DNA from: Psococerastis gibbosa
Taxonomy: Eukaryota; Arthropoda; Insecta; Psocodea; Psocidae
DNA: 64,000 bases
Direction of reading: 5' to 3'
Assembly (NCBI GenBank): GCA_963971405.1
Contig: OZ020485.1
Span: forward strand, 35,979,921 to 36,043,920
Under the pieces are notes generated by a model that was not told the DNA's origin, did not search any database, and saw nothing but the letters and a program-made list of their open reading frames with translations. Positions 1-64,000 of the stretch are shown piece after piece; the first letter of the stretch is position 1; every line of letters starts with the position of its first letter. Made by a program: the position numbers and the translations under genes.

Positions 1-2246
1 TTATCAGAGGGTGTACTGACTTCTCTTTGGGATTCAATTATCCTTTCTACGTCAGCTTCAGATATAGCGGGTATTTCGTCTATATTGGGAATTATGGAGC
101 AGAGTTCGTCGATGATCTCATCGTTATGGATCTCTATTCGCGAGAGAGCGTCGGCCACGTAATTTTCTTTACCTTTTCGGTAGACTATGTCGAAATTAAA
201 CTCATCTAACTTCAGTTTCCATCTAATCAGTCGGGAATTGGGTTCTTTTATCTTATATAGCCAAACGAGAGGATTATGATCTGTTTCGATAGTAAATTTC
301 TGACCAAACAGATAAGGTCGAAAGTGTTTAGTGGATTCTAAGATTGCGAGTAATTCTCGTTCGATGGTGGAATAGTTTCTTTCCGCAGAATTTAGCGTCC
401 TGGAGTAGTAAGCTATGGGCTTACCGCTCTGAGATAAAACACTGCCTAGTGCGACATTTGAGGCATCGGTTGTTAGAATAAATGGCTTCTTGAAGTCAGG
501 ATATGCAAGTATGGGGGCATTTGTCAGTAACTCTTTGCAGGAATGAAAAGATTTTACATATTCAGGGTCATTCACATTAATCTTTGATCCCTTTTTTAAG
601 GCCCTGGTCATGGGAGCTACAATTTGAGCGAAATTGGCAATAAAACGTCTATAGTACCCAACTAACCCTAAAAACGATTTTATTTCTTTAGTGGTGGTTG
701 GAATAGGAAATTTTTCAACAGCTTCTATTTTAGTGGGGTTTGGTTTTATGCCATCCTGGGTGATGACGTGTCCAAGAAAAGCGACGTCCTTGCACAGAAA
801 TTCTGATTTGTCTAATTGGATTTTCAAGTTGCTATCCCTTAATTTTTGAAATACTAAACGGATGTGGAGGAGATGTTCATCTAGGGATTTTGAGAAAATT
901 ACAACGTCGTCCATATAAACGAAGCAACATTTGTAAAGCAATTCTTTCAGAAGGTTGTCCATAACTCTTTGGAAGGTTGCTGGGGCGTTTTTAAGGCCAA
1001 AAGGCATCCGAAGATATTCGTAATGGCCGTTGTTTACTGAGAAAGCTGTTTTTTCAACCGAACTCGGGTCCATCTCGATTTGGTGAAACCCCTGGGCTAA
1101 GTCTATGGTACTAAAATACTTGCATTTGCCTAGATTATCTAAAATTTCGTCTATCCGGGGGAGAGGATATTTGTCCTCGATTGTCTTCTCGTTAAGCCTG
1201 CGGTAATCAATCACCATACGATACTTGCGCTGTCCCGATGCGTCTAACTTTTTGGGAACTACCCAAACAGGTGCGCTGAAGGGAGATACGGATGGTCTAA
1301 TAATTTCATTATCTAATAACTTTTGGATTTGTTTTTGTATCTCTGCATTCATGGCGTAAGGGTGTCTGTATGATTTGACATAGACTGGGGAGTCATCCGT
1401 GGTGCGTATGCTATGTTTCACTGCATTGCTGAATGTTAAGTTTGCCTTTTCGGTGTACAAGATATCTCTAAATTTTTTGCATAATTCGGTAATTTTCTTT
1501 CGTTCTTCTGAATTTAAGTGAGAGGTTCTAAGTACCTTGGGAACATCGATAAAGTCGTGATTCGTTGGGGGAGTTTCTAAATCGTTCTCGTGTATCGATG
1601 ATACTTGTATTCTGTTTCGGAAATTTATTCCTCCTAGAATGCCGAAAGTATTGGGGATATTACAGATACCATTCTCAGCGGTTGCAATAGATTCTGGTAT
1701 TATTAAATTCTCGTGAATTTGTATTTCTGGTATAATGACATCTCCCTGTTCAATAGTAACTGGAATTTTTATTATGTTTTCTGAATAAATTGGGTGCACA
1801 TCTACTAATTTGCTATTTAAAAATACATATGAGAAAGGGATTTCGACGTCATTCATTTGCAGAGTTTTGTTGCGGTAGTTTATTATAGCTCCAAGATTGT
1901 CCAGGTCTTCACTGCCAATAAGGGCATCGAAGTGATTGTGCCAGTCTATGACGTGGAAGTGCAAATTGTTTTCTATTCCAAATGGGTATAACACTGGGAA
2001 CATTACATTGTCTTGTGCGGAAACCCGCTTCTGCAGGCCTGTAACGGTGAATGGTTTTTGGAAAATGTAATTTTGAAAAAGGTCGTAAGCTGGACCTGGA
2101 TTTATGACTGAGTTGGAGGCGCCGGAATCAATGAGTATTTTTAAGTTCAATTCGGGCAGGTAGAAGAAGGGTAGTTTGGCTGTTGAGTTGAGGGAGTTGA
2201 GGTTTACTATATAGGGGGTGGATGTGAGGCATCCCTGTGAAAATTT
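1..2246 (-). CDS. pol: Ty3/Gypsy pol (protease, reverse transcriptase, RNase H), partial at window edge
   Basis: This is an open minus-strand frame that runs off the left edge, about 745 codons with no stop that I could find. In order it shows an aspartic protease (DSGA near 2130), a reverse transcriptase with a YRMVIDYRRLN-type motif near 1210 and the catalytic YMDD near 910, and an RNase H with TTDAS near 475, a conserved glutamate in the ERELLAI region near 350, and ETDHNPL near 265. Integrase and any env would lie beyond position 1. The frame is -1 relative to gag, so it is expected as a Gag-Pol fusion made by ribosomal frameshifting. Domain order and the tRNA-Ser primer site fit insect errantiviruses of the 17.6/297 type (family knowledge). 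Activity cannot be judged because the element is cut by the window. Confidence 0.93.
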
Positions 2247-3568
2247 CCATCTTCGTTTTCGTTTTCTTCTAGCGTTTGGGCAGGAGAATATTGTGGAGTT
2301 TCCATTTCTTGTGCGTCGTATTGTTCGAAATAATTCTCTGGAGGGTAGTAAGGGTAGGCTTCTTCAGTGGTTTCGACATTATACATTGATCTAAAGGGTT
2401 GTTGTTGGTGGGGAAATGCAAAATTATTTGGTTTAGGGGGCACGTATGACTGAACCGACATAGGTTCAGGTGGGGGTAGTTTTTGCGTGTTAGGTGCCAT
2501 ATTCGAAGAAAGGCCAAAATTTGGTTTATTGAAAGGTTTTGGTTGAGATGTTGGGAATGGAGCTCTCTGGAATGGAGCTTGTCTGTTGAAGAAATTTTGT
2601 GAGCCATAAGGCGGTTTTGGGAACTGTGGTTGGAAAGGCCTTCCGAACGGGTTGGATTGAAACGGCTTAGCAAATGGCTGAGACGTGGTTAGAGGCCTTT
2701 GGAATTGATTTCTCATAAATGGATTATTGAATGGTTGGGGACGGGAGCTAGGAGCCTGCATTTGTGCAAATGGTGTTTGAGACGGAGTTTGGGCTCTCTT
2801 GTCGGTAGTTTTGTCAGTACTATCGTTAGTTTTCCTTAAAAATTCGTAATAGTCCCACTCTTGTTTGCGATTGTCAAAAATTTGGCATTTAGAAATGCAC
2901 TCTTCCAAAGTGGATGTGACAAAATTCCCTAAGAATGACCTATGAGGCTCTTGTAAGCCGTTCTGAAAAGTTTTACGTGCTAATTTTTCATAATCAATTT
3001 TTTTATATTTCATGTATGTAGGGTCTGAACTGTGGTTCAACTGCAAGTGCTGCATTAGGGCGTTCAGTGCTTTTAGGAGCCTGCCATAATAGTCTAGGTA
3101 TGTTTCATTCTTTGCTTGGACGCACTGAATCAAGCTATTAAGAAGTATGTCTTCGTTCCTTTGGTCCCCGTATTTTTGAATTAAACATTTTTTTATGTCC
3201 CCCCAACTAGTAGCGTTTTGGTATGCTAAATAATCTCTTGCCTCCCCTTTAATTTTGGATCTTATTGTAAACTCAAAGACATACACGTGATCGGGCATAA
3301 GCCTCTGGTGTGTATGGGCACATAAATTATCTACTTCACTTAAGAAAATATAAAGATTGTCCCCTGGCGAAAATTCTGGAATTGCGTGTAGCAATGTTTT
3401 AACTTCGCTCTCGCTCAAAACATTAGTAGTGGTTGCATTGGGAGTAGACATTTTAATGTTTACTGGACTGGAAATTGGACTTAAAATTTTTAAAGTAGGG
3501 GGTTTTAAGATTAACTTTTTTCCAATATTCAAGGCTACTTTGTTACCAGCAATTAATTCAACTGACAT
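2207..3568 (-). CDS. gag: Ty3/Gypsy gag polyprotein
   Basis: A 453-residue ORF directly upstream of and overlapping pol by about 40 bases. The N-terminal half is mixed and alpha-helical in character and includes a YYGRLLKALNAL segment of the kind found in the capsid region of gypsy-group Gag proteins. The last 180 residues are rich in Pro, Gln, Phe and Asn. I see no CCHC zinc knuckle, as is usual for errantivirus Gag. The start at 3568 is the first ATG in the long open frame and lies about 350 bases inside the primer-binding site. The stop is a TAG followed directly by TAA in the same frame. The ORF is intact. Confidence 0.88.
   Translation of the reverse strand: MSVELIAGNKVALNIGKKLILKPPTLKILSPISSPVNIKMSTPNATTTNVLSESEVKTLLHAIPEFSPGDNLYIFLSEVDNLCAHTHQRLMPDHVYVFEFTIRSKIKGEARDYLAYQNATSWGDIKKCLIQKYGDQRNEDILLNSLIQCVQAKNETYLDYYGRLLKALNALMQHLQLNHSSDPTYMKYKKIDYEKLARKTFQNGLQEPHRSFLGNFVTSTLEECISKCQIFDNRKQEWDYYEFLRKTNDSTDKTTDKRAQTPSQTPFAQMQAPSSRPQPFNNPFMRNQFQRPLTTSQPFAKPFQSNPFGRPFQPQFPKPPYGSQNFFNRQAPFQRAPFPTSQPKPFNKPNFGLSSNMAPNTQKLPPPEPMSVQSYVPPKPNNFAFPHQQQPFRSMYNVETTEEAYPYYPPENYFEQYDAQEMETPQYSPAQTLEENENEDGNFHRDASHPPPI
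2220..2246 (-). promoter_or_regulatory. Candidate -1 ribosomal frameshift site between gag and pol
   Basis: Reading gag codons GGA AAT TTT on the minus strand gives the heptamer A AAT TTT (2246-2240), which fits the X XXY YYZ rule for -1 slippage. Five bases downstream, GGATG (2234-2230) can pair with CATCC (2224-2220) around a 5-base loop. Slipping by -1 here enters the open pol frame and avoids the gag stop. The stem is short, so a larger pseudoknot may be involved. Inference from sequence only. Confidence 0.6.
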
Positions 3569-3917
3569 AGGCTATACTAGCATAAATTTTTAGTTTAAAA
3601 ATCAGACAATTACTTGGGTAATACAATAATAAAGGAAAGGAAACGAAATAAAGGACTTACAGGTACAGGTACAAGTACAGTAATGCTGTGACGTCCATAG
3701 ATACTTCAGCTGTTTCCGTTGAACTCGTAGTGTTCTCCCGCGTCTAGGGGTAGACAGTGCGGGGCGAGGTTCTTTAATGGATCCGTGTAAAGGTCTGAAG
3801 GCCACGTGTCTTCGTAGGGGAAGAAAGCTGCGTTTTTAAGGGCTGCACTAAGTTCACAGATGTCCCAGCGCGAACCGAAAAACTTTGGCACTAAACCCCC
3901 GAAATTGAAAACACTCG
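3569..3917 (-). other. Retroelement 5' leader between primer site and gag
   Basis: Untranslated leader of the gypsy-like element. Short ORFs in it are not convincing. It contains GTAAGT on the minus strand at 3660-3655, a possible donor for a spliced env message as in gypsy-type elements, but the acceptor would lie outside the window, so this cannot be confirmed. Confidence 0.55.
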
Positions 3918-3938
3918 CGGATCCTACCGACTGCGCCA
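3918..3938 (-). other. Primer-binding site, tRNA-Ser type
   Basis: On the minus strand the sequence begins TGGCGCAGTCGGTAGGAT. This is complementary to the 3' end of insect tRNA-Ser (ending ATCCTACCGACTGCG plus CCA, known sequence type). It abuts the LTR end at 3939, as expected for a retroviral-type minus-strand primer site. This fixes the direction and 5' end of the internal region. Confidence 0.85.
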
Positions 3939-4167
3939 ATTAAGATCAAAATGTAAAGTTTTTCTTTTTAAAAAATCAAATTTATTTTTCCCAAAGAATC
4001 TTACAAGTAAGGAAGTAACTAAACGCTCGAGTTCTAGAGTATTACTAATGTCTGCCTTGCTGCGCATTGCTGGTGTAGTCTCCGTGCTGCCCGTGCAAGG
4101 CCAGGTCTGGTGCTGACTTTGCTGTCAGCACTATGGTTGCTGATATTTCTTCTTCTTTCACATAACT
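3939..4167 (-). repeat. 5' LTR of the gypsy-like element (outer border tentative)
   Basis: On the minus strand I place the LTR from AGTTATG (at 4167) to CTTAAT (at 3939). This gives about 229 bp, with the AGT start and TTAAT end typical of gypsy-group LTRs, and an ATAT flank (4168-4171) typical of their 4-bp target sites. A polyadenylation signal AATAAA lies at 3986-3981. A perfect 8-bp hairpin (GTGCTGAC, loop of 6, GTCAGCAC) sits at 4110-4131. The other LTR is outside the window, so the outer border is an inference. Confidence 0.45.
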
Positions 4168-4171
4168 ATAT

Positions 4172-5683
4172 ATTACTAAGACTTGAAAGCTGTATACATA
4201 ATTTTACACGTGTTGTGTTGCCTTTATACAATATAACACTGACCAATGCATTAATAATGCAAATGCAAGAACAAACCGTTTATTTTAGAGAGATTTCATT
4301 TACCTATTGAGACGGCGATCAATATTTGACTTCCAGAAAATGTCTTTATAACTTTTCATTTCATGGCCCCTGAGCCTAATTTATGTATATTTAATATATG
4401 TATATATTTCATAGCCGTCTCCATTGTGTTTCGAAATTTGGAATACAAAAAATTAAAAACACCCAATGATATTGTTTATTAAGTACCTAGCCCTTTACAC
4501 CTCACAAAGACCAAATCCTTGTAACTTCCTAATAAAAATAAATACCGATTAATCCAAGAGTGAACAATATCTACGTTCGACATCCATGTAAGACCATGAT
4601 TTCAAAATATTTTGTAAAAAAAGAGTGAGCCAATTTGAACAAATTAATTAACTCTTCCTTCCAATGCTGGAATGATAAGAAAATGAACAGATAAAGAATT
4701 AATAAGAAATACAAGTTTTCTAAAAAGCATCATTTACCTGGCTTTATTACTACCCAATAAAATCTAGTTAATGGCCTTTATTGAAGTTTTTTGAAGTAAC
4801 AATATTTCAGGTGAGAAAATGTAAATTTACTGCGAAAGCTATTATTTTTTTTGTGATTTTTTTATACAAGTAACTTTGTGACTGGAAGGAATAATAAATT
4901 AATTTCGTACATTCTTTATTTATAAAATATTTTGAAATCTCAGAATTAATTTGTTCCGAGAAGAGAATGAAACATGTCTAACTCATACCCCAGACGCGAC
5001 GGCCCCGATGCTGTATTCTTCTCGTTACGCTCAAATAAGGCTTTCTGACATGAGAGAAACATTTTGAATTAAACACGTTTACAAAATTACGGGTGAAGGG
5101 AGGAAATACTGTCAAGATTTAAATATTGTATACGGTAATCCTCTTTAAATTTTAATCCACGAAATTTTGACATCACTATGTATTGTACATTATTACTAAT
5201 AAAATGTTTTCCGACTGCTTGCTTCTGTTGAATTATTGGCGTTCTAGTGTACTTTCCATTGCAAGGTTTATTTGCAGTTTGTACTAGCTAACCCAGCAAA
5301 TTTCGTACCGCCTCAATTAATTCATATAGTGTTAATTCCATTTATCGAAATATTACCTACAATCGTTTCTGATGAACTGCCCATCCTATGGTTAGGTACA
5401 ATGTGGTAGGAGAAACATTAAACATTACAAACTCGCTTTTCTTGATATGAAAAATATATACAGTATATTACCTATCCGAAAGGAAATAAAATCAATAAAT
5501 GTACTGAAATATATATTTTTCGAATACTCCATGCGGTCAAGAATATTCTGATCATAACGTAAAATAGTTACATTCATTGGCGGTAGAGAATTTGTTTATG
5601 TATGAAGATGAACCGATTTTTTTTTAAATGCATATATACAAACCATAGCTTATTTCTGTACCGACGAAAGTTCATGAACCTTG
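4172..5683. other. No gene seen; AT-rich unique-looking DNA
   Basis: About 1.5 kb without a convincing ORF, RNA gene or repeat recognisable by eye. The only longer ORF here (4110-4310, plus) starts inside the LTR and has no family signature. Confidence 0.5.
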
Positions 5684-5914
5684 ATAAATAAATAAATAAA
5701 TAAATCGTGACTTTTATTGTTCTATTGTATTACTAAACCAACCTAGCGGAGTTAGGGCTATAAAGCCCTCTTGTACACTCAACTATAGGATGACCCGGCA
5801 CCGCCTGCTTTACATGCCCTCCAAAGCATGGCCAGAAAATGTAGCCAGTGTGGGATTCGAACCAACCGCCTTTCGGGTGAAAGTCGGAGTCTGTACCACT
5901 ATTCTACAGGTCCA
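5684..5914 (-). repeat. tRNA-Glu-derived SINE, copy 1
   Basis: On the minus strand the 5' part carries an A-box-like TAGTGGTA, a CTTTCAC anticodon loop (anticodon TTC, Glu) and a B box GGTTCGAATCC. A conserved body with CCCTAACTCCGC and a TTTA-type tail at 5684-5705 follow. The stretch around the anticodon arm matches tRNA-Glu (GACTTTCACCCGAAAGG against GGCTTTCACCCAGAAGG). Six other copies occur in this window. Confidence 0.85.
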
Positions 5915-6359
5915 TGATGTGAAAACTAGAAAAAAAATAGGTATTCTGCTCCTTATTAAAAAACTAGTTAAAAATGTATGTATGAAATGAAAACTCATGG
6001 GCTAGGTACCTAGCTATTTTAGTATTGCACGCACAGTAATGACAGTATCCGCATTCTAGGCTACAGTATTCATGAAAGCGTGATTGGGAAAGCTAGCCCT
6101 AACTTATTCATCGATCAAATCCTTATTTCAACACTTACAATGGAATTGGGAAACATTGGTCCGTACATGATCAAAGACTGATATGGAAATCTATCGAAAC
6201 TTGTAAATCCCAGCAAAGCAATCACTGAAACATGATGCCTCCAATAGAATTCTCGACAAGCACAAAGCTACAGTATTTATACAAATGTATATGTAGTCTG
6301 GATTGATTTCTACACCTCATCCTTCAAAACCGTTGGAACACATTCACTTCCATTGTCAT

Positions 6360-6517
6360 CAGGGACGGATTTGAGGGGGGATGGGGGTAGTTGTGGGTCA
6401 AAATATAGCAAACATTAGTAGTATCGGTTAAATTAAAGCGAAATAAATTAACTTACAACAGATTTACTAAATTTTGGGGCAGCTACCTCCTGCTACCTCC
6501 TGCTGTATCCGTCCATG
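6360..6517. mobile_element. hAT-like MITE, 158 bp
   Basis: The element starts CAGGGACGGAT and ends ATCCGTCCATG, so the terminal inverted repeats pair over about 11 bp. It is flanked by a perfect 8-bp duplication ATTGTCAT (6352-6359 and 6518-6525), the signature length for hAT transposition. There is no coding capacity. Confidence 0.85.
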
Positions 6518-6525
6518 ATTGTCAT

Positions 6526-7069
6526 GTGAAAGGCTGATGGTGCAGCTGGTATAGACATGAGGTGACCATTCATAAATTTTTGAAAACGAGGGAATTTATG
6601 GAACGAAATTCCGGGGGGCATGGTAAGCCCACACGGAGAGGACTTCGGTGTATTCTCTGTAGAGGATACACTTTCAGAGAATTGTTTTTAGAAACTTATA
6701 TCCAGATGTGCAGGATTTTAACCCTTTTTTTAGCAACATTGTCTACAGGCTCATTATATTTTTTTTATTTTGGTGGCGATATATGGGATAGGGCATTTTT
6801 TTTTTTTTTTTTTGGCGTCGGCGATGGGGAGCCATTCAGCCACTAATGTGCGGCAGTCTTAAATAGATTTTTTACTGTTTTTTTAAAAAATATGAAGGGC
6901 AAAATATATTGTAGGGCTGGATGTTTCTAAAATTGAAAGAAGATTGAAAGGTCTGACTATGGAATTTGGGAGGCAATTAAGGAGGACTGTACGTTGTGCT
7001 GAGTGTGATGGGCATTCTAATAAAATATGCTGTAGGGTTTCAGTTGACCCCGGGATAGGGCATATAGTA
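6526..7069. other. No gene seen
   Basis: About 540 bases holding only a short T-rich ORF (6562-6846, plus) without family features. It includes T runs near 6790. I see no repeat that I can name. Confidence 0.45.
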
Positions 7070-7274
7070 TATAAATAAATAAATAAGGACTTTTGTTCTA
7101 TTACAAGGCCAACCTAGCGGAGTTAGGGCTAGAAACTTACTCTCAACTAGGAAGGCCCGGGACCGCCTGCTTTACATGCCCTCCAAAGCATGGCCACAAA
7201 ATATAGCCAATGTGGGACTCGAACCGCCAACCTTTCGGTTGAAAGTCAGAGTCCGTACCCCTATTCTACATGCC
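7070..7274 (-). repeat. tRNA-Glu-derived SINE, copy 2
   Basis: Same family as at 5684, minus orientation, with an AAATA-type tail at 7070-7085 (plus strand view), the body GGAGTTAGGGCT and the tRNA-like head at 7205-7274. It has small internal deletions relative to the other copies. Confidence 0.82.
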
Positions 7275-7377
7275 CTATATACCCACATAACATATGGAAA
7301 GCCTACTTCTAATAACAAAATTAGCTTTCATACAGGCAAGTAAGCTAGGTACCTATAACCTGCTTTTGCAGTCAAAA

Positions 7378-7588
7378 CATGTAGAATAGTGGTACAAACT
7401 CCGACTTTCACCTGAAAGATTGTCGGTTCGAGTCCCGCACTTGCTACATTTTCTGACCATGCCTCGGAGGGCATGTAAAACAAGTCGTCCCGGGTTTTTC
7501 TAGTTGAGTGTAAGAGAGGGCTTTATAGCCCTAACTTCACTAGGTTGACTTAGTAATAGAACAAAAAAATAAATATTTATTTAAGTTA
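7378..7588 (+). repeat. tRNA-Glu-derived SINE, copy 3
   Basis: Plus orientation: head ATGTAGAATAGTGG, CTTTCAC anticodon loop, B box GGTTCGAGTCCC, body with CTTTATAGCCCTAAC, tail AAATATTTATTT. It lies about 100 bp from copy 2 in the opposite orientation. Confidence 0.85.
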
Positions 7589-9070
7589 TTCATTTTATTT
7601 ATTTTTATTTCTTAAGTTAAAAATTATTATTATTATTTAAAGTTTTATGTTAAAACAAGAGTGAACGGTCACCTTATTAGACCTCAACACTGTGATTTGT
7701 TTGAAACTTAGACTCAGTACCATGTAATGATAGTGTAGGCTAATTCAAAATTGTTTTCCATAGACATGAAAACTATTTTAGACCTGAGTCCCCATTTTCG
7801 ATCCCTAAAATGCTGTGTCGTGCTGGCAAGTACCTATATTTATATGCACTCACCAGCGTGACTTTGCCTTGCAGAAATCTGAAATCTGGCATGACGTTTG
7901 AAATGTAAGCTTGTCAGTGTAACGTATTCAATGCATATGGATCGGTTTAATGTTATAACGTTGTCAAACTTATATATGGTTGACAATTGACGGGTAAATA
8001 AATAATTGAATAAAGTTTTTTTGTGCTAGATTCGTGTTTATTATTGCATATACAGCTAAAATTCATTGACGGCAGGGTAAAGGGTATAAGCTAGAGAATA
8101 TACGGTATATGAAGTCCTAGGGGATTTCTTTGACATCTGGTAGAATTGTATTTTTCTAACAATATCGCCTTGGGACTTTATAACAAGGCGGGTTTATTTC
8201 TCATAATGAACATTGCCATTGCCCCCATTTTAAGCCAGCCTTAGTTCGTTCTCTAGTATGTTCACTCCATGATATTTTTTTTCTTTTCTAATGCTTAAAA
8301 TAGGTTTTAGCTGATGGCGTCGCAACGCAACTCAACGTCCACAAGGGCGGAAGTAACAAGATGGGACCAAAAATATTTTTTAACTCCCGCGCAATGCAAG
8401 TCTCAGAAAGCTCATTTTATTTATTTAATTATTCGTTTATTTATTTAAGGCCACGTTTGTGGCTTATGCGCCAAGACTCTAATAATCATAGTAATTATAT
8501 CTTTTTTAGAAGTTAAGTGTGTTGGAGAAAGGCTGAAAGTGAGACGACATTGCTAGCGTCGTCCCCCAGGATTAAAGGCAGTGTTGATTTTATTTTGTAC
8601 ATTGCACAGTCATCCATATGCACAGAAAGCTATTCTTTTGCCCAATCCAAGCCCGATGGGTACTAACCAATGGGTGTTACACGACGGTTTAGTTTTGTGA
8701 GCATTAAATTATAGGCCCCTCCAACAAATTTGATTACTGGTAGATAAGAGTACATTTTAAATATTGTAGTTTTCCATCTAAGAAATAAAAAAATTGGTAG
8801 TTAGCCTAGCTGTGATAATAATGACATTTACGTAAGTACCAATACTGCGCGTACTCGCCACAACTATTGTACTATACAAGAAAGGTCTGATCTTCTCACA
8901 CACTAAAAGTACCATATAAGAAGCAGATCCGGAATCGTCACTTCATTTCCTGCCCGTTCTGTCATTCCTTTGTCATTTGGACGGCATATAAAATTTCTTT
9001 CTGCAATGCGGACGAAAGTAATAATTTAACTCCAAATACGAGGGCCAGCTGATTCTGATTCCACGCAAAG
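7589..9070. other. No gene seen
   Basis: About 1.5 kb with no ORF of note. A TTTA-rich stretch at 8417-8450 is the only visible local pattern. Confidence 0.45.
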
Positions 9071-9152
9071 TTAATTTTTAAAATATAGCCTTAATTTTTA
9101 AAATATAGCCTGAATTTTTAAAATATAGCCTCAATTTTTAAAATATAGCCTT
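9071..9152. repeat. Tandem repeat, 20-bp unit, four copies
   Basis: Four consecutive copies of a unit close to TTAATTTTTAAAATATAGCC, differing only at the second base (T, T, G, C). The array ends exactly where the neighbouring SINE-2 copy begins. Confidence 0.9.
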
Positions 9153-9345
9153 AGCAACTTCGGTGGCATGGTGGTAGCGTGCTTGTACTTGTGCGAGTCT
9201 CTACACACCTTGCGGTCGGAGAAGTGTCGCAACTCGACACAAGTACCTATTAGGTGACTTAGTGAGCCGATTGAAGAGGTTAATCGGATGCATTCATTAA
9301 CTTGTTTGTACGCGATTTAACATTCTTATAAGAAAAAAATTATTA
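9153..9345 (+). repeat. SINE-2 family, copy 1
   Basis: About 190 bp beginning near GGTGGCATGGTGGTAGCGTG and ending ATTCTTATAAGAAAAAAA. The head resembles a Pol III A box (TGGTGGTAGCGTG); a degenerate B box may be AACTCGACAC. Five other copies are in the window with the same ends, in both orientations, so it is a dispersed short retroelement. The tRNA origin is not certain. Confidence 0.75.
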
Positions 9346-9389
9346 GGGGAGATGGGAGATTCGCGTCCCGCCAAAAATGTATATATTTT

Positions 9390-10202
9390 GCTTTCCAAGT
9401 TATACGTAGTATAAGGAAAGCTTTGTGACGGTCGAAATTTTCGATTCCGAGATTTCAACGGATTTACACGTTTTGGGGTCCCAGGAATCCAAAAAAGTGT
9501 TTTTTACGAAATGTCTGTCTGTCAGTCTGTCGGTCTGTCTGTTCGTCGATTTCCGGGAAACTACTCGGTGGATTTGAGTCAAATTTGGCATTTAGGTTCA
9601 CAAAAATCATACCTCGGGACTATTTTTTTTATTTTGGGCTAACTCAATTTGGAGGGGTTTTATTCTCAAAAAACTCCAAAAAAACGTCTAAAAAAATTAT
9701 TTCTCAAAAACGGCTCCAACGATTTCTTTTAAATTCACATATATTCTAGTCGTTCTTAATGTTAATAAAATGCGGGGGGTTTGATAGCTTGCTTCTGGGG
9801 GTGAAAAATAAAAATAACTTAATTTTAATGAAAAATGACTAAAAAATAATATTTCTGTGAAACTTTTCTATCGATGATTCCTACCTTCAGGCATGTTTTA
9901 AGTGTTAAGTTGAGTAACGAAACCGGACAGTTTGCTTTCCCAAAAACCTATTTGCTTTTGCGCAAAGAGTTTTTTTTTTTTTGAAAAAATGATAGAAACT
10001 TCATGCCATTATTACTGTGTTGTAATGTGTTTTATATATATTGAGGCTACCTCACCTCCAGTGACGTCAGGTGGACACCCCCCCCCCCGAGATATCCGAA
10101 ATTTAACCACAGGAAAACGATTTACCATGAAATTATTCATTTTCTCTCCCTACTAATTGATAAATTGGAGTGTTGGATGTTCGAGTAAACTCGGACCGGT
10201 TC
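9390..10202 (+). mobile_element. DINE-1/Helentron-like non-autonomous element, copy A
   Basis: The 5' end is a hairpin of GCTTTCC and GGAAAGC flanking TATACGTAGTATA. About 120 bp in lies a GTCY microsatellite (GTCTGTCTGTCAGTCTGTC and so on). The 3' end has a subterminal GTTCGAGTAAACTCGGAC near-palindrome and ends GGTTC before T. Both ends abut T runs. This layout (subterminal repeats, GTCY tract, T/T insertion, no target duplication) is what is described for Drosophila DINE-1/HINE elements. It has no coding capacity. The class assignment is inference; the repeat family itself is clear from copies at 36373 and 45357. Confidence 0.7.
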
Positions 10203-12302
10203 TTTTAATTTTAGGTGCCACCTAGCTGCCACGTCTGGCGGGAGCAAATGTCTTATATATATAGTATTATAGGCAGAACTCTAATTCCACGTACCTACCG
10301 TATAAATTTATTTATATACTACAATATGAGTTAATTGTAAGAGCGGGCCGAAAATTCGCCCATATGCGGAAAATACAAGACAATTCTTTTCTTTCTTTTC
10401 TTTCTTTTAAACAATGCTTATTAAATGCAATAAAGCGTTTAATAATTCCATTCTGGCTTGGATGTTCCAATGACGTTCTTGTCGTTCTACTGTGTATGAT
10501 TTTAAATTTGGTATGGTCGCAAAAAAGGTCGAATAGTCCCAAATCACGTGACTTGCGCAAAACAACGGTTGCGGTATATATGATGAGTAATATGACATGT
10601 TCGATGTTTGAAAATTAAATATTTAATAAAGCCGATATTGTAAGCATAACCGGGAGTCATGCTCATAAATAAATTACATCCAATCTTGCTAACCACATTG
10701 TTGAATGCAATGAATTTGCCATTTTCGAGCAACTATAAATATTTAAAATCAGAAAATCACCCATGTGACTTCCTCACTTAACATGTGCACAGCATATGGG
10801 GTCGATTTTGGTCAGCAGTTTGGCTTTTAAAGGGAGTAACCGACTGTGAGCGGTTCACGAAGTTCCTGCCTATAAGAAAGAGTAGTATACTCGAACTATA
10901 ACTCAAGCAAAGATGTAAAATATGGCGCCTAGCCATAAGCAAAGTAAGGCTGACAGTGGTGAAACGTATGCGGGGAAATGTTAAGGGAAATGCCAAAGGT
11001 TGTCAAATGAAATGTAAATGATTTTGTCGCGTTCCAACATAAAAAAATAAAATTGCGGCGAAGGAAGAAATAATGAACAATTCAGCATGTAGGGCTGACA
11101 ACAGAACTGACGCAGTAAGTTCTGCGCACTTGACTTGTCAATCTTAATAGTTTTATTATGGCTGTGATTAGCTTATAGCGAGAATCTCCAAGTTTAATTA
11201 CGGTCACAACGTTTGCCCCTGCATTGTTTACGCTCAGGATGCCCATCTTACCCGCCTGAATATTGCGTATCTTAAATTTCGGTATAAGTTGCTAATATTA
11301 TTTAGTTGAAATTCAGTAAAATTTCTTACCAAAGTATGATAAATAAAACAACTTCGGTATGGGCCTAGATAGTTTCATTTCAAGGTAACAATTTAGTGAA
11401 ATGTAAAAAATGTAAAAAATTCTGCGTGAGGGTCATGTTTACATTTTCATGATAATAAAAATCATACTAAAAGAATGAACTGTGACGTAGTTACAAACCA
11501 TAAATGGGTTAAGGAGGTACCTACAAAACCATGTCCCTAGTAAAGAACGAAGTTTTAAATGGTGCAGCAGCTGTTGAAATCATTTTCAATGTGTATGATT
11601 CTTTTAATAAGGAAGTTGAATCATGTAGCCACGCACATGTATTTAATTATTGATTTGTTCAAAAAGTTATGCATATGTGCAAATCAACAAATTATTCTGT
11701 GACCACTTGCCATGATTCACGACTGATTCCGAAATTGGTCGATCCATACCGGGCAAGCAGAAATAAATACCTGCATATCTACTTCTCTATACTATATACC
11801 TTAAATGGCGAAACTACCGGATAAATCTACCTACTAAATCTTTACTGTCGATAAACACAGCACGTTTTCCACCCGTTTACCATGAATTAACCATGATTTT
11901 ACACATTAAATTAGGGCTCTAAATATATTTACAATAAATAAGTTCGTCGCACCTTAACCATTAGATTTTGTAATAATTGTTACAAAAATGTTGAATTGGA
12001 TGGTGCAGAGCTCCCCTTTGCCGATGAATAATAGTCGTATCTAATGAAATTGTCTAAATTAAGTTAAAACAAAGTTTTACGCGGCGTCATCGTTATGAGT
12101 CAAGTGGATGGTCGTAAACCTTCTAATTAAATTACCAGCCGTTATGAAGGTACGGTACGGTAGGTATTGCAACACCTTCGTATCGTGTGATTTATTAGTA
12201 GCGGTTTCAGTCTAATTCAATTCCATTCAACGATTCTGATGTAATCTGCAAAGGTAATAATTCATCTGTAACTGCTAAGGCTTTCCCGGCCGGAGTCGAA
12301 TG
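10203..12302. other. No gene seen
   Basis: About 2.1 kb without a supported gene. ORFs at 10312-10996 overlap one another on both strands and have no family features. A 40-codon ORF at 11531 (plus) also lacks any recognisable motif. Confidence 0.45.
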
Positions 12303-12521
12303 AAGAACCAGTAGAGTCCGGGCTGATGGGCCGTGGTCGAAATGAAAGTGAACTTAACGTTTCGTCAACATCTGCGGGTAGCGAGCTACGGAGCCACCGA
12401 GGTACAACCTTCGATGTCTACGCAGCGCCACTGAAGATGTCGACCGCAGATGTTGAGGAAACATTTGGAAGTTCACTTTCATTTCGGCCATGGCCCATCA
12501 GCCCGGACTCTACTGGTTCTT
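12303..12521. mobile_element. Foldback element, family FB2, copy 1
   Basis: A palindrome of about 219 bp. The left arm AAGAACCAGTAGAGTCCGGG is mirrored by the right end CCCGGACTCTACTGGTTCTT. The arms stay paired for about 75 bp, including the GTGAAC and CATCTGCGG blocks. The centre has CGATGTCTACGCAGCGCCAC. Related single or double arms occur at 41070, 42345 and 62374. Confidence 0.8.
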
Positions 12522-12552
12522 AAATAATTCATCTCCTCACTTGGACTACTTT

Positions 12553-12752
12553 GACTTCGACTTCGATGGCCAGGTAGAAGCGTGTTTGTACTTGTGCGAG
12601 TCTCTACACGCCATGCGATTGGAGACGTGTCGTAACTCGACACAAGTACCAATTAGGTAACTTAGTGAGGCGACTGAAGAGGTCAATTGGATACATTCAT
12701 TGAATTGTTTGTATGCGATTATAACCTTTTTATTAAAAAAAAAACAACTTAT
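12553..12752 (+). repeat. SINE-2 family, copy 2
   Basis: Matches the 9153 copy across its length, from the CTTGTACTTGTGCGAGTCTC block to the CCTTTTTATTAAAAAAAA tail. The intact LINE starts about 50 bp downstream. Confidence 0.75.
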
Positions 12753-12799
12753 AAATAGGCAGTATTTTTGTATGTGCCATTACCGAATTATATAAAAGT

Positions 12800-12938
12800 T
12801 CAGTTCAGTTCGGACCGTGCTAGCGATTAGACGTGTTTTTCTTCTTGACGAAACCTGTCTTTGTGCGGTCGTGGAGTGTTAAGTTTTTCTTATCGGTTTA
12901 TATTAGGAATTTCGCATTTCTTTGGATATTCCTTTTAA
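12800..12938 (+). promoter_or_regulatory. LINE 5' UTR with likely internal promoter
   Basis: About 140 bases between the presumed element start and ORF1. It opens with the repeat CAGTTCAGTTCGGACCG. I and Jockey elements generally carry an internal Pol II promoter at this position. No TATA box is needed, although TTATATAAAAG lies directly upstream at 12788. The assignment is by position. Confidence 0.4.
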
Positions 12939-14354
12939 ATGACGAAACGGAAAAAACAAAAACAGAGTAGCTCACCAGAGGAGGAAACTCCTCCAATTTT
13001 GCCCTCATGGAGTAACAAACCAACCGTATTCCAAATCAGCCATGCCGATGACAACAAATCTTTATCTGATGTGTCTCCATTTCTGATAGAAAAGGCTTTA
13101 AAGTCGTCAGTGACAGGAGATTTAAAACTCATTAAAAAGCAACGATCCGGCCACATTGTGATCGAAGTTGCCAACAGTAAACAGGCCGAACAAGTGCAGA
13201 ATATGCGGTCACTTCTCGGACAGGTTAAAGTTAGGGTGCAGCCCCATCCATCTTTGAACCTCATTCGAGGAGTGGTTAGATGTTGGGACCTAGGATCCCT
13301 GGAGGACAAAGAAATTTTGAGGGCACTTACACCTCAGGGGGTGTCAGACGTGCGTAGAATTAGCCCCAAAATGTCGCCTCGACCACCAGTATTTTTATTA
13401 ACTTTCGCGACCCCCTCTCTCCCGGGACAAATCAAAATTCTGACGTCTAATTTCATCATCGAACCTTACTACCAGCCACCCCTACGCTGCTACAGGTGCA
13501 ACTCTTATGGGCACCATAGCCAAACCTGCAACCGTACTGCCACTTGCTGGAAGTGTGGCAAGGCGAAATCAGACAGTCATAACGAAGCAACGTGTAGGGA
13601 ACAAACCCACTGTACTGCTTGCAAGTCTGATGACCACAATGTGCGCTCACCGACATGCCCTGTCTATATCACTGAAAAGAAAGCTGTACGTCTGTCCTCT
13701 CGAGAGAACATCCCCATCCCTGCGGCCCGGAAATTCATAAAAGCCACCCCCCAAGGGGTTAATCCTTTTATCAGCTACGCACAACTCATCAAAGGTCAGG
13801 GAACTCCGCGTAGTGTGCCTCCTCCGATCACCACACCCTCGCATTTCCCTCCGCTCCAAACGCGAGGCATACTCCCCAACTTCCAACCAACAGTGGAACG
13901 GTTAACCACTAATACAATCAGGCCGAGGGCAACCCCAATGGCCAACTGTGAAAACTGTCAAGTATTATTACCTGCCATTGACAAATTAACTACACAAGTG
14001 GCCAGCCTTACAAACTTAGTAACCAATTTACTACGAATAATTCACACCAACATGGATGCTGAAAACCAGAAAAACTTAATGAATGAATTGGGTATGACAC
14101 CCGGACAATCGGGAACTGAAATGGAAATTGCTGCAGTTTTGCACTCAACAGAACAACAGCAACCCCCAGAAAATTTCGCCATGACAGCTCCCGAGGAGCA
14201 TAGCATTAGCCCATCGGGGACCAATTTGAACAATCAAACCACCCTAATTAACCAACCCATCTCCCTGCAGCTGCCTAAGAGCAGGCTCCAAGGTCATAGC
14301 ATGGCACACACCACTGCTTTGCCCTTATCCCCTGAGATACCAGAGGAATTCTGA
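12939..14354 (+). CDS. LINE ORF1, gag-like RNA-binding protein
   Basis: 471 residues. After a Lys-rich start (TKRKKQKQ) and an RRM-like region there are three zinc knuckles at about residues 185-240: CYRCNSYGHHSQTC (CX2CX4HX4C), CWKCGKAKSDSHNEATC with wider spacing, and CTACKSDDHNVRSPTC. This is the usual C-terminal nucleic-acid-binding module of I- and Jockey-type ORF1 proteins, which coat the element RNA. The C-terminal third is Pro/Gln/Thr-rich and low in structure. The start ATG follows a stop-free stretch of only a few codons and is the first in frame. The stop TGA overlaps the ORF2 start. Confidence 0.93.
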   Translation: MTKRKKQKQSSSPEEETPPILPSWSNKPTVFQISHADDNKSLSDVSPFLIEKALKSSVTGDLKLIKKQRSGHIVIEVANSKQAEQVQNMRSLLGQVKVRVQPHPSLNLIRGVVRCWDLGSLEDKEILRALTPQGVSDVRRISPKMSPRPPVFLLTFATPSLPGQIKILTSNFIIEPYYQPPLRCYRCNSYGHHSQTCNRTATCWKCGKAKSDSHNEATCREQTHCTACKSDDHNVRSPTCPVYITEKKAVRLSSRENIPIPAARKFIKATPQGVNPFISYAQLIKGQGTPRSVPPPITTPSHFPPLQTRGILPNFQPTVERLTTNTIRPRATPMANCENCQVLLPAIDKLTTQVASLTNLVTNLLRIIHTNMDAENQKNLMNELGMTPGQSGTEMEIAAVLHSTEQQQPPENFAMTAPEEHSISPSGTNLNNQTTLINQPISLQLPKSRLQGHSMAHTTALPLSPEIPEEF

Positions 14355-17300
14355 TGGCATCCATTTTTCAATGGAATGTAAACGGTTTTGACATTAGAAA
14401 AGAGGAACTGCAGCTGTTAATAACGCAACTTAGCCCGCTAATCATAATTCTACAGGAAACACATCTAAAACTAAATCAATCAGTAGACTTAACCGGCTAT
14501 GACTTGTATCATAATCCCATAAAGACCCCTATGGGGGCGAGAGCACGAGGTGGCGCTGCAATACTGGTTGCAAACTATCTGGCTACGCAGCAGATACAAC
14601 TTTTAACTGATCTCGAAGCAGTAGCAGTCAGAACGACACTTAAAACACCAATCACCTTCTGCTCCATATATATCCCTCCAAATCGACAATTTAATAGAAA
14701 CGATTTAAATAGCATAATACAGCAGCTCCCCAAACCTTATATAATCGGCATGGATGCAAACGCACACTCACCCATCTTTGACACAACACGACATACGGCC
14801 GATGCAAAAGGGAGGGAAATCGAGCAGGTCCTCATAGATAATAACATCACCCTGTTAAATAATGGACAAGTCACACACTTCAGTACCCATCAAACCTCTT
14901 CAGCAATAGACCTAACTCTGGTACACCCACGAATAGCGGTTGATTTTGAATGGCAGGTCCATGACGACCGAAGGGGAAGTGATCACCACCCCATTGAAAT
15001 CACATATATCCCGGGCATACCTCAAGCAACCCCTTGCCCGAAATGGAACTTAAAAAATGCAGATTGGAACGCTTTCCGGGCGTCACTCACAATGGCTACC
15101 CCAACCATTACTGGGGACATAGATGAAAGCTTGACAGCCATAATTAAGCCAATCATGGCCGCCGCCCAGACCCATTTTTCCAAAAAGCACCCCATTCAGT
15201 CCAAGAGAAAGTTAGTACCTTGGTGGAATGACCACTGCTCCCGTGCCGTTAAATTGCGTAGATCCTTATACCACAAATTTAAAGTTTTCCCTAGCCAAAC
15301 TAATCTGTTGCTTCTCAAAAAACAGGAAGCCCTTACCAGGCGTATTCTCAAGCAGGAAAAGAAATCCTACTGGCAGAATTTCGTATCATCCCTTAGAACC
15401 GACGTACCTATGGCTACAGTATGGAATAAAATTAGGCATATAAGAGGCATAACACGACCAGTAAACTGGGGTCCACTACAAATTGAAGATCGTTGTTACA
15501 CTAGTATACAAGATATCGCGAACCAGTTTGCAATTTTTTTTGGGGAAATTTCGAGTAATGAATGTATTCCCCTAACCTCCCTTATGTCGAAGTCCATTCT
15601 GGAAGCCTCCCCAATTACGGTAACAGGGGGGCACAATGAACCCTACAACGCCCAATTTACTTTGAAAGAATTGCAATACGCGCTTTCCCAATGTAAAAAC
15701 ACGGCCCCCGGACCTGATTCCCTTCCATATATTTTCATTAAAGAGATGCCACAACACTATAAATCGCTGCTACTTGCGCTATACAATGCAATATGGACAA
15801 AACATAAATTTCCAGGAGCGTGGCGTCACTCCATACTAATACCCATACGAAAGCCACAAAAAAATTCCGGTGCACCTTCTTCTTACCGCCCTATATCCCT
15901 AACGAACTGCCTATGCAAAATAATGGAAAGATTAGTCAATAATAGACTAACGCACATTCTCGAACAGCGCCAGTTGATCACAAATTACCAGTGTGGAGGC
16001 AGAAAAGGTCGCACTACTACAGATCTATTAGCAAGGGTAACTCAAAACATACAACAGGGTTTTACACGTCGCCAACACACCGTAGCCGTGTTCTTTGACT
16101 TGGAGGCCGCCTACAACAAGCTGTGGCACCATCAAATTTTAAAAACTATGGAAAGATGGGGACTCTGTGGGAACCTACTAAGCTTCATCAAGAACTTTCT
16201 AAGAGACCGCTCCCTGACCGTCCGTTTGGGTGAGACCCTATCAAAAATTGAACGTTTAGATAATGGGACCCCCCAGGGGTCCATTTTAAGTTGCAGTATA
16301 TTTATTATAGCAATCAATTCAATCAGCGACTACTTATCGCCGGATATTTTGGCGTCACTATATATAGATGATTTGTGTATCATGTATTCATCCCCTAGCC
16401 TGCCAGTAATTAAAAACAAACTCACCCTTGCTATAAGATCTCTAGAACAGTGGGCCAGAGAGAATGGTTTTGTTTTCTCTATAAATAAAACTTCCGCTGT
16501 TCACTTCTGCAGAAAAAGAAGGTGCAATAATCATCCCCGCCTGACGCTAAACAACCATCCGATCCTATTCAAACAATCCCATAAATTTTTAGGCTTAACT
16601 CTGGACAGGCGCCTCACTTGGACTGAGCATATAACCAGTCTCAGGCATAAATGCATTCTAGATCTGAACGCATTGAAAGTTGTGGCCAATCAAAATTGGG
16701 GGGCAGATGTGAAGATCCTCCTTACGATGTACAGAGCATTGATACGTTCCAAAATCGATTATGGCTGCATCATGTACGCTTCAGCAAATAAAACATTGTT
16801 AAGGGCTCTGGATGTGGTGCATAACACAGCCATCCGCCTTTGCCTGGGTGCCTTTAAATCTAGCCCTACAAACAGTATAGGGGTAGTGGCAGGGGAGCCA
16901 CCTCTGCATATTCGCAGAGACAAGTTAATGGTCACCTTTTATTCCCGAGTCATTAGCAATCCACATCTAGTCACCCTGACTGATGTAACAGACACATCTT
17001 TTGACACCGTCTATAGAACCCACCCTCGATCATCTCACCCCTATTCCTACAGATTACGACTACTTTTAGAAAAGCTAACCACCCGCTTGCCACCAATTAC
17101 AATGCATTACACTCTCGGGTTCACTCCGCCACCACCATGGATTGTCCCTAAAATACGGTGCGACACGTCCCTGACAGATTATCCCAAAGATATTATTCCG
17201 CATGTTTTTGTAAACAAATACTTTAAGAATAAACTGCTGTTTTACCCGACTCACACATGGCACCATTTCTATACGGATGGCTCCAAAACCAAGTACGGCG

Positions 17301-18067
17301 CAGGGGCCGGTGTGTCATATAATTCAGATCTTCTCCTCATACCTTTATTGCCGCAAGCGTCCGTCTATACAGCTGAACTTGTAGCTATACATCAAGCAAT
17401 ATTGCATATTATAAAACATTCCATAGACAGAGCACTTATCATCTCCGACAGCTTAGCCGCACTTACAGCTATTCAGCAATTATATCCTAAAAATCCCCTA
17501 ATACACCTAATTATTAATTTAATCGCATGCCTGCCACCGACCCAATGCATTGAGTTTCTCTGGGCCCCATCCCACATAGGGATAGAGGGTAATGACAGGG
17601 CCGACAACGCAGCCAATTCTGCAACAAGTCTTCATTCTCCCCCCTTCCCTTACTTTCCCCCGTCAGACTTTAAAAATACAGCACACAACCTCTTAACAGA
17701 ATGTTGGCAGACAGAGTGGAGTACTGCGAAGGAAAATAAACTAAGAACAATACAACCAAGGGTGGGGGGCTGGAACTTGTTCGAGCACCAGATGAGTAGA
17801 AGAGACCAAGTGAAGGTGGTTCGTTTGAGAATAGGCCATACAAGGTTAACACATGGACACCTAATGGCAGGCACCCCACCCCCCATATGCCACAATTGTC
17901 AGGTACGACTAACTATTCCTCACATTGTCATAGAATGCCCTGTCTACTCAAGATACAGAACCTTCCCTCCTGATACAGATTTCCAGAAAGCAGTCTCGCA
18001 CAATACAATTCTTCTCCAGCACACCATTCCTTTTCTTCACTCAACAGCTCTGGCAAGCCTCATCTAA
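14354..18067 (+). CDS. LINE ORF2: endonuclease, reverse transcriptase, RNase H
   Basis: 1237 residues, uninterrupted. The N-terminal APE-type endonuclease has N8 in WNVNG, E35 in QETHLK, YIPPN near 107, GMDANAH near 133 and the catalytic SDHHPI near 209. The reverse transcriptase has FFDLEAAYN near 580, GTPQGS near 637 and YIDD near 668. The RNase H has FYTDGSK near 971, the TAELVAIHQA glutamate, the ISDSLAAL aspartate and WAPSHIGIEGNDRAD near 1080. A C-terminal CHNC...H...C motif (near residue 1179) is the zinc-binding tail seen in this group. All catalytic residues that I can check are present. It starts with ATG within TGATG, overlapping the ORF1 stop by one base, so translation is probably by termination-reinitiation. 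Confidence 0.95.
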   Translation: MASIFQWNVNGFDIRKEELQLLITQLSPLIIILQETHLKLNQSVDLTGYDLYHNPIKTPMGARARGGAAILVANYLATQQIQLLTDLEAVAVRTTLKTPITFCSIYIPPNRQFNRNDLNSIIQQLPKPYIIGMDANAHSPIFDTTRHTADAKGREIEQVLIDNNITLLNNGQVTHFSTHQTSSAIDLTLVHPRIAVDFEWQVHDDRRGSDHHPIEITYIPGIPQATPCPKWNLKNADWNAFRASLTMATPTITGDIDESLTAIIKPIMAAAQTHFSKKHPIQSKRKLVPWWNDHCSRAVKLRRSLYHKFKVFPSQTNLLLLKKQEALTRRILKQEKKSYWQNFVSSLRTDVPMATVWNKIRHIRGITRPVNWGPLQIEDRCYTSIQDIANQFAIFFGEISSNECIPLTSLMSKSILEASPITVTGGHNEPYNAQFTLKELQYALSQCKNTAPGPDSLPYIFIKEMPQHYKSLLLALYNAIWTKHKFPGAWRHSILIPIRKPQKNSGAPSSYRPISLTNCLCKIMERLVNNRLTHILEQRQLITNYQCGGRKGRTTTDLLARVTQNIQQGFTRRQHTVAVFFDLEAAYNKLWHHQILKTMERWGLCGNLLSFIKNFLRDRSLTVRLGETLSKIERLDNGTPQGSILSCSIFIIAINSISDYLSPDILASLYIDDLCIMYSSPSLPVIKNKLTLAIRSLEQWARENGFVFSINKTSAVHFCRKRRCNNHPRLTLNNHPILFKQSHKFLGLTLDRRLTWTEHITSLRHKCILDLNALKVVANQNWGADVKILLTMYRALIRSKIDYGCIMYASANKTLLRALDVVHNTAIRLCLGAFKSSPTNSIGVVAGEPPLHIRRDKLMVTFYSRVISNPHLVTLTDVTDTSFDTVYRTHPRSSHPYSYRLRLLLEKLTTRLPPITMHYTLGFTPPPPWIVPKIRCDTSLTDYPKDIIPHVFVNKYFKNKLLFYPTHTWHHFYTDGSKTKYGAGAGVSYNSDLLLIPLLPQASVYTAELVAIHQAILHIIKHSIDRALIISDSLAALTAIQQLYPKNPLIHLIINLIACLPPTQCIEFLWAPSHIGIEGNDRADNAANSATSLHSPPFPYFPPSDFKNTAHNLLTECWQTEWSTAKENKLRTIQPRVGGWNLFEHQMSRRDQVKVVRLRIGHTRLTHGHLMAGTPPPICHNCQVRLTIPHIVIECPVYSRYRTFPPDTDFQKAVSHNTILLQHTIPFLHSTALASLI

Positions 18068-18260
18068 CAAACAACACACTACTTTAATACAAGCATTGGC
18101 AAACTGCCCTTAGACGGTCACTGGGCAACCCGTTGTCCAGTGCCCTCCTGATCGCAGTTTGCCACACACCACCAACTAATACCATACACACACAACACAG
18201 ACAACACCGGCAACTACAAACCAGAAAGCGCGTTTACCCACACGGGTCTGGCGCTTTATA

Positions 18261-18262
<2 letters not shown>
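18068..18262 (+). other. LINE 3' UTR with nested stem-loop
   Basis: An outer stem GGCAAACTGC (18098-18107) pairs with GCAGTTTGCC (18154-18163). Inside it, CACTGGGCAAC (18119-18129) pairs with GTTGTCCAGTG (18132-18142) over 11 positions with one G-U and a two-base turn. Such 3' structures are recognition sites for the reverse transcriptase in several LINE groups (family knowledge). That role here is inferred. Confidence 0.7.

Positions 18263-18334
<72 letters not shown>
18263..18334 (+). other. LINE poly(A) tail, 72 A
   Basis: An uninterrupted run of 72 A directly after CTTTATAAT. Length and purity suggest a young insertion, although the exact length is unreliable in assemblies. Confidence 0.95.
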
Positions 18335-18337
<3 letters not shown>

Positions 18338-18510
18338 ATCGGTGTTTATCCTTGGCCTACATTCTTTGAAAACGCTGGAGCTGGAAGCTGACCTTCGCGA
18401 GTTGGGAGTCCGTAGATGGTGGAACGTTGTACAAAACCGAGATGACTGGAGGAGTGTTGTCGAGCCCATCAAGGGCTGTAGAGCAAGAAGAAGATCTTGC
18501 AATCATAGTC
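18335..18510 (+). pseudogene. 3' end of another LINE ORF2 (fragment)
   Basis: A short frame reads ADLRELGVRRWWNVVQNRDD followed by WRSVVE and a basic tail. This has the form of the C-terminal end of LINE proteins (D-x-x-x-WR motif). It is followed by an AAGAAGAAG simple tail. It is only a remnant and shows no RT domain. Confidence 0.5.
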
Positions 18511-20634
18511 CTACTAACGTAATGAAACAAAAAAATAATTGATTTAGCAGTATTTTGAAAATATGAGTTTTGTTTCATTAATTTAATTTAATAAACCCTC
18601 TGGTCTTTTTCGAGGATATAAAAGACGGTCTGGGAAGAGTAGAGTGGTCTTACAAAATTTGCTTTTTTTAGTTTTCAGTGTCAATCCCCCTTTCACCGAA
18701 AAAAAAAATGCTAAAGCCACGCTTGTTCCCCACAGCAAAGTCTTGCCAATCACCCGGCATAACAATTATATAAAGCAAGTCCATCCCCTATTGTCGCTCC
18801 CAGTTCTTTCTGATCAGTGAATAAATCCGGTCAATCATGTTTTCTCTTTCACCAGTTTCTCTCTTTATTTGCAGTTTCTGGAAGGTTTGTTTGTACTGAA
18901 CCGGGCCAATACGCAAACTTTTCTTAAAATTAGATTCCTCACAGTAGCTTAGACTGCATTCGCCTCACCTATGATCTCTTTCTGAAGGGGCTAAAAAATT
19001 TCAATATAATCTGGAACATAGCCTAATGGATAATACAATACAATAATATATGGAATTTCAATTTAGGTACCGGTAGCCGAAAATATATAAAAAACTGAAA
19101 CGACCGAAGAAAACCTTAATTTCAACCCTCCAGACAAAACACAGTGTGACCGCTACGGTTCAATAGTTTCTCTCATTATAATGAGTGTAGTAGGTCTATA
19201 ACAAATGAAATGAAATGAAATACAAATAATATATTTTCACAGAACTACAAGTGTATAACAACAAAGAATATTACACTAATTACAAAATCATCACCCTATT
19301 TAGTAGTTAGTAGAGTAGGCAGGTAATAATTCGTATGAAAGTCGTTCGACAGCATGCAACATAGGGGTAAGATTATTTTATGTCTCATAAAAAATGCTAT
19401 CAAAAAATTAGAGTTAATAATTTTTAGTTGTTCGTATTTATTGTCAAATTCTTCCTGGTTTTGGGCTCTGTTTAAGCTCAAAAGTTAAATACTTGGATTT
19501 AAGTTTGAGTTAGTAGGTTTTGGTCAAGGAGCTCTTTAATTTTGTTCAAATCATTATTAGCTTGTAAGAAAGTTTCTTCCCAAGAGTGCAAAGGTAACCC
19601 ATAGCCAATCAAATAGCTCACCCCTGCGAAGTTACAAAGCCATGGTTTCCGCGTGACCTCACAATGAGCCAGTGTGTACCAGACGCTTTTGCAACAGTTT
19701 AGCTAAGTTGCATTGTACCCGTATAGACCTATTCGTACAACAAAATTTGAAGTACGATTTCAAGAATTTGACCGGGGGAATTACCTGTTCATATACACCA
19801 TACATTGTGTATTTTTACACTTCATAAAATTATATACAATTATATACAATATATTATATTTGATCTCTTGCAGTACAGTACCCATAATTAATTCCATAAC
19901 ACTAGGTACCTGCAGTCCTAACAAAAAATGAAAAAACTTACCCGGGGAATTTAATTTAACACATTTTTTAACTTTAAAAAACTTACCCACGACAACCAGA
20001 TGACATTCATTGTGTACCTGTTAGGTTGGTACCACAGAGTCCAGAAAAAACTAATTTATGCATTATTTAAGAATTAATTTATTAATCTCTACTACTGACA
20101 AACAATATACTATATAACAATGCATAATAAATATCTAAATTAATTATCCGCGAGCTGATATTCATTAGCCTTTAAATTTAGTACAGTGTAATCTTATTCC
20201 CGGATTAGTTATTCCATCCATCTTGAGCTAGGGCAGCACCTGATTTTTTTTAAATCTATTTTTATTTATCTTCATAAATTGTTTGTCGATCGGGAATGAT
20301 GGCGAAATGCGAAATTCACAGCGCCCTCTTGTGATAAAATATTTTCTAATTGAATGTCTATTGAATGATTGTCCGATTGAATTCCGCGCATTTGCAATAA
20401 TAATTCACTGGAATGCTTTATGGTATTTCAGACTACACATTTACCAGTGGAAATTCTTGCATTTCCGTTTGCATGGAATGAGAAATGTCTTGGAAGTCGG
20501 TATATCTTTTCCATACGAGGAACAATAAGCGTTGGCTACAATTAGGTACTTATAAGGCGTTTCAAAATGTCAGTTTTTCAATGGTAATTTGGCCATCATA
20601 ATTTAGGGTTACATAGTTATTGGTTTCCTACGCA
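18511..20634. other. No gene seen
   Basis: About 2.1 kb of AT-rich DNA without a supported gene. ORFs at 19296, 19713 and 20283 have no domain or splice-site support, and I found no further upstream exon of the receptor here. Confidence 0.4.
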
Positions 20635-21230
20635 TACGTTAGCATAAGGAAATCTTTCGATGGTCGACATTTTCGATTTGGAGATTTTGAGGTCCCCACA
20701 ACTAAACAAAACGTTTTTTGTTTACAAAATCTCATGATTTGATGGTGATGATGATGATGACATACTACCCGACCACGATAAGATGGCACTTGTAACACTT
20801 ATAAAAGTCGAATAAACTCGGTGTTCCAAGTGCCCTCTTATCGTGGTCGAGTAGTACTGCATGATGAATTTTAATTAAATTCGGCACATAGGTTAACAAA
20901 ATGATTATCCAGGGCTTAATTAATATTTCATTTATTTGACCACTGCATTTGTGTGGGGGGAGGGGGGCTTAAACTCCAACAATCCCCAAAACGACTAAAA
21001 TGTTTTCCCTCAAAAAAAGAACCGACAATTTCTTTTAAATTCACATTGTAGTCCATGTTAATATAAACAAAACACACTAGGTTTCATACCCCTTGATAGT
21101 TTGATTCAGGGGACAAAATCATCATTAAAGCGGTACAATTCTCATGAAAAATAAATATAACATTTCTTTTCTGAGGAACTATTCTATCGATACTTTCTAA
21201 CTTCAGGTATGTTTTAGGTGCTTATTAAGA
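20635..21230 (+). mobile_element. Diverged Helentron-like element with hairpin insertion
   Basis: An old copy of the 9390 family, recognised by AAGGAAATCTTTCGATGGTCGA, TTTTGAGGTCCC, ATTCGGCACATAGGTTA, TTTCTTTTAAATTCACAT and CTTCAGGTATGTTTTAGGTG in the right order. A separate hairpin (20764-20855) lies where the GTCY tract would be expected. Confidence 0.6.
20764..20855. mobile_element. Short hairpin element inside the old Helentron-like copy
   Basis: The left arm ACTACCCGACCACGATAAGA is mirrored by TCTTATCGTGGTCGAGTAGT. The arms are about 35 bp with a few mismatches around a 22-base loop. No clear target duplication. Confidence 0.7.
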
Positions 21231-21365
21231 ATTAAAAATTAACTATTATTCTAGACTTTGCAATTGACTCATCGTTCAATCCCGTGCTTTAGGATAGCCG
21301 ACAAGGAAAATAGAAGCATCCACATTGAACCCTAGAACAATTATTATGTAGGCACCAAGAAAAGC

Positions 21366-21578
21366 ATGAATAAATAAATAAGGACTTTTTATTGTTTTTA
21401 TTACTAAGCCTACCTAGCGGAGTTAGGGCTATAAAGCCCTCTCTTACACTCAACTAGGAAGGCCGCCTGCTTTACATGCCCTCCGAAGCATGGCCAGAAA
21501 ATTTAGCCAGTGTGGGACTCGAACCAACAACCTTTCGGGTGAAAGTCAGAGTCCGTACCACTACGCTACATGTCTTGT
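21366..21578 (-). repeat. tRNA-Glu-derived SINE, copy 4
   Basis: Minus orientation. Tail AATAAATAAATA at the left, body GGAGTTAGGGCT, B box complement GGGACTCGAACC, head ending CTACGCTACATGTC. Among the better preserved copies. Confidence 0.87.
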
Positions 21579-22263
21579 GTCATTGTTTACTCCTTCTACT
21601 CAGGTATAGGCTCCATAATCGAAATTAACTACTAGTATACTGTTATAGGTATTGGTTTTGTGGTGAGGGTAAATGCACAGATGAAGAGATATATTGTTCT
21701 ATAATACTAGTAGTATTTATAACTTAATGTATCCCAAGCAGTTTTACATGTTGGCATTGATTACCTACATGCACATTTTTAAAGTGAGATGTGCAATAGA
21801 ATACAATATTATGGAAAAGAACGATATATTCTCAAAGAGTCACACTCGTTATTTGTGAAAGTAGGGAACTGTTCTAAGATTTATGGACTCGCAATGTGGC
21901 GCTAACATATTTAGATTACATTACGTATTCCAATACTGTCGGCAGAGCTCCGTTCCATAAAGCTGCCAGTATGCGTTTGGATACGTACAATACTGTTGTA
22001 TTACTATAGAACTGGTCCTTTGCATATTGTGTAACAGGAAATTTCCAATCCTTGGAAAACATCCAATTTAATTAACTAATTAAGTTTCCTTAAATTTCTG
22101 TGGCAAAATACAAAAGCCTAAGAATTAAGTGGACTCACAATTAAAATATAATTTGGTGATATTGATTTTTTGAAAATTTACATTAATCCCATACAATCAA
22201 TGCTGTGCTGAGTTAATACATCAATCATGTATTTATTTCCACAAATACTTATACTTATACAAA
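21579..22263. other. No gene seen
   Basis: About 680 bases without a gene, named repeat or clear structure. Confidence 0.4.
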
Positions 22264-22508
22264 GCCGGCCGCCTTACCAAGTTGAATCCAGCGGACGAGA
22301 GCAGGTTCAAAGATGCAGACAACTTGGTAGTGCGCACAGTGCCGGTAGGGAAACATGGTAGGACTTGTCCTGATCACCTCCGAACTAATCGTGTGACTTC
22401 AATGTTTCCCAAGTGGTTCGGAATCCACTATAATCAGGAGGTCTCCTGTCCTATGGGCCCACACTGTGGCCTGGGACTGTGTCCAACCATACTACTACTA
22501 CTATACTT
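22264..22508 (+). repeat. GGCCGCC-headed repeat (family C), copy 1
   Basis: Starts GCCGGCCGCC, contains AAGTTGAATCCAGCGGAC and GGTAGGGAAACATGGTAGGA, and ends in an ACT/CTA microsatellite. A 16-base T-arm-like hairpin GTGGTTCGGAATCCAC is present. It matches copies at 24236 and 25963. A short retroelement with a simple-repeat tail is likely. This copy lacks about 40 bp near the tail. Confidence 0.75.
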
Positions 22509-22988
22509 ATACAAAATACAAAATACAACATTACACTTTTCACAAAAGCAAATTATGAAGTAAGTAAGGGGTAGGCAGGGACCTTGTAGAATGCTCTGTG
22601 ATGGGCCCCTAACTTAATGGAGGACTAAACTTTCCCTGGCAGCACCAACAATAAAATACTGTATGATATTTTGTACGAAGTAGTCTTCTACAGTTCTACA
22701 ACATCCATAGATGTAGGTTACGAACTAAATTAAATAAAATGTAGAAAATGGCGGATTTTTGTGTGACCCAGGGTCGACCAATATCTACGTTTTATATCCT
22801 GAAAAGTAAACTTGATTGATGAATAAAATAAACATTAGACCTGACAGTTCCCTTGCTTGGCCAACACAAATCAGTATTTATGGTTTTTATGACTCAGCTG
22901 ATTTTGAAGTGTTGACCTTATTAATGAAAATTACTCTATACTTATCCGCAAAGAATTTCCGCTCCTAATTTCCTTTTCTTCTTTCTAG

Positions 22989-23172
22989 GTTTCAATGCTT
23001 ACACCTATAACGACACCGCGCATGCCGAGTGGGTACCTGACGAAATACTATCAGTCAAGTACGAAGATGGTAAATGGAGCAAACCATACTATGACTGTGG
23101 TGGGGGCAATATTTGGATGCTTACATACACAGTTCCCTTCTTTGGTTATAAGAACAATACCTACTTTTTCAA
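22989..23172 (+). CDS. GPR158-like: GPR158/GPR179-like class C receptor, exon A (end of Cache domain)
   Basis: 184 bp. Acceptor TTCTTTCTAG before 22989, donor GTAAGT at 23173. It begins with the last two bases of a split codon and ends with two bases of the next. The 60 full codons include WVPDEILSVKY, a YYDCGGGNIWMLTY block and VPFFGY, the pattern of the extracellular Cache (ligand-binding) domain in GPR158-family receptors. Two N-glycosylation sequons (NDT, NNT) fit an outside location. The split codon needs an upstream exon, which I could not find in the 23 kb to the left, so the 5' part of the gene is missing or beyond the window. In mammals this domain binds glycine (GPR158); ligand binding here is not shown. 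Confidence 0.85.
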
Positions 23173-24235
23173 GTAAGTTAATGGTTAGAAAAAACAAACA
23201 TGTAAGGTGCACCAAGTTTTTCTTTATGTCGTGTATGCTATACTGACTATTTTTTATGTCCGCGAAAATTGTTTTTGCTTCTAGTGTTAACCCAACTGTC
23301 TCTAATATGGGAAGACTACCTACCGTATTTACTCTTTACTCGCTCTCAGTGTCAAAAACAAACTTTAAATTAAATGGTCTCAGCCCGGGAGCGGGAGGTT
23401 TAAACCCGTCAACCCCCCTGGGTACGGCTTTGCTCTGAACTCGAACAGAAGCTTACAAATATTTATAGGTAACAAATACTTCACCTTAATTGCAGTAACC
23501 TATGCGCAGTATATACAATAAGTTCCCGTGCTTAAATTGTTTTATAAACTAGGCCTTATATGTATTGTAATATAGCCTACATTTAAATCAACCTCCTGTA
23601 CTTTTATTCTTCTTTTTCTGTGCCGAATTAAAAATGGGCTATAATTAAAACGCTAACTTCAATTAATACTATGACGTAGGTAGGTAGGCTACATGTAGGG
23701 TCGCATACAATGATTTTTTAAATTACTATATTGAAACTGCATTTGCGGAAAGTTACAGTCTTATGGTACAGGACACCAATAGCAATCGATTTGGCTTTTC
23801 CGTTGAATAATGTGACGGAAAGGAGAAAAATTTGGGGCCGTAAATTTTCCCCGTCTTAGGCGCCTGAGAATGGGATACAAAGACGGCTTCTGAAAAAGAG
23901 TTGGCGGGAATTAATGAAGTAATCTCCCCAAGCATTAAGTGGCTGAACCTCAAGACCCTACTCATTGCTCCGTTCTTTCATCACCTCCTCTGGCTCAGCT
24001 CCAGAACTTCATATCCTTCACATTGTTAAACTATCAGGATGCTAAAATCTAAAAGAGACGTAGACACCTCATTCCGTTTTTATGGGGTCTTATTACAAGC
24101 GTTATGCTGTTTTACGCCATAATAAAGGTTCCGTTCGTCAAGGATTGTTCATTAATTGCTTTGCCTGAGGAGGTTTCTTCAATCATTTGAGGTTAGAAGG
24201 AAATTTCGACGTACCATAAGTAATATACTTTCATA

Positions 24236-24527
24236 ACCGGCCGCCGTACCAAGTTGAATCCAGCGGACCAGAGCAGGTTCAAAGCTGCAGATAACTTGGT
24301 CGTGTGCACAGTGCCGGTAGGGAAACATGGTAGGACTAGTCCTGGTCACCTCCGAACTAATCGTGTGACTTCACTGTGTTTCCCAAGTGGTTCGGAATCC
24401 ACTATAATCAGGAGGTCCACTGTCCTATGGGCTGGCGTAGGACAGTCAAGTCGGGGTCGCTCTATGGGCCCAAATTTGAGGCCTAAGTCGTTATTAACCC
24501 GACGAACACTACTAATACTACTAATAT
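24236..24527 (+). repeat. Family C repeat, copy 2
   Basis: Starts CCGGCCGCC and ends in ACTACTAATACTACT. By eye about 97 percent identical to the copy at 25963, so both moved recently. Both keep the same open frame (ADQSRFKAADNLVVCTVPVG), which may be a chance effect of high identity. Confidence 0.8.
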
Positions 24528-24837
24528 ACTTTCATAATTTTATAAAATGAGATTGTTTTTCGTGGCTGAGTTTCTACATAAAAATACCATAATTAACCAT
24601 AAGCTATCCCCATTGTATTTGCGAGTAGGCTACATTCTTCATTACTTTGTAGTATAATCTTGGAAATACAAGTTTGATTTAATGTATGTATGAACTGGGA
24701 GTCGAGGCCCAGGCCACAATTTGGGCCCATAGGTCCCCTAGTTGTACTAGTCGAGTTTCTTTTGCGAATCTCGCTATGGCAGTATGTTGGACATAGGACT
24801 ACTAGAGCCCATCCGTCAGTAGCAACAGCGCAACCTA

Positions 24838-24913
24838 CGAGATGATGTAGATGTAGATGTAGATGTAGATGTAGATGTAGATGTAGATGTAGATGTAGAT
24901 GTAGATGTAGATG
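24838..24913. repeat. Hexanucleotide microsatellite (GATGTA)n
   Basis: About 12 near-perfect units. It follows a stretch (24690-24837) that resembles the 3' part of a LINE or family C element (GGCCCAGGCCACAATTTGGG), so it may be the extended tail of an insertion. Confidence 0.92.
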
Positions 24914-24964
24914 CTCAAGTTAGGGGCGCCAGATTACACGGCACTCAGCGAGAATGTTTTTTGT

Positions 24965-25143
24965 TTCTTTTAAAAAGGTTAATCGCATAGAAACAATTTA
25001 ACAAATGTATCCAATTGACCTCCTCTTTAGTCGCTTCTGTAAGTTAGTACCCGCGTTGAGTTAGACCACGTCTTTGATCGCATGGCGTGTAAAGACTTGC
25101 ACAAGACGAACAAACACGCTACCACCTTGCTTTCGAAGTCGAT
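24965..25143 (-). repeat. SINE-2 family, copy 3
   Basis: Reverse orientation. Contains complements of the CTTGTGCGAGTCT, GATCGCATGGCGTG and TTAATCGCATA blocks, moderately diverged. Confidence 0.7.
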
Positions 25144-25527
25144 ATGCCATCCACTTTCGGCCTCCATCGCACAATATCGGCACAGATTGTCCACTTGCAC
25201 ACTAATCCGATTGATTCAATGTAGGCATAGAACCGGATTTTACATAATATAAACTTACTGTTTATAATGTAATCACCGCGTCCACGCTTTATACGGCTCC
25301 GTTCCTAACTTAGTAAATATAAAATATGGAGAAAACGCAGGGTGTGTGATGAAAATTATGCGGTTTTGTCTTCTCATGGCAAAGCTCTCCCAGGGTTGTT
25401 ATTTCACAATATCATGTTTGCAGAGTAAACACCATGCCGAAGGGAATTAATCTTCGTTCTGCCTACATGTCCGCATTGTTTTAGAATTTCAAACCCTAGG
25501 ATCACTCTACTGCTCTGCCAATTAGAG

Positions 25528-25770
25528 CAGGGGTTCCCAACCTGTGGTCCACTGGTGGTCCACAGATATATATATATATATATATATGGTGGTCCATTGG
25601 CCAAAGTAAGAAATAAGAAAATAAAACAGCTGAGTTATTGAATATTTGAAACAAACTACAGTAAGTCTTGGCACTGAACTATAACGATTTTCCTGTCAGA
25701 GCCATGGTGGTCCACGGAAAATCATAAAATAATCCAGTGGTCCACGGACAAAAAAAGGTGGGAACCCCTG
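25528..25770. mobile_element. hAT-like MITE, 243 bp
   Basis: Ends CAGGGGTTCCCAACC and GGTGGGAACCCCTG, classical hAT-type termini. The subterminal GTGGTCCACTGG is repeated in inverted form. A TA microsatellite lies at 25566-25586. The flanks AATTAGAG and AATAAGTA match at 5 of 8 positions, so the target duplication is decayed or absent. Confidence 0.72.
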
Positions 25771-25962
25771 AATAAGTATAGTTTAACCTTTGCGATATTG
25801 TCATCACTTTCTATAGGTGTATAAGATTTCCAGATTTCAATGACATTTATGGAATATTCGAAAATTTATCAATATACCTGTATGCATAAAAGGCACTACT
25901 TAGGAATTGGCTCTTCAGACTCCATTTCACATGACAACTCCAATGCCATGACATATGGTAGT

Positions 25963-26248
25963 AGTAGTAGTGTTCGTCGGGTTGATAACGACTTAGGCCT
26001 CATATTTGGGCCCATAGAGCGACCCCGACTTGACTGTCCTATGCCAGCCCATAGGACAGTGGACCTCGTGATTATAGTGGATTCCGAACCACTTGGGAAA
26101 CACAGTGAAGTCACACGATTAGTTCGGAGGTGACCAGGACAAGTCCTACCATGTTTCCCTACCGGCACTGTGCACACGACCAAGTTATCTGCAGCTTTGA
26201 ACCTGCTCTGGTCCGCTGCATTCAACTTGGTATGGCGGCCGGCTATGA
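25963..26248 (-). repeat. Family C repeat, copy 3
   Basis: Reverse orientation; the GGCGGCCGGC head is at 26234-26243 and the AGT/GTA tail at 25958-25970. Nearly identical to copy 2, 1.7 kb away and inverted, so the pair could form a hairpin in the intron RNA. Confidence 0.8.
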
Positions 26249-26628
26249 CATATGGTAGGTCTACATCTTAATAATTTAGAAAGAATTATGCTTCATTGAA
26301 TACTCGCAGTATAGGGCTTCAAAAGTGAACAGTGTATGCTAAATAAGTTTTATAAGAAAGTTAAATTGTACTACAGCAAAGTAACATGAGATAATTTATA
26401 TACGATGAGTCAGACCAAACATTTCGCTCGGGTTTCATCGCGAATTTTGGTGGAGGGAAAATTTGATAACTAAGGCCCGGTCCCACCATCACCTGAAAAG
26501 TATCGGAATGCATTTACTATTGAACGGTGCCATGTAGTACCTATTCCTTACCGAGAATTTTCAAGCGATGATATAGGCACCGCCCTAAGTCAGGGGTCGA
26601 AAAATTTCCTGTGGAAGGTTCAGTGTAA

Positions 26629-27019
26629 GGTGGGGATTCCACCGACCGGCTAGGGCTAAATACAAAAACGGTGACGTGGTAGCAGACATTCAGGACTTAG
26701 GCGGAGTTTCCACCGACCTTGCATTGCAGAATACAAATGACATTGAAATGTTTGTTTTCCTCTATGCCATAGTTAAAATTGATCAATGATCATACTGTAA
26801 AATCACAAACAAACAAACTGAAATTAAAAAATGGCGTCATGGGATATTTTAAGTACAAACATTTTAGAAGATTTCTATAAAGAGAAAAATTCTAATTTCC
26901 GTCAATGTCATTTGCATTCTGCAATGCGAGGTCGGTGGAAACCTCGCCTAAGTCTTGAATGTCTGCTACCACGTCACCGTTTTTGTATTTAGCCCTAGCC
27001 GGTCGGTGGAATCGGCGCC
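26629..27019. mobile_element. PIF/Harbinger-like palindrome FB1, composite copy a
   Basis: 391 bp flanked by TAA on both sides (26626-26628, 27020-27022), the target duplication of PIF/Harbinger elements. The outer arms run from GATTCCACCGACCGG to the block GACGTGGTAGCAGACATT. At the symmetry centre GACTTAAGTC sits a second element with its own TIR (TTTCCACCGACC). Inside it a 53-codon ORF (26831-26992, start MASWDILSTN) uses part of the right arm. The same composite recurs at 58042 and, truncated, at 62649. Confidence 0.85.
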
Positions 27020-28345
27020 TAAGCACAGGAGTCTTGGAAAGACGACTTCTCGGGATGATCAATTGTAAGCATTGGTGATATTACCTGGACATCATTAGAA
27101 ACCTATTTTTAAGCCTTTTCATGTGACATACAAATTTTGATGGTCTGACTCACTCTGTACCGTACATAACTGCGGGAGATGTTATCAGCTGAGGGTTGAT
27201 CTTGTACAGAGTTTCAAAGTTAGCCAAGTCTAATACGTCGTTCTATTACGTAAACTGAGTAAAGGTAAAGGCGGAAGTTGTGTGGTATCTGTTAATCTGT
27301 AGACGATGACATCAGTAATTAATTAACTGCTGCATTGAATCAAATACCTATCTATAAGTTAGACACCTTACTAGTTTCTAATTAAGCACTTGATATATGT
27401 TCATACCACTATGGCATGAAGGGAAATTGAGAGCCGATTATAAAATATGAAATGGGGAACTAACTAACCTGCCTTATCATGTTTGCTGTATCTAACCGTG
27501 TAGACTTCATATCACCTTCTTTCATCCTGCTCTGCTGGCTTGATAATGCTGAGTAAAAAATACAATAGGTTTCCTATCGGTACAACAATAGTAACTACTA
27601 CTATAGTAAAAAATGTGAGTTCAAAAAGCAAATAACATTTGAGAGTGAAATGCAAAATTATTATTGTGATAAGATTTACTATTTAAGATGTAAAGTTACA
27701 GTGCGTACTCATAGAATGCCTGTAGTTATTAATTTTATTTTTCAATTGATGCTGGAGTCTCTGGTAACTTCTATTGGTTATGTAATTGAGTGGTACGGAA
27801 GCCAACCGGGCAAATGCCATTTCGGTAATTTTTCTGGAGAGCCAAAAAACTATAGTTAAGTGCCCTGTGATTGGTCATCAGCCCAATATTTGAACTTGTT
27901 GTACGCTGATTTATGCCAGAATTAGCTTCTGATGATAAATTCAATGGATAGATTTCAAGAAAACAAATACATCGGTGCCAAAAGCCAAATTTCAAAAATT
28001 TGTGGACTTTGTTTGGTTTGCTTCTATACCACTCAATTGATTACTTGTGGTTCTGTACGCTAGGAAGTTGTTATAAAACGTGATAAGAAGCATTACATTG
28101 TTCAAAAACATGTGAGCTACCTTTTTTGATTTACTGAAATGTATTGAGCTTGTAATCTGTTCGGGGCTTTGCATTTTCCAGAGGATTTACTGCTTGCAGT
28201 AGAAATTATTTTGCAGCAAAAAATCTCTCTGCCTTGCTCCAAATGTTATTTATGACCAATCACTGTCGGTTAATAGGTGCTCTCTGCCTTTTTGATGTAG
28301 CATTTTCAAAAATATATATAGTACCTATTGATTCTCGTTTTTCAG

Positions 28346-28469
28346 AGGGACAAGTGGCATTGATATTGATTTACGGCGCGTCGACATCGATCAGTGTCCA
28401 TCATCACCCGGCAACAAAGAACTTAATATTTTCGCTGGATCCGACAAGTGTAAAAAGAAGACTACCATG
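28346..28469 (+). CDS. GPR158-like: GPR158/GPR179-like receptor, exon B
   Basis: 124 bp. Acceptor TTTTTCAG, donor GTTAGT. The first base completes the AAA codon split with exon A. Residues GTSGIDIDLRRVDIDQCP and NIFAGSDKC follow, matching the end of the extracellular ligand-binding region and the start of the cysteine-rich stalk in this family. It ends in phase 0, which matches exon C. Two cysteines precede the stalk. Confidence 0.83.
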
Positions 28470-28803
28470 GTTAGTATTATTATTATTTTTTTTTTAGCTA
28501 CAAACCAGAGTTCTATATGGGAGAGATCAGACATTCGAGCGCACCAGAAATATTTTTTAGAGGTCTGGGGCCCCCTGCTACGTTTTTTCAATGGCTGGTC
28601 AAAATCAGCTGAGTCCAGGACTCAAGCACTCTTCGCACGCTCGAATGTCAAACTCTCCTTAATAGAACTCTACTAAAACTATATTATGAAATTTACAATA
28701 GTATCCCCCCCCCTATATTTTTCGACTAAGACCGCTGGGTGGTTTTGTACCGAAAAGAAGGTCCTGCGCATGCCAACCAAAACATTTGGAGTATCTACAG
28801 TAT

Positions 28804-29172
28804 GCTTGGAACTAACTCCAGAGACATGTTCTGCCCCCCTCCCCCCTCCCCCTCCCCCCGGCTCAACAAAACATTCTGCGAATTATTGACGATCGAAATG
28901 TCAGGAGAACTTTGACATTGAAAAAACGGACTATAAGGTTGGGAGGGTACGAAGCGAGATGGAAAGAAGTTCCATGTAGCGAAGTATCCTTGGAACTAAC
29001 TCCAGAGACATGTTCTGCCCCCCTCCCCCTCCCCTCCCCCCCTCCCCCCGGCTCAACAAAACATTCTGCCAATTATTGACGATCGAAATGTCAGGAGAAC
29101 TTTGACATTGAAAAAACGGACTATAAGGTTGGAAGGGTACGAAGCGAGATGGAAAGAAGTTCCATGTAGCGA
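28804..29172 (+). repeat. Tandem duplication, two units of about 185 bp
   Basis: Units start at CTTGGAACTAACTCCAGAGA (28804 and 28989). They share a C-rich tract, GGCTCAACAAAACATTCTGC, and GGAAAGAAGTTCCATGTAGC. They differ mainly in the length of the C-rich tract and at a few bases, so the duplication is recent. The mirrored ORFs on the minus strand are a by-product. Confidence 0.9.
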
Positions 29173-29179
29173 TGTCGTG

Positions 29180-29575
29180 TGAGCTAACCCTGCAAAATCG
29201 CCGCCGAAACGAGGACAACAGGGTGGGGATGAAGACTTCTGATGTCTCTCAGAAAATGAGAGAAGAAAAGCTCACCTGGTGTGGGGCACGTCCAGAGGAG
29301 AGATGAAACGTCTTTATTAAAGCGTATTCACTCGCAAGTTCAAAATCGCAACTTGTGGGGGGCATGTCCAGAGGAGAGATAAAACGTCTTTATTAAAGCG
29401 TATTCAAAACACTCGCAAGTCCAAAATCGCAACTGGGGAAAACTGAAGATGACATTTCCCAGAAAAATTGAACACGACCTGAGGTCTCTCGCAATAAACA
29501 GAGAAGACCCTCTCAGCAGAGTCGTCTGGAAAAGGGAAAAGCCGCTGCCATGCCGCCGACAAAGGCGAAGTTAAA
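29180..29575 (+). pseudogene. LINE ORF2 3' remnant with internal duplication
   Basis: Broken frames show the KMREEKLTWCG and SRVVWKREKPLPC elements typical of the C-terminal end of LINE reverse transcriptase proteins. Within it, about 75 bp (29279-29354) is duplicated at 29355-29436 (GTCCAGAGGAGAGAT, GTCTTTATTAAAGCGTATTC). No intact domain. Confidence 0.55.
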
Positions 29576-30479
29576 GTAAAAGTAGTTATTTGCTCTTAGT
29601 AAAATTCAAATTATCGACTATTACGTAGCCTACCATAATTAATTCTGCGGTTCTAATTAGATTCAGTTTCAATACAACGGCTAACAAGAAACAACAGGTA
29701 CAAAGTCAGAAATACCTAAGGTTATCTGCCATCCATTGTTATAGTTAATTGGTTGCACGTGGGCGCTATATCTCACTAGTAATAGGAAACTTAATAGGAT
29801 ATTCTACACTCACAGCAGAATTACTTCCTTTTGAAGGTTACCAGGCTTGTTTGTTTTGCTGCGATTTCAATCTTTGCTCAACTGTCTTACTTACTGTCTA
29901 TGAAAATTACTGTTGGGGCTTAATTTCTCTTCACCAATTTGCCAACAAGTCACATATTAAATATTCAGAGGAAACCTAATTATTGGAACCCCCACCCCCC
30001 TTGTCGCAATTCAGAAAAACTACATAATTCTTCTTATTTTCTTTGCTGAGCATTGCAATAATATAATGATCATCATTACCTCTTTAAATCATCAGCTTCT
30101 TCTTTCCCTTCCGGTTCTGTTTCTGAGGCTTCCGCATTAGTGCTTTGAATTCGTAGTAGCACTGTGCAAGAGATGGACCTAGCGACAATAGGGTGATGGT
30201 TTCCCTCCCAGCGCTCTACCTAAGCTGGGGTTATCTGTTGTTGCCCTCCCTTAGTCTTTGGGTCAATTCCCTTCCCTCTAGGCAGAGGGGTGGCTGATCC
30301 CTTGCTATTCTGCCTCCTCCGCCCTTGTGGTGTTTCTTCCGCCGTTGGAGCCATTGGCATTGGGCTTGCACTTATTGAAAGGCGGTGCTAATCGCCTTAT
30401 TTCGGTAACTTTTTCGGTGTTTTGTGGTATTTAATAAGGGAACCCTCGCCACCTGGGTGCCACCTGCCTGGTTCCCCGG

Positions 30480-30790
30480 GAATCCTCCGAAGATGACAGG
30501 AAGATGACTTGACTGGAGGACGTGGGCCACCTGAAACCAACTCCGAACTGGGGTCGCACCTACAAAGAAGAACCGAGCCAGGTGAGGACAGCTACACACC
30601 CCTGACATATCCTACGAATGCGGAGCAGAAATACAGGACACTGAGCACCTGCTGCAGTGCACCCTGTGCCCGACCAACTGTACACTGGACGACCTTTGGA
30701 ATTGCACTGAAGCTGGCGTCAAGACGGCACAGCACCGGGCCCAAAGATTCGCCTAGTCTCCACATCTCGGACACGAAAAAGTAAAAGTAA
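30480..30790 (+). pseudogene. LINE ORF2 C-terminal remnant (zinc-binding tail)
   Basis: One frame reads ISYECGAEIQDTEHLLQC followed by TLCPTNC, the C-x-C...H...C motif near the C-terminus of many LINE ORF2 proteins. It ends at a TAG near 30757 and is followed by AAAAAGTAAAAGTAA. The upstream RT is missing: a 5'-truncated copy. Confidence 0.6.
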
Positions 30791-31275
30791 GGGTGCCCAC
30801 CACCGCCTCCACTGCGGCCCCTTCCTCCTTTCTCAAACGGGCTTGGGATCGACTTCGGTGGAGCTTAAGTCATCAACTTATTAATTATATTTGATATGAT
30901 GATGATGAAAGGTACAAAGTACAATGGAGGCCGCTGCTACGTTTATTCTGCTCAACAGGAAGGTCAGTGGCAAAACCTCAGCTGCGCTCCCACGAATATT
31001 TTATTTGCTGCCTGCAGCAATCCTGCAGATAAACTCGCAGTTTTGACGTTTTACATTATTCAGGTTCCTTTGAGCATTCTCTGTGCCTATTTCTTAGATG
31101 AATATCATGATATCACCAAAATTATGGCGTCTGACACCCCACAACCATTAACTTAAAAAGATAACACCATTGCATAACAACTCAATTCACGCTAAAGGAC
31201 TGGCCATACTCTATTTTGCATGTACCTTAAAGTACCTTAAAATTTAAAAAAAAAAAATGAAAGGGAAGGCCTGAT

Positions 31276-31397
31276 ATCATGAGTAGAGGAAGAAGAACGC
31301 AATGATCCACAGTAAAATACTTTAATAGTTTACTATTACTAATACTATTAAAGTATTTTACTGTGGATCATTGCGTTCTTCTTCCTCTACTCATGAT
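31276..31397. repeat. Perfect inverted repeat, 53-bp arms
   Basis: Arms 31276-31328 and 31345-31397 are exact reverse complements around a 16-base spacer. The arm begins ATCATGAGTAGAGGAAGAAG. I found no other copy in this window and no clear target duplication. Transcribed within the receptor intron, it would form a 53-bp RNA hairpin. Confidence 0.95.
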
Positions 31398-32284
31398 GTT
31401 CTCCAAGTTCCACGAAGTCACCAAGGAAACTCTCACAAGGAAGGGCTGATATATTATAATTACTCAATAATAAAGTTTTCATTTCCGAATCCAGCATCAG
31501 CAGCCTTTTTTTGTAGAGACTTATGGCTCATACTCAAAACTGTTAATAAAGATATATTACATTCACAACAATTGAAGGACCGGTGCGATGAATCTGCCCA
31601 AAAAACTTTCAAACCGACCTATCTATTTTATTTTTCTTACTCGGGTAACGTTTTTTTCGTATACACTTAAGCCATGTGGTCTATTGGGCCCCGTGTGCAG
31701 TATTACTACTACTAATCTCTTCCTCAAGACTATCTCTATACATAAAATTACGTGTCACGTTGTTTGTTTGCGATGGACTCCTAAACTAGTAAACCGATTT
31801 TAAATTTGAATTGCACACCATGTGCAATTCGACGTAACTTGAAAGATAGGATAGCTTACATTTCAATTTATAGTCGAAATATTATTTTATTTCAAATTAT
31901 TTGTCTGCATTACATGGTTGCATAATCGCAAATTCACAGGAAAAACGTAAAAAGACAAAAACCCTGCTGCGGAGCAGTACACGGGAAGGGATGGGTGAAA
32001 AATGCGGAAGTATTACATGCCCAATGAAAAATATAATGCAGACAACGCCCAACGGAAATGTGGAAAATTCACGGAATCCCTGACACGACATTCATTGACA
32101 TTGACTACGAAGTTTGCCGGGTCCACTAGTTTTCTTAATAAAGGACTAGGAACTGGCTGGAATTTTCAGGTTACACTTTCCTTAGCTCACGCATAACTGA
32201 ACTGAGTCCTTTCTTGCTTCACTATGTTCCGGGTATTCCTTACCATAGCAAACAACCGTCGCACACTTAAATCCCAAATCCTAT

Positions 32285-32505
32285 CATTTGCAGTGTGACA
32301 GGTTTAGGAACCATAGAAGGCGTCAACCGACCTGGGCGCCCGAAGAAAGAGTATCTGCAGCAAGTGATGGAGAATGTAGGGGCCAATACATACGAGGAGC
32401 TGAAGAGGGCGTGCCAGGATTAATGGGAGTGGAGGCATCGATGCCACATGTTGCTGCCAACCAGCCAACCGGCTATTACTTGAAGAAGAAGAAGATATAG
32501 GCAAT
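32285..32505 (+). pseudogene. LINE ORF2 3' remnant
   Basis: The frame reads GRPKKEYLQQVMENVGANTY, then EELKRACQD, a stop, and WEWRHR, the usual end of a LINE ORF2 (R-P-K-K...L-K-R...WR). It ends in AAGAAGAAGAAG. The in-frame stop makes it a dead fragment. Confidence 0.6.
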
Positions 32506-32739
32506 CTGTAGCATGAACGCGGTGTTCGAGACCATCGGACATAGCAGAAAAAGGGGTGCGCAATGATCCAACTGCTCAGACTGTAGGTTACTACACATCC
32601 TTTCCAATCAGTCACACAGTGTTTCCACAAGAAATGCCATGACTTTCTTTTATGCACTTATTTAATTGATGAAAAATGCTTACTTTTACAGTTTCGAAAA
32701 TTACCCCTTTTTATTCAAAACCCCTCATTGGTAACAAAA

Positions 32740-32840
32740 AGGGCAACGTAATAACGTAGGGACAACTTAACCACTTAGGGGACAACGTAATAGCTTATGG
32801 GACAACTTAGTAGTAACTTGGGGGGGGGGGGGGTGACATG
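32740..32840. repeat. Degenerate short repeats GGGACAACTTA and a G run
   Basis: Several imperfect copies of GGGACAAC(T/G)TAA, followed by a run of 14 G near 32820. Low-complexity tract of no clear class. Confidence 0.5.
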
Positions 32841-32971
32841 ATAACGTACTTACTCATTGATTACTCTGAGGCCACTTCAACTTTCACGGTGTAATCAGCT
32901 CTGTTCGTGTTTTAAGATACCTTATGGCTAAGGACATACGTTACCGACGATATAATATTTATAAAACAATA

Positions 32972-33471
32972 GGGGTCTTCACAGTGTTATACCTAGTTAA
33001 GTGTGTTATATCAAGTTAAGTTAACACACCAATAACCCGATAACCAAGCTAACCAGCGTGCTATCCTAAACGTACTTCCAAGTTGGTTAAGTGTGCTATT
33101 TAACTTGCGCTGCGATCGATAGCTCAGGTTTGATCGCCGCCATCTTTGTTTTTGTTGATTGATTTGAAACACACGTTTAAAAGTTTGTAGTATTTAAATT
33201 TATTTGTATAATCTATTATCACAAGCAATTACCGTAAATACTTAAAATTATAATAACCAAAATGAACAAAAAATATAATCAAATGTGGCACTAGAATAGA
33301 GTTCTGCCACTTTCTTTAAAGCCGTGCCACGAACGTCTGACTACTACCACGTTGTTTACCCTGTTAAATATAGCATAATAACTCACTCCCGAGGTACACT
33401 CACGATTGTGTGTTAACTTGGATAGCACATCTAACTCGAAAACTCGATAACACCAACACTGTGAAGACCCC
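32972..33471. mobile_element. MITE, 500 bp, TA-flanked
   Basis: Terminal inverted repeats GGGGTCTTCACAGTGTT (17 bp, perfect) with TA on both sides (32970-32971, 33472-33473). Subterminal GTTAAGTGTG/CACACAATCG-type motifs repeat in both orientations. No coding capacity. The TA duplication would fit Tc1/mariner-like transposition, but the TIR does not decide the class. Confidence 0.75.
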
Positions 33472-33757
33472 TAATGTCTTGTTGTCTGTCCTTAGACTTG
33501 AGGCACAGGCCTAGTGCAACAATGGTCGTCATCTCAACAGGTAGGCAAGATGACATCTCACTATAAGGACAATGGTCAATGGGATAAAATTGTGTAGTAC
33601 AGTACTACTTAAGCGGTGTAAGCCATGACTTGATCGACTTCTATACAATGTAATTGCAAATTCAAGTTAAGTGCAAAGGCCAAGGGGGTGGAAGTACTCC
33701 ACCCATTATTTTAAGGGTATAAGTACCTACATAAAAGAAAAATCTATAGGTAAAGGC

Positions 33758-33832
33758 AAATGGTAATGGTGTAATATTATTTAACGAAGGGTTAGTTGGA
33801 CTTACATTTCCTACTGTGCTATAGCCATTAGA
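33758..33832 (+). repeat. Dispersed repeat fragment (pair with 48078)
   Basis: GTAATATTATTTAACGAAGG and GGTTAGTTGGACTTACATT are found again, inverted, at 48078-48155. Family unknown. Confidence 0.6.
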
Positions 33833-33930
33833 GGCAGGGGCCGCACTGTCATTGAACCATTAGGGCGGATCCCATTATCAGTGAAAAGGGGGCCTTTTGA
33901 CAATTACCTCAGTAGGCAATGTAATGTCAG

Positions 33931-34146
33931 GACATGTAGAGTAGTGGTACAGATTCCGACTTTCACCCGAAAGGTTGTTGGTTCGAGTCCAACACTTGGT
34001 ACATTTTCTGGATATGCTTCGGAGGTAATGTAAAGCAGGGCTGGTCCTGGGCTCTCCTATTTGAGTGTTAGAGATGGTTTTATAGCCCTAACTCCGCTAG
34101 GTTGCCTTATAGTAATAGATCAAAAAGTCAATATTTATTTATTTAA
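33931..34146 (+). repeat. tRNA-Glu-derived SINE, copy 5
   Basis: Head ACATGTAGAGTAGTGG, CTTTCAC loop, B box GGTTCGAGTCC, body TTATAGCCCTAACTCCGC, tail AATATTTATTTATTT. Same orientation as the receptor gene. Confidence 0.87.
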
Positions 34147-34829
34147 TAGTCCAAGTAACCCTTTGTTAAATTATAAAAGAAGACATTTTAAGACGAGAAA
34201 ACGAAAGCTCTGTTAAATATGTCCAGTACTTTTGTCTGATAGCTTTTTGGTCCATTGTTTTAGATATTAAGCACACACTTTCAATTTTGAAGTTGTGAGC
34301 TGGTGTTAATCCTCTTAGCTGATTTCATTGAGAGCAGCCCGTGGCATTGGGAACCCTCTTCAGTTCAATGGTCTACTTCATCAACCCTTTGCTCTTACCA
34401 AATTTGAGTCTCTGCACTAACTTTTCCTCTCCATAATTCGATTTTAATCAGTATTACTCTACATCAAATATTATAATTTATCAGAAACAGGAAGCACCGC
34501 CACCACATGGGGCAATAATTCAAATTTTCCATCGGAAATGCAAGTTTAAAAAATTATGATATTAACTTTCGTACAACCGGTGATCAAATGCTTTAGTCGC
34601 TCCTCCGAACTAACTTCTGTTATCAAACGGGAGCAGAAATGTATTTAGCAACACTGCATATTTATATTACTGGGTCTACTCTTCGGGCTATGTTACAAAA
34701 TATTGAAATAATATCAGTAATAGTATTAGTTATATTATTATTATATATAATTAGTTATAGTTATAATAGTATTACGTTATTGTGGCATAATAAGAGTTAT
34801 GAGGAATTAGATAAAAATAAAGGGTACCT

Positions 34830-35005
34830 GCAGCCTGATCGAGGCGATTTTAATACCGGTATTTATTTAATCCCCTGGTAGTAAAAATGTAAACAAGATA
34901 ATTTTGTAATGGAAGGTGCTATTCGAAGTTTGTTCGTTTACAGTTATAATCCTATGGTATTTATTTAACCCCAGTATTATTGTATAATCACCTCGATCAG
35001 GCTGC
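34830..35005. repeat. Palindromic element of unknown family
   Basis: Ends GCAGCCTGATCGAGG and CCTCGATCAGGCTGC. Inner GGTATTTATTTAA blocks are also mirrored. The middle (GTAAACAAGATAATTTTGTA) has a relative at 55742-55800. Confidence 0.75.
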
Positions 35006-35442
35006 TGGAAGCGATTGGCTTGGTGAAAGGCTGATATATGAGACAATAGACAATAAGCTAATTTTTCTGTCTGCCGTCAGCAAATTTTTTCTGCACATCG
35101 GGGGAGGGAGCAGACATAACTAAAAAACTAACGTCGGAAAGTTGGATAATTCAGGATTGTCTCATATTCTAAACATCAAAATTCCAGAATTCTGTATACA
35201 GTACATATTATCTAGTGGCAAAGGTACAATGCATTATGGTTTGGGTTTGTTACTCTATTTATCACCTAAATCATACCAAAAGTAATTAAGTGTCAATGGG
35301 AACCTTTACTGTCAATATTACTGGTATTATATCATAACATCTTTTTTTTTTAAATGCATTTTTTCCAAACCAAACTATCAAGAAGTGGGTTTGTATTTGC
35401 ATTAATATAGCATAATAGCATATATACACACAATATGACTTC

Positions 35443-35505
35443 TTCTTCTTCCCTGTTAGTACCCCGTATGCAGCGTGAGTGGGTCACCCCGGACCCATTT
35501 CTGAT
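35443..35505 (-). repeat. Dispersed repeat fragment (pair with 48858)
   Basis: CTTCTTCTTCCC followed by ACCCCGGACCCATTTCTGATA resembles CCTCTTCCC and ACCCCGGACACATTTCTTATA at 48865-48920. Probably the reversed 3' end and AAG tail of a LINE or SINE. Confidence 0.45.
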
Positions 35506-35515
35506 ACAATATAAT

Positions 35516-35875
35516 ATTTTATAATAACAATATGACTTAATTAAAAATAAAAATAGAAACGTTGGCGCCGTTTTTGAGAATTTTCTAAGCTGTTTTGATT
35601 TGGAAACCCTCGAAATTGACTTAGTTCAAAGCAGGAAACAAATCCCGTGAAAGGATTTTTATAAAACGTACACCCCAAATTTCATTAAAATTCATTGAAT
35701 AGGATGTCTACAAATCGATGAAAAGACAGACCGACAGACAGCTATTTCGTTTAAAAAATAAAAAATAAAACACTTATTCGGGAGTCCTGTGTAATTCCGT
35801 AGAAATCTAAAAATCGTTTTGAAAAAAACAGAAAGCCTTTCCTTATATACTAATAACGTATATAAATAGGAAGCA
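35516..35875 (-). mobile_element. Diverged Helentron-like element (fragment)
   Basis: Reverse orientation. Recognised by GACAGACCGACAGACAG (the GTCY tract reversed), CCAAATTTCATTAAAATT, and the 5' hairpin region CCTTTCCTTATATAC at the right end. Confidence 0.6.
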
Positions 35876-36372
35876 ATAACATGGCTCTTCTACTGTCCTC
35901 CCTGCAACGCTGCTTCTTCGTTCCATTCGCTGTAATTGAAAAATGGAACTGGAGCTGGAGCAGCTGTTTGTTGTGTCGTCAGCTGACTGTAACAGCCACG
36001 AAATCTCGTTTACAACAAAGTCATGTGTTTACGTATTTGAACAAGATTCATGGAGGGAAGTTGCCGAAGGAAGATGACCCTGCTGGGAAAACCGCTGGGA
36101 GGTGAAATCTAATTGTATGGTTATACCAGCGAGCAGGCAATCCTTCCTTCACTCTAACTCCCTTTGGTCTGGAAACCCCTCTATGTTTTGCTCTAATTAA
36201 GAAATGGAGAACAAAGTGGATTGGACAAAGCTGTTTTTTTTCTTTTTTAAAGATTTAATTACTAACTACATGACTTTGTTTAATACATATATTGTAAGAT
36301 AGGCTATTGTATCACAGGAACAAATCTCTTTCAGTGTACAGCAGAAGCTCTGGATATCGTTTCTAAAAAAAG

Positions 36373-37247
36373 GAACCGAACCGAGTTTACTCGAACATGC
36401 TTTCCAATTTATCAAGTAGAAGCTAGAGAAAATGAGTAATTTCATGGTAAATAATTTTTCTATAGGTAAAATTCCGATATCTCGGGGGGGGGGGGGGTTA
36501 TCCACCTGACGTCACTGGAGGTGAGGTAAATTCTTGATAGGTCAGACCAACAAATTACCACACAGCAATAATGGCAGGGCACGCAATGCATTTGGCCGTG
36601 AATTTTCTATCATTTTTTCATAAACATTTTTTTTTCACAAAACCAAGTAGTTTTTTGGGAAAGCAACCTGTCCGGTTTCGTTACTCAATTTAACACCTAA
36701 AACATGCCTGAAGGTAGAAATCATCGATGGAAAGGTTTCACAGAAAAATTATTTTTTAGTCATTTTTCATTAAAATTTAGTTATTTTTATTTTTTTACCC
36801 CCAGAAGCAAACTATCAAGGGGCAAGCATCCCCCGCATTTTGTCAACAATAATAACGACTACAATATATGTGAATTTAAAAGAAATCGTTGGAGCCGTTT
36901 TGGATAAATAATTTTTTTAGACGTTTTTTGGAGTTTTTTTGAAAATAAAACCCCCACAAATTGAGATAGCCCAAAATAAAAAAAATGGTCCCGAGGTATA
37001 ATTTTTTTGAACCAACATGCCGAATTTCATCAAAATTGACTGAGCACTTTGCCCGGAAATCGACGAACAGACAGACAGAGCGACAGACAGAGCGACAGAG
37101 CGACAGAGCGACAGACAGACAGACATTTCGTAAAAACCACTTTTTTGGGTTCCTGGGACCTCAAAACGTGTAAATTCATTGAAATCTCGGAATCGAAAAT
37201 TTCGACCATTACAAAGCTTTCTTTATACTACGTATAAATTGGAAAGC
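36373..37247 (-). mobile_element. DINE-1/Helentron-like element, copy B
   Basis: Reverse copy of the 9390 family, full length. The plus-strand view starts GAACCGAACCGAGTTTACTCG and ends TATAAATTGGAAAGC. It contains an expanded GACA/GAGCGACA tract at 37066-37120 (reverse of GTCY). It ends only about 50 bp upstream of receptor exon C. No coding capacity. Confidence 0.72.
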
Positions 37248-37298
37248 AAAAATCAAAGTACCGTACGGTGTGTAAAGTTTGTTTTTTCTTTATTTCAG

Positions 37299-37442
37299 TG
37301 TGTTCCAATTCCGGGTTTGGGGTTTAGAAGAGGGAGTTACAAATGTTTGTGTCAGCGTGGTTTTTACTATCCTGACACAAAGGCTGAACACCGCTACTAC
37401 AATGGCACCATAATTGAAGATGAATATGAAAAACTAATATCT
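37299..37442 (+). CDS. GPR158-like: GPR158/GPR179-like receptor, exon C (cysteine-rich stalk)
   Basis: 144 bp, 48 codons, phase 0 at both ends. Acceptor TTTATTTCAG, donor GTAAGT. The residues CVPIPGLGFRRGSYKCLCQR, then GFYYPD, form the EGF-like or cysteine-rich linker that joins the ligand-binding domain to the membrane domain in GPR158-family receptors. The join to exon B needs no missing exon. Confidence 0.88.
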
Positions 37443-37619
37443 GTAAGTACAAGTTATTATTCTATGGCTGAATATTCTTACCGTGATTTTCCTTCCTTTA
37501 ATGGATGTAGACCGTTTGAACTTGTAGTACTCGTATAGTGGGTCATTGCTCTGCCAGCAACTCGCCCTAACCGGCTCACCATAAATTAACTTGATATTAT
37601 TGGCAAGCATTGTTTCGGC

Positions 37620-37760
37620 ATGAGTTTTGACCTTTGGAAAACTGGCAATGCAATGGTTCGTTCACGTCCAAAGGAGGTTGGCGGAAGCAAGGTTGGAAGG
37701 AAGAAGACCCATTGGCTGACCGAGGACAACCCTCGAGGAAAGGATTGAACAACTAGCCTG
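37620..37760 (+). pseudogene. LINE ORF2 3' remnant
   Basis: The frame reads KLAMQWFVHVQRRLAEARLE followed by GRRPIG, close to the W-x-G-H-V-x-R motif near the C-terminus of LINE reverse transcriptase proteins. A stop interrupts it soon after. Dead fragment. Confidence 0.5.
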
Positions 37761-38461
37761 AGTAAGAGGGAAAACAATGACCGAGCTCAAGGCGTTAAAG
37801 TCGAACCGGGGCGAGTTCGGGAAATGGGTTCGGAGCGACCCCCCACGGTGCTCACGCGGCATTAAGGGGAAGAAGGAAAACTGGCACTCGTCCTCGCTGT
37901 TAACCCAAATATGCTACAATGCGGACAAGCTGAGGCAGCTTACCATTGGCACATTGTAACTGACACCAAGCACTCTCAGTCTCTCAGATCTCTCTGGATA
38001 TCGTTCTGCCTTCGTAGCCTCGGTCTGCCCCGCACCTTCTTTTTCCCTCAGATATGTCGTATTCTCCTCGCCGCTCTCATGCGTGCCACGTGCTCCATCT
38101 GAAACGAGCTTTCTTGACACCAACTACAATGGTAGGCTCCTCGTCTTACTCATTCGCATTCATGCGTGTGCGCCTCTCTCCATTTTCGCACACTGGCCCA
38201 TATATTCCGTGTAGAATCGAAGAATCAGTAGCTAGCTGTTTCCTTGCAACTAAGTAAAGCGCGGTAATCATGATAATAACAGGTTGACTCAAAGAAGTAA
38301 GGAAACAACTACTAACGGTTAGCAGTCAGGCACAAAGTTTTCGAAAGTGGTACACCATCCGTTCCACCGCGTCCATTGCGCTGTCTTGGTTAATTTTCTT
38401 CTCAAACTTTCTATAACCCTTAAAGCACCGTCCGATACTCCAGCTACTCATTTATAGGAAA

Positions 38462-38512
38462 CCTTTATCCCTTCTTCTTTTTCTTCTTCTTCTTCTTCTT
38501 CTTCCTCAGCAC
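38462..38512. repeat. CTT microsatellite
   Basis: CTTCTT repeats followed by CCTCAGCACACGCCCGAC. Possibly the reversed AAG tail of a LINE fragment. Confidence 0.75.
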
Positions 38513-39187
38513 ACGCCCGACAATATGCCACATAGTGTAGCCTTTATCACTCTTTAAAAAATAGGCTTATAGGTTGAAGATTTGTGAGATTATTGAGCTC
38601 ATGTGATTTATAAATCATAAAGATAAAATGCAAGCGAAATCGTTTTGCGAATAGCGGACTGTTGTTGTTGAGGTGGTCAAGGCTCAACAAGGCAATCCTT
38701 GTTGTCACGAAGATTTTGATAATAATTATTATTAACCAGCAGTCGCCACCCCAAAGGTGAAGAATAGCTTAGCCAGTAAAGAAGTGTTAATTATAAATAA
38801 ACCCAAATGAATTTAAAATTGAAATCGGAATAAGAATTAAATTTCAAATTTCTTGGCCACACTGATCAATTGATGTTCATTGTTGTACATAGACGGAAGA
38901 TGTTTTTCTGGGCTCTCAACATGAAAAAACAGTTGGATGTAGGCTGGTTTGAATCGGGTTAGTTCTTATACAAAACACACAAAACATCACTAACAACTGG
39001 GTGTGTATAAGCAAGCCGTAGCTTGCAGTCACCCTTCAAATAATTATTCTAAAACAGTTTTTAAATTATTTAAATAATTCCCCGGGTGAGTTTTTCTGAT
39101 ACAATTGATGCATGCTACAAATCTATGGCAGCCGTAGCCCCAACGGAAAAGAATAAATTACTCAGGGAATTATTTTAATACCGTATT

Positions 39188-40009
39188 AAATCTAAACAGC
39201 TCTTTTAAAAAGAATACATACGAGGTTCAACTATTCAGTTGGGCAAAACAATGTTTCGTCTACGTCTAGCATGTGAAACAATTAACAACAGCTAACTCTG
39301 TTGACAAACAATTTGCATTTTAATTAGGTCGACATTAATTAAGTGACCTATTGAGTGAACGGAAAATAAAATAGATATATTGTGGATAAATAAATAGTGA
39401 TAATATGTGACAACACTTTAAGAGGATATGCTACGTAGAAAGTTGGCACTTCAAAATACTTTTCATTTTTTATTTCATTAACTCAGCAAGTTATTAGTAA
39501 TTTGGCTAATTTAAGTTGCATAAGACTACTTCGTGCATCATACTATATAATCAGGTACATTTATTTATAGGTTTTGTAGTTTTTCAAAAAATACCAGATT
39601 ACTCCAAATTTTAGTCCCCTCTGGTTTTTATGAAAGAACTAAAGTACCAAAAATTTAATGTTTCCTATTGTATGCTGCATGAAGTAGTCTTCTACAACGT
39701 ACATGAGCCAAATCTGTAATAACTTGCTTTGTTGATTAATTAAAAAATAACAATTCAATAAAAACATCAAATTTTAGGGTGCTCATTTTCTCATGTCCTC
39801 TTAAAACTAAACAACTCTCTTAAAAAGAAAACAGACTCAACAGATTCAACTATTTTGTTGAGCAACAAAATGTTTCGACTACGTCAAGCATGTGAAACAA
39901 TTAACAGCAGTTAAATCTGTTGACCAAAATTTGCATTTTAAATTTTAATTATAGATCGGCATTAATTAAGTAACATTTTGAGTGAAAGGAAACTAAAATA
40001 GATATAATA
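39188..40009. repeat. Tandem duplication (about 200-230 bp units) split by a foldback element
   Basis: Unit 1 (39188-39418) and unit 2 (from about 39803 to 40009) share CATGTGAAACAATTAACA, AATTTGCATTTTAA and CATTAATTAAGT. A TTAA-flanked foldback (39422-39800) sits exactly between them. Units differ at roughly one base in ten, so the duplication is not new. Confidence 0.75.
39422..39800. mobile_element. Foldback element FB3, copy b (TTAA target)
   Basis: 379 bp with TTAA at both borders (39418-39421, 39801-39804). Starts GAGGATATGCTACGTAGAAA and ends TCATGTCCTC. The arms are diverged but pair at GAAGTAGTCTTCTAC against GACTACTTCGTGCATCA and AATTAATTAAAAAAT-type blocks. Related to 45299-46635. 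TTAA duplication is typical of piggyBac, but the terminal bases are not the usual CCY. Confidence 0.7.
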
Positions 40010-40690
40010 CTCATACTTTATTTAACTCTCGATATAGACCACGTAAATTGACATAAAATCACACTCCCCAGTATAAGTTAAGTTATAGCAGTTTGAACAC
40101 CCACTGTTATCATCTGTTACTCTTAAATAGGTATAACGAAGGTTTTCGCTCGGACGTTCAGTTTAACAGATTGTCACTTTTGATGTAAGTGATTTACTAG
40201 CGCTTCCAAGCTTCCTTGACCCATCTTTCGGTATCAGGATTTCCAGATCCAGATATAAATCATCATAATGAGAGTATAGAAAGCACAACCGCTAACTTAT
40301 TGCATTCTTAGTCTGTACAAATTGCACTGCCCCCCTCCATTTAAGTCATTTGTTTCCCCTAATCTGTCTTCATTTTTAACAAATTCAATAAGATCGTCGA
40401 GCTAAAAAGTTGTTAGGAACAAACCTTTTACTTACTGTATATTAACGTTAACGTTATAAGTATAATTTAACATTTCAGTAACGCTAATCTTGATATTAAT
40501 TTTCTTCTGGGCACATCCGACGATTTATCTTAACCAGGTTTGGAAAGATGTGGCAAAAGTTCAAAAACTCAATAGGAAAACTAACGATAATAAAATAAGG
40601 AATATTTTGGCTACAGCGCTGCCCGTCTCAAACTTTTGGCCATAAGTGAGGTATCGAATTCCACTATCTACCTCGGTCAGTAATTGCTTA

Positions 40691-40908
40691 GGCGGCTATG
40701 CCACTGTCCTCGTTTTTCATAATGCAAGTGCATGACGTGGTAGCAGACATCATTAGTAAGTCTCTACCATATTATAACTTAATTTATAATATATAAGTTA
40801 AGTATCTACATTATAGTCTCCTTAAAATATGGCAGAGACTTATTAATGATGTCTGCTACCACGTCATGCACTTGCATTATGAAAAGCGAGGTCGGTGGAA
40901 TAGCCGCC
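40691..40908. mobile_element. PIF/Harbinger-like palindrome FB1, copy b
   Basis: 218 bp flanked by TTA (40688-40690, 40909-40911). Right end GGTGGAATAGCCGCC; left end GGCGGCTATGCCACTG. Spacer CGCTTTTCATAATGCAAGTG on both arms, then GACGTGGTAGCAGACAT. The loop contains the AAATATGGCAGAGACTTA block, in the opposite direction to copy c. Confidence 0.88.
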
Positions 40909-41069
40909 TTAGCAGTCATTGCCTCAGTCTTCATGAAAAATTGCGTAACACAAGCTATACACCTTGTTTCACAAAACAAATCCCTAAGCTTACACCTTAC
41001 GATGTGAATACGAAATTTTTCATAAAGTCTAAGGCGCAGTGACTGTTATAATTACCACGACATTCAAGG

Positions 41070-41165
41070 CCGGAGTTACATGAAAAAGCAGTAGAATCCG
41101 GGATGATAGGCCATGGTTAATCTGAAAGTGTGTATCCTATATCGGATGTGCCACTGAAGATGTCG
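41070..41165 (+). repeat. FB2 family, single arm
   Basis: GCAGTAGAATCCGGGATGAT, AGGCCATGG, CCACTGAAGATGTCGA follow the order of one arm and centre of the 12303 element. The other arm is not seen. Confidence 0.6.
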
Positions 41166-42344
41166 AACATGGGCGTTACAAGGTCGTCTGAAGTACGAAA
41201 GAAAATGGGAGCAACTCGTATGTCTATAAGTGCACGCAGAAAACGTTCCAACCTTAAAAGCCTTCCAGTTGTGTTAAAATAATAATATAGATGAACAACT
41301 TCGATAATAATAGTAATAATCACTTAAATTTTAAGTATCAATCGCTGCATCGGGCCTAAATACAATATAAAAGCTGCTAGGCCTATATATATGTATAAAT
41401 ATAAACTCAGTGTGTATATTATAGCGTAAATTATTTCAAAATTCTAACTTTTCAGCTTCGTTTAATACAATACAATATACAAAAGCAAATTAAAAATTTT
41501 AGCTGCAATGGATACGTACACCAGTATATTTTGTTGCAGCTTAAATACGATATGAAATTCGAGTAATGTTGTAATGTAATATTATAGTGGAAATCTTTGA
41601 TGAACGTCATTAGCAGGAGGTACCGGCGGCGGTATTTTCAACTATGCTTGGAGTTCAAAAAAACAGCTGAAGTTGCCAGTCATTCCACATCAAAAAACAG
41701 GATATGTATATGTTTGTTCGTCATCGATTCCGATTGAGAGATAGCAGCCTATTAAATTTTTTTTCCAAAATTCAGAAACCTTTTGAACGCGATAAGCTAT
41801 TGTTAACACTAACGGTTTTTTTCAAAGACTCTTTTATCCGCAACCTCTCAACACGTCGAGCTTCAGTTTGAAAACCCATTACGCAGCTTACGCGAGGGGG
41901 ATGTTGCAACATTGGTGCTCTGCTAGGCTTTTCCATCAATCGATGGTGAACGAGGGCCTCTTGAAAAGGCCGGTCGTGATTAAGTGTTTACCGATCGTTT
42001 GAGAGCTACAATTTTCGGTGATACAGTACGTAAATCTTCCCTAATTAAATTTAAAATGGGCGTTATAATTACAAAGGATTTTTCTCGGCTGCGGAATTAC
42101 GTGACCAGTATCTGTACTGAGTATTGCTTTAGCCTGTTTCATTGCGTTAATGTTAAGCATATCTCAGCTTGTCCATTATCGCTTTTAGCCGGTATAGGTT
42201 GACATCGAAGACGTATAGGAGTTTGGTCACGGCCAAAAATTCATACGGAAACAATACAAATAATGTCTGAAATCCATGGGGTCGTTGACATTGGAGGCCT
42301 AGGTCCATTAAATGTTCTTAAGGACATTATTACTATTACGGGGC

Positions 42345-42462
42345 ATGACAATAGAATCCGGGATAATAGGCCGTGGTCGTTCTGAAAGCGTTCTTCCAAA
42401 CGTTTCGTCAACATCTGCGGTTGACATCTTCAGTGGAACTGCGTAGACTTCTAAGCTGCGCT
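42345..42462 (+). repeat. FB2 family, single arm
   Basis: AATAGAATCCGGGATAATAG, GCCGTGGTCG, CGTTTCGTCAACATCTGCGG and CATCTTCAGTGGAACTGCGT match one arm and the centre of FB2 elements. Confidence 0.7.
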
Positions 42463-42945
42463 TTGTCCTCATAGGTAATATTCGAAGCGTATTTTGTAGC
42501 ATAATTTTACACTTTGAGAAATAAAATAAACTGACGTTTTCATAGGGTTTGGTTTATTTTACTGACCTATCGATATTAAGGTTTCACTAAACAGATAAAA
42601 AATTTTGGGCTGAGTAAGCATTATATTTTTCACACAGATGATTTCACTTTCAATTGTACATTCTCTGAACTTATTGAAGCAAGGTAAATATTACCAATTG
42701 AGTTCGGCGAATTCTCGATTCTGATTGGCGATTGCGGGGATGGACATCCGACATCCGACAAAGCTTGATCGTACATACACCTTTACGATAGCCTAGGCTA
42801 TAAATTCCAATTTATATAATTTCTTTCTCATCAATTTGCTAAAAATGTAAATTGTGCAACTTCTTTAAAACAGCTAGGCTAATAGTTATTCCATTACCCG
42901 CACACCTAGGATGGTGTAGACGGTATAAATATATATATATAATTT

Positions 42946-43128
42946 TTTTTAAAGGTTAAACGCATACAAACAATTTATTGAATGTATCTGGTTAACCCCT
43001 TCAGTCACCTCAATAAGTAACCTAATAGCCTAATAGGTACCTGTGTCGAGTTACGACACGTCTCCGACCGCAAGGTGTGTAGAGACTCGCACAAGTACAA
43101 GCACGCTACCACATTGCCACCAAAGTTG
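42946..43128 (-). repeat. SINE-2 family, copy 4
   Basis: Reverse orientation. Complete from TTAAAGGTTAAACGCATACA to GCACGCTACCACATTGCCAC. Confidence 0.75.
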
Positions 43129-44662
43129 TTGAAATATACTAAATATAAATACCATTATCTCGAGAGAACACAAGTTTAACAACAGTTTTACAGAACAGGT
43201 TAGTTATGAGATAAAGCTTATTTTCTGGTTCAGTTTTCTTATACTCATGAGAATACAGATTTGTATAACTTTATTCTACATATGTCTCTCTTCCGAATTT
43301 ACTATACACAGTAAATACGTACAGCATATTCCAATGAAATAAGCCGAATAAAGCAATAGCTGCTAACTTCTTCACCATTCGCAAACGTTTTTAAGATAAG
43401 ATAAGATAGTTCTATATTTCTTTTTCATGTTTGAAATACTTATTTTTGTTCATGTATACGGTCCCGGATTTGAGATGTGTTTTAAATATTTTAATTTGTG
43501 CAGTATATTTTAATAATCTTATTTGTGACCCTTATAGTCTGGTTGAACTACACTGTATCCAAGCAATTTGCACTATTACACCCCTCCATATTTTAAACCA
43601 TAGTTAAGCCGTATACCCGGCATTCTCCATTAACATTGAAGACAAAACGATGAAATAAAAGTTGTTAAGTTCGATTTATTGATTAAATTCCTATGTAAAA
43701 TATTTTTATTGTCCAAGAAAATCATAAATTGTCGGAGTTTTTGCATTTTCAGTAAGCTAATACCCATATTATTACTTTATTTTTCTACTAAATCCAGCTC
43801 ATATTTCTTTAAAAACACGGTCAATTTTTTCGAGAGAAAAAAATCAAAAACTTTATTTTCAATATTTCGCACAAAAAAAATCAAAACCTCTGCAGCATTT
43901 ATAATTTGACATTTTTGTGAGAAGGCAGGAGTCCAACGCTCAAAATAACTGTTATTACGCAGCGCTAATTAGCCTATTAACATTAAATTGCGATTTTCTC
44001 TTGTCTTCCCCGGGTATAAAATCTTAATGGAATTTGTCACCCCATTTCAAAGCAATTTGTTTTATAAATTGTAAGTCAAATTCCTGGCATTTTTTAATGT
44101 TATAAGGGTAGCAAAGTTCTTATCTACAATGCTACGATATGTTAAACTATATTATATTCATTTTCCTGCAATATTGTGCTATAAATAGGCTACACTAATA
44201 ATAGTGTTATAGCTTAAAGTAAGGCTGTAAAGATCAATAGTTATGGAATTTACATAGTTCGCCTCATTTGAAGTGTATTTTTAGGTTCCTTTTAAGAACT
44301 TACACTATATACTGTACGTGCAGTAATACATGTCTTCCTGTATACCAGGGGAGAAGCTATTTAATTATTTATCAATTGGGGAAAGTTAAGCTGTTAGTTT
44401 CGCCTGTGTTGACATACTGCAGGCAGGTGTTTTCAAATTTTGTTAAGGAATTGAACTCGCTCGCACAAATTTATCGTATCTTTGGAATTGATTAATAAGG
44501 AAGCCATTTTTTGGTGTACATACTGTATATGAAACATACAGTATGTATTATTATTGTTATGTGTACGCATATTCGCTGTGTTGATCTTTGCTGTGCTGTT
44601 ATTTACAGTGTTGCCTTATACAGAATGAAATCTGTGACATAATCATGATCGTAAATTGGCCA

Positions 44663-44875
44663 AATAAATAAATAAATAAGGACTTTTTGTTGTTTCTATT
44701 TCTAAGCCAACCTAGTGGAGTTAGGGCTATAAAGCCCTCTCTTACACTCAACTAGGAAGGCCCTGCTTTACATGCCCTCCGAAACGTGGTCAGAAAATGT
44801 AGCCAGTGCGGGACTCGAGCCTTTCGGGTGAAACTGGTGAATGTCATAGTCCGTACCACTACGCTGCATGTCTTG
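44663..44875 (-). repeat. tRNA-Glu-derived SINE, copy 6
   Basis: Tail AAATAAATAAATAAGG at the left, body GGAGTTAGGGCTATAAAGCC, then the tRNA-like head with a small deletion around the B box (GGACTCGAGCC). Confidence 0.83.
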
Positions 44876-45128
44876 ACAAATAGTCCGTAAAGTCCAGTAC
44901 CTATTGCAGAAAACAGCACAGTGAAAATGAGTACATGTATATGTTACGAAAAGTAGACAATATAGGTCCTACTTTATTGATTATTTCTAATTTACTTACA
45001 CATAGTAGTAATAAATAACGCTTGAATTATCAGTTTTTTATTACAATTTAAAGGTATTAATTGTTTAAATTGTATCTGGGTACCTACGCTGCGGTGCGAA
45101 CCATGATACTAAAGGTACTGTATACATT

Positions 45129-45290
45129 TTTTTTAAATATTAATTCCATACAAACAATTCAATAATGTATCTGAATAACCTCTTCAGTCGCCCGACGGAG
45201 TATAACTTATATATTGTAGTACCGTACTTGTGTTGAGTTACTTGGTGTTTAGAAACTAGCACAAGTACAAGCACGCTACCACCATGCCAT
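45129..45290 (-). repeat. SINE-2 family, copy 5
   Basis: Reverse orientation; matches the tail side and GCACAAGTACAAGCACGCTA, with an internal deletion. The FB3 element begins a few bases to the right. Confidence 0.7.
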
Positions 45291-45298
45291 AAGCTTAA

Positions 45299-46635
45299 GA
45301 GTGTACAGCCCGTAGGAAAGTGGCAGCCCGAAATTTAATACTTTTTATTTTTTATTGCTTTCCAATTTATACGTAGTATAAGGAAAGCTTTGTGATGGTC
45401 AAACTTTTAGATTCCGATATTTCAACGGATTTACACGTTTTGAGGTCCCAGGAACCCAAAAAAGTGGTTTTTACGAAATGCCTGTCTGTCTGTCTGTCGG
45501 TCTGTCGGTCTGTCGGTCTGTCTGTTTGTCGATTTGTGGGCAAACTACACAGTGGATTTTTATGGAATTCGGCATGTGGGTTCATAAAAATCATACCTCG
45601 GGACCATTTCTTCTATTTTGGGCTAACTTAATTTGGCGGGGTTTTATTTTCAAAAAACTCCAAAAAAATTATTCCTCAAAAACGGCTCCAACGATTTCTT
45701 TTAAATTCACATATAGTCGTTATTAATGTTAACGAAATGCGGGGGGTCGCTTGCCCCTTGATAGGTTGATTCGGGGGGTAAAAAAAAATAAAAATAACTA
45801 AACTTTAATGAAAAATGACTAAAAAATAATTTTTCTGCGAAACCTTTCTATCGATGATTTCTATCTTCAGGCATGTTTTAGGTGTTAAATTGAGTAACGA
45901 AACCGGGCAGGTTGCTTTCCCAAAAAAAGGATTTGCTTTTGTGCAAAAAATTTGAAAAAATGAAATTACTGTGTGGTAATGTGTTGGTCTGACCTGTCTA
46001 GAATATGCAATGCCATTGATTAATTCAGTGCTTTGGGATAGGTGATTGCCAGAATTGGTCCTTGGGGTCCGGACCCCCCCCCCCCCTCCCCAAATGGTTG
46101 CAGCGTACACTAGATAGAATGGAGTTTTAAAGATGTTTAAATATTTTGAGGTTACCTCACCTCCAGTGGCGTAGGTGGACCCCCCCCCCCCCCGAGTAGT
46201 CCGAAATTTACCCATAGGAAAATTCTTTACTAATAAATTGCTCATTTTCTCCATCTACGATTTGATAAATTGGAAAGCATGTTCGAGTAAACTCGAACCA
46301 GTTCTTTAATTAACTAAGCATGTTATTAAGGATTTGGTTCATCAAAGTTGTAGAAGACTACTTCACGCATCATGTAATAAGGGGTATTTCTCGTTTTCGA
46401 AATTGTAGTTTTTTTTATAAACATGCAAATATTTGATTAGCTATTGTTTATAAAATATTTGCATGTTTATGAAAAAACTACAATTTCGAAAATTAAAATT
46501 ATCTTATAATATGATGCATGAAGTAGTCTTCTACAACTTTGATGAGCCAAATATTTAATAACACGCTTAGTTAATTAAATAAAAAACAAAAAGTAATACG
46601 TTTCGGGCTGCCACTTTCCTACGGGCTGTACACTC
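45299..46635. mobile_element. Foldback element FB3, copy a, interrupted by a Helentron-like insertion
   Basis: TTAA at both borders (45295-45298, 46636-46639). Ends GAGTGTACAGCCCGTAGGAA and TTCCTACGGGCTGTACACTC pair perfectly for over 35 bp. Apart from the insertion (45357-46305) the element is a palindrome of about 390 bp, with the inner arm AACTAAGCATGTTATTAAGG against the block ending ACACGCTTAGTT and the centre TGCAAATATTTGATTAGC. Confidence 0.85.
45357..46305 (+). mobile_element. DINE-1/Helentron-like element, copy C, nested in FB3
   Basis: Starts GCTTTCCAATTTATACGTAG, has a GTCTGTCGGTCTGTCGG tract near 45484, and ends TTCGAGTAAACTCGAACCAG before TTC. Because it interrupts a palindrome, its borders can be read from the uninterrupted arm. 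The empty site is T-rich (ATTTAATTAACT) and at most two T are duplicated. Confidence 0.78.
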
Positions 46636-46789
46636 TTAAGCCTTAAACCTACTCTAACTTATTCTTATTGCATGTTGGTCCATTGGGAATGCATTAGATT
46701 CCTTCAAAGATTAAACTCCCTCTACTTTCCTTTGTTCCCACAATTCAGGGAAGGGAAAAATTTCATGAATTTCACCTTGTTCGTTCCAG

Positions 46790-46990
46790 GGAGAAGAAAG
46801 CCACTATTCCAGGCCAGGGATGTTTGAATGTCTTCCGTGCGCAGAGGGTTGCGAATTTTGTATTGACAATAGGCCATGTATTGTTTCCCTTGATTGGGTC
46901 ATGCGCACAATAATTCTCATAATGTCCTGCGTCATCATTCTTTTTCTACCGGCCATTGTATTTTTCACATGGAAATATGGCAACGTTAAG
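46790..46990 (+). CDS. GPR158-like: GPR158/GPR179-like receptor, exon D (stalk and TM1)
   Basis: 201 bp, 67 codons, phase 0. Acceptor GTTCGTTCCAG, donor GTAAGC. The cysteine-rich FECLPCAEGCEFC and NRPC end the stalk. TM1 follows (MRTIILIMSCVIILFLPAI), then FFTWKYGNVK at the first cytoplasmic loop. A palindromic transposon starts 25 bp into the next intron. Confidence 0.9.
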
Positions 46991-47015
46991 GTAAGCTCTA
47001 AATTTATTTTAGTTA

Positions 47016-47239
47016 GGTGGCTATTCTACCGACGTGCATTTTCAATGTGCATGTGTCATGACGTGGTAGCAGTCAGCAGATAACATTGATAAGTCTCTGC
47101 CATATTTTAAGGAGACTCTTATGTAGATACTTAACTTATCAATTACAAATTAAGTTATAATATGGCAGAGACTTAATGATGTCTGCTACCACGTCATGAC
47201 ACATGCACATTGAAAATGCACGTCGGTGGAATAGCCGCC
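47016..47239. mobile_element. PIF/Harbinger-like palindrome FB1, copy c
   Basis: 224 bp, TTA on both sides (47013-47015, 47240-47242). Ends GGTGGCTATTCTACCGAC and GTCGGTGGAATAGCCGCC. Spacer GTGCATTTTCAATGTGCATG on both arms, then the conserved GACGTGGTAGCAG block. The loop shares sequence with copy b but in the opposite direction. Confidence 0.88.
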
Positions 47240-47685
47240 TTAATGATAAAGGGTTGTCTTGAGGGTGATTTGGTCCAGGACTCAGGCGCTCTTGTAAAAA
47301 TATGAGTAACGTACACTATCCTATGGCAAAATAGTTATACTCAGTTTTAATGTTAAATTAAAACACTTCACTACAAGATTTGAATCTATTGTAATATTAC
47401 CCGAAACAACAAGTCAGTAGAATCATGCCTAGGCTACTTAATATTTTCAACGTAAAGTTGAAAACGCAATATAAATAACCTGTTAAATCATAAGTTTTCC
47501 AGGATTGTAAAGTATATCTACTGCAAAATTGCGTACTATACTGTAGCAGAACAGGTGTGTTCAGCTGAAATTAACATACAATGCAAGCTGCTTAAGTTAC
47601 ATTGTATTTTAGCGAACACTGTTCGGTTAAGTAATAAGCCTGATCTGCCCCCAGCCACCCTGCAACCTTGTCTTCTACAAGCTAC

Positions 47686-47912
47686 TAGCTGACTAGCCTT
47701 GCTGACTATCCTTACTGACTAGCCTCTATGACTAGCCTTGCTGACTCGCCCTGCTGACTAGCCTATATGACTAGCCTTGCTTACTAGCCTTGCTGACTAG
47801 TCTTCCTGACTAGCCTATATGACTAGCCTTGCTGACTCGCCTTGCTGAATAGCCTTGCTTACTAGCCTTGTTGACTAGCCTTGTTGACTGGCCTTGCTGA
47901 CTACCTCTACCG
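47686..47912. repeat. Tandem array, about 12-bp unit (GACTAGCCTTGCT)
   Basis: About 18 imperfect units built on CTGACTAGCCTTG, with interspersed variants (TATATGACTAGCC, GACTCGCC) that recur and suggest a higher-order unit. No coding sense. Confidence 0.88.
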
Positions 47913-48077
47913 TTGGGGTCTACATTTTGAGACTTTAATAATTCCAATTCAAATTTAACAAAGTAATTCTCAGGACTAAGCCTGAAGATGGGAGCAACAC
48001 ACACTCACAAAACGTCACCCCCTTCCCCCTGATAACGGGCTCCCCCTAATTGTTCGAAAACAATGACAAGATATAAC

Positions 48078-48155
48078 TATTAACACAACAGGCAATGTAA
48101 ATCCAACTAACCCTTTCTTAAATAATATTACGCCATTGCCACTGTCCTTTGGTGT
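48078..48155 (-). repeat. Dispersed repeat fragment (pair with 33758)
   Basis: Inverted match to 33758-33832 (AATCCAACTAACCC, AATAATATTACGCCATT). Family unknown. Confidence 0.6.
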
Positions 48156-48857
48156 ACCTTCAAAGATGGAGGCAAAAGACAACGAAAAGCTACTGACGAG
48201 CTACCGCGGAATATTGAAATAGTTTGTGCCCAGCTAAAAACAGCTATACTCAGCAATTTTTAACCAAGCTAGTTTACAAACAGTGACACAGTTGCAGGTG
48301 AAAGATGCAATTTGTGGTGGTGTATTATTGTATTTAATGCAATACATCTCTGTCAAATGCAACCACTTACCGCCAACACTGCTTTATATAACTCGCTGTT
48401 ATAAATGATATGACTAAGTTTGCGGTTTAAAGGAGAGTCTACGGTCGGCCCCAGGAGCAAGTTGCTGAAGCTTTGAAGTGGGAAGGGGGGGGGGGGGTTG
48501 GGAGGGGATCATTTGATAAACAGTCTGAATTTGTCATGTGGCATTTCAATGTACCCGCTGAAAACCGTCCATCATCGTAAGGTACACTGCCTTATATATA
48601 AGTTATACGGTTCATTTTAGTTGATGAGCTTACTTATCTTCTTGGCTTAGAATTGCTTGATTAGGTTTTGTTTATCCTAAAGCTGCTCATAATTGCAGGA
48701 AGATAATTATTATAACTCATCACTCGGAAAATTTACCGTATAAGAGTAGCGGCGGACCTTAAGACGTGCCCTGCTCTAGCCAATAGCAGATCACCAGATC
48801 ATGTGATCATGTGTTGTATTGGGCTCCAAGAAAGATGATGGCGGACGCCTAATGTCA

Positions 48858-48925
48858 TGATCTCTTCCTCTTCCCTCTAAGTGCCGCGTGCGCAGCCTCA
48901 CCCCGGACACATTTCTTATACTCGA
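48858..48925 (-). repeat. Dispersed repeat fragment (pair with 35443)
   Basis: CTCTTCCTCTTCCC, GTGCCGCGTGCGCAGC and ACCCCGGACACATTTCT. Related to 35443-35505. Confidence 0.45.
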
Positions 48926-50721
48926 CCCTCGCCAACCATTGCCATGACATGATTAAAAATTTCATTCAAATCATTTCATAAGTTTCTTTCAATTTCATAT
49001 CGTTGTTGATTAAGGGTGGGATCATCGCTTGTCAGTTTGGAATACCGCACGGCACCGCCATGCATTGGCAGATGGTGGTGTCGTCCAGAATTCCTTACCA
49101 ATACTTTTCAAGCGATGGTGGGACCAGGCCTACGGGTTGACAAGAGAAAGCTGGAGTGTATGAAGTGAACAATATCGTATAGGCTTATTTAGAGAGTGTA
49201 TGTATTTTTTTGGAATATTGATGAACAACTCAGCGTCAATTACCTGAAAAGGTTGCGTATCACACTTTCAAAGTCATTCCATATACATTTTCACTTCAAA
49301 AAACTAAAGAAATAAACTTATAATTCAGCTAAACTAACACGCATAGCATTAAGTAGCGACCCCACCTGGAAGGAAAACAATCTTAATGTGAAGAATCCCG
49401 CCCTAATGGACATTGACACGAAATTCTGAAATTTCGAAGCTGCTAATCTCTCTATTATTATTTTCTTGGGGAAATAAACCTGATTTATGAACCAATTAGC
49501 TGTATCCAAGTACGTACAAGAAGACATTAAGCCATGTTGTTCTGCAGTACAGCTGAGCTCCTACTAGCCTGCAGCACATCGTGGCTTTACTTTTTACTAT
49601 TACTTTTTTTTACTTGATTATAGTTTTAGTTCGCATATTTTCATATGCAACTTTCTATTATGACGTATACATGAAAATACTGTGGTACCAAAATGGTGGA
49701 AGTAAATAAAATAAAAATGCATATGTGATGTCACCCGATGTATACTTTTCGGAAAATGTGGTATATTCAGAAAAAAATATATATTTAATTGATTATTGAA
49801 TGAATTTCCGTAATTTAATAAAAAATGCTTCCATTCTTAATTTTAATTTAATTATTAGTAGTTAGTTTGGCGAAGGAGAGTGCAGGACGGCGCAGGCTGG
49901 CGCGATGTGGCAGAGTAGGCCAAAGCCCTTCACGGGCCGTAGCGCCAAAGAGTAAAGGAGCAATTATTCGCTGAGTTGTCGTAATTTAATAAAAATGCTT
50001 CTTCCATCCTTAATTTGTTGTAGGATAGCGTACGGTAATAAACCATCTACAATAGTTCATAGTGCACTTATACACAGTATACAGCAATGATTGTTTTCCA
50101 CAATTCCACAATTATTTATTCCGGTATTTAAAAAAAATCCCATTGCCTTTTCATAGTCAGATTTCTAATTCTCTCTTCATCAATCTCACAAAGCTTACTA
50201 TACCAGATAATTTCCATTAAAAGAGGTTTTAAGTTGAGCTATAATTTATGGGAGACTGGTTACATCAGAGGGAAATGCTTTTTCCGGATTGGAGGGCAAA
50301 AAGCATGTTAAATACTACAACAGGAAGCTGGTTGAGTAGCTAAGTCCGCGTAATATACGGTATTCCCTACTCCCAGGTCATATCAACGTTATATACGCTT
50401 TCGTAATGCCTTTGAATGTGGATATGGATGCGGCCACCTTCATAGATTTTAATTTTTTCTTTCATATGGAATCAAATTCTGTAAAAATTATATTGGAATG
50501 AAATATTCTACGTGAGAGTTTTTATAATTGGTGGCAGGGGTGTAGGGCAGTGGCGGTGCTACGGGGGTTCCTGGAGGGGCCTGGCCCTCCGAAAAAATCT
50601 CCGGTCTCCCCCCCCCACTTTTGAGATATTTTACTTGTTATATATTGCAGAATTTTTGTAATTAAAAAACGGCAGAATTAAAACTGGTAACAAGTTACTT
50701 ACTTTCAATATACCAACTCCC

Positions 50722-50986
50722 TATATTGTAGTATTATATAGTGTATATATAACACTGACATTAAATTAACTTTGGTTAAAGAGGTAACCACCTCGTTGTA
50801 ACCGAACCCGACTTGTCGGGGCTTGTGGTCCAGCGGTTAAGACGACGCCCCGGTTAGACGTAGATCGTTTTTTCCCCAGTTTTTTCCATATCCTCTAATT
50901 TCGGTTATAACGAGGTGGTTACCTCTTTAACCAAAGTTAATTTAATATCAGTGTTATATATACACCATATAATACTACAATATATT
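50722..50986. repeat. Inverted repeat enclosing a tRNA-like copy
   Basis: Arms 50722-50806 and 50900-50986 pair with about four mismatches (GTTAAAGAGGTAACCACCTC is mirrored). The loop (50807-50899) holds a truncated tRNA-like unit starting GGGCTTGTGGTCCAGCGG and its TTTTTCCATATCCTC tail. Confidence 0.88.
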
Positions 50987-51120
50987 GAATAAAGCATTGC
51001 CTTTTTGCAATTAAGTAAGCCACCTCTTAGATAGTTGTGTAGTTGAGCTAACCTGTCCAGCAACGCGAATCATGTCAATTAGAGCATAAGTAGAGGATTT
51101 GGCATTTACTGGACTTGTCG

Positions 51121-51193
51121 TGGCTTGTGGTCCAGCGGTTAAGACGACGCCCCGGTTAGGCGTAGATCGTGGGTTCGAATCCCACCAAGCCCA
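51121..51193 (+). repeat. tRNA-like sequence heading a short SINE
   Basis: It folds as a cloverleaf: acceptor (G/T)GGCTTG with CAAGCCC, D arm GTC...GAC, anticodon arm ACGCC-CCGGTTA-GGCGT, T arm GTGGG-TTCGAAT-CCCAC. The anticodon would be GGT (Thr), but position 33 is C, not the usual U, and the first acceptor base is changed. Two further copies (50819, and 55585 inverted) share the same 3' tail TATCCTCTAATTTCGGTTAT. A SINE or tRNA pseudogene is therefore more likely than a working tRNA. Confidence 0.7.
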
Positions 51194-51768
51194 GTTTTTT
51201 CCATATCCTCTAATTTCGGTTATACCTATTCCCAATGAAAAATGTTATGTTTTTTTATTGGCTTCCAGATAGAAGTTATACCCCCCCCCCGGCTTAAAAT
51301 TTCTAGCGCCGCCACTGGTGCAGGGCGAAACGATGCGTATATAATCAAGTATCACTAGAATCAGTGAATACTCTGGGCTGGGTTAGAACATGTGTGTGGC
51401 GAGCTACAGCAGTGGTGCCCCTTCTTGCCTGGAGACAGAAAAACTCACGTGAATGCTTACATACCCACTCTGTCTCTGTTCACCACATATATTCTTAAAT
51501 TTTTCTCAGGGGGAAATTCCTGGACCGTGAACGAGAAGGAAATATTCCTAATGGGGTTCTACAAAACTTCAGGCTGGTTATTTTGTGTTTTTTTTCTTTT
51601 AGTTAAAACTAGACTAATTAATCATGGAAAATGTTAGTGATGAACAGCAGATTTCAACAAAAAGGTTACCTTGAACAAATTGAAGCCTATAATGTAGCTG
51701 GAAACTACCCTACTTTTTGCGCCCTTTATTTTCCCGCTCAATTCTAGGCTATGCCAATGCCTCGATAA

Positions 51769-51902
51769 GGCGGGGATTTCACCAACGTCAATAGTGATAG
51801 TAAATGTTTTTTGATAGCAGACATTTTTAGACAGTCTAAAAATGTCTGCTACCACGTCAAAAAACATTTACGATCACTATTGACGTTGGTGGAATCCCCA
51901 CC
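51769..51902. mobile_element. PIF/Harbinger-like palindrome FB1, copy d
   Basis: 134 bp, TAA on both sides (51766-51768, 51903-51905). Spacer GTCAATAGTGAT(A/C)GTAAATG on both arms. The left arm has lost CGTGG from the conserved GACGTGGTAGCAG block; the right arm keeps it. Almost no loop. Confidence 0.85.
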
Positions 51903-52516
51903 TAAACAATTAAACTAACTTAACCGGTCCAACTCGATTTTGCCCATTCCACCAAATCCGTTAATGAACATTATAAATTAACCTAAGCCAACCGTATTGC
52001 GTATGATTCTGCAGCAATTCCAGTGGGGTAACCCACTCGTGTCCATCGTATATGTAACAAAGATGTGTTAAACGACAAATTGATGCATTTTGCATTTCTT
52101 GTACTCGAATGTGCTACTGTATGCTCGGTGCGGTTCCCAAACTCTAACGTTTGGTAAAGTTGGTTTTTGTTATAATTGAGACGGTGTTGGGTTTGCATGT
52201 GCTGATACAATAATTTATCATAAAGTGCATCTTACTATTTCATGCAATGAAAAACCATTTCCTATTGTTCTTTGTCTAGGAAGGGTTTATAGCAGCAATC
52301 CAATTCAAATCATTGCAGTGACATAGAACGCCCCATCGCTATTTTGAACAGTCCTATAGCGGTTAATTTCTAATTATAAATTACTTCATGAAATTCGTCT
52401 TTGAATCAGTCCGTTGGTTTCTAACAACCACACTCCCTTGCAAGCACTGAGATGATAATCCTATTCCAGTGGTAGGAGGATGCTAGTCCCCACCCAAGCA
52501 AACCGCGGGTTCGAGA

Positions 52517-52938
52517 CAGGGCCGGATTTAGGGTTTAACGGGAGGGGTGTCCTTAGACTGTACTCATGTGGGGGCCTCCGCCCACTTCCCCAACTTGAGG
52601 GTAGATTCTACACCTTAAATGCCAATTTTAACAACACTTGTCACAATTTCTTAATCGTGTAAAGTGTATGGTAAAGTGTATGCCTGATATTGATATTTCA
52701 TTGATTTACGTCTAACTTTTAAGTCTACGTAGGAGTTGATAATGCTGTTATGATTTACTGTTTTTAAGATATCTCTTTCTCAGAAACTTAGAAACTTAGG
52801 TATTAGGCATGCATACCTCATGTGCCACTTTTCTAATTTCTTAATTAATAATTCAACTTTTTTTTCATTTTGCTTTGAATATATTCCTAGGCCTGTTGGT
52901 GTTGCAGTCTTTTCCGCCTTATAGGAAATCCGGCCCTG
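52517..52938. mobile_element. hAT-like MITE, 422 bp
   Basis: Ends CAGGGCCGGATTTAGGG and GGAAATCCGGCCCTG. Flanks GTTCGAGA and GTTCGAGG agree at 7 of 8. The target lies in GGGTTCGAGGCG, which looks like the B box of a tRNA-related sequence (an A-box-like AGTGGTAGGAGGATG lies at 52469). Confidence 0.83.
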
Positions 52939-53004
52939 GTTCGAGGCGAGTTAGAGAAAATATTTTTTCTGTGTAACTTTATTACCAGTATGAATTTTTT
53001 ACAG

Positions 53005-53073
53005 GTCGTTCGTGCTGCCAGCCCCGTTCTGCTACGATTTATTACATTAGGGGCATTATTTATTTACTGTACG
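53005..53073 (+). CDS. GPR158-like: GPR158/GPR179-like receptor, exon E (TM2)
   Basis: 69 bp, 23 codons, phase 0. Acceptor TTTTTTACAG, donor GTAAGG. VVRAASPVLLRFITLGALFI, then YCT, is the first cytoplasmic loop and TM2, a strongly conserved block in this family. Joins cleanly to exon D (GNVK then VVRAASP). Confidence 0.88.
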
Positions 53074-53602
53074 GTAAGGGCGATATTGCATTGTTTTCTG
53101 GCAAAAGCCTATTACATTGATTATGCGGTAGATCCGATCCGTTAATTTCAATAGCCATTAGATTGATTTTCAGCCGACCGCTTTAGCATAATGGGTAACA
53201 TACACAATAGATATGGTGAATGTTTTGTGAAGTACACGTACTCTCATGTGGAAAGTACTATCGTATTTTAAAATGAAAATTTCATAAAATTGAACTAAAA
53301 TGATATGATTGGTAGCCTCAGCCCTTTTGTGTTTTTATGCTACTTAATTGAATGAGCTTTACGATGTGATAAACAAGGCAAAAATTGTAAACATACACGT
53401 ATTTATTAACAGTAAAAATATTATTAGATAAGTTTGTACAGTAGGCTATTTACAGGGAGCAGTTTTTTCATTTTTTGATTTCAAAGACACCACAAAAGTA
53501 AAATCTTTGCTGTAGTAGATGAAAATATCTAAACTAAACTAAAATATAATATTAGATTGCATTGAATTTCTACCCAACTAACTTCAGATAATTTTATTCC
53601 AG
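53074..53602 (+). other. Receptor intron E-F
   Basis: 529 bp, AT-rich, nothing recognisable inside. The shortest repeat-free intron in the gene. Confidence 0.8.
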
Positions 53603-53712
53603 CCAATCGTAATGTATCCCACACCCAATCTTGGGACTTGCACAATACGAGTGTGGCTTCGGGAAATTGGGTTCTCTTTGACTTATGGAGCACTTATGCT
53701 AAAAACTTGGAG
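53603..53712 (+). CDS. GPR158-like: GPR158/GPR179-like receptor, exon F (TM3)
   Basis: 110 bp. Acceptor TTTTATTCCAG, donor GTAAGT. It encodes PIVMYPTPNLGTCTIRVWLR, then EIGFSLTYGALMLKTW, and ends with two bases of an AGR codon. The extracellular cysteine (GTC) and the WLRxxGFxLxYGxLxxKTWR pattern are the class C TM3 signature. Confidence 0.92.
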
Positions 53713-53849
53713 GTAAGTGGTAAAAAAATCACAAACCATTATTATTTTTAATTACTTAAGTAAGAAAATAGTAAAGGAAAAAATAATAAATTGTGTACTG
53801 TTTATGTACGGTTTCGAAGTTTCATTTTACATTTCAACGTTTTTTTTAA

Positions 53850-53989
53850 GGCGCTTATTCCACCAATGTCAATAGTGATAGCAAATGTAGTTTTGACGTG
53901 GTAGCAGACATTAAGGACAGTCTAAAAATGTCTGCTACCACGTCAATACTACATTTACTATCGCTATTGACGCTGGTGGAATAAGCGCC
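53850..53989. mobile_element. PIF/Harbinger-like palindrome FB1, copy e
   Basis: 140 bp, TAA at the left and TAT at the right (one-base decay). Ends GGCGCTTATTCCACCA and TGGTGGAATAAGCGCC. Spacer GTCAATAG(T/C)GATAG(C/T)AAATG on both arms, then GACGTGGTAGCAGACAT on both. Confidence 0.85.
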
Positions 53990-54036
53990 TATAGAAATGA
54001 AACCAAATATGGGTTTAATAACTTCTTTGCTGAACC

Positions 54037-54118
54037 CTAGTTGAGTGTGAGAGAGGGACTTATGGCCCTAACTCCGCTGGTGGTCTCAGCTATAATAAAG
54101 TCATTACTTATTTATTTG
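54037..54118 (+). repeat. tRNA-Glu-derived SINE, 3' fragment (copy 7)
   Basis: Only the 3' 80 bp: CTAGTTGAGTGTGAGAGAGG, GCCCTAACTCCGC and a TTATTTATTTG tail. 5' truncated. Confidence 0.75.
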
Positions 54119-55582
54119 TTGTAGTCGCAAACCCTAACCCTACGTTAGGATACAGTATGACAACAAGTAGAAGTTGGAATCAGTTAATTACAAGGATTGA
54201 AGCGCAGAAGTCAAGGAGTACAAGTGACATTTTTTGCGTTTTGGAGTTAAGTGCACCGTAGTAGTCCTCTTGCAGCTGTTTATCCTATACAATGCAACCG
54301 AAACATCGGGACCTGTCGTTTTGACAGTGCTAGAATTCATGGAAAAGGGGTATACCTATACATTTTCAATTGAGTTCCAATATTTAGACTCAATTTTCTC
54401 GAATGTTTGTTTTGGTCACTTGCACCCTTTGGCCTCTAGGCCTTTCATTTGTTGTCAAGTATTAATTCATAAACTGCGCCTCCAAAGCAATAGCACTATG
54501 ATCTGATATGATGATAATATATATATATGACAATACAAGACTGTGTGTAATGAACAGAAAGAAATTTATTTCCAAAAATGTACAGTATGAGTTAAACGAC
54601 ACTAGTTACATATCCACCCCATCCAACGCATGATTTAATGATTGATGTTGTGAGATCATAATAAGAATTAGTAAATTAATCATTATTTCTTACAGTCAAT
54701 ACAGTAAGATAAGAAAAAATAAATACCGGTAAGATAATCGATGAGTTAGCCTAAGTTACCTCAACTTCCATGCTTTATACAGACTGTACTGCGACAGTGC
54801 ACCTACAGCGTAGCCTATAAATCAAACTACGGGTTGTTAGTCGTTAGCTAGTTACTCACTTGGTTTTTGCAGAGAATGGTAGACAGGTAACGCACATTAA
54901 GGATGTCACTGACATATGGGAAATGGACTATTCATAAAAGAATTTCTACCCCATGTGATTCATTCATATAGAACCGCGACTCAGCAGTTTTACTAGAATC
55001 TCTGTCATTTGTCATTTGCTCTCATTTGCAATTTAATTTTAACCGCTGTATCCCATTGAACAAACTAAAAATTAGTTTTTTTTATAACTTGTAATAATTT
55101 GACACTTTGTGAACTTCTCAGAAGGACAGGTACCGCGTAGTACATTACCATTCCCTCATTATATGCTTACCCACCTAGGTTGCCTAAATGGTGTTTATAA
55201 ATTCGCTGAGTTTTTGCATGTAAAATTCCAACACTTTTCAAAGCAAATGAAATATGATACCTCGAGTGAAAGTGGTTCCGTTATCTATTCTATTCGTGAA
55301 GGAGACGAATTGAAGTTAGAAAGTTTACTCCACATTTTCCAAATTCACAGGCAGAAAATCCTTGGGGACAAACAATTCACTTTCTCTGGATTTAGACAAG
55401 TATTTGACTTTGCTAAATGTATTTTTTTCAAAATTAGTTTTAAAAAAGTAGAATAAACTGTTTAAAAGATTTAGGCAACTCTGCAGTATATGTACAATGT
55501 AGACAATTGCTAAATTATACTGGATAACAGTTTTATATACAAAATGAAAGTTCTTCATGTCAACTCAGTTCTATTAGTTTAT

Positions 55583-55655
55583 AACCGAAATTAGAGGACA
55601 TAGAAAAACTGGGCTTGGCGGGATTAAACGCCTAATAATTATTTGTAAATAATGT
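55583..55655 (-). repeat. tRNA-like SINE, 3' part (relative of 51121)
   Basis: The reverse complement of the T arm and tail: ATAACCGAAATTAGAGGA and ACTGGGCTTGGCGGGATTAA. Diverged and truncated. Confidence 0.6.
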
Positions 55656-55741
55656 AGCGGTCAGAGTGATTTACTGTGCCAGCGGGCCCACTATGGCGAT
55701 TTTTATTTATTATTATTTTTAATCTTAACTTGGGATTAAAA

Positions 55742-55812
55742 ATTTAAACAAGATAATTTTACAATGGAAAGTGCTATTCAAAATTGTTTTGTTTACATTT
55801 TAAACCCCAGGA
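55742..55812 (+). repeat. Fragment related to the 34830 palindrome
   Basis: AAACAAGATAATTTTACAATGG and AAGTGCTATTC correspond to AAACAAGATAATTTTGTAATGG and AGGTGCTATTC in the 34830-35005 element. Confidence 0.6.
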
Positions 55813-55911
55813 ATAAGTTAATACTAAACGGCATAGCAGAGGTCCGCAGTAGCCTAAACGAGATTAAAGTCTGGTGACTCAGTGGTGAGTAATTTTGATT
55901 TATGCTTCTAG

Positions 55912-56126
55912 AATTTCAGTAATTTTTCACGTTCGTTCTGCAAAACCCATCCGGATTACTGATATGGACTTATTGAAAAGGCTCGGAATGATCGTCGGCG
56001 TGTTTTGTGTATTCCTGGTAATCAGAACTCTGGTGGCTCCCCCTGTCGTAATCACTGGACGCACTGCCGACGATCTCAAAGCTTACCTGTGCCGAACTGA
56101 TTGGTGGGATCATTCATTTACTTCCA
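55912..56126 (+). CDS. GPR158-like: GPR158/GPR179-like receptor, exon G (second cytoplasmic loop, TM4)
   Basis: 215 bp. Acceptor ATGCTTCTAG, donor GTAAGT. The first base completes the Arg codon of KTWR. Then ISVIFHVRSAKPIRITDMDL (second cytoplasmic loop), TM4 (RLGMIVGVFCVFLVIRTLVA) and the second extracellular loop with LCRTDWWDHSF. It ends one base into a codon. The loop cysteine (LCR) is the expected disulfide partner of the TM3 cysteine in class C receptors. Confidence 0.92.
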
Positions 56127-56665
56127 GTAAGTTTTACGTTTGCTACTTATTAGATAGCAAGGCAGAAATTGCGATATCGAATGTTTTTCAAGATGTCCAT
56201 CTCGTGAAGTCACGTATACTGTTGGACGAAGAATTGAAGAAAACCATAAAACAGTTTCTTCGATTTTATATATGTTTATTTATGCTATGGTTCGTCTATG
56301 TTCCTGATCCAACAGTACAACACATGTAACTAGTTGCGCAAGTTGATATGCATACTGTAGCCAAGGGCGGATCCAGCAGAAAATTTAGGGGGGTCACAAG
56401 TCGTATGTAAGTTTGAAAGGTAATTTTTTTCCTGCAAATTTGAGTTTTATTAATTTTTTTTTTTAATTTTTACTATCATGTGAATTTACTAATTTAGGGG
56501 GGTCATGACCCCCTGACCCTCCTGTGGATCCGCCACTGACTGTAACTTCATGTACTGTACCATGTGCGACAACTTCAAGCTTACGGTTAAACGGCCCAAC
56601 ATTGTAATTTACATTGTACTACTGTGTACGACTGTATCATATTAATAAATCATAATTTGTTCCAG
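56127..56665 (+). other. Receptor intron G-H
   Basis: 539 bp; a hAT MITE takes up its centre, otherwise nothing seen. Confidence 0.8.
56362..56538. mobile_element. hAT-like MITE, 177 bp
   Basis: Ends CAAGGGCGGATCCAGCAG and CTGTGGATCCGCCACTG. Flanks ACTGTAGC (56354-56361) and ACTGTAAC (56539-56546) agree at 7 of 8. An inner AATTTAGGGGGGTCA is repeated. It makes up about one third of this intron. Confidence 0.87.
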
Positions 56666-56804
56666 TGGAAGTTTTATTTTTAATTTGGGGGATACGTCTG
56701 TGCATTGTTGTACGCAAAGCTCCATCAGAATTTAATGAAGCCCGATTCATATCAATGGCTATTTACAACGAGTTTATTCTGACAGTCTTCTTAAAAGTTT
56801 CAAT
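56666..56804 (+). CDS. GPR158-like: GPR158/GPR179-like receptor, exon H (TM5, TM6 start)
   Basis: 139 bp. Acceptor TTTGTTCCAG, donor GTAAGT. The first two bases complete ATG split with exon G. TM5 ([15 protein letters not shown]), a short third loop ([12 protein letters not shown]) and the start of TM6 ([18 protein letters not shown]). The EFNE loop motif is characteristic of GPR158-type and some other class C receptors. Ends two bases into a codon. Confidence 0.92.
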
Positions 56805-56946
56805 GTAAGTCCCTTATAACATTTGTAGATTTTTTCAATTTTTCAAAATTAAGTCCTGACATCGGCAACAGTAATAAATAGCATGTTGGTGCGAGCGTTC
56901 CCTTAAATTATTTTTCGTGGCAAATTTTAAGACTATATTCGGTTTC

Positions 56947-57106
56947 CATGGCATGGTGGTAGTGTGCTTGCACTTGTGCGAGTCTCTGGAGACGTGTCGT
57001 ACCTTCGAACTCGATACAAATACCAATTAGGTTACTTAATGAGGCAACTAAAGGTCAATCGGATACATTCATTAAATGGTTTGCATGCAATTAACCTTTT
57101 TAAAAA
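56947..57106 (+). repeat. SINE-2 family, copy 6
   Basis: Head CATGGCATGGTGGTAGTGTG, tail AATTAACCTTTTTAAAAAAT. Internal deletion of the CTACACACC region. Confidence 0.72.
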
Positions 57107-57316
57107 ATGAGGTGACTTGATTACCCCCGAAATCACTAGCCTAATATCTACCCTAAACGAGCACAAAAACACCACAACCAATGAGAGTTTAGGTACCTGA
57201 AAACTAGTAGAGGATCCACTCTCTTGACAATTGCTCTATTTGGGGTGTTGTAGTCAGCAACATGGCCTGCAGCTGCGTTTTTCCTATGACTGGTAGAGGT
57301 ACCTATTAGGGTTGAG

Positions 57317-57512
57317 CAAGGCCGTAGCCAGGATTTTTTTTTTGGGGGGGGGGGTTTCAAAAAATTTCTTCAGAAAATGTCATTGGATATTACATAGTGG
57401 TTCTTATTTTTCCTCTCAAAATCCGATTCTATCTAGTATCAAGCCATTTAATTTCGGGGGGGGGGGGTTTGAACCCCTATGAACCCCCCCCCCTCCCTTG
57501 GCTACGGCCTTG
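57317..57512. mobile_element. hAT-like MITE, 196 bp
   Basis: Ends CAAGGCCGTAGCCAGG and TTGGCTACGGCCTTG. Flanks GGGTTGAG (57309-57316) and GGGCTGAG (57513-57520) agree at 7 of 8. Inner G and C runs make up much of its length. Confidence 0.87.
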
Positions 57513-58041
57513 GGGCTGAGTGGATTTAGTGCCGGTGGAATTTCTTTTTTTTTATCTAGTCTCCATTTCATGCATGATCGCATGATTACACCTTCCCTCA
57601 ATATTGTTTTTATGCCAGTCAAAAACAACCTGCAACCTTTCTGTCTAGACATTTTTATCTTGGTCCATAATTTTCTACAATAGAATAAAATTAGATAATA
57701 CTTTATACTTGTATTTCAAAAAAATATTATAAAAATTTTAAGATTCTTTGTAGGTACTACAAAATACACGTGATTTGGGGGGGGGGGTCTTAAACCTCAC
57801 CACCTATCACTAAGGGGGGGGGGGTGAAAAAATGTTTTAAAAAAACATCACGTGATTAATGGACGGCCCCCAATGAAATTGAGCCTGTATAGTGGTATAA
57901 AATGCACAGACAATTTACCATTACAGATTACAGGCTGGTCGATAACGTTTAAAAATACATGTACGTGATTCTGCAATAATTGGTTAATAATAAGGGTATC
58001 AGATACAGCAGTGAAGTATATCTGCTTAAAAGTTCCACTTA

Positions 58042-58425
58042 GGTGCCCATTCCATTGACCGGCTAGGGCTATTTCCAAAACGGTGACGTGGTAGCAGACA
58101 CTCAAGACTTAGGTGGCGTTTCCACCGACCTCGCATTGCAGAATTGACGGAAATGTTTATTTTCCTCTTTGCCATAGTTAAAATTGATCAATGATCATAC
58201 AATAAAATCACAAACAAACAAACTAAAATTAAAAAATGGCTTCATGGGATATGTTAATTACAAACATTTTAATAGATTTCTATAAAAAAATATAAAAAAA
58301 CATTTCCGTCAATGTCACTTGCAATCTGCAATGCGAGGTCGGTGGAGACGCTACTTAAGTCTTGAGTGTCTGCTACCACGTCACCGTTTTGGAAATAGCC
58401 CTAGCCGGTCAATGGAATTGGCGCC
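58042..58425. mobile_element. PIF/Harbinger-like palindrome FB1, composite copy f
   Basis: 384 bp, TTA on both sides (58039-58041, 58426-58428). Same nested design as 26629. Both arms carry the private variants TTCCATTGACC and CTATTTCCAAAACGG. The inner ATG frame at 58236 is stopped after about 17 codons. Confidence 0.86.
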
Positions 58426-58559
58426 TTAACAGATCAATTTTAGGCTGAATATGAGCATTGTATCGTGCACAGTATTTAAAGGTACCTATACTTTAAACAA
58501 GTACTTATAGGTAGACATACGTTATTACAATAGCATGCATGTACTATTATTGCTTTTCT

Positions 58560-58745
58560 ATGTAGAAAGAAGTATAAGAAAAGCCTCGTGATTTCGACTT
58601 TCGGGATTAGTCTAACCGTTTTGAGGTCCCTCAGGAACAAAACAAGTATTTTTCTAATTACTCGATGCACGAGTATGTATATTTTGACTTAATTCGTTTA
58701 TAATTTGGCTTATAAAAATCACATCTCAGAACATTTTTTTTACTT
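58560..58745 (+). mobile_element. Helentron-like element, diverged 5' fragment
   Basis: AGAAAGAAGTATAAGAAAAG, GTTTTGAGGTCCCTCAGGAA and TAAAAATCACATCTCAGAACA follow the order of the 5' part of the 9390 family. The GTCY tract is not retained. Confidence 0.5.
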
Positions 58746-61167
58746 ATATTTTTCACTTTGTATGTACGATCGGTATTTCATGAGAAAGTTGACTTGACAG
58801 AAAAAACGTGGAGTGGAGGACTAGAAGTGTCTGCAATTTGCTCTGAAGACCAAGTTATTCGAGCAAATTGCAAGTCATGCCCTTACAAGTTACCATACCA
58901 TGGCAGCTTCAATACATTTTGCATAGCCAGTGCTTGGATTTTCCGTGCTTGTTATTTATAATACAGAAATATTTTAAAAAAGACTAGGTCCTACCTCACT
59001 TCGGTATTTTCAAATTATGTTCAGACCATTTTATATTTAAGTTTCAGTAGGTACCCCGCACACCATTAGGTTAAGGGGGCCTACAATATATGTTGATAAT
59101 GTTGAGAAATACACGAATTATTGTTGCTATTATTATTATTATTTGTTTTCACGGACACTAAAATATTGTTAATACCCAATGAAATGAGAAAATCATACAT
59201 ACATGAACAGGTTACGCTATCATTATAAAATATGCATTAAGCACACTAGACAGTCATTTTTCATATAAGAATGAAGCTCTTGTGAAAAATGTTAAAAACA
59301 CATAAAAACTTTTACAGTCGTTTACTCTCTCGACTTTTGTAAAAGTAGTCATAGAGAGCGTTATAAACCAAATTACTGCTGCTGTCTTTATGACGTGGAT
59401 TTTGAACTTACATTCTGTTATGGCAAAATATGTAAGATGAAAATAAGAAATTACAGCTCGTAACTCAGCCTTGTGGTCTGCTCTTCTTTACCATCTCTCA
59501 GAGCACACAAAACTGACTACTGTATTTCCTCAGCGATATTACAATAGGTAATTTGTTAGAAAATAAATTACACTGTTTTGTCAAGTGAAAATTGCAAAGT
59601 ACAATACATCAGTGCTGCGGAGAGAAAGGACGAGGAAAATAAATAGCATGTGTACGGTACGATAATATTACATAGTGCTGTATGCTATAGTACTCCATAT
59701 TGTATGTTTATACTGTGTTAGAATATGGACTATACCAATGTACTAATTGCCACTCGTTTGATGTACCTTTGTAGGAAAACCGACAAATTTATTGAGCTGG
59801 TTTGCGCCAATTCTCAGCTCACGGAGTTGATTATACAGTAGGGTAGGCTAGTTACTATTTAAGCATCTCATGGTAGCCTAAGCTTAAGGGATATTGAGGG
59901 AGGCTTAGTCAGCTAACGGGAAGGGTTGACCGTTCAGATCCTGGGGTTTACTATTAGTCCCAGAATAAATAATAGTAACAGCCGTGGGGTTAAAAAGTAA
60001 AAAGCAGTAAACGCGTTTCCTACTGTGAGAGACATTAATTTTATATCTAGGTTATCTACAATATATAAGTATATCTATAAGTGTCCAGAACACCTGAAAA
60101 TTGGGCTTAATTTAAACGTACAGAAATTAATTAATTAACACCAAATATTGATACTTTCTTACAACAAAATATAGGCAACCCACTCTTTAGGAAGACATAT
60201 AGTGTGGTAACTCTAAATGACTGATCACCGATTATACCTAATTTATTAGTCGGCTAAAATTTAAAATTTAAATTAAAAATTTAATAATAGTCAGCTAACA
60301 ATGCGAAGAAACATATAGTGGAGAATAGTATTGTATATTCTGTCACTCAGTTTACGCTTCAAATGATGCCTTTCAGCATCACGCATCATTATGGCATACT
60401 GAGAAAAAAGTGGTTTGCCACAGGACATTAGGTTTTTCCCAAAGTGACAAGCACTTTGTTATTTCATGAAAGAGAAGTTGCTTGCACAAAAGGGTCTTGG
60501 GATAAAACTTTCATAGCAATTCCCGCCACAAGACAACTTACTTTTATTGGCTTAACGCACTTGATTCTTGTTAACAGCTTGCACATCAAATGCAAGACAC
60601 TTCACCTGGTTAGAAACATTGAGTCCTAATGGCAAAGTATTTTGGACCTGATAACTTTGATGGTGTGCCGCAATAAAGAAAAATGGTTTGCCTTGCGCCA
60701 ACAAAAGGTTTCTCAAGTCTTTTCTCCCAATGATCTCTGTAATTCGCATCTTCTACAAGAACCGAAGTATCTATGACGACATTCAAAATACTTCTATAGG
60801 CTTTGTAGACAAAAACAGCTTTATTCTCTGCTAACATATTCATAACTGTGAAAGATACAATATGACATTACAGAGGAATATTCAGACTTTATCGGTCGCT
60901 ACAAGCATCTTTGGGCTCTGCCGCTTAGTTTTATTGTAGTGATTATCATAGAAGTGCCTGTTCGGTCCGACGTAGCAGAATCCGGCTGAAGAATAATCCC
61001 CATAAATATACAGACGTAATATAGCATTGAAGAATTTTATTCTGAGTTTCGTAAAGGGTGGCTTAGGAAGAGCTGAACAAAAACCAAAAGAGAAGTGCCA
61101 GATAGATAAATGTTAGAATCAGCGATATCTGAGGGCTAATTTCTTATAATTGTCTCGTATTTTTCAG

Positions 61168-61273
61168 GTTGTTTTTGCAGTCTCCCGCCAACCCTGACCT
61201 GTTGTACATCATTTTCTTCTGTCATACCCAGCTGACGGTAACGTTACTCCTTTGCCTCATTTTTGGAAGCAAG
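61168..61273 (+). CDS. GPR158-like: GPR158/GPR179-like receptor, exon I (TM6 end, TM7)
   Basis: 106 bp. Acceptor GTATTTTTCAG, donor GTAAAC. The first base completes ATG. Residues LFLQSPANPDLLYIIFFCHT, then QLTVTLLLCLIFGSK: the short third extracellular loop and TM7 with its HTQL...LLxxFGSK pattern. Phase 0 exit. Confidence 0.92.
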
Positions 61274-62373
61274 GTAAACAATCACTTTTTCTATTAAAGA
61301 AAACAACTTTTTATACAATTTAGTTTCCAATAGTTAGCTGATTTTGACAATGTCAGTTACATTCGAATTTGATCAGCTATTTCCACTAATTTATCTTAAA
61401 TTATTTTGAACGGTTTATTGTGCATATTTCTACTTTAACCATTTTACCTTTAAGGAAATGTGCTCATATTATAACCTTATACAATGATATTATACGGTAC
61501 TATAGATGCATGGGTTTCTAGTTAGGTTAACAAGATCCTTAAATAATATCGACGTATGCAGTAGAGGCATCATCAATCTCGAATCTCAATAAAAGGGAAA
61601 ACATAAAACTGGCTAATCGGCGCTGTTTTCTCTTGTCTTAAATGTACTTAAATCTCATCGTTATATCTTGTTCATTCATCATTGTTATGTAACATTATAT
61701 TGCAAAAATAAATAGCTTGCAGTGTGCTGTCATGCCCGGGTCGACCTTTTGAAGAAAAACGTTCTTCAGAATCTTTACTGATTTAAATTACATTATAGGC
61801 TAGCCTACCTAATTTAACAGCACAGCTAGTGAGCACACTGTTTTACCGAAAAGTATTTCAATAATAAATAGGTGTGTTTGGTGAATGACTAGAATTTTTG
61901 GCCAAAAATAAAGTCGACTAGGTGAAATAAAATAGAATCTTAGTGAAAAAGGCTAGTGAAAACTTGGACAAGTTCCTGAAAGAAACATTGAAAGGAAGAA
62001 GATTAAACTGAACCTACTCCGTCTCGGACCGTGAATGGAAGCAAATGAAGACTTGTAATTAGGGGTGAAGCAGTCCGCCGCATTAGCGAATCCATGCCCG
62101 AGTCTCGTAAAGGACTCTGTTGAAATTGACGCGTCCCGAGCATTAATCATCTAGCGACGCTTCAGAACTATATGGTGCTACTGTACTGTACATTGAATTT
62201 CCGTCTTTGTCATTTCACAATCAGAGATGGATTACAAGTAAGCAGTAATGGCGTCGCCTCGGTACAGTAAGGACCTATAAAGAAACGCCGGTGTCCTGGC
62301 TCTCTTATTAACCAATGCTCGTCATTCGAAAACACAGTCGCCTCAACAGAATATAATTAAAAAGGCTTTTACG

Positions 62374-62598
62374 GCATGAGTTACGTGACTAAGCAGTAGA
62401 GCCGTGGTCGTTCTGAAAGCGTACTTCCAAACGTTTTGTCAACATCTGCTGTCGAAATCTACAGTGGAACTACGTGGAACATCTAAAATTGTATCTCGGA
62501 GACTCAGCAGCAAATGTTGCTGTTGACAAAACGTTCGGAAGTACGCTTTTAGAACGACCACGGCCTATCATCCCGGATTTTACTCCTTCATCACGTCG
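62374..62598. mobile_element. Foldback element, family FB2, copy 4
   Basis: GTGGTCGTTCTGAAAGCGTA and TACGCTTTTAGAACGACCAC pair, as do ACGTTTTGTCAACA and TGTTGACAAAACGT. The left arm has lost the TCCGGGATGATAGG block that remains on the right. Confidence 0.78.
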
Positions 62599-62648
62599 CA
62601 ACGGAGTTTATTTATTCTTGTATCATGCTTATTACTTGATGTCTCTAT

Positions 62649-62917
62649 AATGTTTGTTTTCCTCTATGCCATAGTTAAAATTGATCAATGATCATAGAGT
62701 AAAATCACAAACAAACTAAAATTAAAAAATGGCTTCATGGTATATGTTAATTACAAAAATTTTCATAGATTTCTATAAAAAGAAAAACAAACATTTCCGT
62801 CAATGTCATTTGCATTCTGCAATGCGAGATCGATGGAAACCCCGCCTAAGTCTTGAATGTCTGCTACCAAGTCACCGTTTTTGTAAATAGCCCTAGCCGG
62901 TCGATGGAATGGGCACC
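62649..62917. mobile_element. PIF/Harbinger-like palindrome FB1, copy g (left arm lost)
   Basis: The right outer end (GAATGGGCACC followed by TTA) and the inner element are present, but the left outer and inner arms are missing. Keeps the 53-codon ORF (62729-62890, start MASWYMLITK). The GTGGTAG block has a change (CTACCAAGTCACC). Confidence 0.75.
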
Positions 62918-63704
62918 TTATTGTCATTCAATTTTACGTTAGTTTACATATGATGCTATTGTTAAGGTGATGCCTATCTGATATTTTCTTTTTATTGGAC
63001 AAATGTCAAGCTGGAATAAACATAATCTTGCAAGAGCGCTACAGTGAAAATAAATAAAAAATTGGCTAAAGCATACAATATTATGCCTAACGTACCGGTA
63101 TACGTCTGTTTCATTTTGACAATAATTTACACTGATTTTTTTCAGAATGCTGACTAATTTATAATTCCACCGTATTACCTGTATTACCATAGCATAATCT
63201 ATTTTATTCTGCCATAATTTTCAATGGTGGGAAACTTGGCTAAGAAACAGGAGGAAATTATGAAGTAAATTAGATTTTGTCTTTAGAGTACCGTACTGAA
63301 AATTGTTTTAAAAGTTTTTGCACTGTTGACCTTTACTTAAGTTTCTAGAAATTTTCCGTACGAAAGATTGCACTCATGAAAAGAAGGATTTATAGCAGGT
63401 ATATTCTTGCTAAGGCTGTCTTTTTAATTAAGAATGACATTTAGCTTGAAAACTTTGGTGTTACATACTATATACAGTGGATATTTATTTTCTGGAGAAT
63501 ATGTCTCTTGTCAAAAAATATTACAAAACCTATACAGTAAAGTACAACATAATTTATATAAAATCTGATTATCTTTACAAAATTTGTTTGCCATCATTGT
63601 AGTTCGGCCAACCTATTGTTATTTGAACCTGAATACCATACATCTAAAATCCATCTTAAGAAAGACACTGTGTCGTGTAAACTGTACCTGTTATTCTTTT
63701 TCAG

Positions 63705-63875
63705 GTGTATATTGTGTTCAGGGACCAAGGAAAAAACGATGAACACTCTGGGACGGCATCCAAAGCTCAAACAACGTTCCTGATTAAACCAAAGTCAGTT
63801 GGTTCTCAACAAAATCCCAGCCAATCGACACTTGGACGCCAAGACATCATAAAGGATACTGATAAGGAGATGGAG
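63705..63875 (+). CDS. GPR158-like: GPR158/GPR179-like receptor, exon J (start of cytoplasmic tail)
   Basis: 171 bp, 57 codons, phase 0. Acceptor ATTCTTTTTCAG, donor GTAAGT. VYIVFRDQGKNDEHSG directly follows TM7 (FGSK). The rest is polar, rich in Ser, Gln, Lys and Asp, as expected of the long disordered tail of this family, which in vertebrates binds RGS proteins (family knowledge). The tail continues in exons beyond the window. Confidence 0.88.
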
Positions 63876-64000
63876 GTAAGTGTCATGAGATTTGTGTTTG
63901 CCTAAGACAGAGTCGACATCTAATGTCCTGTCAAGCTTGTATTCCCAGGTCTTCATTTTAGGAACAATACCGGGACGCAACAGTTTGTTGGCACTTGAAT

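Follow-up and report, generated by a model that had tools for sequence, protein, structure and literature searches.

The origin of MITEs and the reason for their frequent palindromic form are an open question, and a window of 64,000 nucleotides from Psococerastis gibbosa (contig OZ020485.1) raises it in a specific way. An initial annotation of this window described six palindromic elements in which two conserved blocks enclose a spacer that differs between copies, while being the same on both arms of each copy. How can a sequence that is free to change between copies be matched within each of them?

Palindromic elements of the window and their relatives

All six elements (6/6) are present at the positions first reported; they share the outer block and the inner block of 17 bases, and their spacers match between the arms. 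The coordinates given here for the six include the 3-bp flanks. Two of them are MITEs of the 390-bp class. The first (26626..27022, + strand; 397 bp including its TAA/TAA flanks) has inner blocks at 26673 (+) and 26959 (-) and the identical spacer CGGCTAGGGCTAAATACAAAAACGGT on both arms, and its arms are unequal directly before ATTCC, with GGGG on one and GCCG on the other. In its centre lies a nested MITE whose TIR is of the same kind (26697..26951, no strand assigned), delimited by a TIR scan and consensus arms. The second (58039..58428, +; TTA/TTA; blocks at 58085 (+) and 58366 (-), one mismatch each) also carries a nested MITE in its centre (58109..58354, no strand assigned; the right end is approximate and was set by eye). 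In the 390-bp copies viewed, the junction of the nested MITE is of the CTTA...TAAG type without a direct TWA repeat (CTAA in one copy), and it is seen with either spacer; this common junction type suggests one insertion event. On the same grounds, recurrent nesting, in which the inner MITE would have entered several outer palindromes independently, appears less likely.

The 225-bp class is represented by two MITEs, at 40688..40911 (+; TTA/TTA; blocks at 40734 (+) and 40849 (-); spacer type a) and at 47013..47242 (-; TTA/TTA; blocks at 47060 (+, two mismatches) and 47179 (-); spacer type e), the centre of the latter being reversed in orientation relative to the former. A MITE of the 146-bp class (53847..53992, no strand assigned; TAA/TAT) has blocks at 53895 (+) and 53928 (-) around a 16-bp centre. 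The similar, 146-bp-like element at 51766..51905 (no strand assigned; TAA/TAA) carries the spacer GTCAATAGTGATMGTAAATGTTTTTTGA on both arms and a right block at 51842 (-), and its left block is shortened; since no block pair was parsed, it was left out of the arm counts. A seventh copy, a one-armed remnant of the 390-bp class (62832..62920, -; block at 62857, one mismatch), has no partner block within 450 bp.

Genome-wide, the inner block is far more frequent than expected by chance: allowing up to two mismatches, the 17-mer has 23,877 matches on the + and 23,872 on the - strand (47,749 in total), versus 23 and 12 (35 in total) for its reversed control. Short length (145-397 bp), high copy number, as judged from these matches, and arms that pair are as in MITEs. 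Identical 3-bp flanks occur in 49 of 91 parsed copies and differ in the others; in 42 of the 49 they are TTA or TAA, i.e., the 3-bp TWA duplication of PIF/Harbinger elements. In the window, such duplications are exact in five of six copies, as the initial annotation had stated, the exception being the TAA/TAT copy at 53847. Two pairs of seemingly near-identical copies (L098/L099 and L096/L101) were counted separately. The window copies probably belong to sister subfamilies within a single, highly abundant superfamily of palindromic MITEs that have TWA duplications. This superfamily is most likely of PIF/Harbinger type, an affiliation based on the TWA duplications only.

Other features had been described too strictly. 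The inner block, held to be invariant, is kept on both arms in five of six copies with 0-2 mismatches, but only the right block is intact in the copy at 51766. Two supposedly private variants are not private: the arm variant of the copy first reported at 58042 has 422+415 = 837 exact matches in the genome, and the AAATAC spacer type of the copy first reported at 26629 recurs in a sampled copy (L072).

Arm variants in resident copies

One mechanism that had been proposed for the matched arms is their regular homogenisation in resident copies by hairpin repair or gene conversion. Arm-to-arm and between-copy divergence, the comparison suggested in the initial annotation, are not equal: for the 390-bp class (62 copies), the arms differ less within a copy (0.0435) than between copies (0.064-0.067; reached in 0 of 5,000 permutations), which fits homogenisation, as do some low-frequency variants that are mirrored. 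However, among 71 sampled copies of ~390 bp (L143 and L147, which have another spacer type, were left out), 54 of 55 arm variants with a single carrier are one-armed. The lone mirrored one belongs to a type with 204+192 = 396 exact genome matches, for which 9 +/- pairs were counted by eye among 100 matches listed. The proportion of mirrored carriers is 11/88 for variants with two to four carriers and 105/195 for those with five or more. Pairs are also found for the type of the 58042 copy (29 among 100 matches listed, of 422+415) and for the L143 type (11 in all 90 of its 40+50 exact matches). A rare one-armed spacer variant, in contrast to what homogenisation would produce, has 11 genome matches and 0 +/- pairs, an observation that is weak by itself.

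Further evidence against homogenisation comes from the distribution of matching along the arm. Neither the inner block nor positions 65-74 show the matching signal, the observed value being reached in 391 and 3,811 of 5,000 permutations, respectively. Moreover, sites 6 and 45 remain unequal: their variants are widely shared in the 390-bp class, but the proportion of mirrored carriers is only 1/44 and 2/29, so that the arms do not match along their whole length. Being shared and yet mostly one-armed, they indicate that the symmetrisation of sources was incomplete. At this sample size, regular homogenisation is largely refuted and appears very improbable; homogenisation that proceeds much more slowly than mutation, at a few percent of its rate, may be compatible with the sample. 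Three copies (L071, L091, L095) carry two arm types, which implies that recombination between copies also acts.

Spacer types, probable arm copying and the source elements

In the 225-bp class, 20 copies were compared, after exclusion of L184 and L186, for which no pair was obtained, and of L177, whose right arm is cut. Spacer identity between the arms of a copy is 0.925, versus a mean of 0.741 after shuffling (0 of 10,000 shuffles reach the observed value), and between copies identity is 0.731 in the spacer and 0.894 in the centre. One asymmetric centre carries seven spacer types, these types and the 4:2 split in the spacer-identity comparison having been assigned by eye. Types a, b and d are separated by 4, 9 and 5 substitutions, every one of them mirrored, while variation inside the seven types is mostly one-armed (81 variants, versus 8 mirrored ones). 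Comparisons with type f include one-armed counts (a-f 9:2, b-f 6:11, d-f 5:17), which may stem from alignment indels. Differences at the level of sources are mostly mirrored. The 8 mirrored variants, together with two in 300-bp copies (L160, L168), could reflect arm copying in resident copies.

A more direct indication of arm copying is provided by the ~225-bp and ~300-bp families, which have a segment in common (89/90 bases). The two families carry inverted duplicates of opposite parts of this 90-base segment (42/44 and 93/94), and a fold-back switch between them can be read at the level of single bases. One copy, L161, is a hybrid that is of the 225 type on the left and of the 300 type on the right. 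As judged from these sequences, one arm was copied in this pair of families; for the spacer differences, arm copying is the suggested route.

We therefore consider it probable that fold-back arm copying took place in source lineages and was followed by amplification and independent decay of the copies. The founding elements of subfamilies would have been symmetric, with changes in the source lineages reaching both arms, most likely because one arm was copied onto the other by fold-back. Such symmetric sources would then have been amplified, and the arms of copies at rest would not be visibly homogenised, later mutations being mostly one-armed in the copies sampled from the 390- and 225-bp classes. 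The spacer between the blocks would be free to change, whereas the outer and inner blocks stay alike across subfamilies, probably through protein binding. The arms would match because the founding sources were symmetric, and mirrored changes would mark founding, one-armed changes the time since insertion. From the two mechanisms first proposed, this reading keeps the making of new palindromes by one-arm copying, in agreement with the 225/300-bp segment and with types a, b and d, and abandons regular homogenisation.

Alternatively, each spacer type might have its own autonomous element with ~60-bp identical terminal repeats, from which MITEs arose by internal deletion without arm copying. Mirrored variants do behave as subfamily marks, and the exact spacer ends that were tested stay with their own class: the start of the 146-type centre (1,350+1,399 matches) never follows GTGCATGACG or ACGGTGACG. 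The spacers thus mark subfamilies, as the initial annotation had envisaged in its refuting case, but several types share one asymmetric centre, seven of them in the 225-bp class. Likewise, L143 and L147 resemble L072 in the centre (0.94) and not in the spacer (0.57-0.63), the 225/300-bp pair requires an inverted copy, and the concerted change of the parents' arms is left unexplained.

An autonomous parent was sought with the PF13359 profile, whose matches are numerous in the genome (220 candidates, 150 scored). Part of the scored loci (L009-L046 and L127-L142) was scanned for the family ends, i.e., GGYGNNNATTCCACC plus the inner block, or for any TIR pair flanked by TWA, and among these loci no autonomous element with the family ends was found. 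The single clear TIR pair, AGCTGGGTACAGACTT at L138, is unrelated to the MITE family. Complete family MITEs lie only inside or beside some of the scanned loci, never as their ends. In the best-scoring lineage, a MITE is located ~570 bp from the DDE match in 20 of 21 loci (L009-L028, but not L029). Its being part of an autonomous element was considered and rejected, since its position at one place within near-identical surrounding sequence identifies it as a passenger. The description as PIF/Harbinger-like MITEs agrees with the TWA duplications. Ordinary subfamilies with separate parents seem rather unlikely.

Several spacers per centre could also result from centre transfer, in which one centre would have spread among pre-existing symmetric subfamilies by gene conversion, the tracts ending in the conserved blocks on either side, as proposed for Galileo (PMC3573991). 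Exchange is evident from the copies with two arm types. Such transfer would, however, not create the mirrored substitutions that relate the close types a, b and d, and both spacer ends tested have 0 matches with the 146-type centre, versus 1,350+1,399 for the control pattern; we regard it as quite improbable.

Fold-back arm copying in sources might further be coupled to mobilisation, a tentative idea that is on balance unlikely. During movement, an element would fold back, by a hairpin or in one-ended gap repair, and have one arm rewritten from the other, which would make every successful source a fresh palindrome. The conserved blocks would then have two roles, being contacted by proteins and providing the short homologies at which templates switch. 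This coupling would account for mirrored changes being rare in resident copies and dominant between sources. Since block copies number in the tens of thousands in this genome, a full alignment could separate arm copying in sources from that in resident copies and thereby test the link with transposition.

Comparison with known systems

A literature search on quasipalindromes returned no paper, and the pattern may nonetheless be published. Tourist-like or PIF/Harbinger MITEs such as mPing are likewise short and non-coding, and they too have TIRs and TWA-type duplications of 3 bp. The Psococerastis MITEs differ from them in their strong palindromes, in spacer types whose changes occur on both arms, and in that a matching transposase was not found in the loci examined. 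The Angel MITEs of zebrafish, reportedly described by Izsvak et al. in 1999, are said to be imperfect palindromes that keep their inverted-repeat structure despite large divergence between copies, and a fold-back amplification model is said to have been put forward for them.

The TIRs of Tm1, a Mutator/Foldback family of root-knot nematodes, combine conserved motifs with a variable part, like the Psococerastis MITEs; in Tm1, however, this part consists of tandem repeats, which differ in number between the two ends of an element, and the duplications are 9 bp long (PMC3169594). By analogy, Galileo of the P superfamily in Drosophila mojavensis is a close published precedent for matched arms (PMC3573991). 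Its TIRs are 98-100% identical within a copy and differ between subfamilies, copies can be chimeric, and a single central region occurs in combination with TIRs from three subfamilies; the mechanisms proposed are exchange, conversion, and the copying of a TIR from one side of the element to the opposite one (PMC3573991). Within-copy arm identity, subfamily divergence, a shared centre and copies with two arm types are thus common to both systems. Galileo differs in its long TIRs and in its duplications of 7 bp. The Psococerastis MITEs, by contrast, are short and flanked by TWA motifs of 3 bp; unlike Galileo as described there, they combine two conserved blocks with a spacer that varies, and a fold-back switch between two of their families can be followed base by base.

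The palindromic family in window and genome

All six palindromic copies that the initial annotation had claimed for the window are present with TWA-type flanks (26626-27022, 40688-40911, 47013-47242, 51766-51905, 53847-53992 and 58039-58428), and a one-armed remnant of the same MITE family lies at about 62832-62920. Each arm runs from an outer block near GGYGNNNATTCCACC through a spacer to the 17-base inner block GACGTGGTAGCAGACAT. In the insect's own genome (409,210,807 bases), this 17-mer has 23,877 plus- and 23,872 minus-strand matches at up to two mismatches, near-equal counts as expected for a block belonging to a palindrome; the reversed 17-mer, used as a control, has only 23 and 12.

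We fetched 91 regions around exact 17-mer matches listed on one contig (C1, first 5 Mb), which together with eight search loci and the window yielded 91 two-armed copies in three size classes, with 73 copies near 390 bp, 13 near 146 bp and 5 near 225 bp. The C1 sample is limited to one end of one contig and leans to young copies, because it was chosen by exact block. Identical 3-bp flanks occur in 49 of the 91 copies, being TTA or TAA in 42 of these. Nested in the centre of the 390-bp class is another MITE, whose TIR is of the same kind; the centre of the 146-bp class comprises 15-16 bp.

Membership in PIF/Harbinger is based on the TWA flanks. A genome search with PF13359 gave 150 scored matches, and no locus fetched around some of these carried the family's TIR at its ends. 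A scan of 17 sequences for TIR pairs of any kind between TWA flanks had a single find, in the transposase region L138: 4,150 bp (291-4440) with TAA flanks and a 16-bp perfect TIR, AGCTGGGTACAGACTT, around a PF13359 match. This is a candidate autonomous Harbinger-like element, unrelated to the MITE family; the parent of the family is lost or lies beyond the loci fetched. A transposase lineage (L009-L028, copies 98-100% identical) carries along a passenger MITE of the palindromic family, in a constant position.

The window holds further repeats. At 31276-31397, 54-base arms that pair perfectly flank a 14-base loop; this inverted repeat lacks a TWA-type TIR and may be a recent fold-back duplication. 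Two copies of a separate palindrome family (46302-46582 and 39460-39753; arms 80-90% complementary) both contain GAAGTAGTCTTCTACAAC and lack the TIR of the main family, and the inverted repeat at 50722-50984 has 85-base arms, 96% complementary, around a 93-base loop that is tRNA-like by eye. By eye, too, two long open frames at 12939-18067 (471 and 1,243 aa), followed by a 72-A run at 18263, resemble a non-LTR retrotransposon, and long minus-strand open frames at 1-3571, cut off by the window start, resemble an LTR retrotransposon's gag and pol.

Arm symmetry at the level of subfamilies

Symmetry of the arms is found at the level of subfamilies, and variation within subfamilies is mostly one-armed. 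Arm divergence, measured over 62 copies from the 390-bp class, is 0.0435 within copies versus 0.0636-0.0672 between copies, and none of 5,000 permutations attains the observed within-copy matching. This signal stems from few sites: neither the inner block alone nor positions 65-74 gave a clear effect in this class (391 and 3,811 of 5,000 permutations, respectively, reach the value). Among 71 copies, just one of 55 single-carrier variants is mirrored, i.e., present on both arms of its copy, compared with 11 of 88 carriers for the 34 variants with 2-4 carriers and 105 of 195 for the six with at least five. Of these six, the variants at sites 17, 18, 37 and 41 are mainly mirrored, those at sites 6 and 45 mainly one-armed (1/44 and 2/29 carriers mirrored). 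A Fisher test (4:2 vs 1:54) gives 1.4e-4, as a guide only, copies and sites being non-independent.

The sole mirrored singleton sits in copy L072, whose mirrored arm type has 204+192 exact genome matches, with nine plus/minus pairs 301-312 bp apart, counted by eye, among 100 matches listed. The arm type of the window copy annotated from 58042 has 422+415 matches (29 pairs among 100 listed), that of L143 has 40+50 (11 pairs), and a rare spacer variant has 11 matches and no pair, which is weak alone, since exact pairs cover just 18-58 of 100 matches in mirrored types. Taken together, variant counts and genome matches indicate that mirrored variants are subfamily marks and that later mutations are mostly one-armed. 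The matched arms described in the initial annotation are confirmed, but regular homogenisation, one of the two mechanisms it offered, is not supported, 54 of 55 single-carrier variants being one-armed.

For the 225-bp class, 23 places were taken and 21 gave a pair; these 21 copies carry seven spacer types, assigned by eye, on a single asymmetric centre. Excluding the truncated L177, spacer identity between the arms of the remaining 20 copies is 0.925 against a shuffled mean of 0.741, and 0 of 10,000 shuffles reach the observed value. Between copies, spacer identity is 0.731; blocks (0.932) and centres (0.894) are much alike between copies, and the centre is more alike than the spacer in 174 of 190 copy pairs. 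Similarly, in the 390-bp class, L143 and L147 are 0.94 alike to L072 in the centre and just 0.57-0.63 in the spacer. Left and right consensus arms are identical in types a, b and d and differ twice in type f. All substitutions separating a from b (4), a from d (9) and b from d (5) are mirrored; against type f, where indels disturb the alignment, mirrored and other changes number 9:2 (a), 6:11 (b) and 5:17 (d). Inside the seven types, there are 81 one-armed and 8 mirrored variants, of which types a, b, d and f account for 69 and 5, respectively. The Fisher test of 9:0 (a-d) against 5:69 (within these four types) gives 6e-9, again only a guide given non-independent copies and sites. Some arm copying may occur in resident copies, considering these eight mirrored variants and two more in the 300-bp copies L160 and L168.

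If centres moved freely between subfamilies, one centre could acquire several spacers, and each spacer would be expected with several centres. Exchange between copies does occur, as L071, L091 and L095 each combine two arm types. Joined to the 146-type centre start, neither of the two spacer ends searched, the 225-type GTGCATGACG and the 390-type ACGGTGACG, has a genome match; the spacer-free control, the 146-type block with the same centre start, has 1,350+1,399.

Inverted duplicates in the 225/300-bp pair

Among 20 regions fetched around the 225-type junction, three held a 225-type pair and 17 none; most of the latter belong to a longer palindrome family of about 300 bp, an estimated length, since only one arm is available in full. 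Over a 90-base segment, 89 bases agree between the 225-bp consensus (19 copies) and that of eight 300-bp copies of one arm type. The right part of this segment recurs inverted on the left in the 300-bp family (93/94), its left part inverted on the right in the 225-bp family (42/44), whose sequence departs from the 300-type arm at CCTTAAAA and then enters TATGG. Two palindromes with one common segment and opposite sides duplicated suggest, on this alignment, that one arm was copied from the other, whichever family is older. L161, whose left arm is 225-like with a spacer of type f and whose right arm is 300-like, fits a stage before arm copying, but would also be expected from recombination between the two families.

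In the 300-bp family, one inner arm is combined with three or more outer arm types (L154, L157, L159, L163, L165, L170 and sisters), and these types match wherever both arms are comparable; L186, a copy of this family, has its loop in the opposite orientation to that of its sisters. Elsewhere in the genome, one MITE arm is present five times on the same strand, at intervals of 142, 71, 71 and 71 bases, forming a small tandem array (G000 C15:21243715-21244104).

Putative arm copying and its precedent

In source elements, fold-back copying would also move spacer changes from arm to arm; it may accompany transposition, the conserved blocks being putative protein contacts. Copying may instead have been slow and at a constant rate along long source lineages. 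A similar system is reportedly described in a study of Angel MITEs. For Galileo, a published study gives the two TIRs of one copy as 98-100% identical, finds TIRs of three subfamilies with one central region, and proposes that repair copies one TIR to the opposite side (PMC3573991). With this precedent, the palindrome pattern is a variation on something already known.
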